Source: Streptomyces sp. NRRL S-646 (GTDB lineage Bacteria > Actinomycetota > Actinomycetes > Streptomycetales > Streptomycetaceae). Taken from it: 64,000 bases of DNA. Shown in pieces: positions 1-64,000 of the stretch. Position 1 is the stretch's first letter. Every line of letters begins with the position of its first letter. Below the pieces are notes generated by a model. The model was given only the letters and a program-made list of their open reading frames with translations. It was not told where the DNA came from and did no database searches. The stretch spans positions 336,716-400,715 of the forward strand of contig NZ_JODC01000002.1 of NCBI RefSeq assembly GCF_000720765.1. The letters are read 5' to 3'. The position numbers and the translations under genes were made by a program.

Positions 1-160
1 TCAGCCAATCGGCCGGGTGCTCGGGCCAGTTGACCGGATAGCCGCTGTGCCGGTGCACGGCGGCGAGAACCTCGACGCAGGCGTCGAGGTCACGGTCGGT
101 CCGCGGCCGGACGAGACCGGACGGGCTTTCCTGCGGCAGGTACGGTTCGTTGGTCCTCAT
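1..160 (-). CDS. GNAT-family N-acetyltransferase, N-terminal part
   Basis: The minus strand opens with ATG at 160 and reads without a stop to the window edge, giving 53 residues. The text resembles the beginning of GNAT acetyltransferases: a short lead, then VRPRTDRDLDACVEVLAAVH, the usual first strand and helix, followed by HRHSGYPVNWPEHP. The acetyl-CoA binding motif would lie beyond the edge, so the assignment rests on the N-terminus only. It starts 12 bases after the stop of the upstream membrane protein gene, so the two are probably co-transcribed. No strong ribosome binding site is visible. Confidence 0.6.
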   Translation of the reverse strand, partial: MRTNEPYLPQESPSGLVRPRTDRDLDACVEVLAAVHRHSGYPVNWPEHPADWL

Positions 161-172
161 GATCAGCCAGTA

Positions 173-1450
173 TCAGGTGTGGGCATGGGCAGGCTGCGGC
201 GTCAGCCGCTGGTGCCCCTTGCGGTCGTAGTACCGCGTCATCGCGAAGCCGAAGAGCAGGCCCAGGGCCGCGCCGATCGCGATCATGATCCAGGAGCGGG
301 TCAGGCCGGCGTCCCCGCGGGCCTCGAAGTAGAGGATGGCGCGGACACCGTCGCTGAGCTGGCGCATGGGCTCGAAGTGGGACAGGAAGCGGTAGAAGCC
401 GGGGATGGCCTGGAGGGGGACGGTGGCGCCCGAGGAGGGCAGGCCCAGGACGATGAACACGAACATGGACACCAGCTGGCCGATGCCGCCGAAGGCCGCG
501 TTGATGGCCTGTACGCCCAGGCCGACGGCGAGGGAGGCGCAGTAGGAGTAGATCCACAGCAGCGGGATGTGGGTGGCGTCCATACCCAGGAGGCTGATGG
601 TGGCGAGCATGACCAGGGAGACGCTGATGACGGTGATGCCGGCCGTCATGGCCATCTTCAGCAGCAGGGTCTGGGTGCGGTTGATCGGGACGGTGGGACG
701 TCGGGTGTGCCAGGGGCCGATCTCGTTGTCGGCGTAGCCGAGGCCGGTGTCGACGGCGTTGCTGATGACGTTGCCGCCGAGGAAGCCGGCCAGCACGAGC
801 AGCAGCGTGTAGTAGAAGGCGCTCAGCCCGAGGCCGCTGTGGCTGCCGATCGGGTGGCCGACCTGGGTGACGACGTTCACCGGGTCGGCCAGCAGCAGCT
901 TGGTCGTGGAGTTCGCCCGGGTGCCCACGGCCGCAGTCAGCTGCCTGCCGACGGTCTGCGAGGCCTGGTGCGCCGCGGCCTGGGTGATCTGACTGGCGAG
1001 GGACGAACCCAGGCTGCCCTTACCGGGGTTGGTGAGCACCGTCATCGTCGGCCGGGCGGTGGCGCCGGGCGTGGTCAGTGCCGTGATGGACGTGGTGAAG
1101 TCGGAGGGGATGACCAGGGCGCCGTAGACCTTCCCGGAGTCGAGGTCGTCCTGGGCCTGGGCGAGGCTGCGCGTGCGCCACTGGGCCTTGTTGTTCGACT
1201 TGTCGGCGGTGATGGCCGCGGCGATCTGCGTGCCCGCGTTCTGCTTCTGCCCGGCCGGCGGTTTGCCGGTGTCGGCGTTGACCAGGGCGATGGGCAGGTG
1301 GTGCAGATCGCGCTGCGGGTTGACGATGCCGCCCATGTAGAGCAGGGCCAGCAGGAAGGCGAGCAGTCCGGTCAGGACGGTGGGCATGAGCCACAGCTTG
1401 GGGCGGCCCAGCAGTGTGACGGCACGGGCCTGGGGGCTGGCGTCGGCCAT
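173..1450 (-). CDS. YhgE/Pip-type (DUF3533) membrane protein
   Basis: A 425-residue membrane protein. One hydrophobic segment lies near residues 18-40, followed by a soluble extracytoplasmic domain of about 170 residues, then about five further membrane segments from residue 215 to 410. This is the layout of the YhgE/Pip/SNG1 family (ABC-2 permease-like, DUF3533), whose members are linked to export or phage infection; the substrate is unknown. ATG at 1450 is chosen because GGAGAA lies just upstream on the minus strand. It reads away from the iorBA genes and is followed closely by a GNAT gene. Confidence 0.75.
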   Translation of the reverse strand: MADASPQARAVTLLGRPKLWLMPTVLTGLLAFLLALLYMGGIVNPQRDLHHLPIALVNADTGKPPAGQKQNAGTQIAAAITADKSNNKAQWRTRSLAQAQDDLDSGKVYGALVIPSDFTTSITALTTPGATARPTMTVLTNPGKGSLGSSLASQITQAAAHQASQTVGRQLTAAVGTRANSTTKLLLADPVNVVTQVGHPIGSHSGLGLSAFYYTLLLVLAGFLGGNVISNAVDTGLGYADNEIGPWHTRRPTVPINRTQTLLLKMAMTAGITVISVSLVMLATISLLGMDATHIPLLWIYSYCASLAVGLGVQAINAAFGGIGQLVSMFVFIVLGLPSSGATVPLQAIPGFYRFLSHFEPMRQLSDGVRAILYFEARGDAGLTRSWIMIAIGAALGLLFGFAMTRYYDRKGHQRLTPQPAHAHT

Positions 1451-1668
1451 GGTTCTCCGTAGGTCGGGTGTCGGAGCGTCCTACCGGGGCGGGCAGCGCC
1501 CCGGGGGGCAGCAAGCAGAGCCTACGGAGGAGCGGGCGCGGAGGGAGCCAGGCCGCGCGCGACAGGCCGGAACCGGACGGCGGTGTGAGGGCTCTCAGGC
1601 AACCCACGGCCCTACTGGCACCTCATACCTGTTGACCTATCAGTCGGACGACCCGCGAGGAGTGTCTG

Positions 1669-3999
1669 TTGGACGGCATCGAGTCCTCCGCCGCACCCAC
1701 CGGCCCGGCCGGGGACGCAGGCGCCCCACGGCACGCGGTGTCCCGCCGCCGGTTCATGGTGTACTCCCTGTCAGCGGCCACGCTCACCATCGCCGCCCCG
1801 CTGGCCTGCGACACCTCCCCGGCCCAGGGCTCCGAGCCCGCCCGCGGACCCTCCGACGTCCTGGTGACCGGCGCCGACGACGAGATGCTCGTCCTGGAGG
1901 TCACCCCCGCCAACAGGATCGTCGTACGGCTGCCGCGGGTCGAGGTCGGCCAGGGCATCACGACCGCCGTCGCCATGATGATCGCCGAGGAGCTGGACGC
2001 CCGCCTCGCCGACGTCGACATCCCCCTGGCAGACGCCCGGACCAAGGGCAACCAGTACACCGGCGGTTCGAACTCGGTCGTATCCCTGTACGGACCCGCC
2101 CGCCAACTGGCCGCCACCGCACGGGCCAGACTGGTGACCGCCGCCGCCAGACGCTGGCACCTGCCCGCCTGGAGCCTGCGCACCGGGAACACGACGGTGA
2201 TCGCACCGGACGGCCGTACCGCCACCTTCGGCTCACTGAGCGCGAGCGCCGCCCGGATCCGCCGTACCTCCGTGTCCGCCAAGCCCAAACCGGCCTCCCG
2301 GCACAAGCTGATCGGCCGGCCCACGACCCGTATCGACGCCCGGGACATCGTCACCGGCAAGGCGAAGTACACCGGGGACCTGTCCGTGGCGGGGGCGATG
2401 CCGACCGTGGTGGCCCGACCGCCGACGCTCGGCGGAAAGCTCGTCTCCGTCGACGACCGGGCCGCCCGCGCCCTGCCCGGTGTGCACGCCGTCGTCAAGG
2501 TCCCCGGCGGGGTTGCCGTGGTGGCCGAGTCCTTCCACCACGCCTTCCAGGCCCGCGACGCCTTGAAGATCAAGTGGGCGCCCGGCCCGCTGGCCGCACT
2601 CTCCGACGCGCAGATCCGCTCCCGGCTCAAGGCCGCGGTCCCGCACCTGGGCTCCCCGCCGCGCGGATCGACACAGGTCGAGGCCGAGTTCGAGTTCGCC
2701 TTCGTCAGCCACGCCCCGATGGAGGTGCTGACCGCGATCGCGGACGTACGCGCCCACAAGGCCGAGATCTGGTTCTCCTCCCAGACGCCCACGGACGCCC
2801 GGGACAGCATCGCCTCGGCGACCGGACTGCCGGCGTCTGCGGTCACCGTGCATGTGCTGCGCGGCGGCGGCTCCTTCGGACGGCGGCTGAACTTCGACGC
2901 GGCCATCGAGGCGGCTCTGATCTCGAAGGCGGCCCACCGGCCGGTCAAGCTGATGTGGAGTCGGGGCGACGACACCCGCCACGGCCGGATGCGCCCCGCC
3001 AGCCACCACCGCTTCCGCGTCAGCCACTCCGGCGGCAGAGTGGTCGCCTTCGCCCATGCGATGGCCGAGGTGGGCGAGTCGTCCGGCAAGAAGGGAACCG
3101 CGAACCAGGCGACCTTCGTCCGGCCGAGGCACGTGCAGACGGCCGGTCCGCTGCCCAAGCGCTCCGCCGGGAATGCGGTGCCACAGCTTGCGAGTGCGTC
3201 GTGGCAGATCGCTCCCCCACTCTCGATTTCGCTCGAGCGGGGGGACCCCCATCGCGCCGCAGCCGCAGATCGCTACAGCTCCGCGCCCCTTGAGGGCGCC
3301 GCCGGTCTGCCCAGCGACTCCGGGCTGTACAACTTCGGTCGCCTCTCCGGGGACTCCGGCGGCATCGGACTCGCGATGCCGCTCGGCGCCTGGCGGTCGG
3401 TGGACTCCGGGATGGTGCGCACCGCCGAGGAGATCGTCGTGGACGAGGTGGCCAGGAGCCTCGGCAAGGATCCTGTCGCCTTCCGCCGTACGGTTCTGCG
3501 GAGCAAGGCCGTCAAGGCGGTGCTCGACAAGGTGGCCGCCGCCGGGAGCTGGGGGCGGGCCATGCCGGACGGGCATGCGCAGGGCGTGGCCGTCCACGAG
3601 GAGTACGGCTCCTGCGTCGCCTGTCTGGCCGAGATCGACGCCACCGATCCGAAGCACCCGCGGGTGACCAAGGTGGTGATGGCGGCCGACGTCGGCACCG
3701 CCGTCAACCCGCGTGGCCTTCAGGCTCAGCTCATGGGCACCGCCGTCGACGGGATCTCCACCGTGCTGCAGGCCGGCCTGCACATCGACCGGGGCGCCGT
3801 GCGCGAGGGCAGCTTCGCCGACTTCCGGTGGGCCCGCCAGCGGCACGCCCCGCTGCACTTCGAGGCGCACATCATGCCGTCCGAGGGGGAGCCCGGCGGC
3901 GCCGGCGAACTCGGTGTCCCGGCCGCCTCCGGAGCCGTCGCCAACGCCTACGCCCGGGCCACCAACACCAAGCCCCGCCGCTTCCCCCTCAACTTCTGA
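1669..3999 (+). CDS. iorB: Molybdopterin-dependent oxidoreductase large subunit (isoquinoline 1-oxidoreductase beta type)
   Basis: A 776-residue protein of the xanthine oxidase superfamily, IorB type. TTG at 1669 follows GAGGAG at good spacing. Residues 25-50 (SRRRFMVYSLSAATLTIAAP) form a twin-arginine signal, so the enzyme is probably exported already folded with its molybdenum cofactor. The two molybdopterin-binding lobes follow (RVEVGQGITTAVAMM, RGGGSFGRRLNFD, and GGAGELGVPAASGAVANA near the C-terminus). The partner iron-sulfur subunit starts 32 bases downstream. Residues about 511-544 are translated from a dispersed repeat inserted in frame. Activity could be impaired by that insertion. 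The substrate is unknown; family members oxidise N-heterocycles or aldehydes. Confidence 0.82.
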   Translation: MDGIESSAAPTGPAGDAGAPRHAVSRRRFMVYSLSAATLTIAAPLACDTSPAQGSEPARGPSDVLVTGADDEMLVLEVTPANRIVVRLPRVEVGQGITTAVAMMIAEELDARLADVDIPLADARTKGNQYTGGSNSVVSLYGPARQLAATARARLVTAAARRWHLPAWSLRTGNTTVIAPDGRTATFGSLSASAARIRRTSVSAKPKPASRHKLIGRPTTRIDARDIVTGKAKYTGDLSVAGAMPTVVARPPTLGGKLVSVDDRAARALPGVHAVVKVPGGVAVVAESFHHAFQARDALKIKWAPGPLAALSDAQIRSRLKAAVPHLGSPPRGSTQVEAEFEFAFVSHAPMEVLTAIADVRAHKAEIWFSSQTPTDARDSIASATGLPASAVTVHVLRGGGSFGRRLNFDAAIEAALISKAAHRPVKLMWSRGDDTRHGRMRPASHHRFRVSHSGGRVVAFAHAMAEVGESSGKKGTANQATFVRPRHVQTAGPLPKRSAGNAVPQLASASWQIAPPLSISLERGDPHRAAAADRYSSAPLEGAAGLPSDSGLYNFGRLSGDSGGIGLAMPLGAWRSVDSGMVRTAEEIVVDEVARSLGKDPVAFRRTVLRSKAVKAVLDKVAAAGSWGRAMPDGHAQGVAVHEEYGSCVACLAEIDATDPKHPRVTKVVMAADVGTAVNPRGLQAQLMGTAVDGISTVLQAGLHIDRGAVREGSFADFRWARQRHAPLHFEAHIMPSEGEPGGAGELGVPAASGAVANAYARATNTKPRRFPLNF
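3201..3300. repeat. Dispersed hairpin repeats (families C and A) inside iorB
   Basis: About 100 bases within iorB look like intergenic repeat DNA rather than protein-coding sequence. The first half has a hairpin, with a CCCCC tract at 3214-3218 answered by GGGGGG before the run of C at 3246. The second half (gccgca at 3262, then atcgctacag, then a GCGCCCC-type stem ending in gggcgcc) matches repeats at 23271 and 58025. The insertion keeps the reading frame open. Confidence 0.75.
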
Positions 4000-4031
4000 C
4001 CGCCGCCGGATCAGCCTTCGAGAAGGTACCG

Positions 4032-4496
4032 ATGCCCTCCTACTCCTTCACCCTCAACGGCGAGAAGGTCACCGTCGAGGCCCCCGCCGACATGCCGCTG
4101 CTGTGGGTGCTGCGCGACCTGTTGCACGTCACCGGCCCCAAATACGGCTGCGGCGTCGGCGTCTGCCGCGCCTGCACCAGCCATCTCGACGGGGAGGAGA
4201 TCCAGCCCTGCGTCGTCAAGGTCAAGGACTGCGCGGACCGCAGGGTCACCACCATCGAGGGCCTGGCCGACGGCGACACCCTGCACCCCGTGCAGCAGGC
4301 CTGGATCGACTGCGACGTCTCGCAGTGCGGCTTCTGCCAGCCCGGTCAGATCATGGCCGCCGCGGCCCTGCTGAAGAGGACCCCCGATCCGACCGACGCC
4401 GACATCGACGCCATCGAGAACGTCTGCCGCTGCGGCACCTACGCCCGCATCCGTGAGGCCATCAAAAAGGCGGCAGCCGACCGGGGGAGTGCCTGA
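4032..4496 (+). CDS. iorA: (2Fe-2S)-binding small subunit of molybdenum hydroxylase
   Basis: A 154-residue electron-transfer subunit with two [2Fe-2S] clusters. The plant-type ferredoxin motif is at residues 37-62 (YGCGVGVCRACTSHLDG ... QPC) and the second cluster motif is QCGFCQPGQI ... CRCGTY near residues 98-139. Length and cysteine layout are typical of IorA/CoxS proteins. It passes electrons from the molybdenum centre of the preceding IorB to an external acceptor. There is no FAD-binding middle subunit nearby, so this is the two-subunit type. The start ATG at 4032 follows AGAAGG. Confidence 0.9.
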   Translation: MPSYSFTLNGEKVTVEAPADMPLLWVLRDLLHVTGPKYGCGVGVCRACTSHLDGEEIQPCVVKVKDCADRRVTTIEGLADGDTLHPVQQAWIDCDVSQCGFCQPGQIMAAAALLKRTPDPTDADIDAIENVCRCGTYARIREAIKKAAADRGSA

Positions 4497-4620
4497 AACT
4501 TCCTGACCGGTTCCCACCTCTGCACGACGACACGCGGTGCGAGTGGCCCGGCTCACATGGCCAGAAGGGCATGTCACCGACACCATGGGGGACGTCATCC
4601 GCAGGCTGAAGGGAGCGGCG

Positions 4621-7600
4621 ATGTTCCGCAAGGTGCTGGTAGCCAACCGTGGTGAGATCGCGATCAGGGCGTTCCGCGCAGGCTACGAGCTGGGCGCAAG
4701 GACCGTCGCCGTCTTCCCGCACGAGGACCGAAATTCGCTGCACCGGCTCAAGGCCGACGAGGCGTACGAGATCGGCCAGCCGGGTCACCCGGTCCGCGCG
4801 TACCTGTCCGTCGAGGAAATCGTGCGTGCGGCGCGGCAGGCGGGCGCCGACGCCGTTTACCCCGGCTACGGCTTCCTGTCCGAGAACCCCGAGCTGGCGA
4901 AGGCCTGCGAGGAAGCGGGCATCACCTTCGTCGGGCCGAGCGCGCAGACCCTCGAGCTGACCGGCAACAAGGCCCGCGCGGTGGCCGCCGCCCGCGCGGC
5001 CGGCGTCCCGGTGCTCGGCTCCTCCGCACCCTCGAACGACATCGACGAACTCGTCCGCGCGGCCGACGAGATCGGCTTCCCGGTGTTCGTGAAGGCGGTC
5101 GCGGGCGGCGGCGGACGCGGAATGCGCCGCGTCGAGGACCCGGCCCAACTGCGCGAGTCCATCGAGGCGGCGTCCCGCGAGGCGGCCTCCGCGTTCGGCG
5201 ACTCCACCGTCTTCCTGGAGAAGGCCGTCGTCGACCCCCGCCACATCGAGGTGCAGATCCTCGCCGACGGCGAGGGCAACGTCATCCACCTGTACGAGCG
5301 GGACTGTTCCGTCCAGCGCCGACACCAGAAGGTCGTCGAACTCGCCCCCGCACCCAACCTCGACCCGGCCCTGCGCGACCGCATCTGCGCGGACGCGGTG
5401 CGCTTCGCCCGCGAGATCGGCTACCGCAACGCCGGCACGGTGGAGTTCCTGCTGGACCGCGAGGGCAACCACGTCTTCATCGAGATGAACCCGCGCATCC
5501 AGGTCGAGCACACGGTCACCGAGGAGGTCACCGACGTCGACCTCGTCCAGTCCCAGCTGCGCATCGCCTCCGGCGAGACCCTCGCCGACCTCGGCCTGTC
5601 CCAGGAGACGGTGAAGCTGCACGGCGCGGCCCTGCAGTGCCGTATCACCACCGAGGACCCGGCCAACGGCTTCCGCCCGGACACCGGCCGCATCAGCGCC
5701 TACCGCTCACCCGGCGGCTCCGGCATCCGCCTCGACGGCGGAACCACCCACGCCGGTACGGAGATCAGCGCCCACTTCGACTCGATGCTGGTCAAGCTCA
5801 CCTGCCGGGGCCGGGACTTCAAGACCGCGATCGGCCGGGCCCGGCGCGCCGTCGCCGAGTTCCGCATCCGCGGTGTGGCCACCAACATTCCCTTCCTGCA
5901 GGCGGTCCTTGACGACCCGGACTTCCAGGCCGGGCGGGTCACGACGTCGTTCATCGAGCAGCGCCCGCACCTGCTCACCTCCCGCTCCTCCGCCGACCGC
6001 GGCACCAAGCTGCTCACCTACCTGGCCGATGTGACGGTGAACAAGCCGAACGGCGAGCGCCCCGAGCTGATCGAACCCGTCAGCAAGCTGCCGGCGCTGC
6101 CCGCCGGGGAGCCGCCCGCCGGCTCGCGTCAGCGGCTGGTCGAGCTCGGCCCGGAGGGATTCGCCCGCGCGCTGCGCGAGTCGCCGACCATCGGCGTCAC
6201 CGACACCACCTTCCGCGACGCCCACCAGTCCCTGCTCGCCACCCGCGTCCGCACCAAGGACCTCCTCGCGGTCGCCCCGGTGGTCGCACGGACCCTGCCC
6301 GAGCTGCTGTCCCTGGAGTGCTGGGGCGGAGCGACGTACGACGTCGCGCTGCGCTTCCTCGCCGAGGACCCGTGGGAGCGCCTCGCAGCCCTCCGGGAGG
6401 CCGTTCCCAACATCTGCCTGCAGATGCTGCTGCGCGGCCGCAACACCGTGGGCTACACCCCGTACCCGACCGAGGTGACCGACGCCTTCGTCCAGGAGGC
6501 CGCCGCCACCGGCATCGACATCTTCCGCATCTTCGACGCCCTCAACGACGTCGGCCAGATGCGCCCCGCCATCGACGCCGTACGCGAGACGGGCACGGCG
6601 ATCGCCGAGGTCGCCCTCTGCTACACCTCGGACCTGTCCGACCCGAACGAGCGCCTGTACACCCTCGACTACTACCTCCGCCTGGCCGAGCAGATCGTCG
6701 AGGCGGGCGCGCACGTCCTGGCCGTCAAGGACATGGCGGGCCTGCTGCGCGCCCCGGCCGCCGCCAAGCTCGTCTCCGCGCTGCGCCGTGAATTCGACCT
6801 GCCGGTCCATCTGCACACCCACGACACGGCGGGCGGCCAGCTCGGCACCTACCTTGCGGCGATCCAGGCGGGCGCGGACGCGGTGGACGGCGCGGTGGCG
6901 TCGATGGCGGGCACGACGTCCCAGCCCTCCCTGTCGGCGATCGTCGCCGCCACGGACCACTCGGACCGCCCGACCGGCCTCGACCTCCAGGCGGTCGGCG
7001 ACCTGGAGCCGTACTGGGAGAGCGTCCGCAGGGTCTACGCCCCCTTCGAGGCGGGCCTCGCCTCCCCGACGGGCCGCGTCTACCACCACGAGATCCCCGG
7101 CGGCCAGCTCTCCAACCTGCGCACCCAGGCCGTCGCGCTCGGCCTCGGCGACCGCTTCGAGGAGATCGAGGACCTCTACGCCTCCGCGGACCGGATGCTG
7201 GGCCGCCTGGTCAAGGTCACCCCGTCCTCCAAGGTGGTCGGCGACCTCGCCCTGCACCTGGTGGGCGCCGGGGTGGACCCGGCCGACTTCGAGGCGACCC
7301 CGAACCGGTACGACATCCCCGACTCCGTCATCGGTTTCCTGCGCGGCGAGCTGGGCACCCCGCCCGGCGGCTGGCCGGAGCCCTTCCGCACCAAGGCACT
7401 TGAGGGCCGCGCCGAGCCCAGGCCGGTCCAGGAGCTCAGCACGGAGGACCGCGAGGGCCTGGCGAAGGACCCCCGCGCCACCCTCAACCGTCTTCTCTTC
7501 CCGGGCCCGACCCGCGACTACGAGACCCACCGTCAGGCCTACGGCGACACCAGCGTGCTGGACAGCAAGGACTTCTTCTACGGGCTGCGCCCGGGCAAGG

Positions 7601-7995
7601 AGTACTCCGTCGACCTCGAACCCGGCGTCCGGCTGCTGATCGAGCTGGAGGCGGTCGGCGAGGCCGACGAGCGCGGCATGCGCACTGTGATGTCCACCCT
7701 GAACGGCCAGCTCCGCCCGATCCAGGTGCGTGACAAGGCGGCCGCCTCCGACGTCCCGGTGACGGAGAAGGCCGACCGGACCAACCCGGGCCACGTCGCT
7801 GCCCCGTTCGCCGGCGTGGTCACCCTCGCGGTCGCCGAGGGCGACGAGGTGGACGCCGGTGCGACCGTGGCCACCATCGAGGCCATGAAGATGGAGGCCG
7901 CGATCACCGCCCCCAAGGCGGGCACCGTCGGCCGGCTGGCCATCAACAAGATCCAGCAGGTGGAGGGCGGCGACCTGCTCGTCGAGATCGGCTGA
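4621..7995 (+). CDS. pyc: Pyruvate carboxylase
   Basis: A 1124-residue single-chain biotin enzyme making oxaloacetate from pyruvate, bicarbonate and ATP. Domains in order: biotin carboxylase (from MFRKVLVANRGEIAIRAF, with an ATP-grasp glycine loop AGGGGRGMR near residue 164 and FIEMNPRIQVEHTVTEE near 285), carboxyltransferase (TDTTFRDAHQSLLATR near 527), the PYC/OADA domain, and a C-terminal biotinyl domain whose EAMKME motif places the biotin lysine at residue 1090. ATG at 4621 is preceded by a purine-rich GGGAG and matches the conserved family start; an upstream in-frame start at 4537 would add an unconserved 28 residues. It appears to be a stand-alone anaplerotic gene. Confidence 0.96.
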   Translation: MFRKVLVANRGEIAIRAFRAGYELGARTVAVFPHEDRNSLHRLKADEAYEIGQPGHPVRAYLSVEEIVRAARQAGADAVYPGYGFLSENPELAKACEEAGITFVGPSAQTLELTGNKARAVAAARAAGVPVLGSSAPSNDIDELVRAADEIGFPVFVKAVAGGGGRGMRRVEDPAQLRESIEAASREAASAFGDSTVFLEKAVVDPRHIEVQILADGEGNVIHLYERDCSVQRRHQKVVELAPAPNLDPALRDRICADAVRFAREIGYRNAGTVEFLLDREGNHVFIEMNPRIQVEHTVTEEVTDVDLVQSQLRIASGETLADLGLSQETVKLHGAALQCRITTEDPANGFRPDTGRISAYRSPGGSGIRLDGGTTHAGTEISAHFDSMLVKLTCRGRDFKTAIGRARRAVAEFRIRGVATNIPFLQAVLDDPDFQAGRVTTSFIEQRPHLLTSRSSADRGTKLLTYLADVTVNKPNGERPELIEPVSKLPALPAGEPPAGSRQRLVELGPEGFARALRESPTIGVTDTTFRDAHQSLLATRVRTKDLLAVAPVVARTLPELLSLECWGGATYDVALRFLAEDPWERLAALREAVPNICLQMLLRGRNTVGYTPYPTEVTDAFVQEAAATGIDIFRIFDALNDVGQMRPAIDAVRETGTAIAEVALCYTSDLSDPNERLYTLDYYLRLAEQIVEAGAHVLAVKDMAGLLRAPAAAKLVSALRREFDLPVHLHTHDTAGGQLGTYLAAIQAGADAVDGAVASMAGTTSQPSLSAIVAATDHSDRPTGLDLQAVGDLEPYWESVRRVYAPFEAGLASPTGRVYHHEIPGGQLSNLRTQAVALGLGDRFEEIEDLYASADRMLGRLVKVTPSSKVVGDLALHLVGAGVDPADFEATPNRYDIPDSVIGFLRGELGTPPGGWPEPFRTKALEGRAEPRPVQELSTEDREGLAKDPRATLNRLLFPGPTRDYETHRQAYGDTSVLDSKDFFYGLRPGKEYSVDLEPGVRLLIELEAVGEADERGMRTVMSTLNGQLRPIQVRDKAAASDVPVTEKADRTNPGHVAAPFAGVVTLAVAEGDEVDAGATVATIEAMKMEAAITAPKAGTVGRLAINKIQQVEGGDLLVEIG

Positions 7996-8064
7996 GCCGT
8001 CACTCCGTGGCGGCTGCGCTCACACGGTTGACGGCGTGAGCACCCACGCCTATGTCGGAGGGCC

Positions 8065-8090
8065 GGCCCCACCGGTTGTTCGGTGGGGCC
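8065..8090. terminator. Rho-independent-type hairpin after pyc
   Basis: A perfect 10-bp stem (GGCCCCACCG at 8065-8074 and CGGTGGGGCC at 8081-8090) with a 6-base loop, 70 bases after the pyc stop. No T run follows, as is common for Streptomyces terminators. Confidence 0.8.
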
Positions 8091-8245
8091 GACCCTCGGA
8101 CGATGCCGTCCGGCGCTTCCCCTTCGGCCACTCCAGGGTCCCAGGTAAGACCACCCCATGAATGACGTAAGAGGAGAACTGTGGCGAATCCGGGCGGCCG
8201 ATTTCCGCCCGTTCGTCCTTCCGGCGGCCGGGTAACGTCAGTCGG

Positions 8246-10228
8246 ATGCCGAGAGTCAAGGTCAGCGTCGTCGTGCCCGTATACAACACCGGGAAGTACG
8301 TCGACGAATGTGCGCCGTCGCTGCTGAGGCAGTCGCTGCCCGCCGACGAGTACGAGGTCATCTACGTCGACGACGGTTCGACGGACGACACCCTGGCCCG
8401 TCTGGAGAAGATCGCGGCGGAGTACCCGAACGTGCAGGTGCACACCCGCCCCAACTCGGGCTGGCCGGGCGCACCGCGCAACCTGGGCATGAGTCATGCC
8501 CGGGGCGAGTACATCCAGTTCGTCGACCACGACGACACCCTCGGCCCCGAGGCGCTGGAGCGGCTGTACGAGTTCGCCAGGCGCAACGACGCCGACGTGG
8601 TGCTCGGCAAGATGTCCAGCACCATGGTCCGGCCCCGACGGCTGTTCCGGCACACGGTGGACGCCTGCACCATCGAGAACGACGAGCTCATGCAGAGCAT
8701 GTCGCCGCACAAGATGTTCCGGCGCGCCTTCGTCGAGGAGCACGGCCTGCGCTTCCCCGAGGGCCCCTGGATCCTGGAGGACCTGCTCTTTGTCAGCGCC
8801 GCCTACCTCAAGGCGGAGCGGATCTCGATCCTTGCCGACTACCCCTGCTACTACTGGATGAAGCGGGCCGACGGCGGCAACAACACCCAGCACCGGTTCA
8901 GCTCCCGGCACGGCTTCTGGCGCAATTGCCGCACCGTCGTCCGCCAGATCAAGGACGGCACCGAGGCCTCCGACGACATCGACGCTCTGCAGAACCGCCT
9001 CCTGCACCGCCTCTACCACGTCGAGATCCTCTCCCGCACCCGCGAGCCCGAGATCCTCCGCGAGGACCCGGGCGAGCAGAAGGAGCGCTTCGAGGCCGCG
9101 CGCGAACTGGCGCTGACGGAGTTCCCGGCGGCCGTACGCGAAGGCCTGCCCGCCGTGTCCCGGCTACGCGCCGAACTCCTCGAACGCGGCGACTTCGACG
9201 GCGCGTCGGTTCTCGCCGAGCGCGTCCGCGAGGTGAAGGCCCGCAGCGAGGTCGGCGGAGTGCGCTGGGAGGACGGTCGGCTGGTTGCCGACGTCACCCT
9301 CGACCTGCTGCGCGGTGGCGGCGAACCGCTGGCCCTGGTCGAGCGGGACGGTAAGCATTGGCTGGACCCCGAGCTGCTGGCGGGCGTGCCCGGCGCGGAG
9401 GACGGCTGGGACGTCCGCGACCCGTTCCGGCTGGCGTACGCGGAACTGGTGGTCAAGGACCGGGACCGTGAGGACTGGTGGTACCCCGAGGGCGACCTGG
9501 AGGTGCGGCTGGAGCCGCTCGGCGAGGGCCGCTCACGGCTGGTCGCCTCGGGACGGCTGATCCTCGATCCCGAGCGGCTGGCCGGCGGCCGTCCGCTGGA
9601 GCGCGGGGTGCACGACGTGTGGGCGTACGTCCAACTCCTCGGCGTGGACCGGATGGTCCGCGTCACCGGCGACGGCACCCCGGGCACCCCGGCCACGAAC
9701 CCGGCGTTGACCGGCGGCCGGCTTGCGCTCCCGTACTGGACGGCCGGCGGCCAGCTCGCCCTCGACGTGGACCAGCGCCAGCGCAGGCTCGGCCCCGACA
9801 CGGCCGGCGCCGCCGCGGCGAACACAGCACGCGGCAGACGTTCGCTCCCACTGCCGTACGTGGCGGCGGGGGCAGGCCGAGCCCCGGCTCGCATCAAGGT
9901 CACGGTCTCTGCCCTGACGCTGGACGCCGAACTGATCCCCGCCCTCGACGGCACGACGATCCAACTCCACCTCCCACCCCGTCTCAAACTCCTCGACGGC
10001 CGCCACCCGGTCACCTTCCCGAAGACGGACACCCCGGTCGCACACGCCGTCGTCCGCGACTCAGCCCTGCTCCGTCTGGAGGGCCCGGCGTACGAGCCCG
10101 GTACCGGGCGCCGACTCCTCGACTCGGTCGCGGACAACGGGCAAGTACGGCGGATTCGGCGGCGGTTGGGCCGCCGGCCGCTCCGCGGCGCTGACCACGA
10201 CCTCGCCGGGGGGACGGACGAGGGGTGA
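8246..10228 (+). CDS. Family 2 glycosyltransferase with long C-terminal domain
   Basis: A 660-residue protein. The first ~230 residues form a GT-A glycosyltransferase domain: VKVSVVVPVYNTGKYVDEC, VDDGSTDDT for nucleotide binding and FVDHDDTLGPE as the acidic metal-binding motif. An ILEDLLF segment fits the catalytic-base region. The remaining ~400 residues are low in recognisable motifs and rich in beta-type sequence, resembling the C-terminal modules of wall-polymer glycosyltransferases of the TarP/TarS type. A role in teichoic-acid-like or capsular polymer synthesis is an inference. It is monocistronic between a terminator and a degraded region. Confidence 0.85.
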   Translation: MPRVKVSVVVPVYNTGKYVDECAPSLLRQSLPADEYEVIYVDDGSTDDTLARLEKIAAEYPNVQVHTRPNSGWPGAPRNLGMSHARGEYIQFVDHDDTLGPEALERLYEFARRNDADVVLGKMSSTMVRPRRLFRHTVDACTIENDELMQSMSPHKMFRRAFVEEHGLRFPEGPWILEDLLFVSAAYLKAERISILADYPCYYWMKRADGGNNTQHRFSSRHGFWRNCRTVVRQIKDGTEASDDIDALQNRLLHRLYHVEILSRTREPEILREDPGEQKERFEAARELALTEFPAAVREGLPAVSRLRAELLERGDFDGASVLAERVREVKARSEVGGVRWEDGRLVADVTLDLLRGGGEPLALVERDGKHWLDPELLAGVPGAEDGWDVRDPFRLAYAELVVKDRDREDWWYPEGDLEVRLEPLGEGRSRLVASGRLILDPERLAGGRPLERGVHDVWAYVQLLGVDRMVRVTGDGTPGTPATNPALTGGRLALPYWTAGGQLALDVDQRQRRLGPDTAGAAAANTARGRRSLPLPYVAAGAGRAPARIKVTVSALTLDAELIPALDGTTIQLHLPPRLKLLDGRHPVTFPKTDTPVAHAVVRDSALLRLEGPAYEPGTGRRLLDSVADNGQVRRIRRRLGRRPLRGADHDLAGGTDEG

Positions 10229-10277
10229 CACTCCGATCGGACGCCCAGCGAGGCCCATGTCCATGCCGATACGGGTT

Positions 10278-10482
10278 TCACCGGGCGCCCGGTGGGACGA
10301 GCCTGAAGAAGAGCCGCGCCCCGGCCCGTTGGGCGGACTGGCGCAGGCGGGGGGCGGGGGACTGGGCCGCAGCCGGCACCGGGGCGCCGCCCAGGCGGGG
10401 GAACAGGGCTTCGGCGTTGGTGCGGTTGACGGCCGTCAACATGCCGGGATCGACGCCGGTGTCCAGGCCGTTGGCGAAGTAG
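10278..10482 (-). pseudogene. Fragment resembling the C-terminus of an amidohydrolase
   Basis: The minus strand reads YFANGLDTGVDPGML, then TAVNRTNAEALFPRLG, then a low-complexity tail to a TGA at 10278. The NAEALFPRL ending resembles amidohydrolase-2 family decarboxylases found in meta-cleavage pathways. It has no start codon of its own and joins directly, in another frame, to a hydratase fragment at about 10480. The likeliest explanation is a deletion that removed the body of both genes. The family assignment is tentative. Confidence 0.45.
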
Positions 10483-10627
10483 CGATGTTGTCCCGCTGGA
10501 CGGCGTAGGCGTCGGCCGGATCCATGCCCGGCAGCAGGGCCGACAGCGGCTCGAACGGGGTGGCGTGCTGCTCGGCCGTGCGCAGCAGCCGTGCCGCCTC
10601 CGCGCGTTGCCCGTCGGTCAGGGGCAT
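10480..10627 (-). pseudogene. N-terminal fragment of 2-keto-4-pentenoate hydratase (MhpD-like)
   Basis: ATG at 10627 starts MPLTDGQRAEAARLLRTAEQ and continues to DPADAYAVQRDNIA, which is the characteristic N-terminus of 2-keto-4-pentenoate hydratases. After about 50 residues the sequence switches to unrelated text and stops, whereas the family is about 260 residues long. Its start overlaps the end of the TetR pseudogene by 10 bases, so the intact ancestor was a TetR-mhpD operon. The catalytic residues are missing and the fragment cannot be functional. Confidence 0.7.
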
Positions 10628-11057
10628 TCCGTGCTCCTTGCCGCCATGCGGGCGGCCGCGCCGTGGACCAGCTGCGCGTGCAGCTCGAACATCGCCGTCA
10701 GGTCGACGGCGTCGCCGTCGATCTCCCGGTGCACGAACAGCCCGTCGGCCCCGGCGACGGCATGGGTGGTGAGGGTGCGTACGGCGGCCTCGTCCAGCTC
10801 CGGGAACAGCTCACCGATCGCTTCGGCCGGCTTCTGGCCGGCGATGTCCCGCACCTGCAGGAACACCGTCCGGCCCCGTGGCTCGGTGTGCTGCCGCTCC
10901 AGGGCGAGCATCAGGCCTTCTCCGCGTCCGGCAGCTCGACCGCCGCGAGCGGGCTCTCGAAGCTGCGCTCGATGACCGCGGCGATCAGGTCGTCCTTGTC
11001 CTTGAACGACTCCACCCCGTTCGCCCGTTTCTTGCGCGTGCTCTGCGGCCTGGTCAT
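10618..11057 (-). pseudogene. TetR-family regulator, inactivated by two internal deletions
   Basis: The sequence is a damaged paralogue of the intact TetR at 49163-49813. It begins MTRPQSTRKKRANGVES and then jumps straight to FKDKDDLIAAVIERSFES; the intact copy has 39 extra residues between these points, including the whole DNA-binding helix-turn-helix. A second deletion follows PDAEK: about 28 residues (NGTPLERV to DFLRL in the paralogue) are gone and the frame shifts, giving a stop; the remainder resumes in another frame as LMLALERQHTEPRGRTVFLQ to the end. Without the DNA-binding region it cannot regulate. Its palindromic operator upstream is intact. Confidence 0.85.
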
Positions 11058-11114
11058 CGGATGCGCCCTTTCCGCCGTATCCGGCACTTGACCGCCTCCG
11101 GTACCCATCTTACC

Positions 11115-11146
11115 GTAGCGACTACTCCAATTGGAGTGAACGCTAC
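11115..11146. promoter_or_regulatory. 32-bp palindromic TetR operator
   Basis: A symmetric site: GTAGCG (11115-11120), 4 bases, CTCCAATTGGAG (11125-11136), 4 bases, CGCTAC (11141-11146). It lies between the TetR pseudogene and the divergent hydroxylase gene. A closely related half-conserved copy sits upstream of the intact TetR paralogue at 49851-49872, so both are presumably recognised by the same TetR subfamily. Confidence 0.75.
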
Positions 11147-11196
11147 ATCAACGCGTTACCGACACATCGCAACAGGGACGACAGTGAGGCGGTCCG

Positions 11197-12380
11197 GTGA
11201 GCGGGATCGGAGCTCAGGACAGAGCTGGAGCCGAGGACAGCGCCTACGACGTGGCGGTGATCGGCTACGGACCCACGGGTGTCACCGCGGCGAACCTGCT
11301 GGGAGCGATGGGCCTCAGGGCCGTCGTGCTGGAACGCGACGCGGAGGTGTTCTCCCGGGCCCGAGCCATCTCCACCGACGAGGAGGTCGTACGGATCTGG
11401 CAGCGCATCGGCCTGGCCGAGCGGCTCAAGCAGGACATGCTGGCCGAGCGCCCGCTCGACGTCGTCGACGCGAACGGCCGCCCCTTCCTCAGCGCCCACC
11501 CCACCCCGCGCAGTCACGGCCATCCGCCGCAGATGTTCATCTACCAGCCGGCCCTGGAGCAGGTCCTGCGTGACGGCGTCGACCGCTACCCGAATGTGGA
11601 GGTGCGGCTGCGCCACGAGTGTCTGCGGCTGCAGCAGGATGCGGACGGTGTCGAGCTGACGGTGGCCGGCACGGCAGATGATTCCGTACGCCGCCTGCGC
11701 GCCTCCTACGTCATCGCGGCCGACGGCGGCTCCAGCCTCACCCGCGGCCGGCTCAACGTCGGCTACGAGGGCCGCACGTTCGAGGACCGCTGGGTGGGCG
11801 TCGACACCAAGATGCTCAAGCCGTGGCCGGACCACGACCGGCTGCGCTTCCGCTGCGACCCGGCCCGCCCGGCCGTGGACTGCCCGACCCCGCTCGGCCA
11901 TCACCGCTGGGAGTTCCCGATCCTGCCGGGCGACGACGAGAGGTACCTGACCACCCACGAGGCGATCCGCTCGATGCTGGCCCGGTACGGGATCGGCCGG
12001 GACCGGATCGAGATCCTGCGGGTCACCGTCTACAGCCACCACGTCCGCTTCGCCGCCCGTTTCCGGGTGGGCAGAGTGTTCTTGGCCGGTGACGCCGCGC
12101 ACGCCATGCCGCCGTGGATCGGCCAGGGCATGGCCGCAGGCGTGCGGGACGCGGCCAACCTGTGCTGGAAGCTCGACGGCGTGCTGCGCTGCGAACTGCC
12201 CGAGTCGGTGCTCGACAGCTACGAGGACGAGCGTAAGCCGCACGTCAAGGAGGTCACCAAGCGGGCGGTGTTCGTCGGGCGGATCATCACCGAACGGCAC
12301 CGCGTGGTCATTCGGATCCGGAACCCCGCCCTGCGCGCCCTCGGCCGTGTACCGGGCTTCGGCGGCTGGCTGCAGGACAG
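11197..12380 (+). pseudogene. FAD-dependent aromatic hydroxylase (MhpA-like), C-terminally truncated
   Basis: GTG at 11197 starts a flavin monooxygenase of the 3-(3-hydroxyphenyl)propionate hydroxylase type. The FAD-binding fold is clear (VAVIGYGPTGVTAANLLGAM), as is the second FAD motif VFLAGDAAHAMPPWIGQGM near residue 295. Conserved text ends at GFGGWLQD (about residue 394). There the DNA joins, out of frame, to the coding sequence of an alpha/beta hydrolase; the frame then runs on as nonsense to 12807. Family members carry about 130-180 further residues. The enzyme retains FAD motifs but has lost its C-terminal domain. Confidence 0.8.
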
Positions 12381-12416
12381 GAAATCTTCGTCGCCGAGAC
12401 CGGCGACGGCCCGCCC

Positions 12417-13175
12417 GTGCTGCTCCTGCACGGCGGCGGCCCCGGCGCCTCCGGTGTCTCCAACTACGCCCGCAATATCGGCGAGTTGGCCAAGGAGTAC
12501 CGGGTCATCGTGCCCGACATGCCCGGTTACGGACGCAGCACCAAGGGCATCGACGTCGCCGACCCGTTCGGGAGCGTCGCCGATTCCATCCGCGGTCTGC
12601 TCGACCGACTCGGCCTGGACAAGGCCCACTTGGTCGGCAACTCCCTCGGCGGTGCCTGTGCGCTGCGCATCGCCCTGGACACCCCCGACCGGGTCGACCG
12701 CATGCTCCTCATGGGCCCCGGCGGCATCGGTGCCAGCCGCGCCCTGCCCACTCCAGGCCTCAACAGCCTGCTCAACTACTACACAGGGGACGGCCCTTCA
12801 CGGCTGAAGCTGGAGAAGTTCATCCGCAACTACCTGGTCTTCAACGCCGCCGACGTGCCGGACAGCGTCATCGACCTGCGCTACCAGGACAGCATCGCCC
12901 CCGAGGTCGTCGCGGCCCCTCCGCTGCGGCGCCCGAAGTCGCTGCGCGCCCTGTGGAAGATGGACTTCACGCGCGACGCCCGCCTCCCCGTGCCCACCCT
13001 GGTGCTGTGGGGTGCCGCGGACAAGGTCAACCGGCCGAGCGGCGGGCGGATGCTGGCCGACCGCATGCCCGACTGCGACCTGTACATGGTCGCCAACACC
13101 GGCCACTGGGTCCAGTTCGAACGCGCCGACCTCTTCAACCGGCTGTGCGCCGACTTCCTGGCGGGCCGGCGATGA
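12417..13175 (+). CDS. Alpha/beta hydrolase (meta-cleavage product hydrolase, MhpC/BphD type), N-terminally truncated
   Basis: Residues 1-252 from the first available start, GTG at 12417, read LLLHGGGPGASG (oxyanion-hole region), then GNSLGGACAL with the nucleophile serine, LVLWGAADKVNRP near the acid residue, and NTGHWVQFE with the catalytic histidine. The hydrolase frame extends upstream without a start as AGQEIFVAETGDGPPV to about 12375, where it meets the truncated hydroxylase. Some 25-35 N-terminal residues and the original start are missing. The triad remains, so residual activity is possible but folding is doubtful. Its stop overlaps the next gene's ATG. Confidence 0.8.
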   Translation: MLLLHGGGPGASGVSNYARNIGELAKEYRVIVPDMPGYGRSTKGIDVADPFGSVADSIRGLLDRLGLDKAHLVGNSLGGACALRIALDTPDRVDRMLLMGPGGIGASRALPTPGLNSLLNYYTGDGPSRLKLEKFIRNYLVFNAADVPDSVIDLRYQDSIAPEVVAAPPLRRPKSLRALWKMDFTRDARLPVPTLVLWGAADKVNRPSGGRMLADRMPDCDLYMVANTGHWVQFERADLFNRLCADFLAGRR

Positions 13176-14188
13176 ACGGCGCCCCGGGAACGCCGTCCGT
13201 GTTCGGCGCGGTTCACCTCGGCCACCTCGTCATCGGGACCAACCGCTTCACCGACTGGCGCCGCTTCGGTACCGATGCCATCGGCATGCATCACGACGCC
13301 GTCTCCCGCGATGTGATGCGCTTCCGGCTCGACGACCAGGAGTGCCGTTTCCTGCTGCGGCGCGGGCCGGCCGAGGACGTCGTGGCCACCGGCTGGCACC
13401 TCGACGACCACACCACCTTCGAACAGATCGAGGCCCGGGTACGGGCCCACGGTGTGCCCGTCGTCGAGGGCACCGCCGAGGAAGCGGAACTGCGCGGCGT
13501 CGAACGTCTGCTGCGCTTCCCCGGACCCAAGGGCATCACCCAGGAGATCTACACCACCCCGGTGAAGTCGGCGGAGCCGCTGCGGATGCTCGCCTCCGGC
13601 TTCGTCACCGGCGACTCCGGCATGGGGCACATCGCGATCACGTCCACCAGGCCGACGCAGCTCCGCGGCTACTTCAACACCGTCTTCGACGCCCGACTGA
13701 CCGACTACATCGACGAGACCATCAGCGGCGTCAAGCTCAAGATCCGCTTCCTGCGCGTCAACGAACGTCACCACTCCATCGCCGTCGCCGCCGTCCGCGG
13801 CCTGCCGATCGATCCGGTCCGCGCCCGCGTCCAGCACCTCAACATCGAAGTGGCCAGGCTCGACGACGTCGCCCGCAGCTACCAACGGGTGTGCGAACTC
13901 GGCTTCGACATGGCCCAGTCGGTGGGACAGCACACCAACGACAGGGAGCTGTCCTACTACGCCCGCACCCCCTCGGGCTTCGAGTGGGAGGTCGGCTGGA
14001 ACCCCGTCGTCATCGACGAGACCACCTGGCAGCCCACCACCCACCACGGCATCAGCATCTGGGGCCACACCCCCGTCGGCCGGACCATCGTCGACAAACT
14101 CGACCAGTTCCGCCTCGGCGCCCGCTCCCTCACCCGGCCGGAGGCCACTGTTCCGGCCCTCAGCGGCGCCTGCATCCGGGACGACTGA
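13172..14188 (+). CDS. Extradiol ring-cleavage dioxygenase (VOC fold, BphC-like)
   Basis: A 338-residue two-domain glyoxalase-fold protein, the usual length for type I extradiol dioxygenases. The C-terminal domain shows the expected iron ligands: GHIAITS, RVQHLNIEV and SGFEWEVGW (two histidines and a glutamate). It would open a catechol-type ring to a muconate semialdehyde, the substrate of the upstream hydrolase. The start overlaps the hydrolase stop (ATGA), suggesting translational coupling. It appears to be the only structurally intact enzyme of this aromatic island. Confidence 0.85.
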   Translation: MNGAPGTPSVFGAVHLGHLVIGTNRFTDWRRFGTDAIGMHHDAVSRDVMRFRLDDQECRFLLRRGPAEDVVATGWHLDDHTTFEQIEARVRAHGVPVVEGTAEEAELRGVERLLRFPGPKGITQEIYTTPVKSAEPLRMLASGFVTGDSGMGHIAITSTRPTQLRGYFNTVFDARLTDYIDETISGVKLKIRFLRVNERHHSIAVAAVRGLPIDPVRARVQHLNIEVARLDDVARSYQRVCELGFDMAQSVGQHTNDRELSYYARTPSGFEWEVGWNPVVIDETTWQPTTHHGISIWGHTPVGRTIVDKLDQFRLGARSLTRPEATVPALSGACIRDD

Positions 14189-14208
14189 CCCTGCGCGGTC
14201 GGGCCGGA

Positions 14209-15180
14209 CTACCCGAGCCAGGCCTTGACCTTGTCGGGGTTCGCCTCGATCCACTTCTTCGCCGCCGCCTCCGGCGTCATCCTGTCCACGGCGATGTACT
14301 TGGCCACGGTGTTCTGGTCGGCGTTGCTCCACCTGAAGTTCTTCACCAGGTCATAGGCCGGGCTGCCGGACTTGGCGAACCTCGTGCTGACGATCTTGTC
14401 GAGGTCGAACACGGGGTAGTCGCAGGCGACCTTCGCCGGATCGGCGTCACAACCCGCAGTGTGCTTGGGCAGCTTGACGTGGACCAGCGGCACCTCCGAG
14501 AAGAACCACTGCGGCTCGTAGAAGTAGCCGATCACCCACTGCTTGTTCTTCTCGGCGGTGCGGAAGGCCTGGATGAGCGCGGTCTCGCTGCCCGCGTACA
14601 CCACCTTGAAGTTCAGCTTCAGGTTCGTCACCAGTGCCGCGTCGTTGGTCTGGTACGAGGCGTCGCCGTCCAGCAGCTGGCCCTTGCCGCCCGACTCTGA
14701 GGTCCTGAAGTGGGCCGCGTACTTGTTGAGGTTCTTCCAGTCGACGATGTCCGGGTGCGCCTTGGCCAGCCATGGCGGGATGTACCAGCCGATGACGCCC
14801 TTGTTGCCGGTCGGGCCGAGGTCGACGGCGGTCTTCTGCTGGGTGATGTACTTCTTCTCCAGGTCCGGGTGGCCCCAGTTCTCCAGGATGGCGTCGACCT
14901 CACCCGTCTCGAACCCCTGCCAGCCGATCTCCGCCTTGAGGTCCTTCTTCTCGACCTTGCAGCCCAGATTGTGCTCGGCCACATAGCCGACGACCGCCGC
15001 ATCGGCCTCGTAGCCCACCCAGGGGTTGACCGCGAGGTTGAACGTGCCGCACTTGCCCGAACTGCTGCCCGCGCCGGCCGTGCTGTCACCGACCTTCACG
15101 CCGCCGCAAGCTGTGAGGGTGAGGCCTAGCACTGCCATGCCCGCCGAGCCGGCGCGCCAGTGTCGTGTTCTCTTTGCCAT
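14209..15180 (-). CDS. Glycine betaine-type ABC transporter substrate-binding lipoprotein (orphan ProX paralogue)
   Basis: A 323-residue OpuAC-family binding protein. The N-terminus is a lipoprotein signal with lipobox LTAC at about residue 25. It is strikingly similar along its whole length to the ProX at 33525-34487 (shared CGTFNLAVNPWVGYEADAAV and AGSETALIQAFRTAEKNKQW), so it is a paralogue from a duplication. No ATPase or permease is adjacent. It lies after a sulfatase and its activating enzyme, so it may deliver a quaternary amine, perhaps released by that sulfatase, to the ProVW system or another transporter (inference). Confidence 0.88.
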   Translation of the reverse strand: MAKRTRHWRAGSAGMAVLGLTLTACGGVKVGDSTAGAGSSSGKCGTFNLAVNPWVGYEADAAVVGYVAEHNLGCKVEKKDLKAEIGWQGFETGEVDAILENWGHPDLEKKYITQQKTAVDLGPTGNKGVIGWYIPPWLAKAHPDIVDWKNLNKYAAHFRTSESGGKGQLLDGDASYQTNDAALVTNLKLNFKVVYAGSETALIQAFRTAEKNKQWVIGYFYEPQWFFSEVPLVHVKLPKHTAGCDADPAKVACDYPVFDLDKIVSTRFAKSGSPAYDLVKNFRWSNADQNTVAKYIAVDRMTPEAAAKKWIEANPDKVKAWLG

Positions 15181-15242
15181 GGTCCTGCTCCTTGTACGGC
15201 GATGCGTCGCGCCGTTGTCCGAGGGATGAAGTCGATGAGTGA

Positions 15243-16133
15243 TCAGGCCGTGCCCAGAGCGCACCGGAAGCCCACGTTGCCGGTCGCCGAGTCCGGGGGA
15301 AGGCCCTGCCGCGCGGCGACCCGGTAGCGGCGGCAGTACGAGGCGTGGCACAGATAGGAGCCGCCCTTGGTGACCCGCAGCTGTCCGTCCCGGGAGGGGG
15401 AGAACGGGTCCTCGCACCACTCCCATACGTTGCCCGTGGCGTTGTACAGGCCGAAGCCGCCCGGTTCGAAGGCGTTGACCGGGCAGGTGCCGTACCAGCC
15501 GTCGGCTGTCGGATGCCGCTCGGGAAAGGCGCCGTGCCAGACGTTCATCCGGGGGCGACCGCCCGGTTCCAGCTCGTCGCCCCAGGGGAACACCTTGCCG
15601 TGCAGGCCGCCCCGGGCGGCGCGCTCCCACTCCGCCTCGGTGGGCAGGCGCTTGCCGGCCCAGTCGCAGTAGGCGCGGGCGTCGTCCCAGTCGACGTGCA
15701 CGACCGGATGATCCGCCCGGTCCTCCCACGTGGAGTGCGGCCCGTCTGGATGCCGCCAGTCGGCACCCTCGACCTGCCGCCACCAGGGCGCGCCCACCAC
15801 TGCACGGGTCGGCGGGAAGTCGTCGGGCAGCAGACCGGCGAAGACGAAGGACCAGCCGATCCGCTCCGCGCCGGACCGGTACCCGGTCTCGGCGGCGAAG
15901 CGCGAGAACTGTGCGTTCGACACCGTGCAGGCGTCCATCCGGAAGGCATCGACGGAGACCGTGCGCACCGGGCCCTCGCCGTCGGCGGGGTAGGCGAGCG
16001 CGTCCTCGCTGCCCATCAGGAACTCGCCGGCGGGCACGGCCACCATGCCCTCGGTGCTCGCCCGGTGCAGGGCGGCCGACCGTGGCGAGGGCCGGTCCGC
16101 CGCGCGGCCGCCGGACGGCGTACAGCAGCTCAC
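15243..16133 (-). CDS. Formylglycine-generating enzyme (sulfatase-activating)
   Basis: A 296-residue protein. GTG at 16133 overlaps the sulfatase stop by the classic GTGA. From residue 20 it follows the FGE-sulfatase fold: MVAVPAGEFLMGSEDA, RLPTEAEWERAARGG, YNATGNVWEWCEDPF and GGSYLCHASYCRRYR, the last with the cysteine pair that binds copper and oxidises substrate cysteine in aerobic formylglycine-generating enzymes, then VGFRCAL. It converts the CSPTR cysteine of the preceding sulfatase to formylglycine. The overlap indicates coupled production of enzyme and activator. Confidence 0.92.
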   Translation of the reverse strand: MSCCTPSGGRAADRPSPRSAALHRASTEGMVAVPAGEFLMGSEDALAYPADGEGPVRTVSVDAFRMDACTVSNAQFSRFAAETGYRSGAERIGWSFVFAGLLPDDFPPTRAVVGAPWWRQVEGADWRHPDGPHSTWEDRADHPVVHVDWDDARAYCDWAGKRLPTEAEWERAARGGLHGKVFPWGDELEPGGRPRMNVWHGAFPERHPTADGWYGTCPVNAFEPGGFGLYNATGNVWEWCEDPFSPSRDGQLRVTKGGSYLCHASYCRRYRVAARQGLPPDSATGNVGFRCALGTA

Positions 16134-18493
16134 TGGGCCCCCATGACCCGGCGGTGCAGCCCGCCGTCGTAGTCGGACGACTCGGTGGTGGCGCCGTCCA
16201 GGTCGATGCGGACGGTGTGGATGGTCCCGGTGAACTCGTTGTCCAGGGCGGAGTAGTCGTCGGTCACCGGTGTGCTCAGGTCCACTCCGACATCGAGGGT
16301 CTCGTCGAAGGAGAAGTAGTACGGGATGGTGCGCTCGACCCGCCCGGTCGCCTGCTTCGCGCCGTCGACCATGAGGACGGCGGTGCCGCCCTTGCCGAGT
16401 CCTCCGCCGTCGTAGTCGAACTCGAGCCGGACCTCGTGCCGTCCCGGTGCCAGGGGCTCGGCGGCGCGCACGGTGTACACGCTCATCCCGAAGTAGTTGT
16501 AGGCGTACGCCGGCTTTCCGTCCGTGACGTACAGGGTCCAGCCGCCGAACCGGCCGCCCTGTGCGATGAGCACGCCCTCGGCCGTCGTGTCGTCCGGTAT
16601 GCCGACGTCCGCGGTGATGCTGTGCGAGCGGTTCTTGATGTTGGGGGTGGTCTCCTCGGTGAACCGGCGCATTCCGGCGCGGTAGGTGACGGACGTCCGG
16701 TGGCCGAGCAGATCGATGCGACCGGCCACGGCGGGGTTCTCCCGCTCGGTGACCCGGTCGTCCAGCGGGAAGACCTGGTACTTCGCCGCTTCGATCAGGA
16801 ACAGGTCCTGGAGCCGGCGCAGCCTGTCGGGGTGCTGGGCGGCGAGGTCGTGTGCCTGGCTCCAGTCGTGGTCGAGGTCGTAGAGCTCCCAGACGTCGTC
16901 GGCGAACCGCTTGCCCCCGTCCGGCACCATCTCCCAGGGGATGCCGTGCCGGGTGACCGCCATCCAGCCCTCGTGGTAGATGCCCCGGTTGCCGCACATC
17001 TCGAAGTACTGCGTACGGCGATGCTCCGGCGCCCGGGGATCGGCGAGCGTACGCCACATGCTCGTGCCCTCCATGGGCTGCTGCGGCACACCGTCGACGC
17101 TGAAGGGTGCCGGAATCCCCGCGCAGTCCAGGATCGTCGGCAGCACATCGATGACGTGGGAGAACTGGTGGCGCAGCCCGCCGCGTTCGGGGACCCCGCC
17201 GGGCCAGTGCAGGATCATGCCGTCACGGGTGCCGCCGAAGTGCGAGGCGACCTGCTTGGTCCACTGGTAGGGGGTGTTGAGGGCCAGGGCCCAGCCCGCC
17301 GGGGCGATCGGGTAGCTGCGCGGGCCGCCGATCTCGTCGAGGTGTTCGATCATCTCGTCCGGGTCGTCCACCACGCCGTGCCCGAGCCGGTGCTCGACGA
17401 TGGTTCCCTCGATGCCGCCTTCACCCGAGGCGCCGTTGTCCCCGAGGATGTAGAGGACAACGGTGTTGTCCAGCTCGCCGAGTTCCGCCAGCGCGTCGAT
17501 GAACCTGCCGACCTGTACGTCGGCGTGTTCGGTGAAGGCGGCGAACGTCTCCATGAACCGTGCCGCCAGCCGGCGCTGGTTGGAGGTGAGTTCGTCCCAG
17601 TGGGGAACGCCCTCGGCCCAGGGGGCGAGCTCCGCGTCCTGCGGTACGACGCCGAGTTCCTTCTGCCGCCGCAGGGTCACTTCGCGCTGGTCGTCCCAGC
17701 CGTGGTCGAAGCGTCCGCGGTATTTCTCCTGCCATTCCCGGCCGACGTGCAACGGAGCGTGTGCGGCGCCGAGCGCGAGGTAGGTGAAGAACGGGCGGTC
17801 CGGAGTGAGCGTGCGCTGGGTGCGGACCCAGTCGATGGCGTGGTCGACGAGGTCCTCGGAGAGGTGGTAGCCGTCCTCGGGGCGGCGGTCCGGCTCGACC
17901 GGGGTGGTGCCCTGGTACAGCAGCGGGTACCAGTGGTTCATCTCGGCGCCCATGAAGCCGTAGAAGGTGTCGAAGCCTTCGCCGGTGGGCCAGCGGTCGA
18001 ACGGGCCGACCGCGCTGATCTCGCGCGGCGGGGTCTGGTGCCACTTGCCGAACGCGGCCGTGCTGTAGCCGTTGCCCTGGAGGATCTGGGCCATGGTCGC
18101 CGCGCTGCGCGGCCGGAAGCCGTTGTAGCCGGGCGCCGCCGTGGTCATCTCGGTGGTGCCGCCCATACCGACCGAGTGATGGTTGCGTCCGGTCAGCAGG
18201 GCCTGCCGGGTCGGTGAGCACAGGGCCGTGACATGGAACCGGGTGTAGCGCAGCCCGCCGTCGGCGAGTCGTTCGGCGGCGGGCATCTCGCACGGTCCGC
18301 CGAAGGCGCTGGAGGTGCCGAAGCCGAGGTCGTCCACGAGCACGATCACCACGTTCGGTGCGCCCTCCGGTGGCGGGACCGGGCCGATGGGGGTGAAGGC
18401 GGTCTCCTGGTCGTGGACGTCCATGGCGGTCGTCAGGGGCCGGCGGGCGTCCGGCCGGGGGAGTATGTGCCGTCCGGCGTCGAACTCGGTCAT
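16130..18493 (-). CDS. Type I sulfatase (arylsulfatase family)
   Basis: A 787-residue sulfatase. Metal ligands appear in VVIVLVDDLGFG, the formylglycine site is CSPTRQALLTGRNHHSVGMG at about residue 95, and further family motifs are AFGKWH and ILGDNGASGEG. ATG at 18493 was chosen because the conserved domain starts about 45 residues later and the longer upstream frame lacks family sequence. Its length matches the long bacterial alkylsulfatase/arylsulfatase group rather than choline sulfatase (about 500 residues), so choline-O-sulfate is not the obvious substrate. No signal peptide is evident, so it is probably cytoplasmic. It heads a unit with the formylglycine enzyme and a betaine-type binding protein. 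Confidence 0.9.
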   Translation of the reverse strand: MTEFDAGRHILPRPDARRPLTTAMDVHDQETAFTPIGPVPPPEGAPNVVIVLVDDLGFGTSSAFGGPCEMPAAERLADGGLRYTRFHVTALCSPTRQALLTGRNHHSVGMGGTTEMTTAAPGYNGFRPRSAATMAQILQGNGYSTAAFGKWHQTPPREISAVGPFDRWPTGEGFDTFYGFMGAEMNHWYPLLYQGTTPVEPDRRPEDGYHLSEDLVDHAIDWVRTQRTLTPDRPFFTYLALGAAHAPLHVGREWQEKYRGRFDHGWDDQREVTLRRQKELGVVPQDAELAPWAEGVPHWDELTSNQRRLAARFMETFAAFTEHADVQVGRFIDALAELGELDNTVVLYILGDNGASGEGGIEGTIVEHRLGHGVVDDPDEMIEHLDEIGGPRSYPIAPAGWALALNTPYQWTKQVASHFGGTRDGMILHWPGGVPERGGLRHQFSHVIDVLPTILDCAGIPAPFSVDGVPQQPMEGTSMWRTLADPRAPEHRRTQYFEMCGNRGIYHEGWMAVTRHGIPWEMVPDGGKRFADDVWELYDLDHDWSQAHDLAAQHPDRLRRLQDLFLIEAAKYQVFPLDDRVTERENPAVAGRIDLLGHRTSVTYRAGMRRFTEETTPNIKNRSHSITADVGIPDDTTAEGVLIAQGGRFGGWTLYVTDGKPAYAYNYFGMSVYTVRAAEPLAPGRHEVRLEFDYDGGGLGKGGTAVLMVDGAKQATGRVERTIPYYFSFDETLDVGVDLSTPVTDDYSALDNEFTGTIHTVRIDLDGATTESSDYDGGLHRRVMGAQ

Positions 18494-18691
18494 GTATTTC
18501 TCCGTTGGGGTACGCCGCGGAAATGTCACACGCTTTTTTCCTCGCCGAATTGTCGGCGTGATGCAGCTGGACTTCCGGCCGGTCTGCCAGCGGTGGAGTA
18601 AAAAATGGCATTCGCCGTCGAAGCCGGTCAACAACAGAGCGTGAATCCGGCTGAACCGGTTTTGAATGAAGGCGGTAGAAAGTTTCTATAC

Positions 18692-19594
18692 CTAGAGCGT
18701 CGCTGCCTGCTCAGGTGGCGGGGCGGGCGAGGACGCCAGGTCCACGAACGCCTGGGCGGCGGGCGACAGCGGGCCCGGGCGCCAGACCAGCCGGCCGTGG
18801 CGCAGCAGCCGAGGACGGTTGGAGAGCATCCGGGCTCCCCGGAGTGCCGCGTCCTGGGCCATGGACGTGGGCAGCAGGGAAGCGCCGACGCCGGAGAGGA
18901 CCAGCGGCACGATCATCGCGCGGTGCGCGGTCTCCACCACGATCCGCGGCGCGACGCCGAGTGCGGTGCACACGTCGTCCAGCGCCGCGCGGGTTTCGGT
19001 GCCCGGCGGGGTCACGATCAGGTCCAGCGCGGCGAGTTCACGCGAGGTGATGGTGGGGCCGGCCGGATGCGGGTGGTCGGGGGGCAGGACGACATGCATC
19101 TCCTGTGCCGGCAGGTCGATGCTGCTCAGGTCCGCCGTGGGCACCGAGGCATCCACCAGACCGAGCTCGCACTGGCCGGCCGCGACCATGTGCGCCACGG
19201 CGGCTCCCCGCTCCGGATCGACCACGCGCACGGAGACCTTGGGATGCGCGCGGTGAAAGCGCCCCAGCATGCCGGCGAGCGGATCGACCGACAGGGTCGT
19301 CTGCGAAACGATGTCGAGCCGGCCGCCGCTGAGTCCGAGGACCTCGCGGACCAGGGCGCCGGCCGTGGACAGATCCCGCAGCACCTGCTGCGCCGGTTGA
19401 AGCAGCGCCTCACCCGCCGCGGTGAGTACCACGCCGTGCGGCAGCCGATGAAACAGGCTGCCGCCGAATTCGCGCTCCAGTGACCGGATCGCATGGGACA
19501 GGGAGGGTTGTGCGACATGGAGTGCAATGGCCGCGGCTGTGAATCCGCCGTGCTCGGCAACGGCGATGAAGTATTCCAGCTGGCGTCGTTCCAT
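18692..19594 (-). CDS. LysR-family transcriptional regulator
   Basis: A 300-residue protein with an N-terminal winged helix-turn-helix (MERRQLEYFIAVAEHGGFTA, then AQPSLSHAIRSLEREFGGSL) and a LysR substrate-binding domain from residue 90. Start ATG at 19594. It is transcribed divergently from mscR and lies upstream of, and in the same direction as, the sulfatase unit, so either could be its target. It is the only LysR regulator in the window. Confidence 0.92.
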   Translation of the reverse strand: MERRQLEYFIAVAEHGGFTAAAIALHVAQPSLSHAIRSLEREFGGSLFHRLPHGVVLTAAGEALLQPAQQVLRDLSTAGALVREVLGLSGGRLDIVSQTTLSVDPLAGMLGRFHRAHPKVSVRVVDPERGAAVAHMVAAGQCELGLVDASVPTADLSSIDLPAQEMHVVLPPDHPHPAGPTITSRELAALDLIVTPPGTETRAALDDVCTALGVAPRIVVETAHRAMIVPLVLSGVGASLLPTSMAQDAALRGARMLSNRPRLLRHGRLVWRPGPLSPAAQAFVDLASSPAPPPEQAATL

Positions 19595-19702
19595 CGGCTC
19601 TCCGTAAATTCCGGGCAACGCTATCACCGGTCGGGCGGCGACGACGCCGGTCGAACGGCGCATCCGAGACCTTGACCCCCGGTCGGCGCTCCACGATGCT
19701 GT

Positions 19703-19738
19703 GTTGCGGCACATGAGATGTGTGCCGCATTGAGCAAC
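19703..19738. promoter_or_regulatory. Tandem betaine-regulon operators and a 9-bp inverted repeat upstream of mscR
   Basis: Two 17-mers of the shared operator are offset by 19 bases: GTTGC-GGCACAT-GAGAT at 19703 and GTGCC-GCATTGA-GCAAC at 19722. Superimposed is an inverted repeat, TGCGGCACA (19705-19713) and TGTGCCGCA (19721-19729), a possible LysR site. The region serves mscR and possibly lysR. Confidence 0.6.
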
Positions 19739-19774
19739 ATCTGACTGAGGTCTCGTACCAGCCGAGGAGTGGCC

Positions 19775-20860
19775 ATGACGCACCAGGTCCGTGGAGTCGT
19801 CGCGCGGGGCAAGGGCGCCCCCGTCAGCCTGGAGACGATCATCGTGCCCGATCCCGGACCGGGCGAGGCGCTGGTGAAGATCGAGGCCTGCGGGGTCTGT
19901 CACACCGATCTGCACTACCGCGAGGGGGGCATCAATGACGACTTCCCCTTCCTGCTGGGCCACGAGGCCGCGGGTGTGGTGGAGGCGGTGGGGGAGGGCG
20001 TCACCGATGTCGCCCCCGGTGACTTCGTCATCCTCAACTGGCGTGCGGTGTGCGGGCAGTGCCGGGCCTGTCTGCGCGGCCGGCCCTGGTACTGCTTCAA
20101 CACCCACAACGCCAAGCAGAAGATGACCCTGGAGGACGGCACCGAACTGTCCCCGGCGCTGGGTATCGGCGCGTTCGCGGAGAAGACGCTGGTCGCGGCG
20201 GGGCAGTGCACCAAGGTCGACCGTGCAGCCTCCGCGGCCGCCGCCGGTCTGCTGGGCTGCGGCGTGATGGCGGGCATCGGCGCCGCGATCAACACCGGCA
20301 ACGTCGGCCGCGGCGACAGCGTGGCGGTCATCGGCTGCGGTGGCGTCGGCGACGCCGCGATCGTCGGGTCGAACCTGGCCGGCGCCGCGAAGATCATCGC
20401 GGTGGACCTGGACGACCGGAAGCTGGAGACCGCCCGCAAGCTGGGCGCGACCCACACCGTCAACTCCAAGGAGTCCGACCCCGTCGAGGCGATCCGCGAG
20501 CTGACCGGCGGCCACGGCGCCGACGTGGTCATCGAGGCGGTCGGCCGCCCCGAGACGTACAAGCAGGCCTTCTACGCCCGCGACCTCGCCGGCACGGTCG
20601 TCCTGGTCGGTGTGCCGACCCCGGAGATGAAGCTGGATCTGCCGCTGCTGGACGTCTTCGGCCGCGGCGGATCGCTGAAGTCGAGTTGGTACGGCGACTG
20701 CCTGCCCTCCCGCGACTTCCCGATGCTCATCGACCTCTATCTGCAGGGCCGCCTGAACCTGGACGCCTTCGTCACCGAGACCATCGCTCTCGACGAGGTC
20801 GAGAAGGCCTTCGAGCGGATGCACGGCGGCGACGTGCTGCGCTCGGTGGTGGTGCTCTGA
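19775..20860 (+). CDS. mscR: S-(hydroxymethyl)mycothiol dehydrogenase
   Basis: A 361-residue zinc-dependent class III-type alcohol dehydrogenase. ATG at 19775 follows GAGGAG. Catalytic zinc ligands are in [10 protein letters not shown] and GHEAAG, structural zinc ligands in [15 protein letters not shown], and the NAD fold in [22 protein letters not shown]. The enzyme oxidises the formaldehyde-mycothiol adduct to S-formylmycothiol. The betaine oxygenase downstream releases formaldehyde at each demethylation, which explains the location. It is translationally coupled by ATGA to the metallo-hydrolase. Confidence 0.92.
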
Positions 20861-21489
20861 TGGCGGCACGCATCGAACACCTCGTCACCTCGGGCACGTT
20901 CTCGCTGGACGGCGGCACCTGGGACGTCGACAACAACGTGTGGATCATCGGCGACGACCACGAGGTGATCGTCATCGACGCGGCCCATGACGCCGAGGCC
21001 ATCGCCGAGGCCGTCGGGGGCCGGACCCTGCGGGCGATCGTGTGCACCCACGCCCACAACGACCACATCGACGCCGCGCCCGGCCTCGCGGAGCGCACCG
21101 GCGGGCCGGTCCTCCTCCATCCGGACGACCTGCCGCTGTGGAAGCAGACCCACCCGGAGCGGGTGCCCGACGCCGAACTGGCCGACGGCCAGGTCCTGAC
21201 GGTGGCGGGCGTCGACCTGACCGTGCTGCACACGCCCGGCCACGCCCCCGGAGCGGTCTGTCTGTACGCGCCGGCGCTCGGCGCACTCTTCAGCGGTGAC
21301 ACGCTCTTCGCCGGCGGCCCAGGGGCCACGGGAAGGTCGTACAGCCACTTCCCGACCATCATCGAGTCCATCCGCGAACGGCTGCTGGCCCTGCCCGGCG
21401 ACACCGTCGTGCACACCGGTCACGGGGACACGACGACCATCGGCGCGGAGGCCCCGCACCTGCAGGACTGGATCGCACGCGGTCACTGA
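20860..21489 (+). CDS. MBL-fold metallo-hydrolase, probably S-formylmycothiol hydrolase
   Basis: A 209-residue metallo-beta-lactamase-fold protein with the metal-binding motif THAHNDHID at residues 62-70, then HTPGHAPGAV, FSGDTLFAGG and a final HTGHGD. The length and motifs are those of glyoxalase II-like hydrolases. Its ATG overlaps the mscR stop, and mscR-MBL pairs are recurrent in actinobacteria, so hydrolysis of S-formylmycothiol to formate is the likely role (inference from context). Confidence 0.85.
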   Translation: MAARIEHLVTSGTFSLDGGTWDVDNNVWIIGDDHEVIVIDAAHDAEAIAEAVGGRTLRAIVCTHAHNDHIDAAPGLAERTGGPVLLHPDDLPLWKQTHPERVPDAELADGQVLTVAGVDLTVLHTPGHAPGAVCLYAPALGALFSGDTLFAGGPGATGRSYSHFPTIIESIRERLLALPGDTVVHTGHGDTTTIGAEAPHLQDWIARGH

Positions 21490-21543
21490 CCTGCTGACCT
21501 GCTCGAAGGCACTGATCCCGGTGCCGACCCCTGCCCTGACCCT

Positions 21544-21579
21544 GTTGCTCATCGTGCGCCAAGTTGCATGAAGAGCAAC
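21544..21579. promoter_or_regulatory. Upstream tandem operator pair of the ferredoxin promoter
   Basis: GTTGC-TCATCGT-GCGCC at 21544 and a perfect GTTGC-ATGAAGA-GCAAC at 21563, offset 19 bases. They lie upstream of the -35 box at 21613. Confidence 0.6.
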
Positions 21580-21612
21580 ATCCGGCAGGGGTCAACAGGG
21601 CCTCTGAACTCC

Positions 21613-21680
21613 TTGACAAGGGTTCAGGGCGACCTCAGACTGATGTTGCGCTTACCGCAATCCGTTTCGTTATACGCACC
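21613..21680 (+). promoter_or_regulatory. Promoter with tandem operators for ferredoxin/reductase/oxygenase unit
   Basis: TTGACA at 21613-21618, then 17 bases and a weak -10 CAGACT at 21636. The operator GTTGC-GCTTACC-GCAAT (21644-21660) begins directly after the -10, and a second site GTTTC-GTTATAC-GCACC follows at 21664 (offset 20). A protein bound here would block initiation. The same arrangement recurs at 57315-57382. Confidence 0.7.
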
Positions 21681-21688
21681 GAGGTGTC

Positions 21689-22051
21689 ATGATGATTCCC
21701 GTGTGCCGTCTCGCGGATCTCCCGCGAGGTGAGGCCTTCCGGCTCGACATAGATCCGCCGGTCTCGGTGTTCCATACCGACGACGGCGAGGTCTTCGCCA
21801 TCGACGACACCTGCACCCACCAGGACGCCTCGCTCGCCGACGGCTGGCTGGAGGGCTGCGAGGTGGAGTGCCCGCTGCACGCTTCGAAGTTCGACCTGCG
21901 CACCGGCGCCGTCGACGCCCCGCCGGCCAAGCTGCCGGTGCGGACGCACGAGGTGGTCGTCGAGGACGGCATGATCTACGTCCAGGTGTCGACCGACGCT
22001 CCCAACCTGCCGCCCTGCATCGCCTCCCGTCTTGCCGGGGGTCCCGCGTGA
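21689..22051 (+). CDS. Rieske [2Fe-2S] ferredoxin
   Basis: A 120-residue Rieske ferredoxin of the bacterial oxygenase type. Cluster ligands are CTHQDASL and CPLHASKF. It is nearly identical in sequence to the ferredoxin at 57392. It probably carries electrons between the adjacent FAD reductase and the Rieske oxygenase at 23342. The stop overlaps the reductase GTG start. Tandem operators lie just upstream. Confidence 0.92.
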   Translation: MMIPVCRLADLPRGEAFRLDIDPPVSVFHTDDGEVFAIDDTCTHQDASLADGWLEGCEVECPLHASKFDLRTGAVDAPPAKLPVRTHEVVVEDGMIYVQVSTDAPNLPPCIASRLAGGPA

Positions 22052-23208
22052 GGACGGTCGCCGTGGTCGGCGCCTCGCTGGCCGGCCTGTCGGCGGCGCG
22101 CTCACTGCGCAAGCAGGGCTACGACGGACGGCTCGTCGTCATCGGCGACGAGACCCACCGCCCGTACGACAGGCCCCCGCTGTCCAAGGAGTTCCTGGCC
22201 GGCACGATCGGCGAAGCCGACCTCGTGCTGGAGACGGACGACGAGGACCTGCAGGCCGAGTGGCTGCTCGGCGCGCGCGCCACCGGACTCGAGCGGACAG
22301 AGCGAGCCCTGCGGCTCGCCGACGGCAGCCGGCTCCGCGCGGACGGCATCGTCATCGCGACCGGTGCCGCCGCGCGCAGGCTGCCCGGGGCCGAGGGCCT
22401 TTCCGGAGTGCACACCCTGCGCACCCTGGACGACGCCCGCGCCCTGCGGGACGAACTGGCCCGCGGCGGTCGGCTGGTGGTGATCGGCGGCGGTTTCATC
22501 GGCGCCGAGGTGGCCTCCACCGCGTACGCCCTCGGGCTCGACGTGACGGTGATCGAGGCGGCCCCGACGCCGCTTGCGGGCCCGCTCGGCGAGACCATGG
22601 GCGCCGTGGTTTCCGGCCTCCACGCCGACCACGGAGTACGGCTGTTGTGCGGCGTGGGCGTCAAGGGGCTCAGCGGCGAGCGGCAGGTCGACGCCGTTCT
22701 GCTGGAGGACGGCCGCAGTGTCCCCGCCGACATCGTCGTCGTCGGCGTGGGCGCACGCCCGTGCGTCGAGTGGCTGGAAGGCTCCGGCGTCGCGCTCGAC
22801 AACGGCGTGAAGTGCGGCGCGGACGGGCGCACCAGCCTCGCCGGCGTGGTCGCGGTCGGCGACTGCGCCAACTGGTACGACCCCCGGGCGGGCGCCCACC
22901 GCCGCGTCGAGCACTGGACCGGTGCGCGCGAGCGCCCGGACGCCGCCATCGCCACGCTGCTGGCGGGCGGTGCGGTGGAACCGGGGGTGCCCCGGCCGCC
23001 GTACTTCTGGTCCGACCAGTACGGCGTGAAGATCCAGTTCGCCGGTCATGCGGCCGGCGCCGACAGTGTGACGGTCGAGGAGGGCGTCGCGGACGACCGC
23101 AACGTCCTGGCCGTCTACCGGCGTGCCGGACAACCGGTCGCCGTGCTCGGGATGAACCAGCCGCGGCTGTTCACCCGCTGGCGCAAGCAACTGAGCGCTT
23201 CGCTGTGA
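22048..23208 (+). CDS. FAD/NAD(P)H ferredoxin reductase
   Basis: A 386-residue pyridine nucleotide-disulfide-type reductase of the oxygenase-coupled class. FAD-binding motif [20 protein letters not shown] at the N-terminus, [12 protein letters not shown] typical of this class, NAD motif [16 protein letters not shown] near residue 147, and VVAVGDCANW for the FAD ribityl chain. GTG at 22048 overlaps the ferredoxin stop. It would supply electrons to the ferredoxin. A paralogue lies at 62164. Confidence 0.93.
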   Translation: MRTVAVVGASLAGLSAARSLRKQGYDGRLVVIGDETHRPYDRPPLSKEFLAGTIGEADLVLETDDEDLQAEWLLGARATGLERTERALRLADGSRLRADGIVIATGAAARRLPGAEGLSGVHTLRTLDDARALRDELARGGRLVVIGGGFIGAEVASTAYALGLDVTVIEAAPTPLAGPLGETMGAVVSGLHADHGVRLLCGVGVKGLSGERQVDAVLLEDGRSVPADIVVVGVGARPCVEWLEGSGVALDNGVKCGADGRTSLAGVVAVGDCANWYDPRAGAHRRVEHWTGARERPDAAIATLLAGGAVEPGVPRPPYFWSDQYGVKIQFAGHAAGADSVTVEEGVADDRNVLAVYRRAGQPVAVLGMNQPRLFTRWRKQLSASL

Positions 23209-23233
23209 GTGCCGTGATGTGTCGTCTTTCTCC

Positions 23234-23310
23234 TGCGGCGCCGTTGTGGCTGGTCGCGCCCCGCGGCGAAGCCGCATATCGATACAGCCCCGCGCCCCTA
23301 CGGGGCGCTT
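23234..23310. repeat. Dispersed repeat, family A (full-length copy)
   Basis: The 133-base gap before the oxygenase gene holds a three-part element: gttgtggctggtcgcgc, a hairpin around gcggcgaagccgcatatcgat, and a perfect stem GCGCCCCTACGGGGCGC at 23292-23308. Related copies are at 3246, 37202, 57861, 58018 and 59052. Confidence 0.8.
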
Positions 23311-23341
23311 CCCCTCTCCCACGTGTCCCGAGGAGTGCACC

Positions 23342-24472
23342 GTGACCTCGACCAGCCTGCCGGACAGCCTGATCGCCACCCTTCCCGGCTCCTCCTACAC
23401 GGATCCGGCGATCTTCGCCCAGGAGCAGGAGCGCATATTCGAGACCATGTGGTTCTGCGTCGCACGCTCCTCCGAGCTGGCCAAGCCCGGCGCCTTCCGC
23501 ACCGTCGACGTGGGCCGCGAGAGCATCCTCGTCGCCCGCGCCCGGGACAACTCGATCCGCGCCTACTTCAACGTGTGCCGGCACCGCGGCGCCAAGCTCT
23601 GCACCGAGGAGACCGGCGAGGTCAAGCGGGCCTTCCAGTGCCCGTACCACGCCTGGACGTACGACCTCAACGGCAAGCTGGTCGCGGCGCCCAACCTCAC
23701 CAAGATGCCCGACGTCGGCCGCACCGAGTACGGCCTGGTGAGCGTGGCCGTCCGTGAATGGCTCGGCTACGTCTGGGTGTGCCTGGCGGAGAACCCGCCC
23801 TCCTTCGAGGAGGACGTCATCGGCGAGATCGTCGCCCGCCTCGGCGACGTGGAGTCGATCGAGCACTACGACATCGACAACCTGTCCGTCGGCAAGCGGA
23901 TCGTCTACGACGTCAAGGCGAACTGGAAGCTCATCATCGAGAACTTCATGGAGTGCTACCACTGCGCCACGATCCACCCCGAACTCACCGAGGTGCTCCC
24001 GGAGTTCGCCGACGGCTATGCCGCCCAGTACTACGTCGGGCACGGGGCCGAGTTCGGTGAGGAGGTGCAGGGTTTCACCGTCGACGGCTCGGAGGGCCTG
24101 GACCGCATCCCGGGGGTCGCCGACGACCAGGACCGCCGCTACTACGCGATCACGGTCAAGCCGCAGGTCTTCATCAACCTCGTCCCCGACCATGTGATCT
24201 TCCACCGGATGTACCCGGTGGCCGTCGACCGCACGATCGTGGAGTGCGACTGGCTCTACCTGCCGCACGTCGTCGAGAGCGGCAAGGACGTCAGCCGGTC
24301 CGTGGAGCTCTTCGACCGCGTCAACCGCCAGGACTTCGACGCATGCGAGCGCACACAGCCCGGCATGAGCTCCCGGATGTACGCCAAGGGTGGCGTCCTG
24401 GTGCCCAGCGAGCACCACATCGGAGCCTTCCACGACTGGGTCAACGAGCGGCTGGGCCTCTCCCAGGGGTGA
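23342..24472 (+). CDS. gbcA: Rieske oxygenase alpha subunit, probable glycine betaine monooxygenase
   Basis: A 376-residue ring-hydroxylating-type oxygenase. GTG at 23342 follows GAGGAG. Rieske ligands are CRHRG and QCPYHAW (residues about 79-103); mononuclear iron ligands lie in ENFMECYHCATIHPEL near residue 205. Members with this spacing demethylate quaternary amines (GbcA, stachydrine demethylase). Here the flanking choline and betaine genes point to glycine betaine to dimethylglycine plus formaldehyde. Electron donors are encoded directly upstream. It converges with iclR, one base apart. Confidence 0.88.
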   Translation: MTSTSLPDSLIATLPGSSYTDPAIFAQEQERIFETMWFCVARSSELAKPGAFRTVDVGRESILVARARDNSIRAYFNVCRHRGAKLCTEETGEVKRAFQCPYHAWTYDLNGKLVAAPNLTKMPDVGRTEYGLVSVAVREWLGYVWVCLAENPPSFEEDVIGEIVARLGDVESIEHYDIDNLSVGKRIVYDVKANWKLIIENFMECYHCATIHPELTEVLPEFADGYAAQYYVGHGAEFGEEVQGFTVDGSEGLDRIPGVADDQDRRYYAITVKPQVFINLVPDHVIFHRMYPVAVDRTIVECDWLYLPHVVESGKDVSRSVELFDRVNRQDFDACERTQPGMSSRMYAKGGVLVPSEHHIGAFHDWVNERLGLSQG

Positions 24473-24473
24473 C

Positions 24474-25271
24474 TCAGCCCAGGTAGCCCATCCGGTGGCT
24501 GATCTCCTCCGCACCCTTGATCAGCACCGGGGCGAGCTCGCGCATCCGCTCCTCCGTGAAGCGGTAGGAGGGGCCGGATGCCGTGACCGCCGCGATGACC
24601 TCGCCGTCCCGGTCCAGAACCGGGGCGGCCATGGCGTGCAGGCCGATCTCCAGCTCCTCCTTGGTCCAGGCGTAGCCGGCCTCCCGCACCTCGGCGAGGT
24701 TCTTCTCGAGCCTCGCCTTCGAGGTGATGGTGTGCGGGGTGACCTTCTTCAGGCCGGACTCGGCCAGCAGCGCGGCGCGCTCCTTGGCGGGCAGGTATGC
24801 GAGCAGGACCTTGCCGCTCGACGTCGCGTGCAGCGGCGTCAGCTGGCCGACCCAGTTGTGCGCGGTGACCGCTCCGGGGCCGCGCACCTGGTACAGGTTG
24901 ATCGCGTAGTGCTCCTGCAGCACCGCGATGTTGACCGTCTCACCGATCTCCTCGGCGAGCCGCTCGCAGACCGGGCGGCCCTGCTGCGTGATGTCGATGC
25001 GTCCCGTCACCGCGCCGGCCAGGCGTACGATGCCGAAGCCGAGCCGGTACTTGCCGCGCTCGCCCGCCTGCTCCACCAGACCGCGCGCCTCCAGGGCGCC
25101 GAGAAGGCGGAAGGCGGTGGACTTGTGAACATCGATCTCGGCGGCCACCTCGCTGACCCCTGCCTCGCCGCGCTGCGCGAGGATCTCCAGGACGCTGATT
25201 GCCCGGTCGACCGACTGCACTCCGCCGGCCTGCGAATTTGACGTTTCGGTGTCTTGGCTGTGGTTGCTCAC
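24474..25271 (-). CDS. IclR-family regulator (copy 1), probable regulator of the betaine locus
   Basis: A 265-residue IclR protein. The winged helix-turn-helix spans residues 18-75 (VQSVDRAISVLEILAQRGEA, then VHKSTAFRLLGALEARGLVE), followed by the effector-binding domain. GTG at 25271 is assigned by comparison with copy 2 at 59147, which has the same length and starts MSN. The gene sits between gbcA and betA and is divergent from betA. Operator-like sites overlap its start and the betA promoter, consistent with autoregulation. Confidence 0.92.
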   Translation of the reverse strand: MSNHSQDTETSNSQAGGVQSVDRAISVLEILAQRGEAGVSEVAAEIDVHKSTAFRLLGALEARGLVEQAGERGKYRLGFGIVRLAGAVTGRIDITQQGRPVCERLAEEIGETVNIAVLQEHYAINLYQVRGPGAVTAHNWVGQLTPLHATSSGKVLLAYLPAKERAALLAESGLKKVTPHTITSKARLEKNLAEVREAGYAWTKEELEIGLHAMAAPVLDRDGEVIAAVTASGPSYRFTEERMRELAPVLIKGAEEISHRMGYLG

Positions 25272-25298
25272 TCCGAAACTATACGCGCAGTAAACAAC
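25263..25298. promoter_or_regulatory. Degenerate tandem operators at iclR copy 1 start
   Basis: GTTGC-TCACTCC-GAAAC at 25263 and TACGC-GCAGTAA-ACAAC at 25282, offset 19. The first overlaps the iclR GTG, so part of the match is constrained by coding. Confidence 0.45.
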
Positions 25299-25337
25299 AC
25301 CGCTGCAAGTAACCGTGGTGAAATCAACAGCCCGTAA

Positions 25338-25373
25338 GTTGCGTGGCTCGCAACCTAGTGCGTATAGCGCTAC
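25338..25373 (+). promoter_or_regulatory. Tandem operators upstream of betA
   Basis: A perfect GTTGC-GTGGCTC-GCAAC at 25338-25354 and a weaker AGTGC-GTATAGC-GCTAC at 25357-25373, offset 19. They lie 50-85 bases before the betA start. Confidence 0.7.
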
Positions 25374-25422
25374 TGGTACTAGCATGCCTCGCGTATCTAC
25401 GGCGCGAGCGAGACGAGGCACC

Positions 25423-27090
25423 ATGGCTCCCCAATACGACTTCGTCATCGTCGGCGGCGGTTCGGCCGGCAGTGCACTGGCGAACAGACTCTCAGCTGAT
25501 CCGGCGAACAAGGTGCTGGTCCTGGAGGCAGGCCGCCCCGACTACCCCTGGGACGTCTTCATCCACATGCCCGCGGCACTGACGTACCCGATCGGCAGCC
25601 GCTTCTACGACTGGAAGTACGAGTCCGAGCCCGAGCCCCACATGGGCGGCCGGCGCATCTACCACGCGCGCGGCAAGGTGCTCGGCGGCTCCAGCAGCAT
25701 CAACGGCATGATCTTCCAGCGCGGCAACCCCATGGACTACGAGCGCTGGGCGGCCGACCCCGGCATGGAGACCTGGGACTACGCGCACTGTCTGCCCTAC
25801 TTCCGGCGCATGGAGAACTGCCTGGCGGCCGACCCGGACGACGAGTTCCGCGGCCACGACGGCCCCCTCGTCCTGGAGCGCGGCCCGGCCGACAACCCCC
25901 TCTTCGGCGCCTTCCTCAAGGCCACCCAGGAGGCCGGCTACGCCCCGACGGACGACGTCAACGGCTACCGGCAGGAGGGCTTCGCCAAGTTCGACCGCAA
26001 CGTCCACCGCGGACGCCGTCTTTCGGCCTCGAAGGCGTACCTCAAGCCCGCCAGGAAGCGGCCCAACCTCACCGTCACGACCCGCGCCCTGGTCACCCGC
26101 GTCCTCTTCGAGGGCAAGAAGGCCGTCGGCGTCGAGTACCAGCGCGGCAAGGGCGCCAAGCAGCAGGTCCGCGCCAAGGAAGTCATCCTGTGCGGCGGCG
26201 CGATCAACTCCCCGCAGCTGCTGCAGCTGTCCGGCGTCGGCAACGCGGAGGAGCTGCGCGCCCTCGGCATCGACGTCGTCCACGACCTGCCTGGCGTCGG
26301 CGAGAACATGCAGGACCACCTGGAGGTGTACATCCAGTACGCCTGCAAGCAGCCCGTCTCCATGCAGCCGTATCTGGCCAAGTGGCGCGCCCCCTTCATC
26401 GGCCTGCAGTGGCTGTTCCGCAAGGGCCCCGCGGCCACGAACCACTTCGAGGCCGGCGGCTTCGCCCGTAGCAACGACGACGTGGACTACCCCAACCTGA
26501 TGTTCCACTTCCTGCCCATCGCGGTCCGCTACGACGGCTCCGTGCCCGCGGGCGGACACGGCTACCAGGTCCACGTGGGCCCCATGTACTCCGACGCCAT
26601 CGGCTCCGTGAAGATCAAGAGCAAGGACCCGCGCGAGCACCCGGCGCTGCGCTTCAACTACCTCTCCACCGAGCAGGACCGCCGCGAGTGGGTCGAGGCG
26701 ATCCGCGTCGCCCGCAAGCTCCTCAACCAGCCCGCGCTCGCCCCCTTCAACAACGGCGAGGTCTCGCCCGGCCCGTCCGTGGAGACCGACGAGGAGATCC
26801 TCGACTGGGTCGCCAAGGACGGCGAGACCGCCCTGCATCCGTCCTGCACCTGCAAGATGGGCACCGACGAGATGTCCGTCGTCGACCCCACCAGCATGCG
26901 CGTGCACGGCGTGGAGGGCCTGCGGGTCGTCGACGCGTCGGTGATGCCGTACGTCACCAACGGCAACATCTACGCGCCGGTGATGATGGTCGCCGAGAAG
27001 GCCGCCGACCTGATCCTCGGCAAGGAGCCCCTTGCACCGTCGAAGGCCGCGTACTACCGCCACCGCGACGCCCAGAAGCAGGCCGGGTAG
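25423..27090 (+). CDS. betA: Choline dehydrogenase (GMC oxidoreductase)
   Basis: A 555-residue glucose-methanol-choline flavoprotein, the normal BetA length. FAD-binding motif [19 protein letters not shown] at the N-terminus, GMC signature 1 around [18 protein letters not shown], signature 2 [15 protein letters not shown], and the catalytic region [11 protein letters not shown] with the C-terminal [17 protein letters not shown]. It oxidises choline to betaine aldehyde. ATG at 25423 follows GACGAGG. The next gene begins 4 bases after its stop. Confidence 0.93.
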
Positions 27091-27093
27091 GCC

Positions 27094-27930
27094 TTGGGTG
27101 CCGCCGGCCTGAGGGCGCTGCTGGACAGCGTCCGCTACGAGGTGCTGCCCGCCAGGGCCACCGAGGACAAGGTCCTCGCCCATGTCCCGCGCGACGTCGT
27201 GGTCACGGTCACGGCGTCGCCGGTCAAGGGCCTGGAGCCGACCCTCGATCTGACGGGCCGGCTCGCCGCGCACGGCTACCGCGTCGTGCCGCACGTGCCG
27301 GCGCGGCTGCTGCGGGACGAGGTGCATCTGAAGGAGGTCGTCGAGCGGCTGCGCGAGGCGGGCGTGGACGACGTCTTCGTGCCGGCGGGCGACGCGGACC
27401 CGCCGGCCGGGGCCTACGACGGGGCCCTGCCGGTGCTGCGCAGGCTCACCGAGCTGGGCGACCCCTTCGCCCGCGTGGGCATCACGGGCTATCCCGAGAG
27501 CCACCCCCTCATCCACGACGACATCACCATCCAGGCGATGTGGGACAAGCGCGCGCACGCCACGTACATCGTCAGCAACCTCTGCTTCGATCCGCGCGTG
27601 CTCGGGGAGTGGATCGCCCGGATACGGCGGCGGGACGTCGACCTGCCCGTGTATCTGGGTGTCGCCGGGCCCGTGCAGCGGACCAAGCTGCTGGCGATGG
27701 CGACGAAGATCGGGGTGGGGGAGTCGACGCGCTTCCTGACGAAGCACGCGTCGTGGTTCCTGCGGTTCGCTGCCCCTGGGGGCTATTCACCGGACCGCCT
27801 GCTGCAGCGCAGCGAGCCTGCCCTCACGGCGCCTTCGGCGGGGGTGGCGGGCCTGCACATGTTCACTTTCAACCAGATCGAAGAGACCGAAGTGTGGCGC
27901 CGGGCGGTGCTGGAGCGGCTCGGCGGCTGA
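27094..27930 (+). CDS. Methylenetetrahydrofolate reductase-like protein
   Basis: A 278-residue TIM-barrel protein of the MetF superfamily. TTG at 27094 is the only start that uses the full conserved frame and lies 3 bases after betA. Family-like segments are VTVTASPVKGLEPTLDL, FVPAGDADPPAGAYDGAL, ITGYPESHP and HMFTFNQIEETEVWRRA. It is probably co-transcribed with betA. A folate-linked role in one-carbon recovery from betaine methyl groups fits, but the canonical FAD-site residues were not verified, so a related activity is possible. Confidence 0.82.
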   Translation: MGAAGLRALLDSVRYEVLPARATEDKVLAHVPRDVVVTVTASPVKGLEPTLDLTGRLAAHGYRVVPHVPARLLRDEVHLKEVVERLREAGVDDVFVPAGDADPPAGAYDGALPVLRRLTELGDPFARVGITGYPESHPLIHDDITIQAMWDKRAHATYIVSNLCFDPRVLGEWIARIRRRDVDLPVYLGVAGPVQRTKLLAMATKIGVGESTRFLTKHASWFLRFAAPGGYSPDRLLQRSEPALTAPSAGVAGLHMFTFNQIEETEVWRRAVLERLGG

Positions 27931-27946
27931 GGGCGGTGCGGCGGGC

Positions 27947-28023
27947 GTGCTGGGGGCTGCCGCCCCCAGGCCCCCGCTTTCGGCCCTTAAGGGGCCTCGT
28001 CCTCAAACGCCGGACGGGCTGGA
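27947..28023. repeat. Dispersed repeat, family B copy 1, with terminator hairpin
   Basis: It contains the stem CTGGGGGC (27950-27957) / GCCCCCAG (27962-27969), then ggcccttaaggggcc, then the conserved cctcgtcctcaaacgccgg. It is the reverse complement of copy 2 at 40976-41049. The left part may terminate the betA-metF unit; the right part has become the end of the purU frame. Confidence 0.85.
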
Positions 28024-28715
28024 ATGGCGACCGGCGGCTGTATACGACGGCGGGGCGGGTCCGGATCCGGACCCGCCCGGACGTACGGTCGCGCGCCCTT
28101 GAAGCTGGGCAGGAAGGAGTGGTGGATGTTGATGGCGCGGCCTTCCAGCTGCTTGCACAGGTCGTCGGAGAGGACCTGCATGTAGCGGGCGAGCACCACC
28201 AGGTCGACGTCCAGCTCGCGCACCAGCTCCAGCAGCCGCGCCTCGGCCTCCGGCTTGGTCTCCTTGGTCACCGGGACGTGGTGGAAGGGGATGCCGTAGG
28301 TCTGGGCCAGGCCCTCGAAGTCCCGGTGGTTGGAGACGATCGCGGGGATCTCGATGTTGAGAGCGCCGGTGCGGCGGCGGAAGAGCAGGTCGTTGAGGCA
28401 GTGGCCGAACTTGGACACCATGATGAGCGTCCGGGTCGGGGTCGAGGCGTCCCACAGCTTCCAGGAGATGCGGTAGGCCTCGGCGACGGGGCCGAACCGG
28501 TAACGCAGAGTTTCCAGATCCGCGTTTGGATCGGAAACGTCGAAGTGGACCCTCATGAAGAAGCGGCCCTGGAGTCGATCATCGAACTGCTGGCTTTCCA
28601 GGATGTTGCCGGAGTTCCTGACGAGGAAGCCGCTCACGGCGTGGACCAGTCCCGCGCTGTCGGGACACGAGAGGGTGAGGACGTACTCACGGCCAGGTTG
28701 CGGGCGAGGGGACAT
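27987..28715 (-). pseudogene. purU: Formyltetrahydrofolate deformylase, copy 1, C-terminus lost to repeats
   Basis: ATG at 28715 begins a typical PurU: an ACT domain (YVLTLSCPDSAGLVHAVSGF) and then the formyl hydrolase domain to [18 protein letters not shown] (about residue 209). After that residue the frame enters a 26-bp palindrome and the family B repeat, ending with AIPARPAFEDEAP at 242 residues. Family members have about 280-290 residues, and copy 2 still shows the missing part ([13 protein letters not shown] ... [12 protein letters not shown]), which carries the catalytic aspartate. It is probably inactive. Confidence 0.85.
28053..28078. repeat. Perfect 26-bp palindrome at the purU truncation point
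   Basis: GGGCGGGTCCGGA (28053-28065) is followed directly by its exact reverse complement with no loop. It lies exactly where conserved PurU sequence ends. Confidence 0.85.
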
Positions 28716-28729
28716 GTGCGGCCTCCGTC

Positions 28730-28765
28730 GGTGCGTATTGCACAACAAGGTGAGCGATACGCAAC
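28730..28765. promoter_or_regulatory. Tandem operators upstream of purU
   Basis: GGTGC-GTATTGC-ACAAC at 28730 and GGTGA-GCGATAC-GCAAC at 28749, offset 19. They begin 15 bases before the purU start on the minus strand. Confidence 0.6.
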
Positions 28766-28843
28766 ATGGTCGGGCCGGTGGGCCCCTCGGTCAAGAGAGG
28801 AAGGGGCATTGGGCCCCTTGCGAAATCGTCATCCGTCAACCTC

Positions 28844-28908
28844 TTGACGTCCGTCTGGTCATTCGTCAGGGTGTTCCACCACAAGCAATTGAATGCACGA
28901 TGCGCAAC
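28844..28908 (+). promoter_or_regulatory. Promoter and tandem operators of betB
   Basis: A -35 like TTGACG at 28844 is followed by GTTCC-ACCACAA-GCAAT at 28873 and AATGC-ACGATGC-GCAAC at 28892, offset 19. Confidence 0.55.
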
Positions 28909-28932
28909 GAATTTCGTTTGAAAGGTTGGCGC

Positions 28933-31510
<2,578 letters not shown>

Positions 31511-31511
<1 letters not shown>

Positions 31512-33511
31512 TGACCGTCGCCGTGGAGAAACCCGAGAAAACAGAGGCCGCAGAGCCTGTTGCGCCCGTCAAGGCGGCGCGGAGGATCAGCCGGCCCATG
31601 GTGCTCGCCGCGATCGTGGTCGTCTGGCTGTTGCTGTTCGCCGTACTGCGCGGAAAGCAGACGCTGTCGCTGGCGGCGGCCGACCTGACCGATCTGCACC
31701 GGTGGATCAACGACTTCAACGACTCCATCGGCGCCAACCGCAACTCCAACCCGCTCTTCCTGTACTTCTTCAACGAGATCCGGCTGGTCATCGACAACCT
31801 GGTGACCTTCATCCAGCACCTGATCTCGCAGCCCTCCGGTGCCCGCCCGGTCCCTGAGATCGGCTGGCTCGGTGTCGTCGGCATCGCCGGCTACGTCTCC
31901 TGGGCCGTGGGCAACTGGCGGGTGGCGCTGCTGGCCGTCGCCGGGTTCACCTTCTTCGGGCTGCAGGGGCTGTGGCAGGAGAGCATGGACACCCTCTCCC
32001 TCACCCTGTCCGCGGTGTTCGTGGCGCTGCTGTTCGCGATCCCGCTCGGGGTGTGGGCGGGGCTGTCGGACCGGTTCAACCGGATCGCCACGCCCTTCCT
32101 GGACTTCATGCAGACGATGCCGACCTTCGTCTACCTGGCACCGCTGACCCTGTTCTTCCTCATCGGCGGTGCCTCCGCCACCATCGCCACCGTGATCTAC
32201 GCGGCCCCGCCGACGATCCGCATCACCGCGCACGCCATCCGCAACGTCTCCAAGACGACGGTCGAGGCGGCCGACTCTCTCGGCGCCACCCGCCGCCAGT
32301 CGCTGCTGAAGGTCCTGCTGCCGATGTCCAAGCGGACCGTGGTGATGGGCGTCAACCAGACCATCATGGCCGCCCTGGCCATGGTGACCATCGCGGCTCT
32401 GATCAACGCGCCAGGCCTCGGTGTGATCGTCCTGCAGGCGCTGCAGTCGCTCGACGTCGGCACGGCCTTCAATGCGGGCCTCGCCATCGTGGTCATGGCG
32501 ATCGTCCTGGACCGGGTGACCACCGCGGCCGCCGCACGCGAGGAGAACGCACGGAACGCCAAGCACGACTTCACGAAGTGGCGGCGACCGCTGCTGGGCG
32601 CCGGTGCCGCCGTCACTGCGGTCCTGATCTATCTGTCGCACACCTACCTGTGGGCGGCCGACTTCCCCGGTGACGGCACCGTCGGCCGTCACATCGCGAG
32701 CGCGGCGGACAGTGCGACCAACTGGGCGCAGGACAGCCTCTCGGGCGTGACCAACGCCATCCGTGACGTCATCACCAACGGCCTGCTCAATCCGTTCCAG
32801 ACCCTGGTCACCGACTCCCCGTGGTGGCTCGTCGGCGCGGTGCTGGTCGCGCTGGGCGTGGTGCTCGGCGGCTGGAAGTCCGGGGTCACCACGGCCGTGT
32901 GCGTGGGCCTGCTGGTCGGCACCGGTCTGTGGTCGGACGCCATGACCACGCTGGCCTCGACGCTCGTCGCGACGGTGCTGGTGATGGTGCTCGGCATCGT
33001 CTTCGGGGTGTGGATGGGGCGCAGCATGATGGTGGACCGGCTGATCCGGCCCACTCTGGACGCCGCCCAGGTCATGCCGCCCTTCGTGTACCTCGTGCCG
33101 TTCCTCGCGCTGTTCGGCCCCACGCGTTTCACGGCCATCGTGGCCGCGATCGTCTACGGGGCACCCGTGGCCATGAAGATCATCGCGGACGGGATCCGGG
33201 CCGTGCCCGAGACCACCGTGGAGGCGGCCACCTCCGCCGGGTGCAACACCTGGCAGATCATCACCAAGGTTCAACTGCCGATGTCACGCAGTGCCCTGAC
33301 GCTTGCGACCAACCAGGGCCTGATCTATGTGCTGTCGATGGTTGTTGTGGGCGGCCTGGTAGGTGCAGGCGCTCTCGGCTACGACGTCGTGGCCGGTTTC
33401 TCACAGCAGCAGCTGTACGGGAAGGGGCTGGCCGCGGGTCTGGCCATCGTCCTTCTCGGAGTCATGTTCGACCGGATCACTCAGGCCGCGGCGCGTCGCG
33501 CCGGCGCTTAA
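31511..33511 (+). CDS. proW: Glycine betaine ABC transporter permease with two fused transport domains
   Basis: A 666-residue permease, about twice the usual ProW length, containing two complete BPD_transp_1 domains. Domain 1 (about 170-370) has the EAA-type loop EAADSLGATRRQSLLKVLLP; domain 2 (about 470-660) has EAATSAGCNTWQIITKVQLP. About a dozen membrane segments are visible. One chain can thus form the entire transmembrane channel. ATG at 31511 overlaps the proV stop; GTG at 31508 is an alternative. Confidence 0.93.
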
Positions 33512-33524
33512 GGAGCACGACACC

Positions 33525-34487
33525 ATGGCAAGACACTGGCGAGCCGGCGCGGCCGGCCTGGCCGTCCTCGGCCTCACCCTCACCGCGTGCGGCGGGGCGA
33601 AGGTCGGCGACAGCTCCGCCGCGGGCTCGGGAAGCTCGGGCAAGTGCGGCACCTTCAACCTGGCCGTCAACCCGTGGGTGGGCTACGAGGCGGACGCGGC
33701 CGTCGTCGCATACGTCGCCCAGCACAACCTCGGCTGTACGGTCACCAAGAAGAACCTCAAGGAAGAGATCGCCTGGCAGGGCTTCGGCACGGGCGAGGTC
33801 GACGCGGTCCTGGAGAACTGGGGCCACCCCGACCTGGTGAAGAAGTACATCGACCAGCAGAAGACCGCCGTGGACGCCGGCCCGACCGGCAACAAGGGCA
33901 TCATCGGCTGGTACGTGCCGCCGTGGCTGGCCAAGGCGCACCCCGACATCCTCGACTACAAGAACCTCAACAAGTACGCGTCGAAGTTCAAGACGTCCGA
34001 GTCGGGCGGCAAGGGCCAGCTCCTGGACGGCGACCCGTCGTACGTCACCAACGACGAGGCGCTGGTCAAGAACCTGAAGCTGGACTTCAAGGTGGTGTAC
34101 GCGGGCAGCGAGACGGCGCTCATCCAGGCCTTCCGCACCGCCGAGAAGAACAAGCAGTGGGTGATCGGCTACTTCTACGAGCCGCAGTGGTTCCTGTCCG
34201 AGGTCCCGCTGAAGAAGGTCTCCCTGCCCGCCTACAAGACGGGCTGTGACACCGACGCGGCGAAGGTCGCCTGCGACTATCCCGTGTACAACCTGAACAA
34301 GGTCGTCAGTGCGAAGTTCGCCAAGTCCGGCAGCCCCGCCTACAACCTGGTGAAGAACTTCACCTGGACGAACGACGACCAGAACGAGGTCGCCAAGTAC
34401 ATCGCCCAGGACAAGCTGACGGACGATGCGGCGGCCAAGAAGTGGGTCGAGGCCAACAAGGACAAGGTGGACGCCTGGATCAAGTAG
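33525..34487 (+). CDS. proX: Glycine betaine-binding lipoprotein of the ProVWX transporter
   Basis: A 320-residue OpuAC-family protein with a lipoprotein signal (lipobox LTAC about residue 23). The ligand domain begins CGTFNLAVNPWVGYEAD. ATG at 33525 follows AAGGAG, 13 bases after proW. It captures glycine betaine outside the membrane for ProVW. A close paralogue is encoded at 14209-15180. It ends the operon before a strong terminator. Confidence 0.95.
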   Translation: MARHWRAGAAGLAVLGLTLTACGGAKVGDSSAAGSGSSGKCGTFNLAVNPWVGYEADAAVVAYVAQHNLGCTVTKKNLKEEIAWQGFGTGEVDAVLENWGHPDLVKKYIDQQKTAVDAGPTGNKGIIGWYVPPWLAKAHPDILDYKNLNKYASKFKTSESGGKGQLLDGDPSYVTNDEALVKNLKLDFKVVYAGSETALIQAFRTAEKNKQWVIGYFYEPQWFLSEVPLKKVSLPAYKTGCDTDAAKVACDYPVYNLNKVVSAKFAKSGSPAYNLVKNFTWTNDDQNEVAKYIAQDKLTDDAAAKKWVEANKDKVDAWIK

Positions 34488-34524
34488 CCCGGCCCTGACA
34501 GCCGGACTCGGCGGACGGTCGAAC

Positions 34525-34570
34525 ATGCCCGGCGGGCGGCGTGCACTGGTGTGCGCCGCCCGCCGGGCAT
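34525..34570. terminator. Strong hairpin terminator after proX
   Basis: A perfect 17-bp stem, ATGCCCGGCGGGCGGCG at 34525-34541 and its complement at 34554-34570, with a 12-base loop, 37 bases after the proX stop. Confidence 0.88.
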
Positions 34571-34620
34571 CGCCGTGTCCGGGGCGGTGTTCCGCCCCGT
34601 TTTCCGACGTCACGGACCCC

Positions 34621-37157
<2,537 letters not shown>

Positions 37158-37201
37158 GCCGTTCGTAGTGCCGCGATTGGTTGTCGATCGGCTGCTGGTT
37201 C

Positions 37202-37244
37202 GTTGTGGCTGGTCGCGCAGTTCCCCGCGCCCCTATGGGGCGCT
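37202..37244. repeat. Dispersed repeat, family A (short form)
   Basis: gttgtggctggtcgcgc followed directly by a GCGCCCC/GGGGCGC stem. The central hairpin seen at 23271 is missing here. It lies in the 119-base gap before folD. Confidence 0.75.
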
Positions 37245-37276
37245 CTACTCCCGCCCAGTTAGAAGGAGTGCCGTCG

Positions 37277-38137
37277 GTGACTGCCCAAGTGCTTGACGGG
37301 AAGGCGACCGCCGCCGAGATTCGCCGCGAACTCGCCGAGCGCGTCGCGAAGTTGACCGCGACCGGCGGGCGGCCGCCGGGCCTTGGCACCGTCCTCGTCG
37401 GGGACGACCCCGGCAGTCATGCCTACGTCGGCGGGAAGCACCGGGACTGTGCGCAGGTCGGGATCGCCTCCATCCGGCGTGATCTGCCCGCGGACGCGAC
37501 CCAGCAGCAGGTCGAGGACGTCATCGACGAACTCAACGCCGACACGGCCTGCACCGGTTACATCGTCCAGCTCCCGCTGCCGCGCCACCTGGACGCCAAC
37601 GCCGTACTGGCCCGCATGGACCCGGCCAAGGACGCCGACGGACTGCACCCCGTCAACCTCGGCCGGCTCGTGCTGGGCACCGAGGCGCCGCTGCCCTGCA
37701 CCCCGCGCGGCATCGTCGAACTGCTCCGCCGCTACGAGGTGCCCCTCGCGGGCGCCCGGGTGTGCGTGATCGGACGCGGGATCACGGTCGGACGGCCCAT
37801 CGGCCTGCTCCTCACCCGCCGTTCCGAGAACGCCACCGTCACCCTCTGCCACACCGGCACCAAGGGCCTGTCCTGGCATGTCCGCGAGGCGGACATCGTC
37901 ATCGCGGCGGCCGGATCGCCCGGACTGATCACCAAGGACATGCTGCGCCCCGGCGCGGCCGTCCTGGACGTCGGCATCACCCGCACCGAGAACGGGCTGG
38001 TCGGCGACATCCACCCGGAGGCCGCCGAGGTCGCCGGCTGGCTCGCGCCGATGCCCGGGGGAGTGGGCCCCATGACCCGCGCGATGTTGCTGGCCAACGT
38101 CGTCGAGGCCGCCGAGAGGAACGCGAACGCCGTATGA
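37277..38137 (+). CDS. folD: Bifunctional methylenetetrahydrofolate dehydrogenase/cyclohydrolase
   Basis: A 286-residue FolD. Signature segments: [16 protein letters not shown] with the catalytic lysine, [29 protein letters not shown] and [16 protein letters not shown] with [19 protein letters not shown]. It oxidises methylene-tetrahydrofolate, produced by dimethylglycine and sarcosine oxidases, to formyl-tetrahydrofolate. GTG at 37277 follows AGAAGGAG at 8 bases. Its stop overlaps the glyA ATG. Confidence 0.95.
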
Positions 38138-39420
38138 ACGCGCTGAACACCCCGCTGGCGGAGCTGGATCCCGAGGTCCACGAAGCCCTCGCCGCCGAAC
38201 TGCACCGCCAGCAGTCCACCCTCGAGATGATCGCCTCCGAGAACTTCGCGCCCACCGCCGTGATGGAGGCGCAGGGCTCGGTCGCCACCAACAAGTACGC
38301 CGAGGGCTACCCCGGCCGCCGCTACTACGGCGGCTGCGAACACGTCGACGTCACCGAGCGGCTGGCGATCGAGCGGATCAAGTCCCTCTTCGGGGCCGGT
38401 TACGCCAACGTCCAGCCGCACTCCGGCGCCCAGGCCAACACCGCCGTCTTCTTCGCGCTGCTCCAGCCCGGCGACACCATCCTCGGCCTGGACCTCGCAC
38501 ACGGCGGCCACCTCACCCACGGCATGCGCATCAACTACAGCGGCAAGATGCTGAACGTGGTGCCGTACCACGTGTCCGAGGCGGACAACCTGATCGACAT
38601 GGACGAGGTCGAGCAGCTCGCCAAGGAACACCGCCCCAAGATGATCATCGCGGGCTGGTCGGCCTACCCCAGGCAGCTGGACTTCGCGGCCTTCCGCCGG
38701 ATCGCCGACGAGGTCGGCGCGCTGCTGATGGTCGACATGGCGCACTTCGCCGGACTGGTGGCGGCCGGACTGCACCCGAACCCGGTCCCGCACGCCCACG
38801 TCACCACCACGACCACCCACAAGACGCTCGGCGGGCCGCGCGGCGGAGTCATCCTCACCAACGAGGCCGACCTCGCCAAGAAGATCAACTCGGCGGTGTT
38901 CCCCGGCATGCAGGGCGGCCCCCTGGAGCACGTCATCGCCGCGAAGGCGGTGTCCTTCAAGGTTGCCGCGACAGCGGAGTTCGCCGAACGCCAGGCCCGC
39001 ACGCTGGCCGGCTCCCGCATCCTGGCCGAGCGTCTCACGCAGGCGGATGCGGCGGCAGCCGGGGTGAAGGTCCTGACGGGCGGCACGGACGTCCACCTTG
39101 TCCTGGTGGACCTGCGGGAATCGCCGCTGGACGGCCGCCAGGCGGAGGACCTCCTCCACGAGATCGGCATCACCGTCAACCGCAACGCCGTCCCCTTCGA
39201 CCCCCGCCCGCCGATGGTCACCTCGGGCCTGCGCATCGGCACCCCGGCGCTGGCCACCCGCGGCTTCACGGAGGAGGACTTCACGGAGGTCGCCGACGTG
39301 ATCGCCCTGGCCCTCCAGCCGGAGCCCGACATCGCGGCCCTGCGCGCCCGCACCGAGGCCCTGGCCGCCAAGCACCCGCTCTACCCGCACCTTTCCGGTA
39401 CTTCAGGAGACGCCCGATGA
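38134..39420 (+). CDS. glyA: Serine hydroxymethyltransferase
   Basis: A 428-residue PLP enzyme. [20 protein letters not shown] and [13 protein letters not shown] are hallmark motifs; the PLP lysine lies in [14 protein letters not shown]. It combines glycine, the end product of sarcosine oxidation, with methylene-tetrahydrofolate to give serine. Overlaps with both folD and soxB show tight operon coupling. A second copy begins at 63776. Confidence 0.96.
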
Positions 39421-40649
39421 GCCCCACCACCCCCGGCGCCGACCTCCCCGACCACCCGGACTTCCTCTGGCGCAACCCTGAGCCGAAGCGGTCGTACGAC
39501 GTGGTGATCGTGGGCGGCGGCGGCCACGGCCTGGCCACCGCCCACTACCTGGCCAAGAACCACGGCATCACCAACGTCGCCGTGCTGGAGAAGGGCTGGC
39601 TGGCGGGCGGCAACATGGCCCGCAACACCACGATCATCCGCTCCAACTACCTGTGGGACGAGAGCGCCGGCATCTACGAGCACGCCCTCAAGCTGTGGGA
39701 GGGCCTGGACGAGGAGCTGGACTACCCGATCCTCTTCTCCCAGCGCGGTGTCCTCAACCTCGCCCACAGCCTCCAGGACGTCCGCGACAGCGTCCGCCGA
39801 GTCGAGGCGAACCGCCTCAACGGCGTCGACGCCGAGTGGCTCGACGCCGAGCAGGTCAAAGAGGTCTGCCCGATCGTCAACATCTCACCCGACGTGCGCT
39901 ACCCGGTCCTCGGCGGCACCTACCAGCCCCGCGCCGGCATCGCCAAGCACGACTACGTGGCCTGGGGCTTCGCCCGCTCCGCGGACGCGGCCGGTATCGA
40001 CATCATCCAGAACTGCGAGGTCACCGGCCTGGACGTGGTCGGCGGCCGAGTGGTCGGGGTCCGGACCAACCTGGGCCCGATCGCGGCCGGCAAGGTGGCC
40101 CTCTGCTCGGCGGGCCACACCTCGGTCCTCGCCGCCATGGCCGGCATCGACCTCCCCGTCCAGAGCCATCCGCTTCAGGCTCTGGTCTCGGAGCTCCTGG
40201 AGCCGGTGCACCCCACCGTCGTCATGTCCAACGCCGTCCACGTGTACGTCAGCCAGGCGCACAAGGGCGAGCTGGTGATGGGCGCGGGCATCGACGCGTA
40301 CAACTCCTACACCCAGCGCGGCGCCTTCCACATCATCGAGGACCAGATGGCGGCGGCCCTGGAGCTCTTCCCGGTCTTCGCCCGCGCCCACGTCCTGCGC
40401 ACCTGGGGAGGCATCGTCGACGTCAGCCCCGACGCCTCACCGATCGTCGGCCTCAGCCCCGTCGACAACCTGTACCTCAACTGCGGCTGGGGAACCGGCG
40501 GGTTCAAGGCCACCCCGGGCGTCGGCTGGGTCTACGCCCACACCATCGCCCACGACACGCCTCACCACCTCAACGCCCCCTTCTCGCTCGACCGTTTCAC
40601 CACCGGCGCGCTCGTCGACGAGCACGGCGCTGCCGCGGTGGCCCACTAG
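39417..40649 (+). CDS. soxB: Sarcosine oxidase beta subunit
   Basis: A 410-residue heterotetrameric sarcosine oxidase beta subunit. FAD motif [20 protein letters not shown] near residue 27, [20 protein letters not shown], and [17 protein letters not shown] with His178 in the region where beta subunits bind FMN covalently (known for the family, not proven here). The C-terminal [12 protein letters not shown] motif is conserved. It forms the sarcosine oxidation site with the other subunits encoded downstream. Confidence 0.95.
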
Positions 40650-40661
40650 GGAGCCCGAACC

Positions 40662-43600
40662 ATGCTTTTGATTTCATGCCCGTGGTGCGGGCCCCGCGAC
40701 GAGGCCGAGTTCCACTACGGCGGCCAGGCCCACGTCCCGTATCCGGAGGACCCGTCGGCGTTGACCGACGAGGAGTGGGCCAAGTACCTCTTCTTCCGCG
40801 ACAACCCCAAGGGCCCCTTCGCCGAGCGCTGGAGCCACTCGGCGGGCTGCCGCCGCTGGTTCAACGCGGTACGGGACACGTCGACGAACGAGATCCTGGC
40901 GATATACCGGTCGGGGGAGGAGCGCCCGGAGACGGTTGCGCCGCGTCCCTTCACCTCTCAGCCCGGCTCGGCAACTCCAGCCCGTCCGGCGTTTGAGGAC
41001 GAGGCCCCTTCAGGGCCGAACGGGGGTCTGGGGGCGGAGCCCCCAGCACGGCACGACAGCCAACCTCACCGTCTGGCCACGGGGGGCCGAGTCGACCGCG
41101 GCACCCCCCTGACGTTCACCTTCGACGGCACCGAATACCAGGGCTTCCGCGGCGACACCCTGGCGTCGGCACTGCTGGCCAACGGAGTGATCGCCGCAGC
41201 GACCAGCATCAAGCTCGGCCGCCCCCGCGGCATCTTCTCGGCAGGCGTAGAAGAACCCAACGCCGTCATCCAGATCGAGGAACCCTTCCCCGAGCCGATG
41301 CTCCCGGCCACCACCGTCGAGCTCTACGACGGCCTGGTAGCCACCAGCCTCCCCGGCCAGGGCCGCCTCGCCACCCAACCGGACCCCGCCCGCTACGACG
41401 CCGTACACACCCACTGCGACCTGCTGATCGTCGGCGCCGGCCCGGCCGGCCTCGCGGCGGCAGCGGCCGCGGCAAGCAGCGGCGCCCGCGTCATCCTCGC
41501 CGACGACCGCCCCGAACTCGGCGGCAGCCTCCTCGGTACCGGCGAACTCCTCGACTGGGCAGCCGAGTTGGGTGCCCAGCTGGAGTCCGCCCCCGAGGTC
41601 CGCGTGCTGCGCCGTACCACCGTCTTCGGGTACTACGACGACAACCACCTCCTCGCCGTGGAGCGCCGCACCAACCACCTCGGCGCCCAGGCCCCTCAGA
41701 ACGTCTCCCGCGAGCGCGTCCACCGCATCCGCGCCCGCCGCGTCGTCCTCGCCACCGGCGCCCACGAGCGCTCGCTGGCCTTCGCGGACAACGACCGCCC
41801 CGGCATCATGCTGGCCGCCTCGGCCCGCACCCACCTGCACCGCCACGGCGTCCTGCCCGGCCGTCACGCGGTCGTGTTCACCACCAACGACAGCGCCTAC
41901 GCCGCCGCACTGGACCTCGCCGCGGCGGGCGTCCGGATCGCGGCGATCGTCGACACCCGCCCCGCACCGGGCGAGTGGGCGGACCGCGCCCGCGCGGCGG
42001 GCATCGAGGTGCTCGCCGGGTACGCGGTGACCGGCACGGAGGGCGAGGCGCGGTTGACCGCCGTGAGTGTGGCGCCGTTCGGAGAGACCGCGGCACAGCG
42101 GGAGTTCGACGCCGACCTGCTGCTGGTCTCCGGCGGCTGGAACCCGGTGGCGCACCTGTTCAGCCAGGCGGGCGGCAAGCTCCGCTACGACGAGGCGCTG
42201 GGCACCTTCGTGCCCGACGTCGTCCGGCAGGCCGTCGAGGTCGCGGGCAGCGCGAACGGCGTCTTCGACCTGGTCGCCGTGCTCGCCCAGGGTGCCGCCG
42301 CCGGTGCCCGCGCCATCGAGGCCGAGGGCTACACCCCGGACGCCCCGGCGCTCCCGGCCGTGCCCGCCCAGCCGCAGGCCACGCCTCCCATGCAGGTCTT
42401 CACCGTCCCCGGCCGCGAGGGCGCCCCCCGCTTCGTGGACCTCCAGCGGGACGTCACCATCGACGACCTGGCCCGCGCCACCGGCGCCGGCATGCGCTCG
42501 GTCGAGCACACCAAGCGCTACACCACGGCCGGCACCGCCAACGACCAGGGCAAGACCTCCGGCGTCCTGGCCGGCGGCGTGGTCGCCGACCTGCTCGGCG
42601 TGGACATCTCCGTGCTCGGCACGACCACCTTCCGGCCGCCCTACACGCCCGTCTCCTTCGCGGCCCTCGCCGGCCGGGACCGGGGCGTGCTGAGCGACCC
42701 GGTCCGCACCACCGCCCTGCACGGATGGCATGTCGAACACGGCGCGCTGTTCGAGAACGTCGGCCAGTGGAAGCGCCCCTGGTACTACCCCCAGGACGGC
42801 GAGGACATGGAGACGGCCGTACTGCGCGAATGCGCGGCCACCCGCGAGAGCGTGGGCTTCATGGACGCCTCCACCCTCGGCAAGATCGACGTCCAGGGCC
42901 CGGACGCCGGAGTCTTCCTCGACCTGCTCTACACCAACATGATGAGCACCCTGAAGGTCGGCATGATCCGCTACGGCGTGATGTGCAAGCCGGACGGCAT
43001 GGTCTTCGACGACGGCACGGTCATCCGCCTCGCCCCCGACCGCTTCCTGGTCACCACGACCACCGGTAACGCGGCGACCGTACTGGACTGGATGGAGGAG
43101 TGGCTGCAGACAGAGTGGCCTCAGCTGCAGGTCCACTGCACCTCGGTCACCGAGCAGTGGGCCACGGTTGCCCTGGTCGGCCCGAAGTCCCGCGACGTCC
43201 TCGGCTCGCTCGCACCCGAACTCGCCGTCTCCAACGACGACTTCCCGTTCATGGCCTGGCGGGAGAGTACCGTCGCGGGCATCGAGGCGCGCGTCTGCCG
43301 GATCAGCTTCTCCGGTGAACTCGCCTACGAGATCAACGTGTCGCCGTGGGAGGCGCTCGCTCTGTGGGAGGCGCTGTACGAGGCCGGCGCCCCGTACGGC
43401 ATCACCCCGTACGGCACCGAGACCATGCACGTCCTGCGCGCCGAGAAGGGCTACCCGATCATCGGGCAGGACACCGACGGCACGATCACCCCGCACGACC
43501 TCGGGATGAGCTGGGCGGTGTCGAAGAAGAAGCCGGACTTCATCGGCAAGCGTTCCTTCGCCCGCGCCGACACCCTCCGCCCCGACCGCAAGCACCTGGT

Positions 43601-43877
43601 GGGCCTGCTCCCGGAGGACCCCGGCACCTTCCTCCCGGAGGGCACCCAACTGGTCGCCGACAGCGAACTGCCCGCGCCACCCGTCCCGATGCTCGGCCAC
43701 GTCACCTCCAGCTACCGCAGCGCCGCCCTCGGCCGCACCTTCGCGCTGGCCCTGATCAAGGGTGGCCGGGAGCGCATCGGCGAGCGGCTGTACGCCCCTG
43801 TGGGCGACCGCCTGGTCCCGGTGACCGTCGCCGGCCCCGTCCTCTACGACCCCGAGGGAGCCCGCCGCGATGGCTGA
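40662..43877 (+). CDS. soxDA: Fused sarcosine oxidase delta-alpha subunit (SoxD-SoxA)
   Basis: One uninterrupted 1071-residue frame. Residues 1-90 are a SoxD subunit with the zinc ligands CPWCG ... HYGG ... HSAGC. Residues about 143-1071 are SoxA: an N-terminal ferredoxin-like fold (LTFTFDGTEYQGFRGDTLAS), NAD motif LLIVGAGPAGLAAAAAAASS, and a C-terminal GcvT-like folate domain (SFSGELAYEINVSPWEAL). The 105-130 linker is encoded by the family B repeat (PARPAFEDEAP). Between soxD and soxA no in-frame ATG, GTG or TTG exists, so SoxA can only be made as a fusion or from a CTG. Normally these are separate genes. Confidence 0.9.
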   Translation: MLLISCPWCGPRDEAEFHYGGQAHVPYPEDPSALTDEEWAKYLFFRDNPKGPFAERWSHSAGCRRWFNAVRDTSTNEILAIYRSGEERPETVAPRPFTSQPGSATPARPAFEDEAPSGPNGGLGAEPPARHDSQPHRLATGGRVDRGTPLTFTFDGTEYQGFRGDTLASALLANGVIAAATSIKLGRPRGIFSAGVEEPNAVIQIEEPFPEPMLPATTVELYDGLVATSLPGQGRLATQPDPARYDAVHTHCDLLIVGAGPAGLAAAAAAASSGARVILADDRPELGGSLLGTGELLDWAAELGAQLESAPEVRVLRRTTVFGYYDDNHLLAVERRTNHLGAQAPQNVSRERVHRIRARRVVLATGAHERSLAFADNDRPGIMLAASARTHLHRHGVLPGRHAVVFTTNDSAYAAALDLAAAGVRIAAIVDTRPAPGEWADRARAAGIEVLAGYAVTGTEGEARLTAVSVAPFGETAAQREFDADLLLVSGGWNPVAHLFSQAGGKLRYDEALGTFVPDVVRQAVEVAGSANGVFDLVAVLAQGAAAGARAIEAEGYTPDAPALPAVPAQPQATPPMQVFTVPGREGAPRFVDLQRDVTIDDLARATGAGMRSVEHTKRYTTAGTANDQGKTSGVLAGGVVADLLGVDISVLGTTTFRPPYTPVSFAALAGRDRGVLSDPVRTTALHGWHVEHGALFENVGQWKRPWYYPQDGEDMETAVLRECAATRESVGFMDASTLGKIDVQGPDAGVFLDLLYTNMMSTLKVGMIRYGVMCKPDGMVFDDGTVIRLAPDRFLVTTTTGNAATVLDWMEEWLQTEWPQLQVHCTSVTEQWATVALVGPKSRDVLGSLAPELAVSNDDFPFMAWRESTVAGIEARVCRISFSGELAYEINVSPWEALALWEALYEAGAPYGITPYGTETMHVLRAEKGYPIIGQDTDGTITPHDLGMSWAVSKKKPDFIGKRSFARADTLRPDRKHLVGLLPEDPGTFLPEGTQLVADSELPAPPVPMLGHVTSSYRSAALGRTFALALIKGGRERIGERLYAPVGDRLVPVTVAGPVLYDPEGARRDG
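40976..41049. repeat. Dispersed repeat, family B copy 2, inside the soxDA frame
   Basis: tccagcccgtccggcgtttg, gaggccccttcagggcc and the stem ctgggggcggagcccccag follow in order. It matches copy 1 at 27947-28023 in reverse orientation. Being read through in frame, it supplies the SoxD-SoxA linker. Confidence 0.88.
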
Positions 43878-44472
43878 CACCGCAATCACCGCCCCGCCCC
43901 GCAGCCCCCTGGCGCAGTACGCCGACCGCCTGGCCGCCGCGACCCGCACCTCCCAGGGGGCGGTCCGGCTGGCCGAACTCCCCTTCCTGGCCCAGGTGAA
44001 CGTCCGCCTCGACGCCAAGGGAGGCGCGGCCGACGCCGTCGGGCTCGCCCTGGGCCTGCAGCTGCCGCTCGAACCCAACACGGCCATCCGTGCGGGCGAG
44101 TTGACCGCGCTGTGGCTCGGCCCGGACGAATGGCTGGTGGTGGGCCCGCCGGGCAGCGAGCGGGACCTGGAGACCCGGATCCGGGCGGCCGTCGGGGAGG
44201 AGCCCGTCTCCGTCACCGACGTCTCCGCCCAGCGCACCACCCTCCTCGTCTCCGGCCCCAGCGCCCGCGACCTGCTGGCCCACGGCTGCGCGCTGGACCT
44301 GCACCCGCGTGCCTTCGGCGCCGGCCGCTGCGCGCAGACGACGCTGGGCCGCACACAGGTCGTCCTGGTGGCCAGGGACGAACCCGGGGCCGGATTCTGG
44401 GTGCTGGTCCGTTCGTCCTTCGCCGGCTACCTGACGGACTGGCTGCTGGACGCGGCGACCGAATACATCTGA
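43870..44472 (+). CDS. soxG: Sarcosine oxidase gamma subunit
   Basis: A 200-residue SoxG. LAELPFLAQVNVRLDAKG, TALWLGPDEWLVVGPPG, VTDVSAQRTTLLVSGPSARDLL and CAQTTLGRTQVVLV match the gamma family, which shares the GcvT-like fold. ATG at 43870 overlaps the end of soxDA by 8 bases. It completes the B-DA-G set and closes the operon. Confidence 0.93.
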   Translation: MADTAITAPPRSPLAQYADRLAAATRTSQGAVRLAELPFLAQVNVRLDAKGGAADAVGLALGLQLPLEPNTAIRAGELTALWLGPDEWLVVGPPGSERDLETRIRAAVGEEPVSVTDVSAQRTTLLVSGPSARDLLAHGCALDLHPRAFGAGRCAQTTLGRTQVVLVARDEPGAGFWVLVRSSFAGYLTDWLLDAATEYI

Positions 44473-44581
44473 CTACGCTGCAGGTGCCGACGGGCGCGGT
44501 GCGGCACCGCTCGTGCGACGTGGCCTCCGCCCTCCGCGGCGCAGGCCACGCCCGAGTGTCCGGCACCGGCCCCGAGGCAGG

Positions 44582-44738
44582 CCTCCCGCCCGGCGGTCTT
44601 CGGTGACATGACGACCCCGTCGGCCTCCAACGTCTGCACCACCTGGGCGAGTTGATCGGGCTCCGGGTCCTTGAGCAGGAAGCCGGCCGCGCCGGTCCGC
44701 AGCGCGGTGACGATGTACTCGTCGTCATTGTGCGTACG
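44582..44738 (-). pseudogene. Fragment of a response regulator receiver domain
   Basis: The minus strand encodes THNDDEYIVTALRTGAAGFLLKD then PEPDQLAQVVQTLEADGVVMSPKTAGREA. This matches residues ~80-130 of NarL/LuxR-type response regulators, including the conserved lysine of GFLLKD. No start, phosphorylation site or LuxR helix-turn-helix remains on either side. It is a remnant. The rest of the 457-base gap (44473-44929) shows nothing else recognisable, apart from the probable promoter of the next gene. Confidence 0.65.
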
Positions 44739-44929
44739 TCCGCGGCCGCACGTTCGGCTGCTGCTCGGCGCGCTGTCGCTCCGACCGCCTCATGAGACTG
44801 CACGGCAACGCACTCCCGCCACTCGGGGGGATCTGTCCCGGCGCCCGGCGGCCGTCCCCGCCAGGTGGCGGGGGAGGACCGGACACCCGCCGGATACCCC
44901 CTGCCCGAGCGCCTCTCCAGTCTGGGGAC

Positions 44930-46177
44930 ATGACCCGGAACGCAGATGACACGGCACTCGTGGCGCCCGACTCCGCACGGCCCGAGGGCCCGGCGAGCGA
45001 GCCGACCGGAGCTTCGCCGGCTCAACGCTCCCAGGCGGGCCGTCTGATCGGCGTGGACCTGGCCCGTGGCCTCGCGGTCTACGGCATGTACGCCGCCCAT
45101 GTCGGCCCCGACCCGGCCGAAGGCGGTGTCACCGGCCACCTGATGGAGCTGGCGCATGGCAGGGCCTCCGCCCTGTTCGCCTTCCTGGCCGGATTCTCGA
45201 TCATGCTGATCACGGGCCGGCGCACCCCCAGGACCGGCCGGGCGGGCCGCCAGGCCGTCGCCAAGGTCGTCATCCGGGCGCTGATCCTGCTGGCCCTGGG
45301 CACCGCGCTCACCCTGACCGGCACACCGGTCGAGGTGATCCTCGCCTTCTACGGCCTGTACCTCCTGCTCGTGCTGCCGCTGTACCGCCTCGGCGCCGGA
45401 ACGCTCGCGGTCATCGCGGCAGCGAGCACCCTGGTCCTGCCCCAGATCCTGTACGTCGTCCAGGGCTCCCTGAATGCCGCCGACGGCGGCCCGGGCGGCA
45501 TCTGGGCCTGGCCCGAGGGCGGCGACGGCATCGTCTCGCTGCTGTTCACCGGCAGCTACCCGGCGCTGACCTGGGTCCCGTTCGTCATCGCCGGCATGGC
45601 CGTGGCCCGCCTCGATCTCGCCGCCACCGCCGTACGCATCCGGCTGGCGTTCACCGGTGTCGGCCTCGCCGTCCTCGGCTACGGCGGCTCCTGGCTGGCC
45701 CTGCACCTCGTCCCCGGCGCCCTGTCGAAGCTGAGTTCCGGGGGCCCGGGCGAGGGCGGCTCGGCCGGGTCGGCCTGGTGGTCCGACACCTGGGGCTACC
45801 CGAACGGAGACACCCCGGCAGGCCTGCTGGTGGCCTCACCGCACAGTGAGACGACCCTGTCGATCGTGGCCAACGCCGGCCTGGCGATCGCGGTCCTGGC
45901 CGCCTGTCTCGCCGCGGTCGACGCCTTCCCGCGCTTCCACCGGCTCACCCGCCCGGTCATCGCGGTCGGATCGATGTCCCTGACGGCCTATGTGTTCCAC
46001 ATCGTCGGCATCCACGTCCTCGGCATCGAGGAACTGCCCGGCTCCCCGCTGCATGTGCTGCTCGGCTTCGTCGTCGCCGTGACCGTGTTCGCGACGCTGT
46101 GGGCCCGGTACTTCCGGCGCGGCCCGCTGGAGTGGCTGCTGGGCAAGGCGACCAGGGCCGCGGAACTCGTCCGCTGA
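44930..46177 (+). CDS. DUF418/heparan-alpha-glucosaminide acetyltransferase-like membrane protein
   Basis: A 415-residue polytopic membrane protein with about ten hydrophobic segments. It begins with the typical GRLIGVDLARGLAVYGMYAAHVGP and has SALFAFLAGFSIML, the YeiB/DUF418-type start, with DUF418 in the C-terminal third (MSLTAYVFHIVGIH). Such proteins are thought to transfer acyl groups across the membrane; the substrate is unknown. ATG at 44930 follows GGGGA. A bidirectional terminator separates it from the protease gene. Confidence 0.82.
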   Translation: MTRNADDTALVAPDSARPEGPASEPTGASPAQRSQAGRLIGVDLARGLAVYGMYAAHVGPDPAEGGVTGHLMELAHGRASALFAFLAGFSIMLITGRRTPRTGRAGRQAVAKVVIRALILLALGTALTLTGTPVEVILAFYGLYLLLVLPLYRLGAGTLAVIAAASTLVLPQILYVVQGSLNAADGGPGGIWAWPEGGDGIVSLLFTGSYPALTWVPFVIAGMAVARLDLAATAVRIRLAFTGVGLAVLGYGGSWLALHLVPGALSKLSSGGPGEGGSAGSAWWSDTWGYPNGDTPAGLLVASPHSETTLSIVANAGLAIAVLAACLAAVDAFPRFHRLTRPVIAVGSMSLTAYVFHIVGIHVLGIEELPGSPLHVLLGFVVAVTVFATLWARYFRRGPLEWLLGKATRAAELVR

Positions 46178-46182
46178 GCGGG

Positions 46183-46209
46183 CGGTGCGGGGGCCGCGCC
46201 CCCGCACCG
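46183..46209. terminator. Bidirectional hairpin terminator
   Basis: A perfect 12-bp stem CGGTGCGGGGGC (46183-46194) / GCCCCCGCACCG (46198-46209) with a 3-base loop, between two converging genes. Confidence 0.88.
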
Positions 46210-46222
46210 GGGCCCGTACCCG

Positions 46223-47599
46223 CTACACCCGCTGCCACAGGGCCGGAGTGCCCTCCGGCGACCAGGCACCCTGCGCCTGGTGGGTCTGCAGGCACTGGTA
46301 GCGCACGCCCGCAATGGTCACCGTGGCTCCGACCTCGTAGACCCGGCCGGCGGCCCATGCGTGCGCCGTGCCGGCGCCCTGCGGGGCGGGCGGGCCGGTC
46401 TGCACGGACGCGGTCTTCAGGGTGAGGCCGAAGGTGCTGAGGATCGGGTTGACCGGCTGGTAGAAGGTGGTTCCGCCGGTCGTGCAGTCGCCGGAGCCGC
46501 CGGAGGTGACGCCCTGCGCCTGGGCGCCGGAGAGGAACGGACCGCCGGAGTCACCCGGTTCGCTGCACACCGTGGTCCGGGTCAGGCCGTCGACGGTGCC
46601 CTGGGCGTAGTCGACGGACGCGTTGTGCTGCTGGATGGTGCCGCAGTGCCATCCGCTGGTGGAGCCGGAGCGGCAGACCGACGCCCCGACGAGCCCCTGG
46701 ACCGACCCGGCGACCTGAGTGTTCCTGCCGCCCGACCCCTTGACCTCGGCCGTGGCGGTCCAACCGCTGTTGACGGCCACCCAGGACATGTCCCTGCCGG
46801 GGAACGTGGACGCCTGGAACGTGCCCTGGTCTGCCTTGTTGTAGCCGGCGGTCTTGTCGCCTGCCTTGCCGCAGTGGCCCGCGCTGACGAAGCCCTGCTG
46901 CTGGCTCTTGGTGATGGAGAAGCCGATGGAGCAGCGGGCGGCGTTGTTGATGTAGTAGGCCTCGCCGCCGACGAGGTCCGCCATCAGCCGCGGCCGGTCC
47001 TTCGTCAGCCGGACCGCCACACCCCGGTCCTCCACCCCGGCGGCCTTGAGGAAGGCGGCGGCCGCCGACTGCCTCGTCGCCTCGACGACGACCCGGTTCT
47101 CCGGCACGTCGACGTACCAGACCGGGGTGTCGTGGGTCTTCACGCGGACGGCGGCAGCGTCCAGCTTCGCCTTGACGGCCTCCAGGGCGCTGAGCGGTGC
47201 CTTGACGACCACGGCCTTGGCGCCCTGCGCCTTGATGGCGGGCACGTCCTCCGCATGGGTGGTCGCGACGGTGAGCTCGGCGGAGGTCTTCCCGCTCACC
47301 CAGGCTCCGGCGAAGTGCCCGCCGAGGGCGTTGTGCAGCCTGCCCGCACGGGTGCCCGCCTCCTCCTCGTTGACCAGCCGGGTGGCCGCCTGCGCCCGCG
47401 TCAGATGCAGGTCGCGCTCCATCGCGCTCAGGATCTGCGCCGACGGTTTGTCGGCGCCGAGGGTCCGGGCCGCCGAGGGCAGGGGCCCCGGCGCGGGCGG
47501 CGGGGCGGCCGCCGCGACCGCGGGGAGCCCGGTGAGGACGAGGGTGCCGAGTGTGGCCAGGGCGGCGTGGTGCCTGCCCGCTGCATGTCTGCCGACCAT
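46223..47599 (-). CDS. Streptogrisin C-like secreted serine protease with C-terminal carbohydrate-binding domain
   Basis: A 458-residue preproprotein. AGGAGGT precedes ATG at 47599. Signal peptide (residues 1-35, ending AVAAAAP), a prosegment to about residue 190, then an alpha-lytic/S1E protease domain with catalytic His in SAGHCG, Asp in GRDMSWV and Ser in GDSGGPF. After a short Pro/Gly linker comes a CBM5/12-type chitin-binding module (WAAGRVYEVGATVTIAGVRY, then YQCLQTHQAQGAWSPEGTPA). The layout and length match streptogrisin C. It is secreted and probably acts on chitin-associated protein. Confidence 0.93.
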   Translation of the reverse strand: MVGRHAAGRHHAALATLGTLVLTGLPAVAAAAPPPAPGPLPSAARTLGADKPSAQILSAMERDLHLTRAQAATRLVNEEEAGTRAGRLHNALGGHFAGAWVSGKTSAELTVATTHAEDVPAIKAQGAKAVVVKAPLSALEAVKAKLDAAAVRVKTHDTPVWYVDVPENRVVVEATRQSAAAAFLKAAGVEDRGVAVRLTKDRPRLMADLVGGEAYYINNAARCSIGFSITKSQQQGFVSAGHCGKAGDKTAGYNKADQGTFQASTFPGRDMSWVAVNSGWTATAEVKGSGGRNTQVAGSVQGLVGASVCRSGSTSGWHCGTIQQHNASVDYAQGTVDGLTRTTVCSEPGDSGGPFLSGAQAQGVTSGGSGDCTTGGTTFYQPVNPILSTFGLTLKTASVQTGPPAPQGAGTAHAWAAGRVYEVGATVTIAGVRYQCLQTHQAQGAWSPEGTPALWQRV

Positions 47600-47817
47600 G
47601 CGGTGTACCTCCTGCTGAGTACGGGGGAGACTGAGGCGAATCCGTAGGCGGCCTTGCCGCAAAGGCCCGGAACGATGTCAAAGGCGAAGGTCTTTCGCGC
47701 TTTGGGGGACGCCGGGGGTGCCATGTGCAGTACTGCGGGCATGGGTGAGCGCCGGTCGGCGGCAGTGCGAAGGCGACCGTCTCGGCAGGAACGCTTCGTG
47801 GCGGTGGGGCCCGTCGG

Positions 47818-49050
47818 CTACAGGCTGACGACGACCAGCGCCGTGTCGTCGGTGTTGCCCGTGGCGGGGAGAAGGTCGGCCAGCAGGGCGTCGGCCAGAG
47901 CCTCGGGAGTGGTCCGCCGGTGGCGGGCCAGGCAGTCGGTGAGGCGGCCCAGGCTGGTGTCGATGTCCTCGCTACGGCGCTCGATCAGACCGTCGGTGTA
48001 CAGCACGAGGGTGTCGCCCTCCGCGAAGGGCACACGGGCCTGCGGCCGTGCGACGCGGCCCGGGCGTGCGTCGATCGGCGGGTCGGTGGCCTGGTCCAGG
48101 AAGGACACGGTGCCGTCGGGGTGCAGCACGGCGGGCGGCGGATGGCCGGCACAGCTGTACGTGATGCTGCGCCCGACCCAGTCGATGAAGGTCGTCGCCA
48201 CCGTGGCGGACTCGGCCCCGTCGACGGAGCAGGCGTACATGTCGAGGGCCTCCAGGGCCTGCGCCGGTCCGTCGGCGACCCGGGTGGCCGCGCTCAGCGC
48301 GCTGTGCAGCTGCCCCATGGCGCAGGCCGCCGCCAGACCGTGGCCGACGACATCGCCGACCGCGACCGCCATACGGTCGTCCGGCAGGTCCACGAGGTCG
48401 TACCAGTCGCCGCACACGTTCAGGTCACCGATGGCGGGCCGGTAGCGCACCGCCGCCTGATGAGGACCGAGATGCCTCGGGGTGGGCATCATCGCCGTCT
48501 GCAGGGCCAGAGCGACCTCACGCTCGTGGGCGTGGGCCCTGCGCAGCCGCTCGTTGACCTCCTGCAGCTCCCGGGCGCGGGTGTAGAGCTCGGCCTCCAG
48601 CACGCTTGCCCGGTCGCTGTCGGTCAGGCTGCCGCGGGCGCGCAGGAGCTCGGTGACCTCCTCCACCCGGTGCACGACCAGCACCACCTTCCCGTCCGGG
48701 CCGAGGACGGGCGCGTTGACCGGGCTCCAGAAGTGCTCCTGCCAGTGGCCGGGCCGCTGGGCGTCCTCGATGTCGTAGCGGAGCACCGCCATGGTGTCCC
48801 GCTCGCCCGTGGCCACCACGCGCAGCATCGACTCCCGGGTCTCCCGCATGCCGGCCGCGGCCGGATCGTTCGGGTTCTCCGGAAAGACATCGAAGATGTA
48901 GCGGCCCAGCAACTGCTCACGAGTGCGCCCGGCCAGCTGCGCGAAGTCGTCGTTGACGTCGACGTACACCAGCTCGGGCGTCAGCAGCGCCACCATGCCG
49001 GGCAGGGCCTGGAAGACCGCCGCGTAGTCGATCGGTTGCGGTTTCCTCAT
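47818..49050 (-). CDS. PAS domain-containing PP2C (SpoIIE-type) phosphatase
   Basis: A 410-residue regulator: a PAS domain (residues 10-130; LVYVDVNDDFAQLAGRTREQ), a helical linker with coiled-coil character (150-185), and a SpoIIE-type phosphatase domain (VCGDWYDLVDL, AVGDVVGHGLAAACAMG, SCAGHPPP, VLYTDGLIE, and terminal TDDTALVVV). Acidic metal ligands are present. It presumably dephosphorylates an anti-sigma antagonist in response to a PAS signal. There is no HATPase domain. Confidence 0.92.
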   Translation of the reverse strand: MRKPQPIDYAAVFQALPGMVALLTPELVYVDVNDDFAQLAGRTREQLLGRYIFDVFPENPNDPAAAGMRETRESMLRVVATGERDTMAVLRYDIEDAQRPGHWQEHFWSPVNAPVLGPDGKVVLVVHRVEEVTELLRARGSLTDSDRASVLEAELYTRARELQEVNERLRRAHAHEREVALALQTAMMPTPRHLGPHQAAVRYRPAIGDLNVCGDWYDLVDLPDDRMAVAVGDVVGHGLAAACAMGQLHSALSAATRVADGPAQALEALDMYACSVDGAESATVATTFIDWVGRSITYSCAGHPPPAVLHPDGTVSFLDQATDPPIDARPGRVARPQARVPFAEGDTLVLYTDGLIERRSEDIDTSLGRLTDCLARHRRTTPEALADALLADLLPATGNTDDTALVVVSL

Positions 49051-49162
49051 GTGCTGCCTGCCTTGGCGCCAACCATCAGTGTGTTCCCACGATAGAAGCG
49101 AATACGGCGGGCGGCCTGGGCTTGTGGTTCCTCGGACGTCAGTGCTGGTTCACAGCCGACCG

Positions 49163-49813
49163 TCAGCTGTGGGGCTGTGTCGCTGTCTTCGTCCTCGCCG
49201 CCATGCGGGTCGCCGCGTCGTGGAGCAGCCGCGCGTGCAGCTCGAACATCGCCACCAGGTCGACGGCCGCACCGTTGATCTCCCGGTGCACGAACAGGCC
49301 GTCGGCGCCGGCGAGGGCGTAGCTGGTCAGGGTCTGTACGTCGGCCTCGGCCAGGTCGGGGAACAGTTCCCTGACCACATCGGCAGTCCTCTGATGGGCG
49401 ATGTCGCGGACCTGCAGGAACACCGTCCGGCCTCGCGGCTCCGTGGGGCGGCGCTCCAGGGCGAGCATCAGGCCGAGACGCAGGAAGTCGGGGACGTCGA
49501 CCAGCGCCTTCGCGACGTTCGCCGCCATCGCAGTGACCCGCTCCAGCGGCGTACCGTTCTCTGCGCCCGGCAGCGCGACCGCCGCCAGCCAGCTCTCGAA
49601 GCTGCGCTCGATGACCGCGGCGATCAGGTCGTCCTTGTCCTTGAAGTGCCAGTAGATCGAGCTGGCCGGCAGCCCGCACTTGGCGCTGACCGCCGCGATG
49701 GACGTGCCCTCGTAGCCGCGCTCGCCCGCGATCTCCACGGTGGCGTCGAGAATGCGGCGGCGGGACTCCACACCGTTCGCACGCTGCTTCCGCCCGGTGG
49801 TCCCCCTGGTCAT
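49163..49813 (-). CDS. TetR-family transcriptional regulator (intact paralogue)
   Basis: A 216-residue TetR protein. The helix-turn-helix spans residues 18-60 (ILDATVEIAGERGYEGTSIA, then CGLPASSIYWHFKDKDDL). The C-terminal ligand domain is closely related to the pseudogene at 10618-11057. An operator-like palindrome lies upstream at 49851. It is probably autoregulatory and may still control the aromatic island through the matching site at 11115. Confidence 0.92.
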   Translation of the reverse strand: MTRGTTGRKQRANGVESRRRILDATVEIAGERGYEGTSIAAVSAKCGLPASSIYWHFKDKDDLIAAVIERSFESWLAAVALPGAENGTPLERVTAMAANVAKALVDVPDFLRLGLMLALERRPTEPRGRTVFLQVRDIAHQRTADVVRELFPDLAEADVQTLTSYALAGADGLFVHREINGAAVDLVAMFELHARLLHDAATRMAARTKTATQPHS

Positions 49814-49850
49814 GTGCGCCTCTTCAGTTCGTACAGGGCTGATGAACCCA

Positions 49851-49872
49851 CTCTAATTGGAGCAGGCGCTAC
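49851..49872. promoter_or_regulatory. Operator-like palindrome upstream of tetR
   Basis: CTCTAATTGGAG (49851-49862), 4 bases, CGCTAC (49867-49872). This matches the core and right arm of the 32-bp operator at 11115-11146; the left outer arm is degenerate. Confidence 0.65.
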
Positions 49873-49979
49873 AGAAGCGGGGAGCCCGGGTGCGGCCTTC
49901 GGAGCGGGGCGGGACGGGTACGGGGCGCGGCAGGCCGGCGGCGGCACGCCCGTTCAGGCGCGCCCGAGCGACGTCGATC

Positions 49980-50276
49980 ATGCGGGCGGTGAACGAAGGC
50001 ACGGCGGAGGAGGCGTTCCGCCTGATCGACGAGAACCACGCCCAGCTCCTCGAAGACCGCCGGACGCTGCAGGCGGTGGAGAGCGCCCTCCGCGACCTGG
50101 AACCCACCACGGCGGCCGAGCGGCCCGCGACGCTGCGCCGCGACCCGCTGACCGGGTACCGCGTCTCCGACGAGTCCGACGTGCTGTCCGACTGGCGCAG
50201 CCGGCCGGCCGCCCGTGGGCGGGCGATGCTGACGGGTGCCGCCGAGCTGGAGGGGTACCTCCGCAGACGTGGCTGA
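49980..50276 (+). CDS. Small hypothetical protein
   Basis: A 98-residue frame from ATG at 49980 (a longer frame begins at 49857 inside the TetR operator region). It is not recognised with confidence. Residues 10-40 (AFRLIDENHAQLLEDRRTLQ) are helical and resemble the C-terminal coiled coil of MerR regulators, but there is no DNA-binding domain. The tail RRDPLTGYRVSDESDVLSD has no obvious family. It could be a remnant or a small independent protein. Confidence 0.4.
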   Translation: MRAVNEGTAEEAFRLIDENHAQLLEDRRTLQAVESALRDLEPTTAAERPATLRRDPLTGYRVSDESDVLSDWRSRPAARGRAMLTGAAELEGYLRRRG

Positions 50277-50337
50277 GACTCCTGCGTCGCCGGGGGCACC
50301 GCTGGAATTGACGAGCGGTCGCCGCCAAGGTGGTGCC

Positions 50338-50988
50338 ATGTGCTGGAGTGCGACAGCCGATCTCGTGGCGGGTGCCGGGATCACCTGCGTCGGTGTGGCC
50401 TGCGTGGCGCGCGTGCACCGGACCGGCGATCTGCCTCTTGCGGCGCTGCCGTTGCCGCTCGGCGTCCATCAGCTGGTCGAGGCGCGGGTGTGGCAGGTGG
50501 GGGGCGGCACCGGACCCGCCACGGTCGCCTGGGCCGTGATCGCCCTGCCCCTGCTTGCGGTGTGGGTGCCGGCGGCCGTCCTGTGCGCCGTTCCGCGGGA
50601 TGCCACAGCCCGGCTGTCGATTCCCGTGGCGTCCGGCGTCGCGACCGCGGGCGTGCTGGCGTACGCCATCGCCACCCGTCCCGTGCGGGCCGAGATCCGT
50701 GGGCACACCGTCGGCTACGTCATCGGGTTGCCGCATGCGGGTGTGCTCATCGCGGGCTATCTGCTGGCCACGGTCGGCGCGTTGCTGCTGTCCGGAGACC
50801 GCTGGCTGGTGGCGCTCGGCGTGCTGGCCGGGGTGGGCGCGCTGGTGTGCTGGGCGCTGTGGCGGCTGGAGTTCGTCTCGACCTGGTGCGCGTTCGCGGC
50901 GGCGTGCTCGGTGGTGGTGTTCGGGTGGGTGGTGGGCCGGCGGCCGAGGTCTCGCAGCACGGTTCGGCCGACCCCGGACACGGTGTGA
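50338..50988 (+). CDS. Conserved membrane protein (DUF6629-like)
   Basis: A 216-residue protein with the diagnostic start MCWSATADLVAGAGI and six to seven hydrophobic segments (for example residues 10-27, 60-82, 93-110, 130-152, 157-172, 180-198). This start is recurrent in small actinobacterial membrane proteins without known function. It is not obviously operonic with its neighbours. Confidence 0.7.
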   Translation: MCWSATADLVAGAGITCVGVACVARVHRTGDLPLAALPLPLGVHQLVEARVWQVGGGTGPATVAWAVIALPLLAVWVPAAVLCAVPRDATARLSIPVASGVATAGVLAYAIATRPVRAEIRGHTVGYVIGLPHAGVLIAGYLLATVGALLLSGDRWLVALGVLAGVGALVCWALWRLEFVSTWCAFAAACSVVVFGWVVGRRPRSRSTVRPTPDTV

Positions 50989-51155
50989 AGGCGGCACGTC
51001 GAGGACGCCTGCGCGGAGGGGAGACGCAGGTCACATTCGGCCATGTCACAGGGGGTCGGGCCACCCCGTCTCAGAGGGTGTAGCCACTGATGACGGCAGA
51101 GGAGCACGCCATGGACGCGCGACGTGGGAGCACCTCAGAGGGGAAGGGGATCGGC

Positions 51156-52079
51156 GTGAGCAAGGTCGAGGAGTTCGAGGAGCTGCGGCCGCTGCTGTTC
51201 TCGATCGCCTACCGGATCCTGGGCAGTGTGAGTGAGGCCGAGGACGCGGTGCAGGAGTCGTGGCTGCGCTTCGACGGCTCGGCGACCCGACCCGCGTCGA
51301 CCAAGGCGTATCTGTCGGCCGTGGTGACCCGGATCTCGATCGATGTGCTGCGTTCTGCCCGGGTGCGCCGGGAGGAGTATGTCGGGCCGTGGTTTCCCGA
51401 GCCGCTGCTGAGCGATCCGTACCAGGATCCGGCGCGGTCGGTGGAGCTGGCGGACTCGGTGTCGATGGCGGCGCTGGTGCTGCTGGAGCGGCTGAGCCCG
51501 CTGGAGCGGGCGGTGTTCGTGCTGCGAGAGGTGTTCGCCTTCGGGTTCGACGACATCGCGGCGGCGGTGGGGCGTTCGGAGGCGGCATGCCGGCAGCTGC
51601 TGGTACGGGCGCGGCGGCACATGCAGGCGGGACGGCCCCGGTTCGCGGCGGACCGTGAGGACCGTGAGGAGCTGGCGACACGGTTCTTCGACGCGCTGAA
51701 GAACGGCGATGTCGGCGGGCTGCAGAACCTGCTGGCCGCCGACGTTCAGCTGGTCGGGGACGGCGGCGGCAAGGCCCCGCAGCTGGCCAAGGCGGTCATG
51801 GGCGCCGAGAACGTGGCCCGGCTGCTGGGCACGGTCTTCCCCTGGCTGATCCGGATCGACGTGACGTTCGAACTGCACGAGGTCAACGGCCAGCCCGGCG
51901 CGATCTTCCGCGACCGGGACGGCAGGGTCCTGCAGACCATGGCCCTCGAGCTGCTCGACGGCCGGATCCAGACCATCCGCGCGGTGATCAACCCCGACAA
52001 GCTCGGCCACCTCGGCCCGGTCGGCGACGCCTGGGCCGTCGACCGCGAGGTGAAACAGGCCCGACGGCAGAGCGACTGA
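51156..52079 (+). CDS. SigJ-like ECF sigma factor with SnoaL-type C-terminal domain
   Basis: A 307-residue ECF sigma factor. Region 2 is at residues 5-75 (RPLLFSIAYRILGSVSEAED, DAVQESWLRF), region 4 at about 110-165 (LSPLERAVFVLREVFAFGFD, IAAAVGRSEAACRQLLVRAR), and a SnoaL-like domain at 180-295. ECF41/SigJ members use this C-terminal extension in place of an anti-sigma factor. GTG at 51156 follows GAAGGGG and matches the usual family start; upstream ATGs at 51090 and 51111 are alternatives. No carboxymuconolactone-type ECF41 partner gene is adjacent. Confidence 0.9.
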   Translation: MSKVEEFEELRPLLFSIAYRILGSVSEAEDAVQESWLRFDGSATRPASTKAYLSAVVTRISIDVLRSARVRREEYVGPWFPEPLLSDPYQDPARSVELADSVSMAALVLLERLSPLERAVFVLREVFAFGFDDIAAAVGRSEAACRQLLVRARRHMQAGRPRFAADREDREELATRFFDALKNGDVGGLQNLLAADVQLVGDGGGKAPQLAKAVMGAENVARLLGTVFPWLIRIDVTFELHEVNGQPGAIFRDRDGRVLQTMALELLDGRIQTIRAVINPDKLGHLGPVGDAWAVDREVKQARRQSD

Positions 52080-52167
52080 CCTCGGCCGGGCGGCACGTCG
52101 CTCCGGCTCGGCGGAGAGCTATGCCTGCTGATGACGCGGCCGTCTGCCGAAGCTGCGCCTGTCGGTG

Positions 52168-52422
52168 TCAGTGCCAGCCGAAGCGGCGGTCCACCAGGGC
52201 TGCGAACTCCTCCAGGGTCAGTAGGGCGTCGCCGTTCTGGTCGGCGGCGTCGAAGAGGGCGGAGGAGGCGTCGGCGTCCCCCAGGGCCCAGAACGGCAGG
52301 TCCCCCGACGCGGCCAGGGTCGGGCCCTTGGTCCGCAGGGCGATGATCACCTCGTCGCGGGTCAGTGTTCCGCTGTGGTCGAGGTCGAGCGCCTCGAACA
52401 GTTTCCGCGCCTTGTCACTCAT
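52168..52422 (-). CDS. Small EF-hand calcium-binding protein
   Basis: An 84-residue protein with two EF-hands: DLDHSGTLTRDE near residue 15 and DQNGDALLTLEE near residue 62, each with acidic residues at positions 1, 3, 5 and 12 or conservative replacements. ATG at 52422 is chosen, with a G-rich stretch upstream; ATG at 52449 is possible. It is probably a cytoplasmic calcium buffer or sensor. Confidence 0.85.
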   Translation of the reverse strand: MSDKARKLFEALDLDHSGTLTRDEVIIALRTKGPTLAASGDLPFWALGDADASSALFDAADQNGDALLTLEEFAALVDRRFGWH

Positions 52423-52491
52423 CTTGTCGCCCCCGTTCCTTTCATCCATGAGAACGCCTCTCCCGCCACCCGCGTTCCCTGCCGCGCCCGC

Positions 52492-54558
52492 CTAGAGGGC
52501 CCGGGCGACGAGCAGGGCGACGTCGTCGTGGTCGTCGGGGTGGCGCAGGCCGTAGAGCAGGAGGTCGCAGGTCTCCTCAAGGGGCCGTTGGGGTTCGTCG
52601 AGGAAGCTGAGGAGGACGTCGAGGCGGTCGTCGATGGGGTGGAGACGGGTCTCGACGAGACCGTCGGTGTACAGGACCAGCAGGTCACCGGGGTCGAGCC
52701 GGGCGGTCGTCGTCTCGAAGGAGACGCCGCCGACGCCGAGCGGGGCGCCGGCGGGCAGGTCGAGCAGCTCGGGGGCGCGGCCGGGGCCGGCCAGGGCGGG
52801 CGGCATGTGGCCGGCGTTGGCGAACTGGCACTGCCGTGTGCGGGGGTCGTACACGGCGTAGAGGCAGGTGACGATGTAGTGCTCCAGATCGCAGGTGATC
52901 TTGTCGAGGTGCTGGAGCACGGCGTCGGGGGCGAGGTCGAGGTCTGCGTAGGCGCAGGTGGCGGTGCGCAGCCGGCCCATGGTGGCGGCGGCGTCGATGC
53001 CGTTGCCCATGACGTCGCCGACGACCAGTGCGGTCCGGTCGTCGTCGAGGGGGATGACGTCGTACCAGTCGCCGCCGACCTCGCTGGTGGCCTGGGCCGG
53101 CTGGTAGCGGGAGGCGAGTTCGAGCCCAGCGTGCTCGGGCGGGTGGTCGGGCAGCAGGCTGCGCTGGAGGGTGAGGGCGGTGTTGCGCACGCTCTGGAAC
53201 CAGCGCGCGTTGTCGATGGCCACGGCCGCGCGCCCGGCCAGCTCGCTCGCGAGGACGACGTCGTCCTCGTCGAAGGGGAGCGGGTTGGTGGTGCGCTTGA
53301 GGTCCAGGGCGCCGAGTATCTCGCCGTGCGCGATCAGCGGTACCGCGAGGTAGGAGTGGACGCCGGCCCGGGCCAGCAGGGTGCCGGCCTCGGCGTCCCG
53401 GGCGATGCGGGGCAGATCGCGGTCGCCGACGTGCCGCACCAGGACCGGTCGGCCGGTGTGCACGCACAGGGTGACCAGGCGGTCCCCGTCGTAGGCCGCG
53501 AGGCCGCCGGGCGGGTCGGCGGCGCGCAGCGCCACGGTCGGCTGGGCCGCCTTGAGCGCGAGGGCGCGGAAGAGCTCCGGGCCGTCGTCGGGTCTGCGTG
53601 AGCGGCGGCAGGCCAGCGCGGAGTCGAGGACGTCCACGGCGACCACGTCGGCGAGCTGCGGCACGGCGATCTCGGCCAGCTCGCGGGCGGTCTCCTCCAC
53701 CTCCAGCGTGGTGCCCACGCGTACCGAGGCGTCGGCGATGAGGGCGAGGCGGCGCCGGGCCCGGTCGGCCTCGGCGGCCGCCCGGTGCCGTTCGGTGACG
53801 TCGACGACCGAGGCGGCCGCACCGAGCACCCGCCCGCCCGGGTCCTCCAGGCGGTAGAAGGAGAGCGACCAGGCGTGTTCGTGGTCGGGGTCGGTCGGTG
53901 GGCGGCCCACGTGGTACTGGTCGAGCAGCGGGGTCCCGGTGGTGAGCACCTGGAGCAGCGCGCTCTCGATGGTGCCGACGTCGGGCAGCGGCAGCGTCTC
54001 CCTCAGAGCGCGGCCCACATGGTCCTCGGCGGGGATGCCGTCGATGCGCTCCAGCGCCGGGTTGACCAGGAGGTACCGCATATCGGGGTCCAGCAGGGCG
54101 AGGCCGATCGGGGACTGGTTGATCAGCCGCTCGCACAGGGCCAGATCGGTCTCGACGCGCTGCAGCAGATTGTGGTCGGCGGCGATACCGAGGGCGTACA
54201 CGTCCCCGAGATCGTCCTGGAGCCGCATGTTGCGGAACTCCATCAGGCGCGTGCTGCCGTCCTTGTGCCGGATGGGGAAGGCGCCCGCCCAGCTCCGGCC
54301 GGTCTCCAGCACCTCCGTGAACAGCTTGACCACCGACTTCAGATGCTCGGGGTGGATGAACAGCCGGGCCGCGTACTTGCCGAGCGCCTCCTGTGCGCTG
54401 TATCCGAACAGCTCCTCGGCCTGCGGGGTCCAGAACACGATGCGTCCCTCGGCGTCGACGACCGTCGCGGCCACGCTCAGGACATCCAGCAGACCGGTCG
54501 GCTGGGGCGGCTCGAAGTCGTCCGCAGCACTGTCGGACCGGAAGGATTCGGCTGTCAT
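52492..54558 (-). CDS. PAS-PAS-GAF-SpoIIE phosphatase
   Basis: A 688-residue sensor phosphatase. PAS 1 at about 25-135 (GRIVFWTPQAEELFGYSAQE), PAS 2 at 150-265, GAF at 280-450 and PP2C/SpoIIE at 470-688 (VGGDWYDVIPLDDDRTALVV, GDVMGNGIDAAATMG, NAGHMPPAL, LVLYTDGLVE, DDVALLV). It lacks a kinase domain. It is divergently transcribed from the related protein at 54760, with a 201-base shared control region. Confidence 0.92.
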   Translation of the reverse strand: MTAESFRSDSAADDFEPPQPTGLLDVLSVAATVVDAEGRIVFWTPQAEELFGYSAQEALGKYAARLFIHPEHLKSVVKLFTEVLETGRSWAGAFPIRHKDGSTRLMEFRNMRLQDDLGDVYALGIAADHNLLQRVETDLALCERLINQSPIGLALLDPDMRYLLVNPALERIDGIPAEDHVGRALRETLPLPDVGTIESALLQVLTTGTPLLDQYHVGRPPTDPDHEHAWSLSFYRLEDPGGRVLGAAASVVDVTERHRAAAEADRARRRLALIADASVRVGTTLEVEETARELAEIAVPQLADVVAVDVLDSALACRRSRRPDDGPELFRALALKAAQPTVALRAADPPGGLAAYDGDRLVTLCVHTGRPVLVRHVGDRDLPRIARDAEAGTLLARAGVHSYLAVPLIAHGEILGALDLKRTTNPLPFDEDDVVLASELAGRAAVAIDNARWFQSVRNTALTLQRSLLPDHPPEHAGLELASRYQPAQATSEVGGDWYDVIPLDDDRTALVVGDVMGNGIDAAATMGRLRTATCAYADLDLAPDAVLQHLDKITCDLEHYIVTCLYAVYDPRTRQCQFANAGHMPPALAGPGRAPELLDLPAGAPLGVGGVSFETTTARLDPGDLLVLYTDGLVETRLHPIDDRLDVLLSFLDEPQRPLEETCDLLLYGLRHPDDHDDVALLVARAL

Positions 54559-54759
54559 CCCGCAACCACCTCCACCGTTCGGCGGGATCCGCGGACCCCG
54601 GCCGGCATCACCGCCACCCGGGTTCCGACCAGCGGCCCTTCCATGCTCCCTCCGGTCAGGGCAGTGCGGAAGCGCTGCGGGCCGGGCGGGAGCGCCCGCC
54701 AGGGCCGTGCACATCGGGCGGACTAGCAGGAACATGGTCCTGTAGAGGACGGCACCCGG

Positions 54760-57231
54760 ATGGCACCCATGGATCCTGCGCGAGAAACATCCGAAGGGCC
54801 GGCGCCCTCGGGACCGCGCGAACTCCTCGACGCGTCCACCGACGCGGCGGCGGTCGTGTCCGCGGCGGGCGTCGTGCTCGGCTGGACCCGGGGTGCCGAA
54901 GCACTGCTCGGCCACTCCGCCTCCGAGGTGGTCGGCGGCTCCGCCGCACGCCTGGTGGCGATGCCCGCCGACCCGGTACGGGTGGCCCGTGTGGCGGAGC
55001 GGTGTCGCGCCGGTATGGGATGGAGCGGTCTCATCTCCGTACGGCACCGCGACGGCCGGACCCTCGATGTCGACCTGCGGGTCTCCGCGTCCTTCCGTGT
55101 CGGCGGGGACGAGTGCTTCCTGATGTCGGCGCGGGCGCGGCGGGAGCAGTGGTCGATCGGCCAGTCCGTCCTCGACGGGTTCCTGACCCGTTCCCCGATC
55201 GGCATGGCGGTGATGGACCAGGAGCTGCGCTACGTCTGGCTCAACGACACCCTGGAACGCTTCGGCGGAGTGCCCCGCGAGCAGCGGCTGGGACGCCGGC
55301 TGAGCGAACTGCTGCCCGGGCTGCAGGCGGCCGCCATCGAGGGGCTGATGCGCAAGGTCCTGGACACCGGAGTTCCGGTCACCGACTACGAGTACCTGGG
55401 CTGGAGCTGGGCCGACCCCCACCGCCAGCGTGCCTACTCCACGTCCTTCTTCCCCCTGGTGGACGCAGACGACTCCGTCACCGGCGTCTGCTACATGGTC
55501 CAGGACGTCACCGAGCGGTGGTCGGCCCGCCGGCTGCTGACGCTGGTCAACGAGGCCGGAGCCTGCGTCGGCACGACGCTGGACGTGATGCGGACGGCTC
55601 AGGAGCTCGCCGACTTCGCCGTACCCCGCTTCGCCGACTTCGTCGTCGTGGACCTTCTGGAGCCCGTGCTCAGTACCGAAGGGCATGGCGCGTGGCTGAC
55701 GGACGCCGGGCCGGCCACCGTCGGGCCGGTGATGCGCCGCGCCGGAATGAGCTCGGTGCGCGAGGGCTGCCCGGAGGCCGTGGCACGGGTCGGGGACAGG
55801 GCGGGCTTCCTGCCTCCCGCGCACGATGTGAACCTGCTCATCGACGGTGAGCCGATCCTGCTGCCCGTCCTGGATCCGTCCGACGAGCGGTGGATCACCG
55901 AACAGCCCGAACGGGCGGAAAAGATCAAGGAGTTCGGGCTGCACTCCTTGATCGCCGTGCCGATGCGGGCCCGGAACACCGTCCTGGGCATCACCACGTT
56001 CATGCGGTCGCTCAATCCCGTCCAGTTCCAGCCCGACGACGTCCTGCTGGCCCGGGAGCTGGTGGCGCGGGCGGCGCTGTGCGTCGACAACGCCCGCCGC
56101 TACACCCGGGAGCACACCGCGGCGGTCACCCTGCAGCGCAGTCTGCTGCCGCAGGCCCTGACGGGCGGAACCGCGCTGGAGGTGGCCTCCGCCTATCTGC
56201 CGGCGGATCCGACGGACGGCGTGGGCGGCGACTGGTTCGACGTGATCCAGCTGTCCGGGGGGCGGGTCGGCCTCGTGGTCGGCGACGTGGTGGGGCACGG
56301 CATCACCGCCGCGGCGACCATGGGGCGGCTGCGCACCGCGGTGCAGACCCTCGCCGACATGGAACTGCCGCCCGACGAACTGCTCGCCCACCTCGACGAC
56401 CTCGTGCTGCGGCTGAGCGCCGAGCGGACCGACGACGGGACGACCCACCGCAGCAGCACCGCCTTCCTCGGGGCGACCTGCCTGTACGCCGTCTACGACC
56501 CGGTCACCCGGCGGTGCACGATGGCCCGCGCCGGGCACCCGCCGCCCGTTGTCGTGGCCCCGGACGGGCAGGTGTCCTTCCCGGAGCCGCCGGCCGGGCC
56601 GCCGCTCGGACTGGGCGGGATGGCGTTCGAGGCCGCCGAGATCGAGCTCGCCGAGAACAGCCTGATCGGCCTGTACACCGACGGCCTGATCGAGGGCGCC
56701 GACGGCGACATGGAGCTGGGCATGTCCCGGCTCGGCGAGCTGCTGGCCCGCTCCGACACCGACCTCGACGTGCTGTGCACCTCCGCGGTACGGCAACTCG
56801 TGCCCGTGCCGCAGCCCGACGACATCGCCCTCCTTCTGGCCCGCACCCATGGCCTCGGCGCCGACCATGTCGTCTCGTGGCAGGTGCCGGTTGACCCGGC
56901 CGCCGTCGCCGACGTCCGTGCCCGCGCCACCCGCCAGGTGGCGGCCTGGGGGCTGGCGGACCTGGCCATGACGACGGAACTCGTCGTGAGCGAGCTGGTC
57001 ACCAACGCGATCCGCTACGCCGAGCCTCCCATCCGGCTACGACTCATCCGTGACTCCCGCCTGACCTGCGAGGTCGCCGACGCCAGCAGCACGGCCCCCC
57101 GGCTGCGGCATGCCCGCAGCACGGACGAGGGCGGCCGCGGCCTCTTCCTGGTCGCCCAGCTGACCGATCGCTGGGGCGCCCGGTACACGCCCGACGGAAA
57201 GATCATCTGGGCCGAGCAGGAGATTCCCTGA
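54760..57231 (+). CDS. PAS-GAF-SpoIIE phosphatase with C-terminal anti-sigma kinase domain
   Basis: An 823-residue protein: PAS domains at about 25-115 and 140-255, GAF at 265-450, SpoIIE phosphatase at 460-690 (VGGDWFDVIQ, VVGDVVGHGITAAATMG, ARAGHPPP, GLYTDGLIE), and a RsbW-like HATPase at 700-823 (ELVVSELVTNAIRYAEPP; DEGGRGLFLVAQL). Having both phosphatase and kinase in one chain suggests it sets the phosphorylation state of an anti-sigma antagonist by itself. Its GAF-phosphatase junction (VDNARRYTREHTAAVTLQRS) closely matches the truncated gene at 60745. Confidence 0.92.
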   Translation: MAPMDPARETSEGPAPSGPRELLDASTDAAAVVSAAGVVLGWTRGAEALLGHSASEVVGGSAARLVAMPADPVRVARVAERCRAGMGWSGLISVRHRDGRTLDVDLRVSASFRVGGDECFLMSARARREQWSIGQSVLDGFLTRSPIGMAVMDQELRYVWLNDTLERFGGVPREQRLGRRLSELLPGLQAAAIEGLMRKVLDTGVPVTDYEYLGWSWADPHRQRAYSTSFFPLVDADDSVTGVCYMVQDVTERWSARRLLTLVNEAGACVGTTLDVMRTAQELADFAVPRFADFVVVDLLEPVLSTEGHGAWLTDAGPATVGPVMRRAGMSSVREGCPEAVARVGDRAGFLPPAHDVNLLIDGEPILLPVLDPSDERWITEQPERAEKIKEFGLHSLIAVPMRARNTVLGITTFMRSLNPVQFQPDDVLLARELVARAALCVDNARRYTREHTAAVTLQRSLLPQALTGGTALEVASAYLPADPTDGVGGDWFDVIQLSGGRVGLVVGDVVGHGITAAATMGRLRTAVQTLADMELPPDELLAHLDDLVLRLSAERTDDGTTHRSSTAFLGATCLYAVYDPVTRRCTMARAGHPPPVVVAPDGQVSFPEPPAGPPLGLGGMAFEAAEIELAENSLIGLYTDGLIEGADGDMELGMSRLGELLARSDTDLDVLCTSAVRQLVPVPQPDDIALLLARTHGLGADHVVSWQVPVDPAAVADVRARATRQVAAWGLADLAMTTELVVSELVTNAIRYAEPPIRLRLIRDSRLTCEVADASSTAPRLRHARSTDEGGRGLFLVAQLTDRWGARYTPDGKIIWAEQEIP

Positions 57232-57314
57232 CGCGGTGCGGCGGGACCTGCCGGCACGGGCGACTCCATGACAGCTGCGGGACGGCTCCTTGACGGCTGC
57301 CCCCGGGCGACTCC

Positions 57315-57382
57315 TTGACAAGGGGTGAGGGCGACCCGAAACTGGCGTTGCGCTTCGCGCATCAGGTTTCGTAATACGCATC
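57315..57382 (+). promoter_or_regulatory. Promoter and tandem operators of ferredoxin copy 2
   Basis: TTGACA at 57315-57320, 17 bases, -10 GAAACT at 57338. GTTGC-GCTTCGC-GCATC at 57347 and GTTTC-GTAATAC-GCATC at 57366 follow, offset 19. The architecture mirrors 21613-21680. Confidence 0.72.
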
Positions 57383-57391
57383 GAGGTGGTC

Positions 57392-57772
57392 ATGAAGCTT
57401 CCCGCGTGCCGTCTCGCCGATCTGCCGCGAGGCGAGGCGTTCCGGCTCGAGTCCGACCCGGCGGTCGCCGTGTTCCACACCGAGGACGGCGAGCTCTACG
57501 CGATCGACGACACCTGCACCCACCAGGACGCCTCGCTCTCCGAGGGCTGGCTGGAGGGCTGCGAGGTGGAATGCCCGCTGCACGCCTCGAAGTTCGACCT
57601 GCGCACCGGTGCCGTCGACGCCCCGCCGGCCCGACTGTCCGTCCGCACCCACCAGGTCCACGTCGAGGACGGCACGATCTACGTCGACCTGTCCGACGCT
57701 CCGCCGAACCTCCCACCCACGTGCGTCGCCGCCCGCCTCCGAGCGGCCGAGCCCGCGGGTGGGGCCGCGTGA
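57392..57772 (+). CDS. Rieske [2Fe-2S] ferredoxin (copy 2)
   Basis: A 126-residue paralogue of the ferredoxin at 21689. Cluster ligands CTHQDASL and CPLHASKF are intact. ATG at 57392 follows GAGG. As in cluster 1 its stop overlaps a GTG that once began a reductase (GTGAGGACCGTGG), but here the reductase body is gone. It may work with the reductase at 62164. Confidence 0.92.
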   Translation: MKLPACRLADLPRGEAFRLESDPAVAVFHTEDGELYAIDDTCTHQDASLSEGWLEGCEVECPLHASKFDLRTGAVDAPPARLSVRTHQVHVEDGTIYVDLSDAPPNLPPTCVAARLRAAEPAGGAA

Positions 57773-58140
57773 GGACCGTGGCGACCGCCGCCGACGAGTC
57801 CGGTCGCTCCGGCGACAGGCGGCCCGGCGTCGGGGCCGCCAAGCGCTCTGCGGGCTGGGCCGATGTGCGGCTCCGTCGCAGGGCCGCGATCGGCCGTCGA
57901 TCGTCCGTGGGCCCGCGGCGGAGCCGCACATCGCCCCACCCCCGCGCCTTTGAGGGCGCTGTCGTATCGCTGTCGGCTTCGTTCGCTGTCGAGGAGTCTT
58001 GGCCGGCTGCGTCGGCGCGGCGGAGCCGCAGATCGATACAGGCCTGCGCCTTTGAGGGTGCTGCCGTAGCGCAGTCGGCGTTCCCGCGCCCGCGCGGGCC
58101 GGTGGCCGCCGAGGCGGCGCGGAAGGCCGGCTCCTCGTGA
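57769..58140 (+). pseudogene. Repeat-filled remnant frame in place of the ferredoxin reductase
   Basis: GTG at 57769 overlaps the ferredoxin stop exactly as in cluster 1 and gives VRTVA, the same start as the reductase at 22048. From residue 6 the text diverges into arginine- and alanine-rich sequence encoded by family A repeats (two AFEGA segments). The frame stays open for 123 residues and its stop overlaps the folP GTG. It is best seen as a reductase start joined to repeat DNA; a functional product is unlikely. Confidence 0.5.
57861..58068. repeat. Cluster of family A repeats
   Basis: A perfect 15-bp inverted repeat, CGATGTGCGGCTCCG (57861-57875) and its complement (57919-57933), is followed by cgcctttgagggcgctgtcg. 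A second copy at 58018-58068 has gcggcggagccgcagatcg and cgcctttgagggtgctgccg. The repeated parts form direct repeats about 100 bases apart. Confidence 0.8.
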
Positions 58141-59039
58141 CCGCCGCGTTCCAGGCGACCGCCCTGCCGCGGCCGGGGACGCCGGAACTGCATCCGCAAG
58201 GGCTGCCGCGGCCCGGCCGGACGCTGGTCATGGGCGTTGTGAACGTCACCCCGGACTCGTTCTCCGACGGCGGGCTGTCGTTCGCCCCGGAGGCGGCCGT
58301 CGCGCACGGACTTGCGCTGCTCGAGGAGGGGGCGGACATCGTCGACGTGGGCGGGGAGTCGACCCGTCCCGGCGCACAGCGGCCGACGGTGGAGGAGGAG
58401 CTGCGGCGCGTCCTGCCCGTCGTCGCAGAACTCGCCGCGGCGGGCGCCGTCGTCAGCGTCGACACCATGCGGGCCGAGGTCGCCGCCCGCGCGCTCGACG
58501 CGGGCGCACGGCTGATCAACGACGTCTCGGGCGGCCTGGCCGACCCCGCGATGCTGCCGACGATGGCCCGGGCCGAAGCGCCGTACGTGCTGATGCACTG
58601 GCGCGGCCACGCCGCCGCAATGCAGGCGAACGCGGTCTACGGCGACGTCGTCACCGATGTGGTCGACGAACTGCGCCTGAGGGTCGAGGCCGCACTGCAG
58701 GCGGGCATCCGGCCCGGCTGCCTGATAGTCGACCCCGGCCTGGGTTTCGCCAAGGAGGCGGAGCACAACTGGCAGCTGCTGGGCCGCCTCGGGGAAGTCC
58801 ACGCGCTGGGGCACCCCGTCCTGGTGGGTGCATCACGCAAGTCGTTCCTGGGCCGTCTGCTGACAGATCCGGCGACCGGTCGGCCCCGCCCGGCTCAACT
58901 GCGCGACGCCGCAACCACCGCCGTGTCAGTACTCGCGGCCGCACAGGGCGCCTGGTGCCTACGGGTGCACGACGTGACGTCGACACTCGACGCGGTACGG
59001 GTAACGGCACGCTGGGGCGCCGAGACGCCTGCCTTTTAG
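58137..59039 (+). CDS. folP: Dihydropteroate synthase
   Basis: A 300-residue DHPS. All key motifs are present: MGVVNVTPDSFSDGG, VGGESTRPGAQ, VSVDTMRAEVAARAL, INDVSGG, IVDPGLGF and VGASRKSFLG. It joins pterin and p-aminobenzoate to make dihydropteroate. GTG at 58137 overlaps the preceding frame's stop. No other folate biosynthesis gene is nearby, so this may be an additional copy placed to support the folate demand of betaine demethylation (inference). Confidence 0.92.
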   Translation: MTAAFQATALPRPGTPELHPQGLPRPGRTLVMGVVNVTPDSFSDGGLSFAPEAAVAHGLALLEEGADIVDVGGESTRPGAQRPTVEEELRRVLPVVAELAAAGAVVSVDTMRAEVAARALDAGARLINDVSGGLADPAMLPTMARAEAPYVLMHWRGHAAAMQANAVYGDVVTDVVDELRLRVEAALQAGIRPGCLIVDPGLGFAKEAEHNWQLLGRLGEVHALGHPVLVGASRKSFLGRLLTDPATGRPRPAQLRDAATTAVSVLAAAQGAWCLRVHDVTSTLDAVRVTARWGAETPAF

Positions 59040-59098
59040 GGGCGCGGGGCCGTGTCGATGTGCGGCTCCGCCGCGCGGGCGCGACCAGCCACGACGAT
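59040..59098. repeat. Dispersed repeat, family A (reverse orientation)
   Basis: ggggcgcggggc, then cgatgtgcggctccgccgcg and gcgcgaccagccacgac, the reverse complement of the element at 23234. It occupies the gap between folP and iclR copy 2. Confidence 0.75.
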
Positions 59099-59146
59099 GC
59101 CGCAGACGACCGAGGGCACTTCGCGGCACACCCGCGGAGCGAGGCC

Positions 59147-59944
59147 TCAGCCCAGGTACCCCATCCGATGGCTGATCTCCGCCGCCCCCTTGAGCAGCAC
59201 CGGCGCCAGCTCGTGCATGCGCTCCTCGGTGAACCGGTACGCAGGGCCGGAGGCACTGAGCGCGGCGATGACCTCGCCGTCACGGGAGCGGATCGGCGCC
59301 GCCATGGCGTGCAGTCCGATCTCTAGTTCCTCCAGCGTCACCGCATATCCGCGCTCACGGGCCGCGGTGAGGTCCTTCTCCAGCTTCGCCCTCGCCGTCA
59401 GCGTGTGGGGCGTGAGCTTCTGCAGCCCGGACGTCGCGAGCACGTCCGCGCATTCCTGAGGCGACAGATGGGCCAGCAGGATCTTGCCGCTGGACGTGGC
59501 GTGGACCGGGGTGAGCTGCCCGACCCAGTTGTGCGTGCCGACCGCGCCCGGGCCCCGGACCTGGTAGAGGTTGACGGCGTAATGCTCCTGCAGGACCGCG
59601 ATGTTGACGGTCTCGCCGATCTCCTCGCTGAGCCGCTCGCACACCGGCCGGCCCTGCTGGGTGATGTCGAGCCGGCCGGTGACCGCGCCGGCCAGCCGCA
59701 CGATCCCGAAGCCGAGCCGGTACTTGCCGCGCTCGGCCGTCTGCTCCACCAGGCCGCGTGCCTCCAGCGCGCCGAGCAGGCGGAACGCGGTCGACTTGTG
59801 GACGTCGATCTCGCCGGCCACCTCGCTGACGCCCGCCTCGCCGCGCTGGGCGAGGATCTCCAGGACGCTGACGGCACGGTCGACGGACTGCACCCCGTTC
59901 ACCGCGGGAGCCGCTGTTTCGCCGTCTGCCGTGTAGTTGCTCAT
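59147..59944 (-). CDS. IclR-family regulator (copy 2)
   Basis: A 265-residue IclR protein, the same length as copy 1 and very similar throughout, with an almost identical helix-turn-helix (VHKSTAFRLLGALEARGLVE) and the same C-terminus (EISHRMGYLG). The recognition helices are the same, so both copies should bind the same operators. A perfect operator overlaps its own start codon, implying autoregulation. It sits just downstream of the purU remnant on the same strand. Confidence 0.93.
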   Translation of the reverse strand: MSNYTADGETAAPAVNGVQSVDRAVSVLEILAQRGEAGVSEVAGEIDVHKSTAFRLLGALEARGLVEQTAERGKYRLGFGIVRLAGAVTGRLDITQQGRPVCERLSEEIGETVNIAVLQEHYAVNLYQVRGPGAVGTHNWVGQLTPVHATSSGKILLAHLSPQECADVLATSGLQKLTPHTLTARAKLEKDLTAARERGYAVTLEELEIGLHAMAAPIRSRDGEVIAALSASGPAYRFTEERMHELAPVLLKGAAEISHRMGYLG

Positions 59945-59952
59945 GACGCAAC
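59936..59952. promoter_or_regulatory. Perfect operator over the iclR copy 2 start codon
   Basis: GTTGC-TCATGAC-GCAAC; the ATG (59944-59942, minus strand) lies in the spacer. The overlap with coding constrains the left arm, but the right arm is outside the gene. Confidence 0.65.
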
Positions 59953-59973
59953 TATAGGCATTTGTGTCGGGCG

Positions 59974-60744
59974 TCAGCGGAAGACGACGGTGCAGTGCCC
60001 GTTGACCAGGACGCGGCTCTCGCTGTGCCACTGCACGGCCCGGGCGAGCACCTGCGTCTCGACGTCGCGGCCGATGGTGACGAGGTCGTCCGGGTCGCGC
60101 GAGTGGTCCACGCGGACCACGTCCTGCTCGATGATCGGGCCTGTCGTCGAGGTCGGAGGTGACGTAGTGAGCCGTGGCCCCGACCAGCTTGACGCCGCGC
60201 CGGTACGCCTGGACGTAGGGCCGGGCGCCCTTGAAGCTCGGCAGGAAGGAGTGGTGGATGTTGATGGCCCGTCCGTCGAGCTGCTTGCACAGGTCGTCGG
60301 AGAGGATCTGCATGGAGCGGGCGAGGACCACGAGGTCGATGTCGAGTTCGTCGACGAGGCGCAGCAGTTGTGCCTCCGCCTCATCCTTGGTCTCCTTCGT
60401 CACCGGGATGTGGTGGAAGGGGATGCCGTAGCTCTGCGCCAGCGGCTCGAACTCGCGGCGGTTGGAGACGATCGCCGGGATCTCGATGTTGAGCGCGCCC
60501 GTGGACTTGCGGAAGAGCGGGTCGTTCAGGCAGCGGCCGAACTTCGACACCGTGATCAGGGTGCGGGTCGGGGTGGCGGCGTCGTGCAGCTGCCAGGTGA
60601 TCCGGTACGCCTCGGCGACCGGGCCGAAGCCGGCGCGCAGTACCTCCGGTGAGACGTCCGGGTCCAGGACGTCGAAGTGCACCCGCATGAAGAAGCGGTC
60701 CTGCAGCCGGTCGTCGAACTGCCGGCTCTCCAGGATGTTGCCGG
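59974..60744 (-). pseudogene. purU: Formyltetrahydrofolate deformylase, copy 2, 5'-truncated and frameshifted
   Basis: The minus strand reads PurU from GNILESRQFDDRLQDRFFMR through [20 protein letters not shown] and [13 protein letters not shown], then an extra base (T at 60142 on the plus strand) shifts the frame; the true end ([12 protein letters not shown] to NGHCTVVFR) continues in another frame to TGA at 59974. The first ~35 residues, including the start, are absent: at about 60744 the DNA switches to a phosphatase gene on the opposite strand. It is inactive. Confidence 0.88.
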
Positions 60745-61989
60745 GCCTTCGCCGAGGAACTGGCCGCCCGCGCGGCCGTCGCGGTCGACAACGCGCGCCG
60801 CTTCACCCGCGAACACACCATGGCGGTCACCCTGCAGCGCAGCCTGCTGCCCCGCACCCTGCCCGAACAGTCGGCCCTGGAGGTGGCCCACCGCTATCTG
60901 CCCGCCCAGGCCGGAGTGGGCGGGGACTGGTTCGACGTCATCCCGCTGCCCGGCACCCGCGTCGCCCTGGTCGTCGGCGACGTCGTCGGCCACGGTCTGC
61001 ACGCCGCCGCGACCATGGGCCGGCTGCGCACCGTCGTCCACAACTTCTGTGCCCTCGACCTGGCCGCCGACGAACTCCTCGGCCATCTGGACGAGTTGGT
61101 CGCCCACATCGACGAGACCGAGACCGCCGACGAAGAGAGCGAAGGCATCACCGGCGCCACCTGCCTGTTCGCGATCTACGACCCGGTCTCCGGCCGGTGC
61201 AGCATCGCCCGGGCCGGCCATCCCGGCCCCGCCCTCGTCCACCCCGACGGCATCGTCACCTTCCCCGAGGTCCCCGTCTCACCACCGCTGGGCCTGGGCT
61301 CCGGCCTGCCGGTCGAGACGGCCGAACTGCACCTGTCCGAGGGCTCCCGGCTCGCCCTGTACACCGATGGGCTCATCGAGGCCCGCGACCGCGACATCGA
61401 CACCGGGCTCGGGCTCCTGCACACCGCCCTGGCGCACCCCGGCCAGACGCCGGAGCAGGCCTGCCAGGCGGTGCTCGACGCCCTGCTGTCCGACCGGCCG
61501 GGCGACGGCATCGCCCTCCTGGTGGCGCAGACCCGGCTGCTGGACCCGGACCGCGTCGCCTACTGGGACGTGCCCGCCGATCCCGCCTCCCTCGGCCCCA
61601 TCCGCGCCACCTGCGCCCGCCGGCTGGAGGCCTGGGGCCTGGACGAGATCGCCTTCAGCACCGAACTCATCCTCAGTGAACTGGTCACCAACGCCATCCG
61701 CTACGGCAGCGATCCCATCCGGCTCCGGCTCCTGCACGACCGGGACAGCCTGATCTGCGAGGTCGCAGACGGCAGCAGCACCTCCCCGCACCTGCGCCGC
61801 GCGGCCACCACCGACGAGGGCGGCCGGGGCCTGTTCCTGGTCGCCCACTACGCCCGGCGCTGGGGAACCCGCTACACCCCGCGTGGCAAGGTCATCTGGA
61901 GCGAACGGTCCCTGGACGCCGCACCGGCAGAGCTCGACGCGACCATGGCCGACCTGCTGCTCGACCAGTGGGACGAGCCAATGCTGTGA
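60745..61989 (+). pseudogene. SpoIIE phosphatase with anti-sigma kinase domain, 5'-truncated
   Basis: The frame enters mid-protein at AFAEELAARAAVAVDNARRF, the end of a GAF domain, and continues through a complete SpoIIE phosphatase (GVGGDWFDVIPLPGTRVALV, VVGDVVGHGLHAAATMG, ARAGHPGP, LYTDGLIE) and a HATPase (ELILSELVTNAIRYGSDP; DEGGRGLFLVAHY). The PAS/GAF part is deleted at the junction with purU. An internal ATG at 60820 could give a 389-residue phosphatase-kinase without its sensor. That product is possible but unproven. Confidence 0.8.
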
Positions 61990-62011
61990 CCGCTCCCGAG
62001 GGATCCTGAAG

Positions 62012-62028
62012 GTTGCGCATCGCGCAAC
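62012..62028. promoter_or_regulatory. Perfect palindromic operator upstream of reductase copy 2
   Basis: GTTGC-GCATCGC-GCAAC, the best-matching copy of the regulon site; palindromic arms extend one base further (GGTTGCGC / GCGCAACC). Confidence 0.72.
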
Positions 62029-62063
62029 CTTCTGCGCTATTGCGCACTGATGCCGTCCATCTA

Positions 62064-62129
62064 TTGACAAGCCCCCGACCTCGCCCCAAGCATGTTGCGT
62101 ATAGCGAGCTTTGTTGTGTAATTCGAGAC
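62064..62129 (+). promoter_or_regulatory. Promoter and tandem operators of reductase copy 2
   Basis: TTGACA at 62064-62069 with a poor -10 near 62088. GTTGC-GTATAGC-GAGCT at 62094 and GTTGT-GTAATTC-GAGAC at 62113, offset 19, follow. Confidence 0.62.
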
Positions 62130-62163
62130 ACCCGGTCGGGCGCCCGCAACCCGGAGGTTCCCC

Positions 62164-63345
62164 ATGAGCATCACCGTCGTCGGCGCGTCGCTGGCAGGCC
62201 TGAGCACGGTCCGCGCGCTGCGCGCAGAGGGCTACGACGGCGAGATCGTCGTCGTGGGGGAGGAGCGCCACACCCCCTACGACCGGCCGCCGCTGTCCAA
62301 GGACTTCCTCAAGGGGGACATCGACGCCGAGGCGCTCGCGCTCGGCGACGCCGACGAGTACGAGGCCCTCCGGGCCACCTGGCTGCTGGGCGAACGCGCC
62401 GTGCGGCTGGACCCCGCGGACCGGTCCGTCACCCTGGCCGGCGGACGGCGGCTGCGCAGCGATGGTGTCGTCGTCGCGACGGGCGCCAGTCCCCGGCTGC
62501 TGCCCGGCATGGACGGTCTGGCCGGTGTCCACACCCTGCGCACCCTCGACGACGCCGAGGCCCTGCGCGCCGAACTCCTCGACGGACTGCCCCGGGTCGT
62601 CATCATCGGCGCCGGCTTCATCGGCGCCGAGGTGGCCTCCACCGCCCACCGGCTCGGCCTGCATGTCACCGTCGTGGAGGCCGTCGACGTCCCGTTGGAA
62701 CGCCAACTGGGCCGCGAGATGGGCCTGGTGGTCTCCTCGCTGCACACCGACCACGGGGTACGCCTGCTGTGCGGAACCGGCGTGGCGGGACTCACCGGCG
62801 AGGACCGGGTCACCGGGGTACGGCTGGCGGACGGGCGCCTGCTGCCGGCCGACATCGTCGTGGTCGGGGTGGGCGTACGGCCCGCCACCGACTGGCTCGC
62901 AGGCTCCGGCGTACAGGTGGACGACGGCGTGGTGTGCGACGCGGGCGGCGCGAGCAGCGTCCCGGGTGTGGTCGCCGTCGGCGACGTCGCCCGCTGGCCC
63001 AACCCGTTCACCGGACGCCACGCCCGCATCGAGCACTGGACCAACGCCACCGAGCAGGCGAAGACCGCCGCCCGCACGCTCCTCAGCGGTGAGTCCACCG
63101 CCCCCGCCCGGGTCACCGCACCGTACTTCTGGTCCGACCAGTACCAGGTGCGCATCCAGCTCGCCGGACACGTCGCGCCCGGCGACCGCCCCGAACTCAT
63201 CGAGGGCAGCCTCGACAGCCGCTCCTTCGTCTCCGTCTACCTGCGCGAGGGCGTCCCCGTCGCCGTGCTCTCCCTGAACCAGCCGAAGCTGTTCAACCGG
63301 CTCCGCCGCACCCTCGCCCCAGCCACCGCGGCCGCCGTGTCATGA
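62164..63345 (+). CDS. FAD/NAD(P)H ferredoxin reductase (copy 2)
   Basis: A 393-residue paralogue of the reductase at 22048. [20 protein letters not shown] at the N-terminus binds [18 protein letters not shown] is the class signature, [20 protein letters not shown] binds NAD and [10 protein letters not shown] is the second FAD motif. ATG at 62164 follows GGAGGTT. It may replace the reductase lost from the ferredoxin copy 2 operon. The stop overlaps the next gene. Confidence 0.93.
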
Positions 63346-63779
63346 GCCCCGCACCTCAACCGCCCCTGCGGGCCCCGCAGCCGACCGCCACGAGCATTCC
63401 GCGGCACCTGCGCTACACCTGGGACCACGAGTGGCTGGTCGTGGACGAGGGCAACGCCACCGTCGGCATCACCGCGTTCGCGGCCGAGGCCCTCGGCGAC
63501 GTCGTCCACCTGCGGCTGCCCGAGGTCGGCAGCCGCGTCGAGGCGGGCGAGAGCTGCGGAGAGATCAGGTCGCTGACGGCCGTCAGCGACCTGTACGCCC
63601 CCGCCTCGGGCGAGGTCCTGGAAGTCAACACCGCGCTGGCCGACGAGCCGGGCGTCGTCAACACCGCCCCCTACACCGTCGGCTGGCTGTTCCGGCTGCG
63701 GGTCGAGAACATCGCCGGCGCCCTGTCCGCCGACGCGTACGCAGCCCACTGCGCCCACACCCAAGGAGACCGCCGATGA
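63342..63779 (+). CDS. GcvH-like protein lacking the lipoyl-lysine
   Basis: A 145-residue protein with a full GcvH fold: [40 protein letters not shown], then [20 protein letters not shown] and a C-terminal GWLFRLRV. In GcvH the lipoylated lysine lies in S-V-K-A-V-S-D; here residue 79 is threonine (ACG at 63576-63578). No other lysine exists in the protein near this site, so it cannot carry lipoate in the usual way. It is tightly coupled to the reductase and to glyA by ATGA overlaps. No gcvT or gcvP gene is in view. Confidence 0.85.
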
Positions 63780-64000
63780 CCCTGTTCAACCAGTCGCTGC
63801 GCACGCTGGACCCGGACATCGCCGCCGCGGTCGACGCCGAGCTGCACCGTCAGCAGTCCACCCTCGAGATGATCGCCTCGGAGAACTTCGCCCCGGCCGC
63901 GGTCATGGAGGCGCAGGGCTCGGTGCTGACCAACAAGTACGCCGAGGGCTACCCGGGCCGGCGCTACTACGGCGGCTGCGAGCACGTGGACGTCGCCGAG
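63776..64000 (+). CDS. glyA: Serine hydroxymethyltransferase (copy 2), N-terminal part
   Basis: 75 residues to the window edge. [20 protein letters not shown] leads into [20 protein letters not shown] and [20 protein letters not shown], nearly identical to glyA at 38134. ATG overlaps the stop of the GcvH-like gene. It is truncated only by the window. Confidence 0.93.

Follow-up and report, generated by a model that had tools for sequence, protein, structure and literature searches.

GbdR, BetI and Bacillus SoxR belong to the AraC, TetR and sigma54-dependent families of regulators, respectively, and to our knowledge none of them is an IclR protein. As regulators of choline/betaine/sarcosine genes (SoxR/sigma54, PMC4941409), they act on the same metabolic pathway as the locus described here. 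The closest described DNA sites are those of the IclR family, where palindromes arranged in tandem, their centres separated by 18-22 nt, were reported for 94 orthologous groups and linked to tetramer binding; the group 1 operator of that study is a 17-18 bp palindrome, GKTYCRYW3-4RYGRAMC (Suvorova and Gelfand 2021; PMC8222616). The word "betaine" is absent from the main text of that study, and our literature searches showed no description of the present regulon. The mode of action proposed below is expected from known IclR proteins. For the betaine and C1 metabolism of Streptomyces and other actinobacteria, the analysis names a regulator, its operator and their targets, all open to test and none of them described in the literature searched. 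It also offers a motif usable for regulon annotation in other genomes, and an operator/IclR pair that is a candidate betaine-pathway sensor.

The window analysed is the whole 64,000-nucleotide stretch of Streptomyces DNA. With at most 5 mismatches in the 20 arm positions of a pair, it contains 10 tandem pairs of the 17-bp palindrome GTTGC-N7-GCAAC at an offset of exactly 19 bp, compared to a mean of 0.27 and a maximum of 2 such pairs in 60 dinucleotide shuffles of the window. Other offsets from 17 to 59 gave 0-5 pairs each at the same threshold. Single 17-mers with up to 3 mismatches show no enrichment in the window (246 observed vs 276 expected); the operator signal is pairing and clustering, not loose single 17-mers. 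All sites listed in an earlier note on this DNA were found, but of its offset of 19-20 bp only the 19 stands: the start given as 21644 is corrected to 21645, all pairs are spaced by exactly 19, and this value alone stands out in the window, in 80 related loci and in further loci. The claim that paired sites share one DNA face is approximate, as 19 bp is ~1.8 turns.

The 19-bp offset falls within the 18-22 nt spacing of tandem IclR operators in the window and in 80 related, 29 further Streptomyces and 20 other-genus loci. The motif further resembles group 1 IclR motifs in its odd length of 17 bp, its GTT-11-AAC layout and its tandem spacing, and C5/G13 and the core tendency also fit the consensus, in a comparison for which the arms were pre-selected by mismatch count. 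Positions 4/14 differ, being G/C here (GTTGC..GCAAC) and Y/R in the consensus (GTTYC..GRAAC) (PMC8222616). We propose that the tandem motif is very probably the operator of two local IclR proteins, IclR1 and IclR2, which would repress choline-to-glycine and C1 genes as dimer pairs until released by a metabolite. One dimer would occupy each palindrome, and two palindromes at the fixed offset would take a dimer pair (a putative tetramer), as for other IclR proteins; the inducer is presumably a pathway metabolite. Assignment of the motif to IclR proteins, made on sequence grounds, is supported by co-occurrence, start-codon sites, an invariant recognition helix and a published specificity rule (PMC8222616).

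Both proposed regulators are encoded on the minus strand, iclR1 at 24474..25271 (265 aa) and its paralogue iclR2 at 59147..59944. Their products share 214 of 265 residues, and none of the 51 differing positions lies in the recognition helix HKSTAFRLL; the helices, described earlier as near-identical, are identical. The helix is also invariant in 82/82 aligned proteins. An IclR-type HTH and effector domain extend over the whole protein, as judged from long alignments with several IclR-family models and with IclR structures in the PDB (1mkm, for example, at 3.7e-34); the family-model scores of IclR1 are below equivalog cut-offs. BhcR of Paracoccus denitrificans is the best NCBIfam model for IclR1 (201.8 bits) and the best IclR-type model in the ORF ending in IclR2 (195.7 bits), both short of its cut-off of 350 bits. 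BhcR resembles the two proteins in its IclR fold and in being encoded beside the genes it controls (predicted targets in our case), but it controls glyoxylate assimilation rather than betaine metabolism (PMC11323563). TtgV of Pseudomonas putida, an IclR-family protein with a solved DNA complex (PDB 2xrn/2xro), aligns with IclR1 at recognition-helix positions but is a remote relative (E 2.3e-16) that regulates RND efflux transporters (PMC8222616). Under the specificity rule, a G/C pair at alignment position 10/22 goes with His27 and another at 7/25 with Lys28 (PMC8222616); mapped onto the motif, these are positions 4/14 and 1/17, both of which are G/C here.

The pocket of IclR1 departs from the glyoxylate type defined by positions 160, 161, 212, 239 and 241 (E. 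coli IclR numbering). By a mapping by eye on one pairwise alignment, IclR1 has Ser151, Ser152 and Thr203 where E. coli IclR has Gly160, Ala161 and Asp212; Ser241 is retained, and position 239 is Thr230 in IclR1 and Ser in 67/82 aligned proteins. Because Ser151, Ser152 and Thr203 differ from the ligand-oxygen contacts, glyoxylate, suggested by analogy to BhcR, was judged an unlikely effector. BhcR itself also deviates at position 161 (PMC11323563).

The predicted regulon forms one locus, and the products of its probable operons would import and oxidise choline (cho, betA, betB), demethylate betaine (ferredoxin, reductase, gbcA), oxidise dimethylglycine and sarcosine (dmgo, sox), and deal with formaldehyde and C1-folates (mscR, purU, folD, glyA). 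Genes and operators are on the plus strand unless stated, and R1 denotes the profile score. mscR (S-(hydroxymethyl)mycothiol dehydrogenase) and an MBL-fold hydrolase gene (19769..21489) follow the tandem operator 19703..19738 (5/20 arm mismatches; R1 10.8 bits; TTGAC 31 nt upstream). Rieske-type ferredoxin 1, ferredoxin reductase 1 and a GbcA-like oxygenase subunit (225.8 bits, below the equivalog cut-off of 670) are encoded at 21689..24472, behind the promoter-proximal operator 21645..21680 (3 mismatches; R1 21.8 bits; TTGACA 32 nt upstream) and the upstream operator 21544..21579 (2 mismatches). The latter is the top profile match genome-wide, at 25.9 bits (150 of 1597 first-look candidates scored). 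betA (choline dehydrogenase) and the gene of a distant methylenetetrahydrofolate-reductase-like protein (25420..27930) carry operator 25338..25373 (3 mismatches; R1 21.4 bits). The purU1 operator lies on the minus strand at 28730..28765 (4 mismatches; R1 21.3 bits; TTGAC 29 nt upstream). Operator 28873..28908 (4 mismatches; R1 16.5 bits; TTGACG 29 nt upstream) precedes the choline/betaine ABC transporter genes and a betB-like aldehyde dehydrogenase gene (28933..34487; BADH 590.2 bits, below the cut-off of 668.6). Operator 34653..34688 (3 mismatches; R1 22.7 bits; TTGACA 32 nt upstream) precedes the genes for a dimethylglycine-oxidase-like protein, folD, glyA, soxB, soxDA and soxG (34698..44472).

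The second sub-cluster has an operator at the ferredoxin 2 promoter (57347..57382; 3 mismatches; R1 23.8 bits; TTGACA 32 nt upstream) and two at the reductase 2 promoter. The upstream one, 62012..62047, was first taken for a single perfect copy, but this copy has a partner at 62031, with 5 mismatches in the pair (R1 19.9 bits, 62012-62040). The promoter-proximal pair 62094/62113 (62094..62129) exists as claimed but is weak, with 4 + 3 arm mismatches (7 in total), and the profile regains part of it (R1 12.9 bits, 62094-62122; TTGAC 30 nt upstream). It is possible, although we rather doubt it, that IclR1 and IclR2 divide the sites, one per sub-cluster, and answer to different inducers. Each has its own sub-cluster (fdx1/gbcA/bet and fdx2/red2), and they differ at many positions outside the helix, but their recognition helices are identical and a single profile matches operators of both sub-clusters.

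Both strands of 334 operators were read as 626 distinct upstream stretches, with -10 boxes assigned by eye. In 241/626 stretches a TTGAC precedes the operator by 29-33 nt, versus 19 for all other distances together, which suggests that such operators extend over the start of transcription. The pair would at many promoters begin directly after the -10 box and overlap the expected start, where binding should block RNA polymerase, and so the IclR proteins would act mainly as repressors. The three promoters given in the earlier note are an undercount: 7/12 window operators follow TTGAC at 29-32 nt. No TTGAC is placed in this way at the betA operator, at either iclR site or at either of the upstream pairs in the window.

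The sites at the iclR genes span the start codon of both genes. The predicted autoregulatory pair of iclR1, 25263/25282 (25263..25298, minus strand; 5 mismatches; R1 10.2 bits), absent from the earlier list, includes the -10 box TATAGT and the start codons GTG AGC AAC. At iclR2 a perfect single operator (59936..59952, minus strand; 0 mismatches; R1 10.4 bits) covers ATG AGC AAC, and its earlier description as a single copy holds, with no offset-19 partner within 5 mismatches. TATAGT-N6-start occurs at iclR in 79/80 related loci and RTG-AGC-AAC in 78/80. The IclR proteins would also repress their own genes from these sites, and the start codons that the sites span are probably leaderless.

It is unlikely that the IclR proteins bind these operators as activators, or with mixed activator and repressor action, in the manner of BhcR. 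BhcR, the top NCBIfam model for IclR1, reportedly activates in vivo, with its target operon depending on it for expression (PMC11323563), and the upstream pairs 21544 and 62012, which lie 101 and 82 bp before their respective proximal pairs, leave room for an activator or a loop. However, the many operators that begin just past the -10 box and cover the expected start are in the position of a repressor.

Occurrence of the operator follows that of the IclR protein. Among 81 genus genomes, operators occur in 20/36 with the IclR vs 0/45 without (Fisher p 1.6e-9), and in 15/16 genomes with an IclR at least 78% identical. No operator was found in 16/36 IclR-bearing genomes at E<=0.01 with strict filters; with looser filters, 4/23 same-helix loci lack one at E<=0.05. 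Inheritance of IclR is nearly always joint with that of dmgo and betA, and therefore co-occurrence alone cannot exclude another cluster factor. For the same reason, dmgo and betA searches to decouple operator from pathway mostly failed. Only one genome, G058, was informative: it has gbcA and dmgo relatives, yielded no IclR at E<=1e-8, and shows no pair within 5 mismatches over the 19 kb retrieved. A regulator encoded elsewhere, with the iclR genes merely two of its targets, is quite improbable: cluster inheritance alone could yield the co-occurrence, but a 17-bp palindrome at a 19-bp offset is published IclR architecture (PMC8222616), 70/72 operator places share a contig with an IclR gene at a distance of at most about 14 kb, and operators likewise occur near IclRs that are only 55-61% identical but share the helix. 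In two neighbourhoods of these more distant IclRs (L109 and L111) the adjoining genes include mscR and dmgo relatives, for which reason a guess that the 57% sister group is AllR was dropped.

The tandem motif is concentrated in the locus. A 36-bp search profile was built from 51 operators at loci in other species. In the 10.7-Mb genome it matched 15 times, counted by strand, at E<=10, with 150 of 1597 first-look candidates scored; 14 lie inside the window at nine places, and the sole match outside has E 5.6. All 5 tandem places with at most 3 mismatches genome-wide fall in the window (tandem control, 2 counts per strand), as do 5/8 perfect 17-mers. A motif scattered over the genome, which would have spoken against the regulon, was thus rejected by exact-pattern, tandem and profile scans, the last within the scored candidates. 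We dismiss a chance or compositional pattern without function: loose single 17-mers do occur at the expected frequency, and the genome has as many perfect singles (8) as matches to the reversed control (8), but the idea is contradicted by the pair statistics against shuffles, by the restriction of pairs to this locus and by their conservation in several genera.

Offset-19 pairs stand at the heads of gene blocks in the 80 related loci. These loci, of which 79 carry the label Streptomyces, contain 335 such pairs; another 29 Streptomyces loci have 18, and 20 loci from other genera have 30. Any other offset from 17 to 39 reaches at most 17, 1 and 2 in the three sets, respectively. In the 80 related loci an operator lies upstream of all starts of fdx (71/71), betA (69/69), betB (64/64), purU (51/51) and dmgo (44/44), and of 70/80 iclR, 54/62 mscR and 37/72 gbcA starts; six inner-operon genes have none (0/374). 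The reversed-pattern control is nonzero at dmgo (13/44), betB (5/64), purU (4/51), gbcA (2/72) and fdx (1/71). The pattern thins outside these close loci. Operators were found at 13/16 mscR, 11/26 iclR, 8/17 fdx, 1/16 dmgo, 2/15 gbcA and 0/10 betB starts in 28 further Streptomyces loci (L110 left out), and at 6/11 dmgo, 5/7 betB, 7/22 iclR, 1/8 betA and 0/7 gbcA starts in the 20 loci of other genera, of which 5 have no pair at <=4 mismatches. Three loci (L171-L173) have an IclR relative with HKSTAFR, yet neither a pair (<=4 mismatches) nor a match to betaine genes occurs in their stretches. Six changed-helix Streptomyces loci (L124, L126, L127, L131-L133) gave no profile match at E<=1, a result given no weight here because variant helices do accompany operators in other genera. 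We conclude that the tandem tag is genuine, with conservation extending to other actinobacteria.

A broader reading, which could equally well prove right or wrong, is that an Actinomycetes-wide IclR lineage, recognisable by helix HKST(A/V)(F/S)R and by tandem operators with the 19-bp offset, would have the whole choline-to-glycine-to-C1 pathway under its control as a dedicated master repressor. It would sense a methylated amine or C1 intermediate, not glyoxylate, and its autoregulatory operator would lie within its own start codons, so that coding and DNA binding would constrain the same bases. In five loci of other genera (L168, L175, L176, L180 and L181) the variant helices HKSTVSR and HKSTASR still accompany pairs, and helix identity is therefore no strict key to the operator.

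The window holds ten pairs of the palindrome GTTGC-N7-GCAAC (at most 5 mismatches in 20 arm positions) whose starts lie exactly 19 bp apart, whereas 60 dinucleotide shuffles of the window averaged 0.27 such pairs and never exceeded 2. Single 17-mers, matched loosely, were not enriched in the window (246 found, 276 expected). All sites listed in the earlier note, which proposed a betaine/C1 regulon marked by these tandem operators, are present. The offset of 19-20 bp given there becomes exactly 19 bp, the pair placed at 21644 starts at 21645, and the copy at 62012, taken as single, has a partner at 62031. The pair at 62094/62113 does exist but is weak, with 7 mismatches, and a further pair, at 25263 over the start of iclR1 (24474..25271, minus strand), had been overlooked.

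Perfect single 17-mers occur 8 times in the 10.7-Mb genome, 5 of them inside the window; a reversed control pattern likewise gave 8, so single copies prove nothing by their number, only by their clustering. Three perfect single 17-mers lie outside the window (contigs C9, C33, and C36 of this genome, G000), and none scored as a tandem operator. By contrast with single copies, the tandem places in the genome with 3 mismatches or fewer number 5, and all fall in the window; the control pattern of the tandem scan gave 2 counts per strand. We then used a 36-bp profile built from 51 of the 181 distinct operators (335 instances) of 80 related loci, any two of the 51 having at most 31 of 36 bases in common. 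Run against the window's own genome, the profile returned 1597 first-look candidates, of which 150 were scored, and yielded 15 strand-wise matches with E<=10. Fourteen of these are in the window, at nine of its twelve operators, and the single match outside has an E value of 5.6; three weak operators (19703, 25263, and 59936) were recovered only by a window-wide profile search. Since the profile includes orthologues of the window's operators, matches in the window are expected, and the absence elsewhere is the independent result. The genome-wide matrix scan proposed earlier therefore finds a tandem motif that is not scattered, and within the reach of the profile the regulon is limited to one locus.

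The 80 related loci (79 labeled Streptomyces and one 'Actinobacteria bacterium') are the best 80 of 327 from one scan for IclR1 relatives, searched for with six peptides, one covering the IclR N-terminus. Each of the 80 holds at least one pair with at most 4 mismatches, and 335 pairs have the 19-bp offset; the highest count at another offset between 17 and 79 is 38. The reversed-pattern control exceeded 25 at offsets 24, 42, 54, 63, and 66, all multiples of 3, with a highest count of 61. Counting only gene starts with 200 bp upstream held and a protein match beginning in the first 30 residues of the query, we found an operator ahead of fdx (Rieske-type ferredoxin; 71/71), betA (69/69), betB (64/64), purU (51/51), dmgo (dimethylglycine-oxidase-like; 44/44), iclR (70/80), mscR [S-(hydroxymethyl)mycothiol dehydrogenase; 54/62], and gbcA (37/72), and at none of 374 starts of the inner genes choV, choWX, choX, red (ferredoxin reductase), mthfr, and mbl. 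The reversed pattern at the same starts gave 13/44 for dmgo, 5 for betB, 4 for purU, 2 for gbcA, and 1 for fdx. Extra pairs at 21544 and 62012 lie 101 and 82 bp ahead of promoter-proximal pairs. Pair-to-pair distances of 101-103 bp recur 23 times in related loci, and extra upstream pairs may support DNA looping; distances of 74-76 bp are commoner and fit the iclR/betA pair (75 bp in the window).

Many of the operators lie at a set distance from promoter-like sequence. Among 626 distinct upstream stretches, read on both strands of 334 operators, TTGAC lies 29-33 nt ahead of the operator in 241, compared to 19 for the remaining distances up to 80 taken together, and this layout fits 7 of the 12 operators of the window. 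With this layout, a -10 box assigned by eye at 17-18 nt spacing has its end 0-4 nt ahead of the operator, so the operator would cover the expected start site, the position of a repressor. Ahead of iclR, TATAGT precedes the start codon by six bases in 79/80 related loci, and we infer that the transcript is leaderless. The right arm of the operator forms iclR codons RTG-AGC-AAC in 78/80 loci. Codon 2 is AGC in 79/80, compared to 406 of the 1168 serine codons in the rest of these genes, a coding constraint that could come from DNA binding. In the window, operator and start codon overlap in both iclR genes, at 25263-25271 and 59936-59944.

Operators and the IclR proteins occur together across genomes. 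In 81 Streptomyces genomes (operators at E<=0.01 with strict filters, IclR at E<=1e-60), operators were present in 20 and IclR in 36; all 20 fall within the 36, and the 45 genomes without IclR had no operators (Fisher p 1.6e-9, uncorrected for relatedness). Moreover, 70 of 72 operator places share a contig with an IclR gene, at most about 14 kb away. Where an IclR is 78% identical or more (16 genomes), operators occur in 15, the exception being G061; where only more distant IclRs are present (20 genomes), they occur in 5. One genome (G058) has gbcA and dmgo relatives, no IclR, and no operators in 19 kb. The recognition helix HKSTAFRLL is kept in 82/82 proteins of the close set. IclRs at 55-61% identity have the same helix, with operators nearby in most fetched loci and mscR and dmgo relatives as neighbors in both loci examined. 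Of fetched Streptomyces loci with this helix, 19/23 match the profile at E<=0.05, and the profile search found no operator in six with a changed helix. Five loci of other genera with helix HKSTVSR or HKSTASR do carry operators, so helix and operator do not match up strictly. Loci L171-L173 hold IclR relatives (54-59%) with helix HKSTAFR, no betaine-gene match, and no pair with at most 4 mismatches in the stretch; perhaps the same helix serves another role there. PMC8222616 associates His27 with G/C at motif positions 10/22, and Lys28 likewise with G/C at positions 7/25. We map the two to operator positions 4/14 and 1/17, both G/C here, and this rule would explain the one departure of the operator from the family consensus.

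In a class-wide sample (296 genomes, 114 genera), IclR1 relatives at E<=1e-70 were found in 39 genomes and 16 genera. Outside the genus, 20 larger stretches from 19 of 25 matching genomes were searched; 15 hold a pair with at most 4 mismatches, 12 match the profile at E<=0.05, and 17 hold relatives of betA, betB, gbcA, dmgo, sox, purU, or mscR. Thirty pairs have the 19-bp offset; of the remaining offsets between 17 and 59, none has more than 4. Operators precede dmgo (6/11), betB (5/7), purU (4/6), fdx (4/5), mscR (2/3), iclR (7/22), betA (1/8), and gbcA (0/7), implying that the target set shifts between lineages. In 28 further Streptomyces loci, they precede mscR (13/16), iclR (11/26), and fdx (8/17), and only 1/16 dmgo and 0/10 betB genes.

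We conclude that the regulon is real and conserved, with an architecture of the known IclR kind. That architecture is not new, because PMC8222616 describes tandem palindromes spaced by 18-22 nt in 94 IclR groups; its supplementary tables possibly hold a prior prediction of this regulon. Searches of open-access literature, judged by titles and abstract openings, turned up no description of IclR control over betaine or sarcosine genes in actinobacteria. As for the effector, the ligand contacts Gly160, Ala161, and Asp212 of E. coli IclR (PMC11323563) are Ser, Ser, and Thr in IclR1, both serines being kept in 82/82 aligned proteins and the threonine in 81/82. These residues make glyoxylate unlikely; the most obvious guess would be a metabolite of the betaine pathway.

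By NCBIfam and Pfam matches, the locus encodes S-(hydroxymethyl)mycothiol dehydrogenase, an MBL hydrolase, two Rieske-type ferredoxins, ferredoxin reductases, a GbcA-like oxygenase, choline dehydrogenase, a betaine-aldehyde-dehydrogenase-like protein, a choline/betaine transporter, a dimethylglycine-oxidase-like protein, FolD, GlyA, heterotetrameric sarcosine oxidase, two PurU copies, dihydropteroate synthase, GcvH, and two IclR proteins. The matches to GbcA, BADH, SoxG, and the IclR subfamilies fall under their models' cut-offs, so exact substrates are inferred from the whole gene set. A second sub-cluster (57386-63779) comprises ferredoxin 2, dihydropteroate synthase, iclR2 (59147..59944, minus strand), purU2, reductase 2, and gcvH, and has operators of its own. 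The contig stops at the window end, and the portion downstream lies beyond the sequence covered. Both purU copies appear interrupted near the C-terminal part, through what could be assembly error or decay: purU1 (27987-28715, minus strand) matches its profile only up to position 210 of 286, where the frame ends, and the frame of purU2 (59945-60688, minus strand) continues into iclR2 as one long ORF. In place of the gbcA-proximal operator of 37/72 related loci, the window has at 23209-23341 a G+C-rich segment containing an inverted repeat, possibly an insertion.
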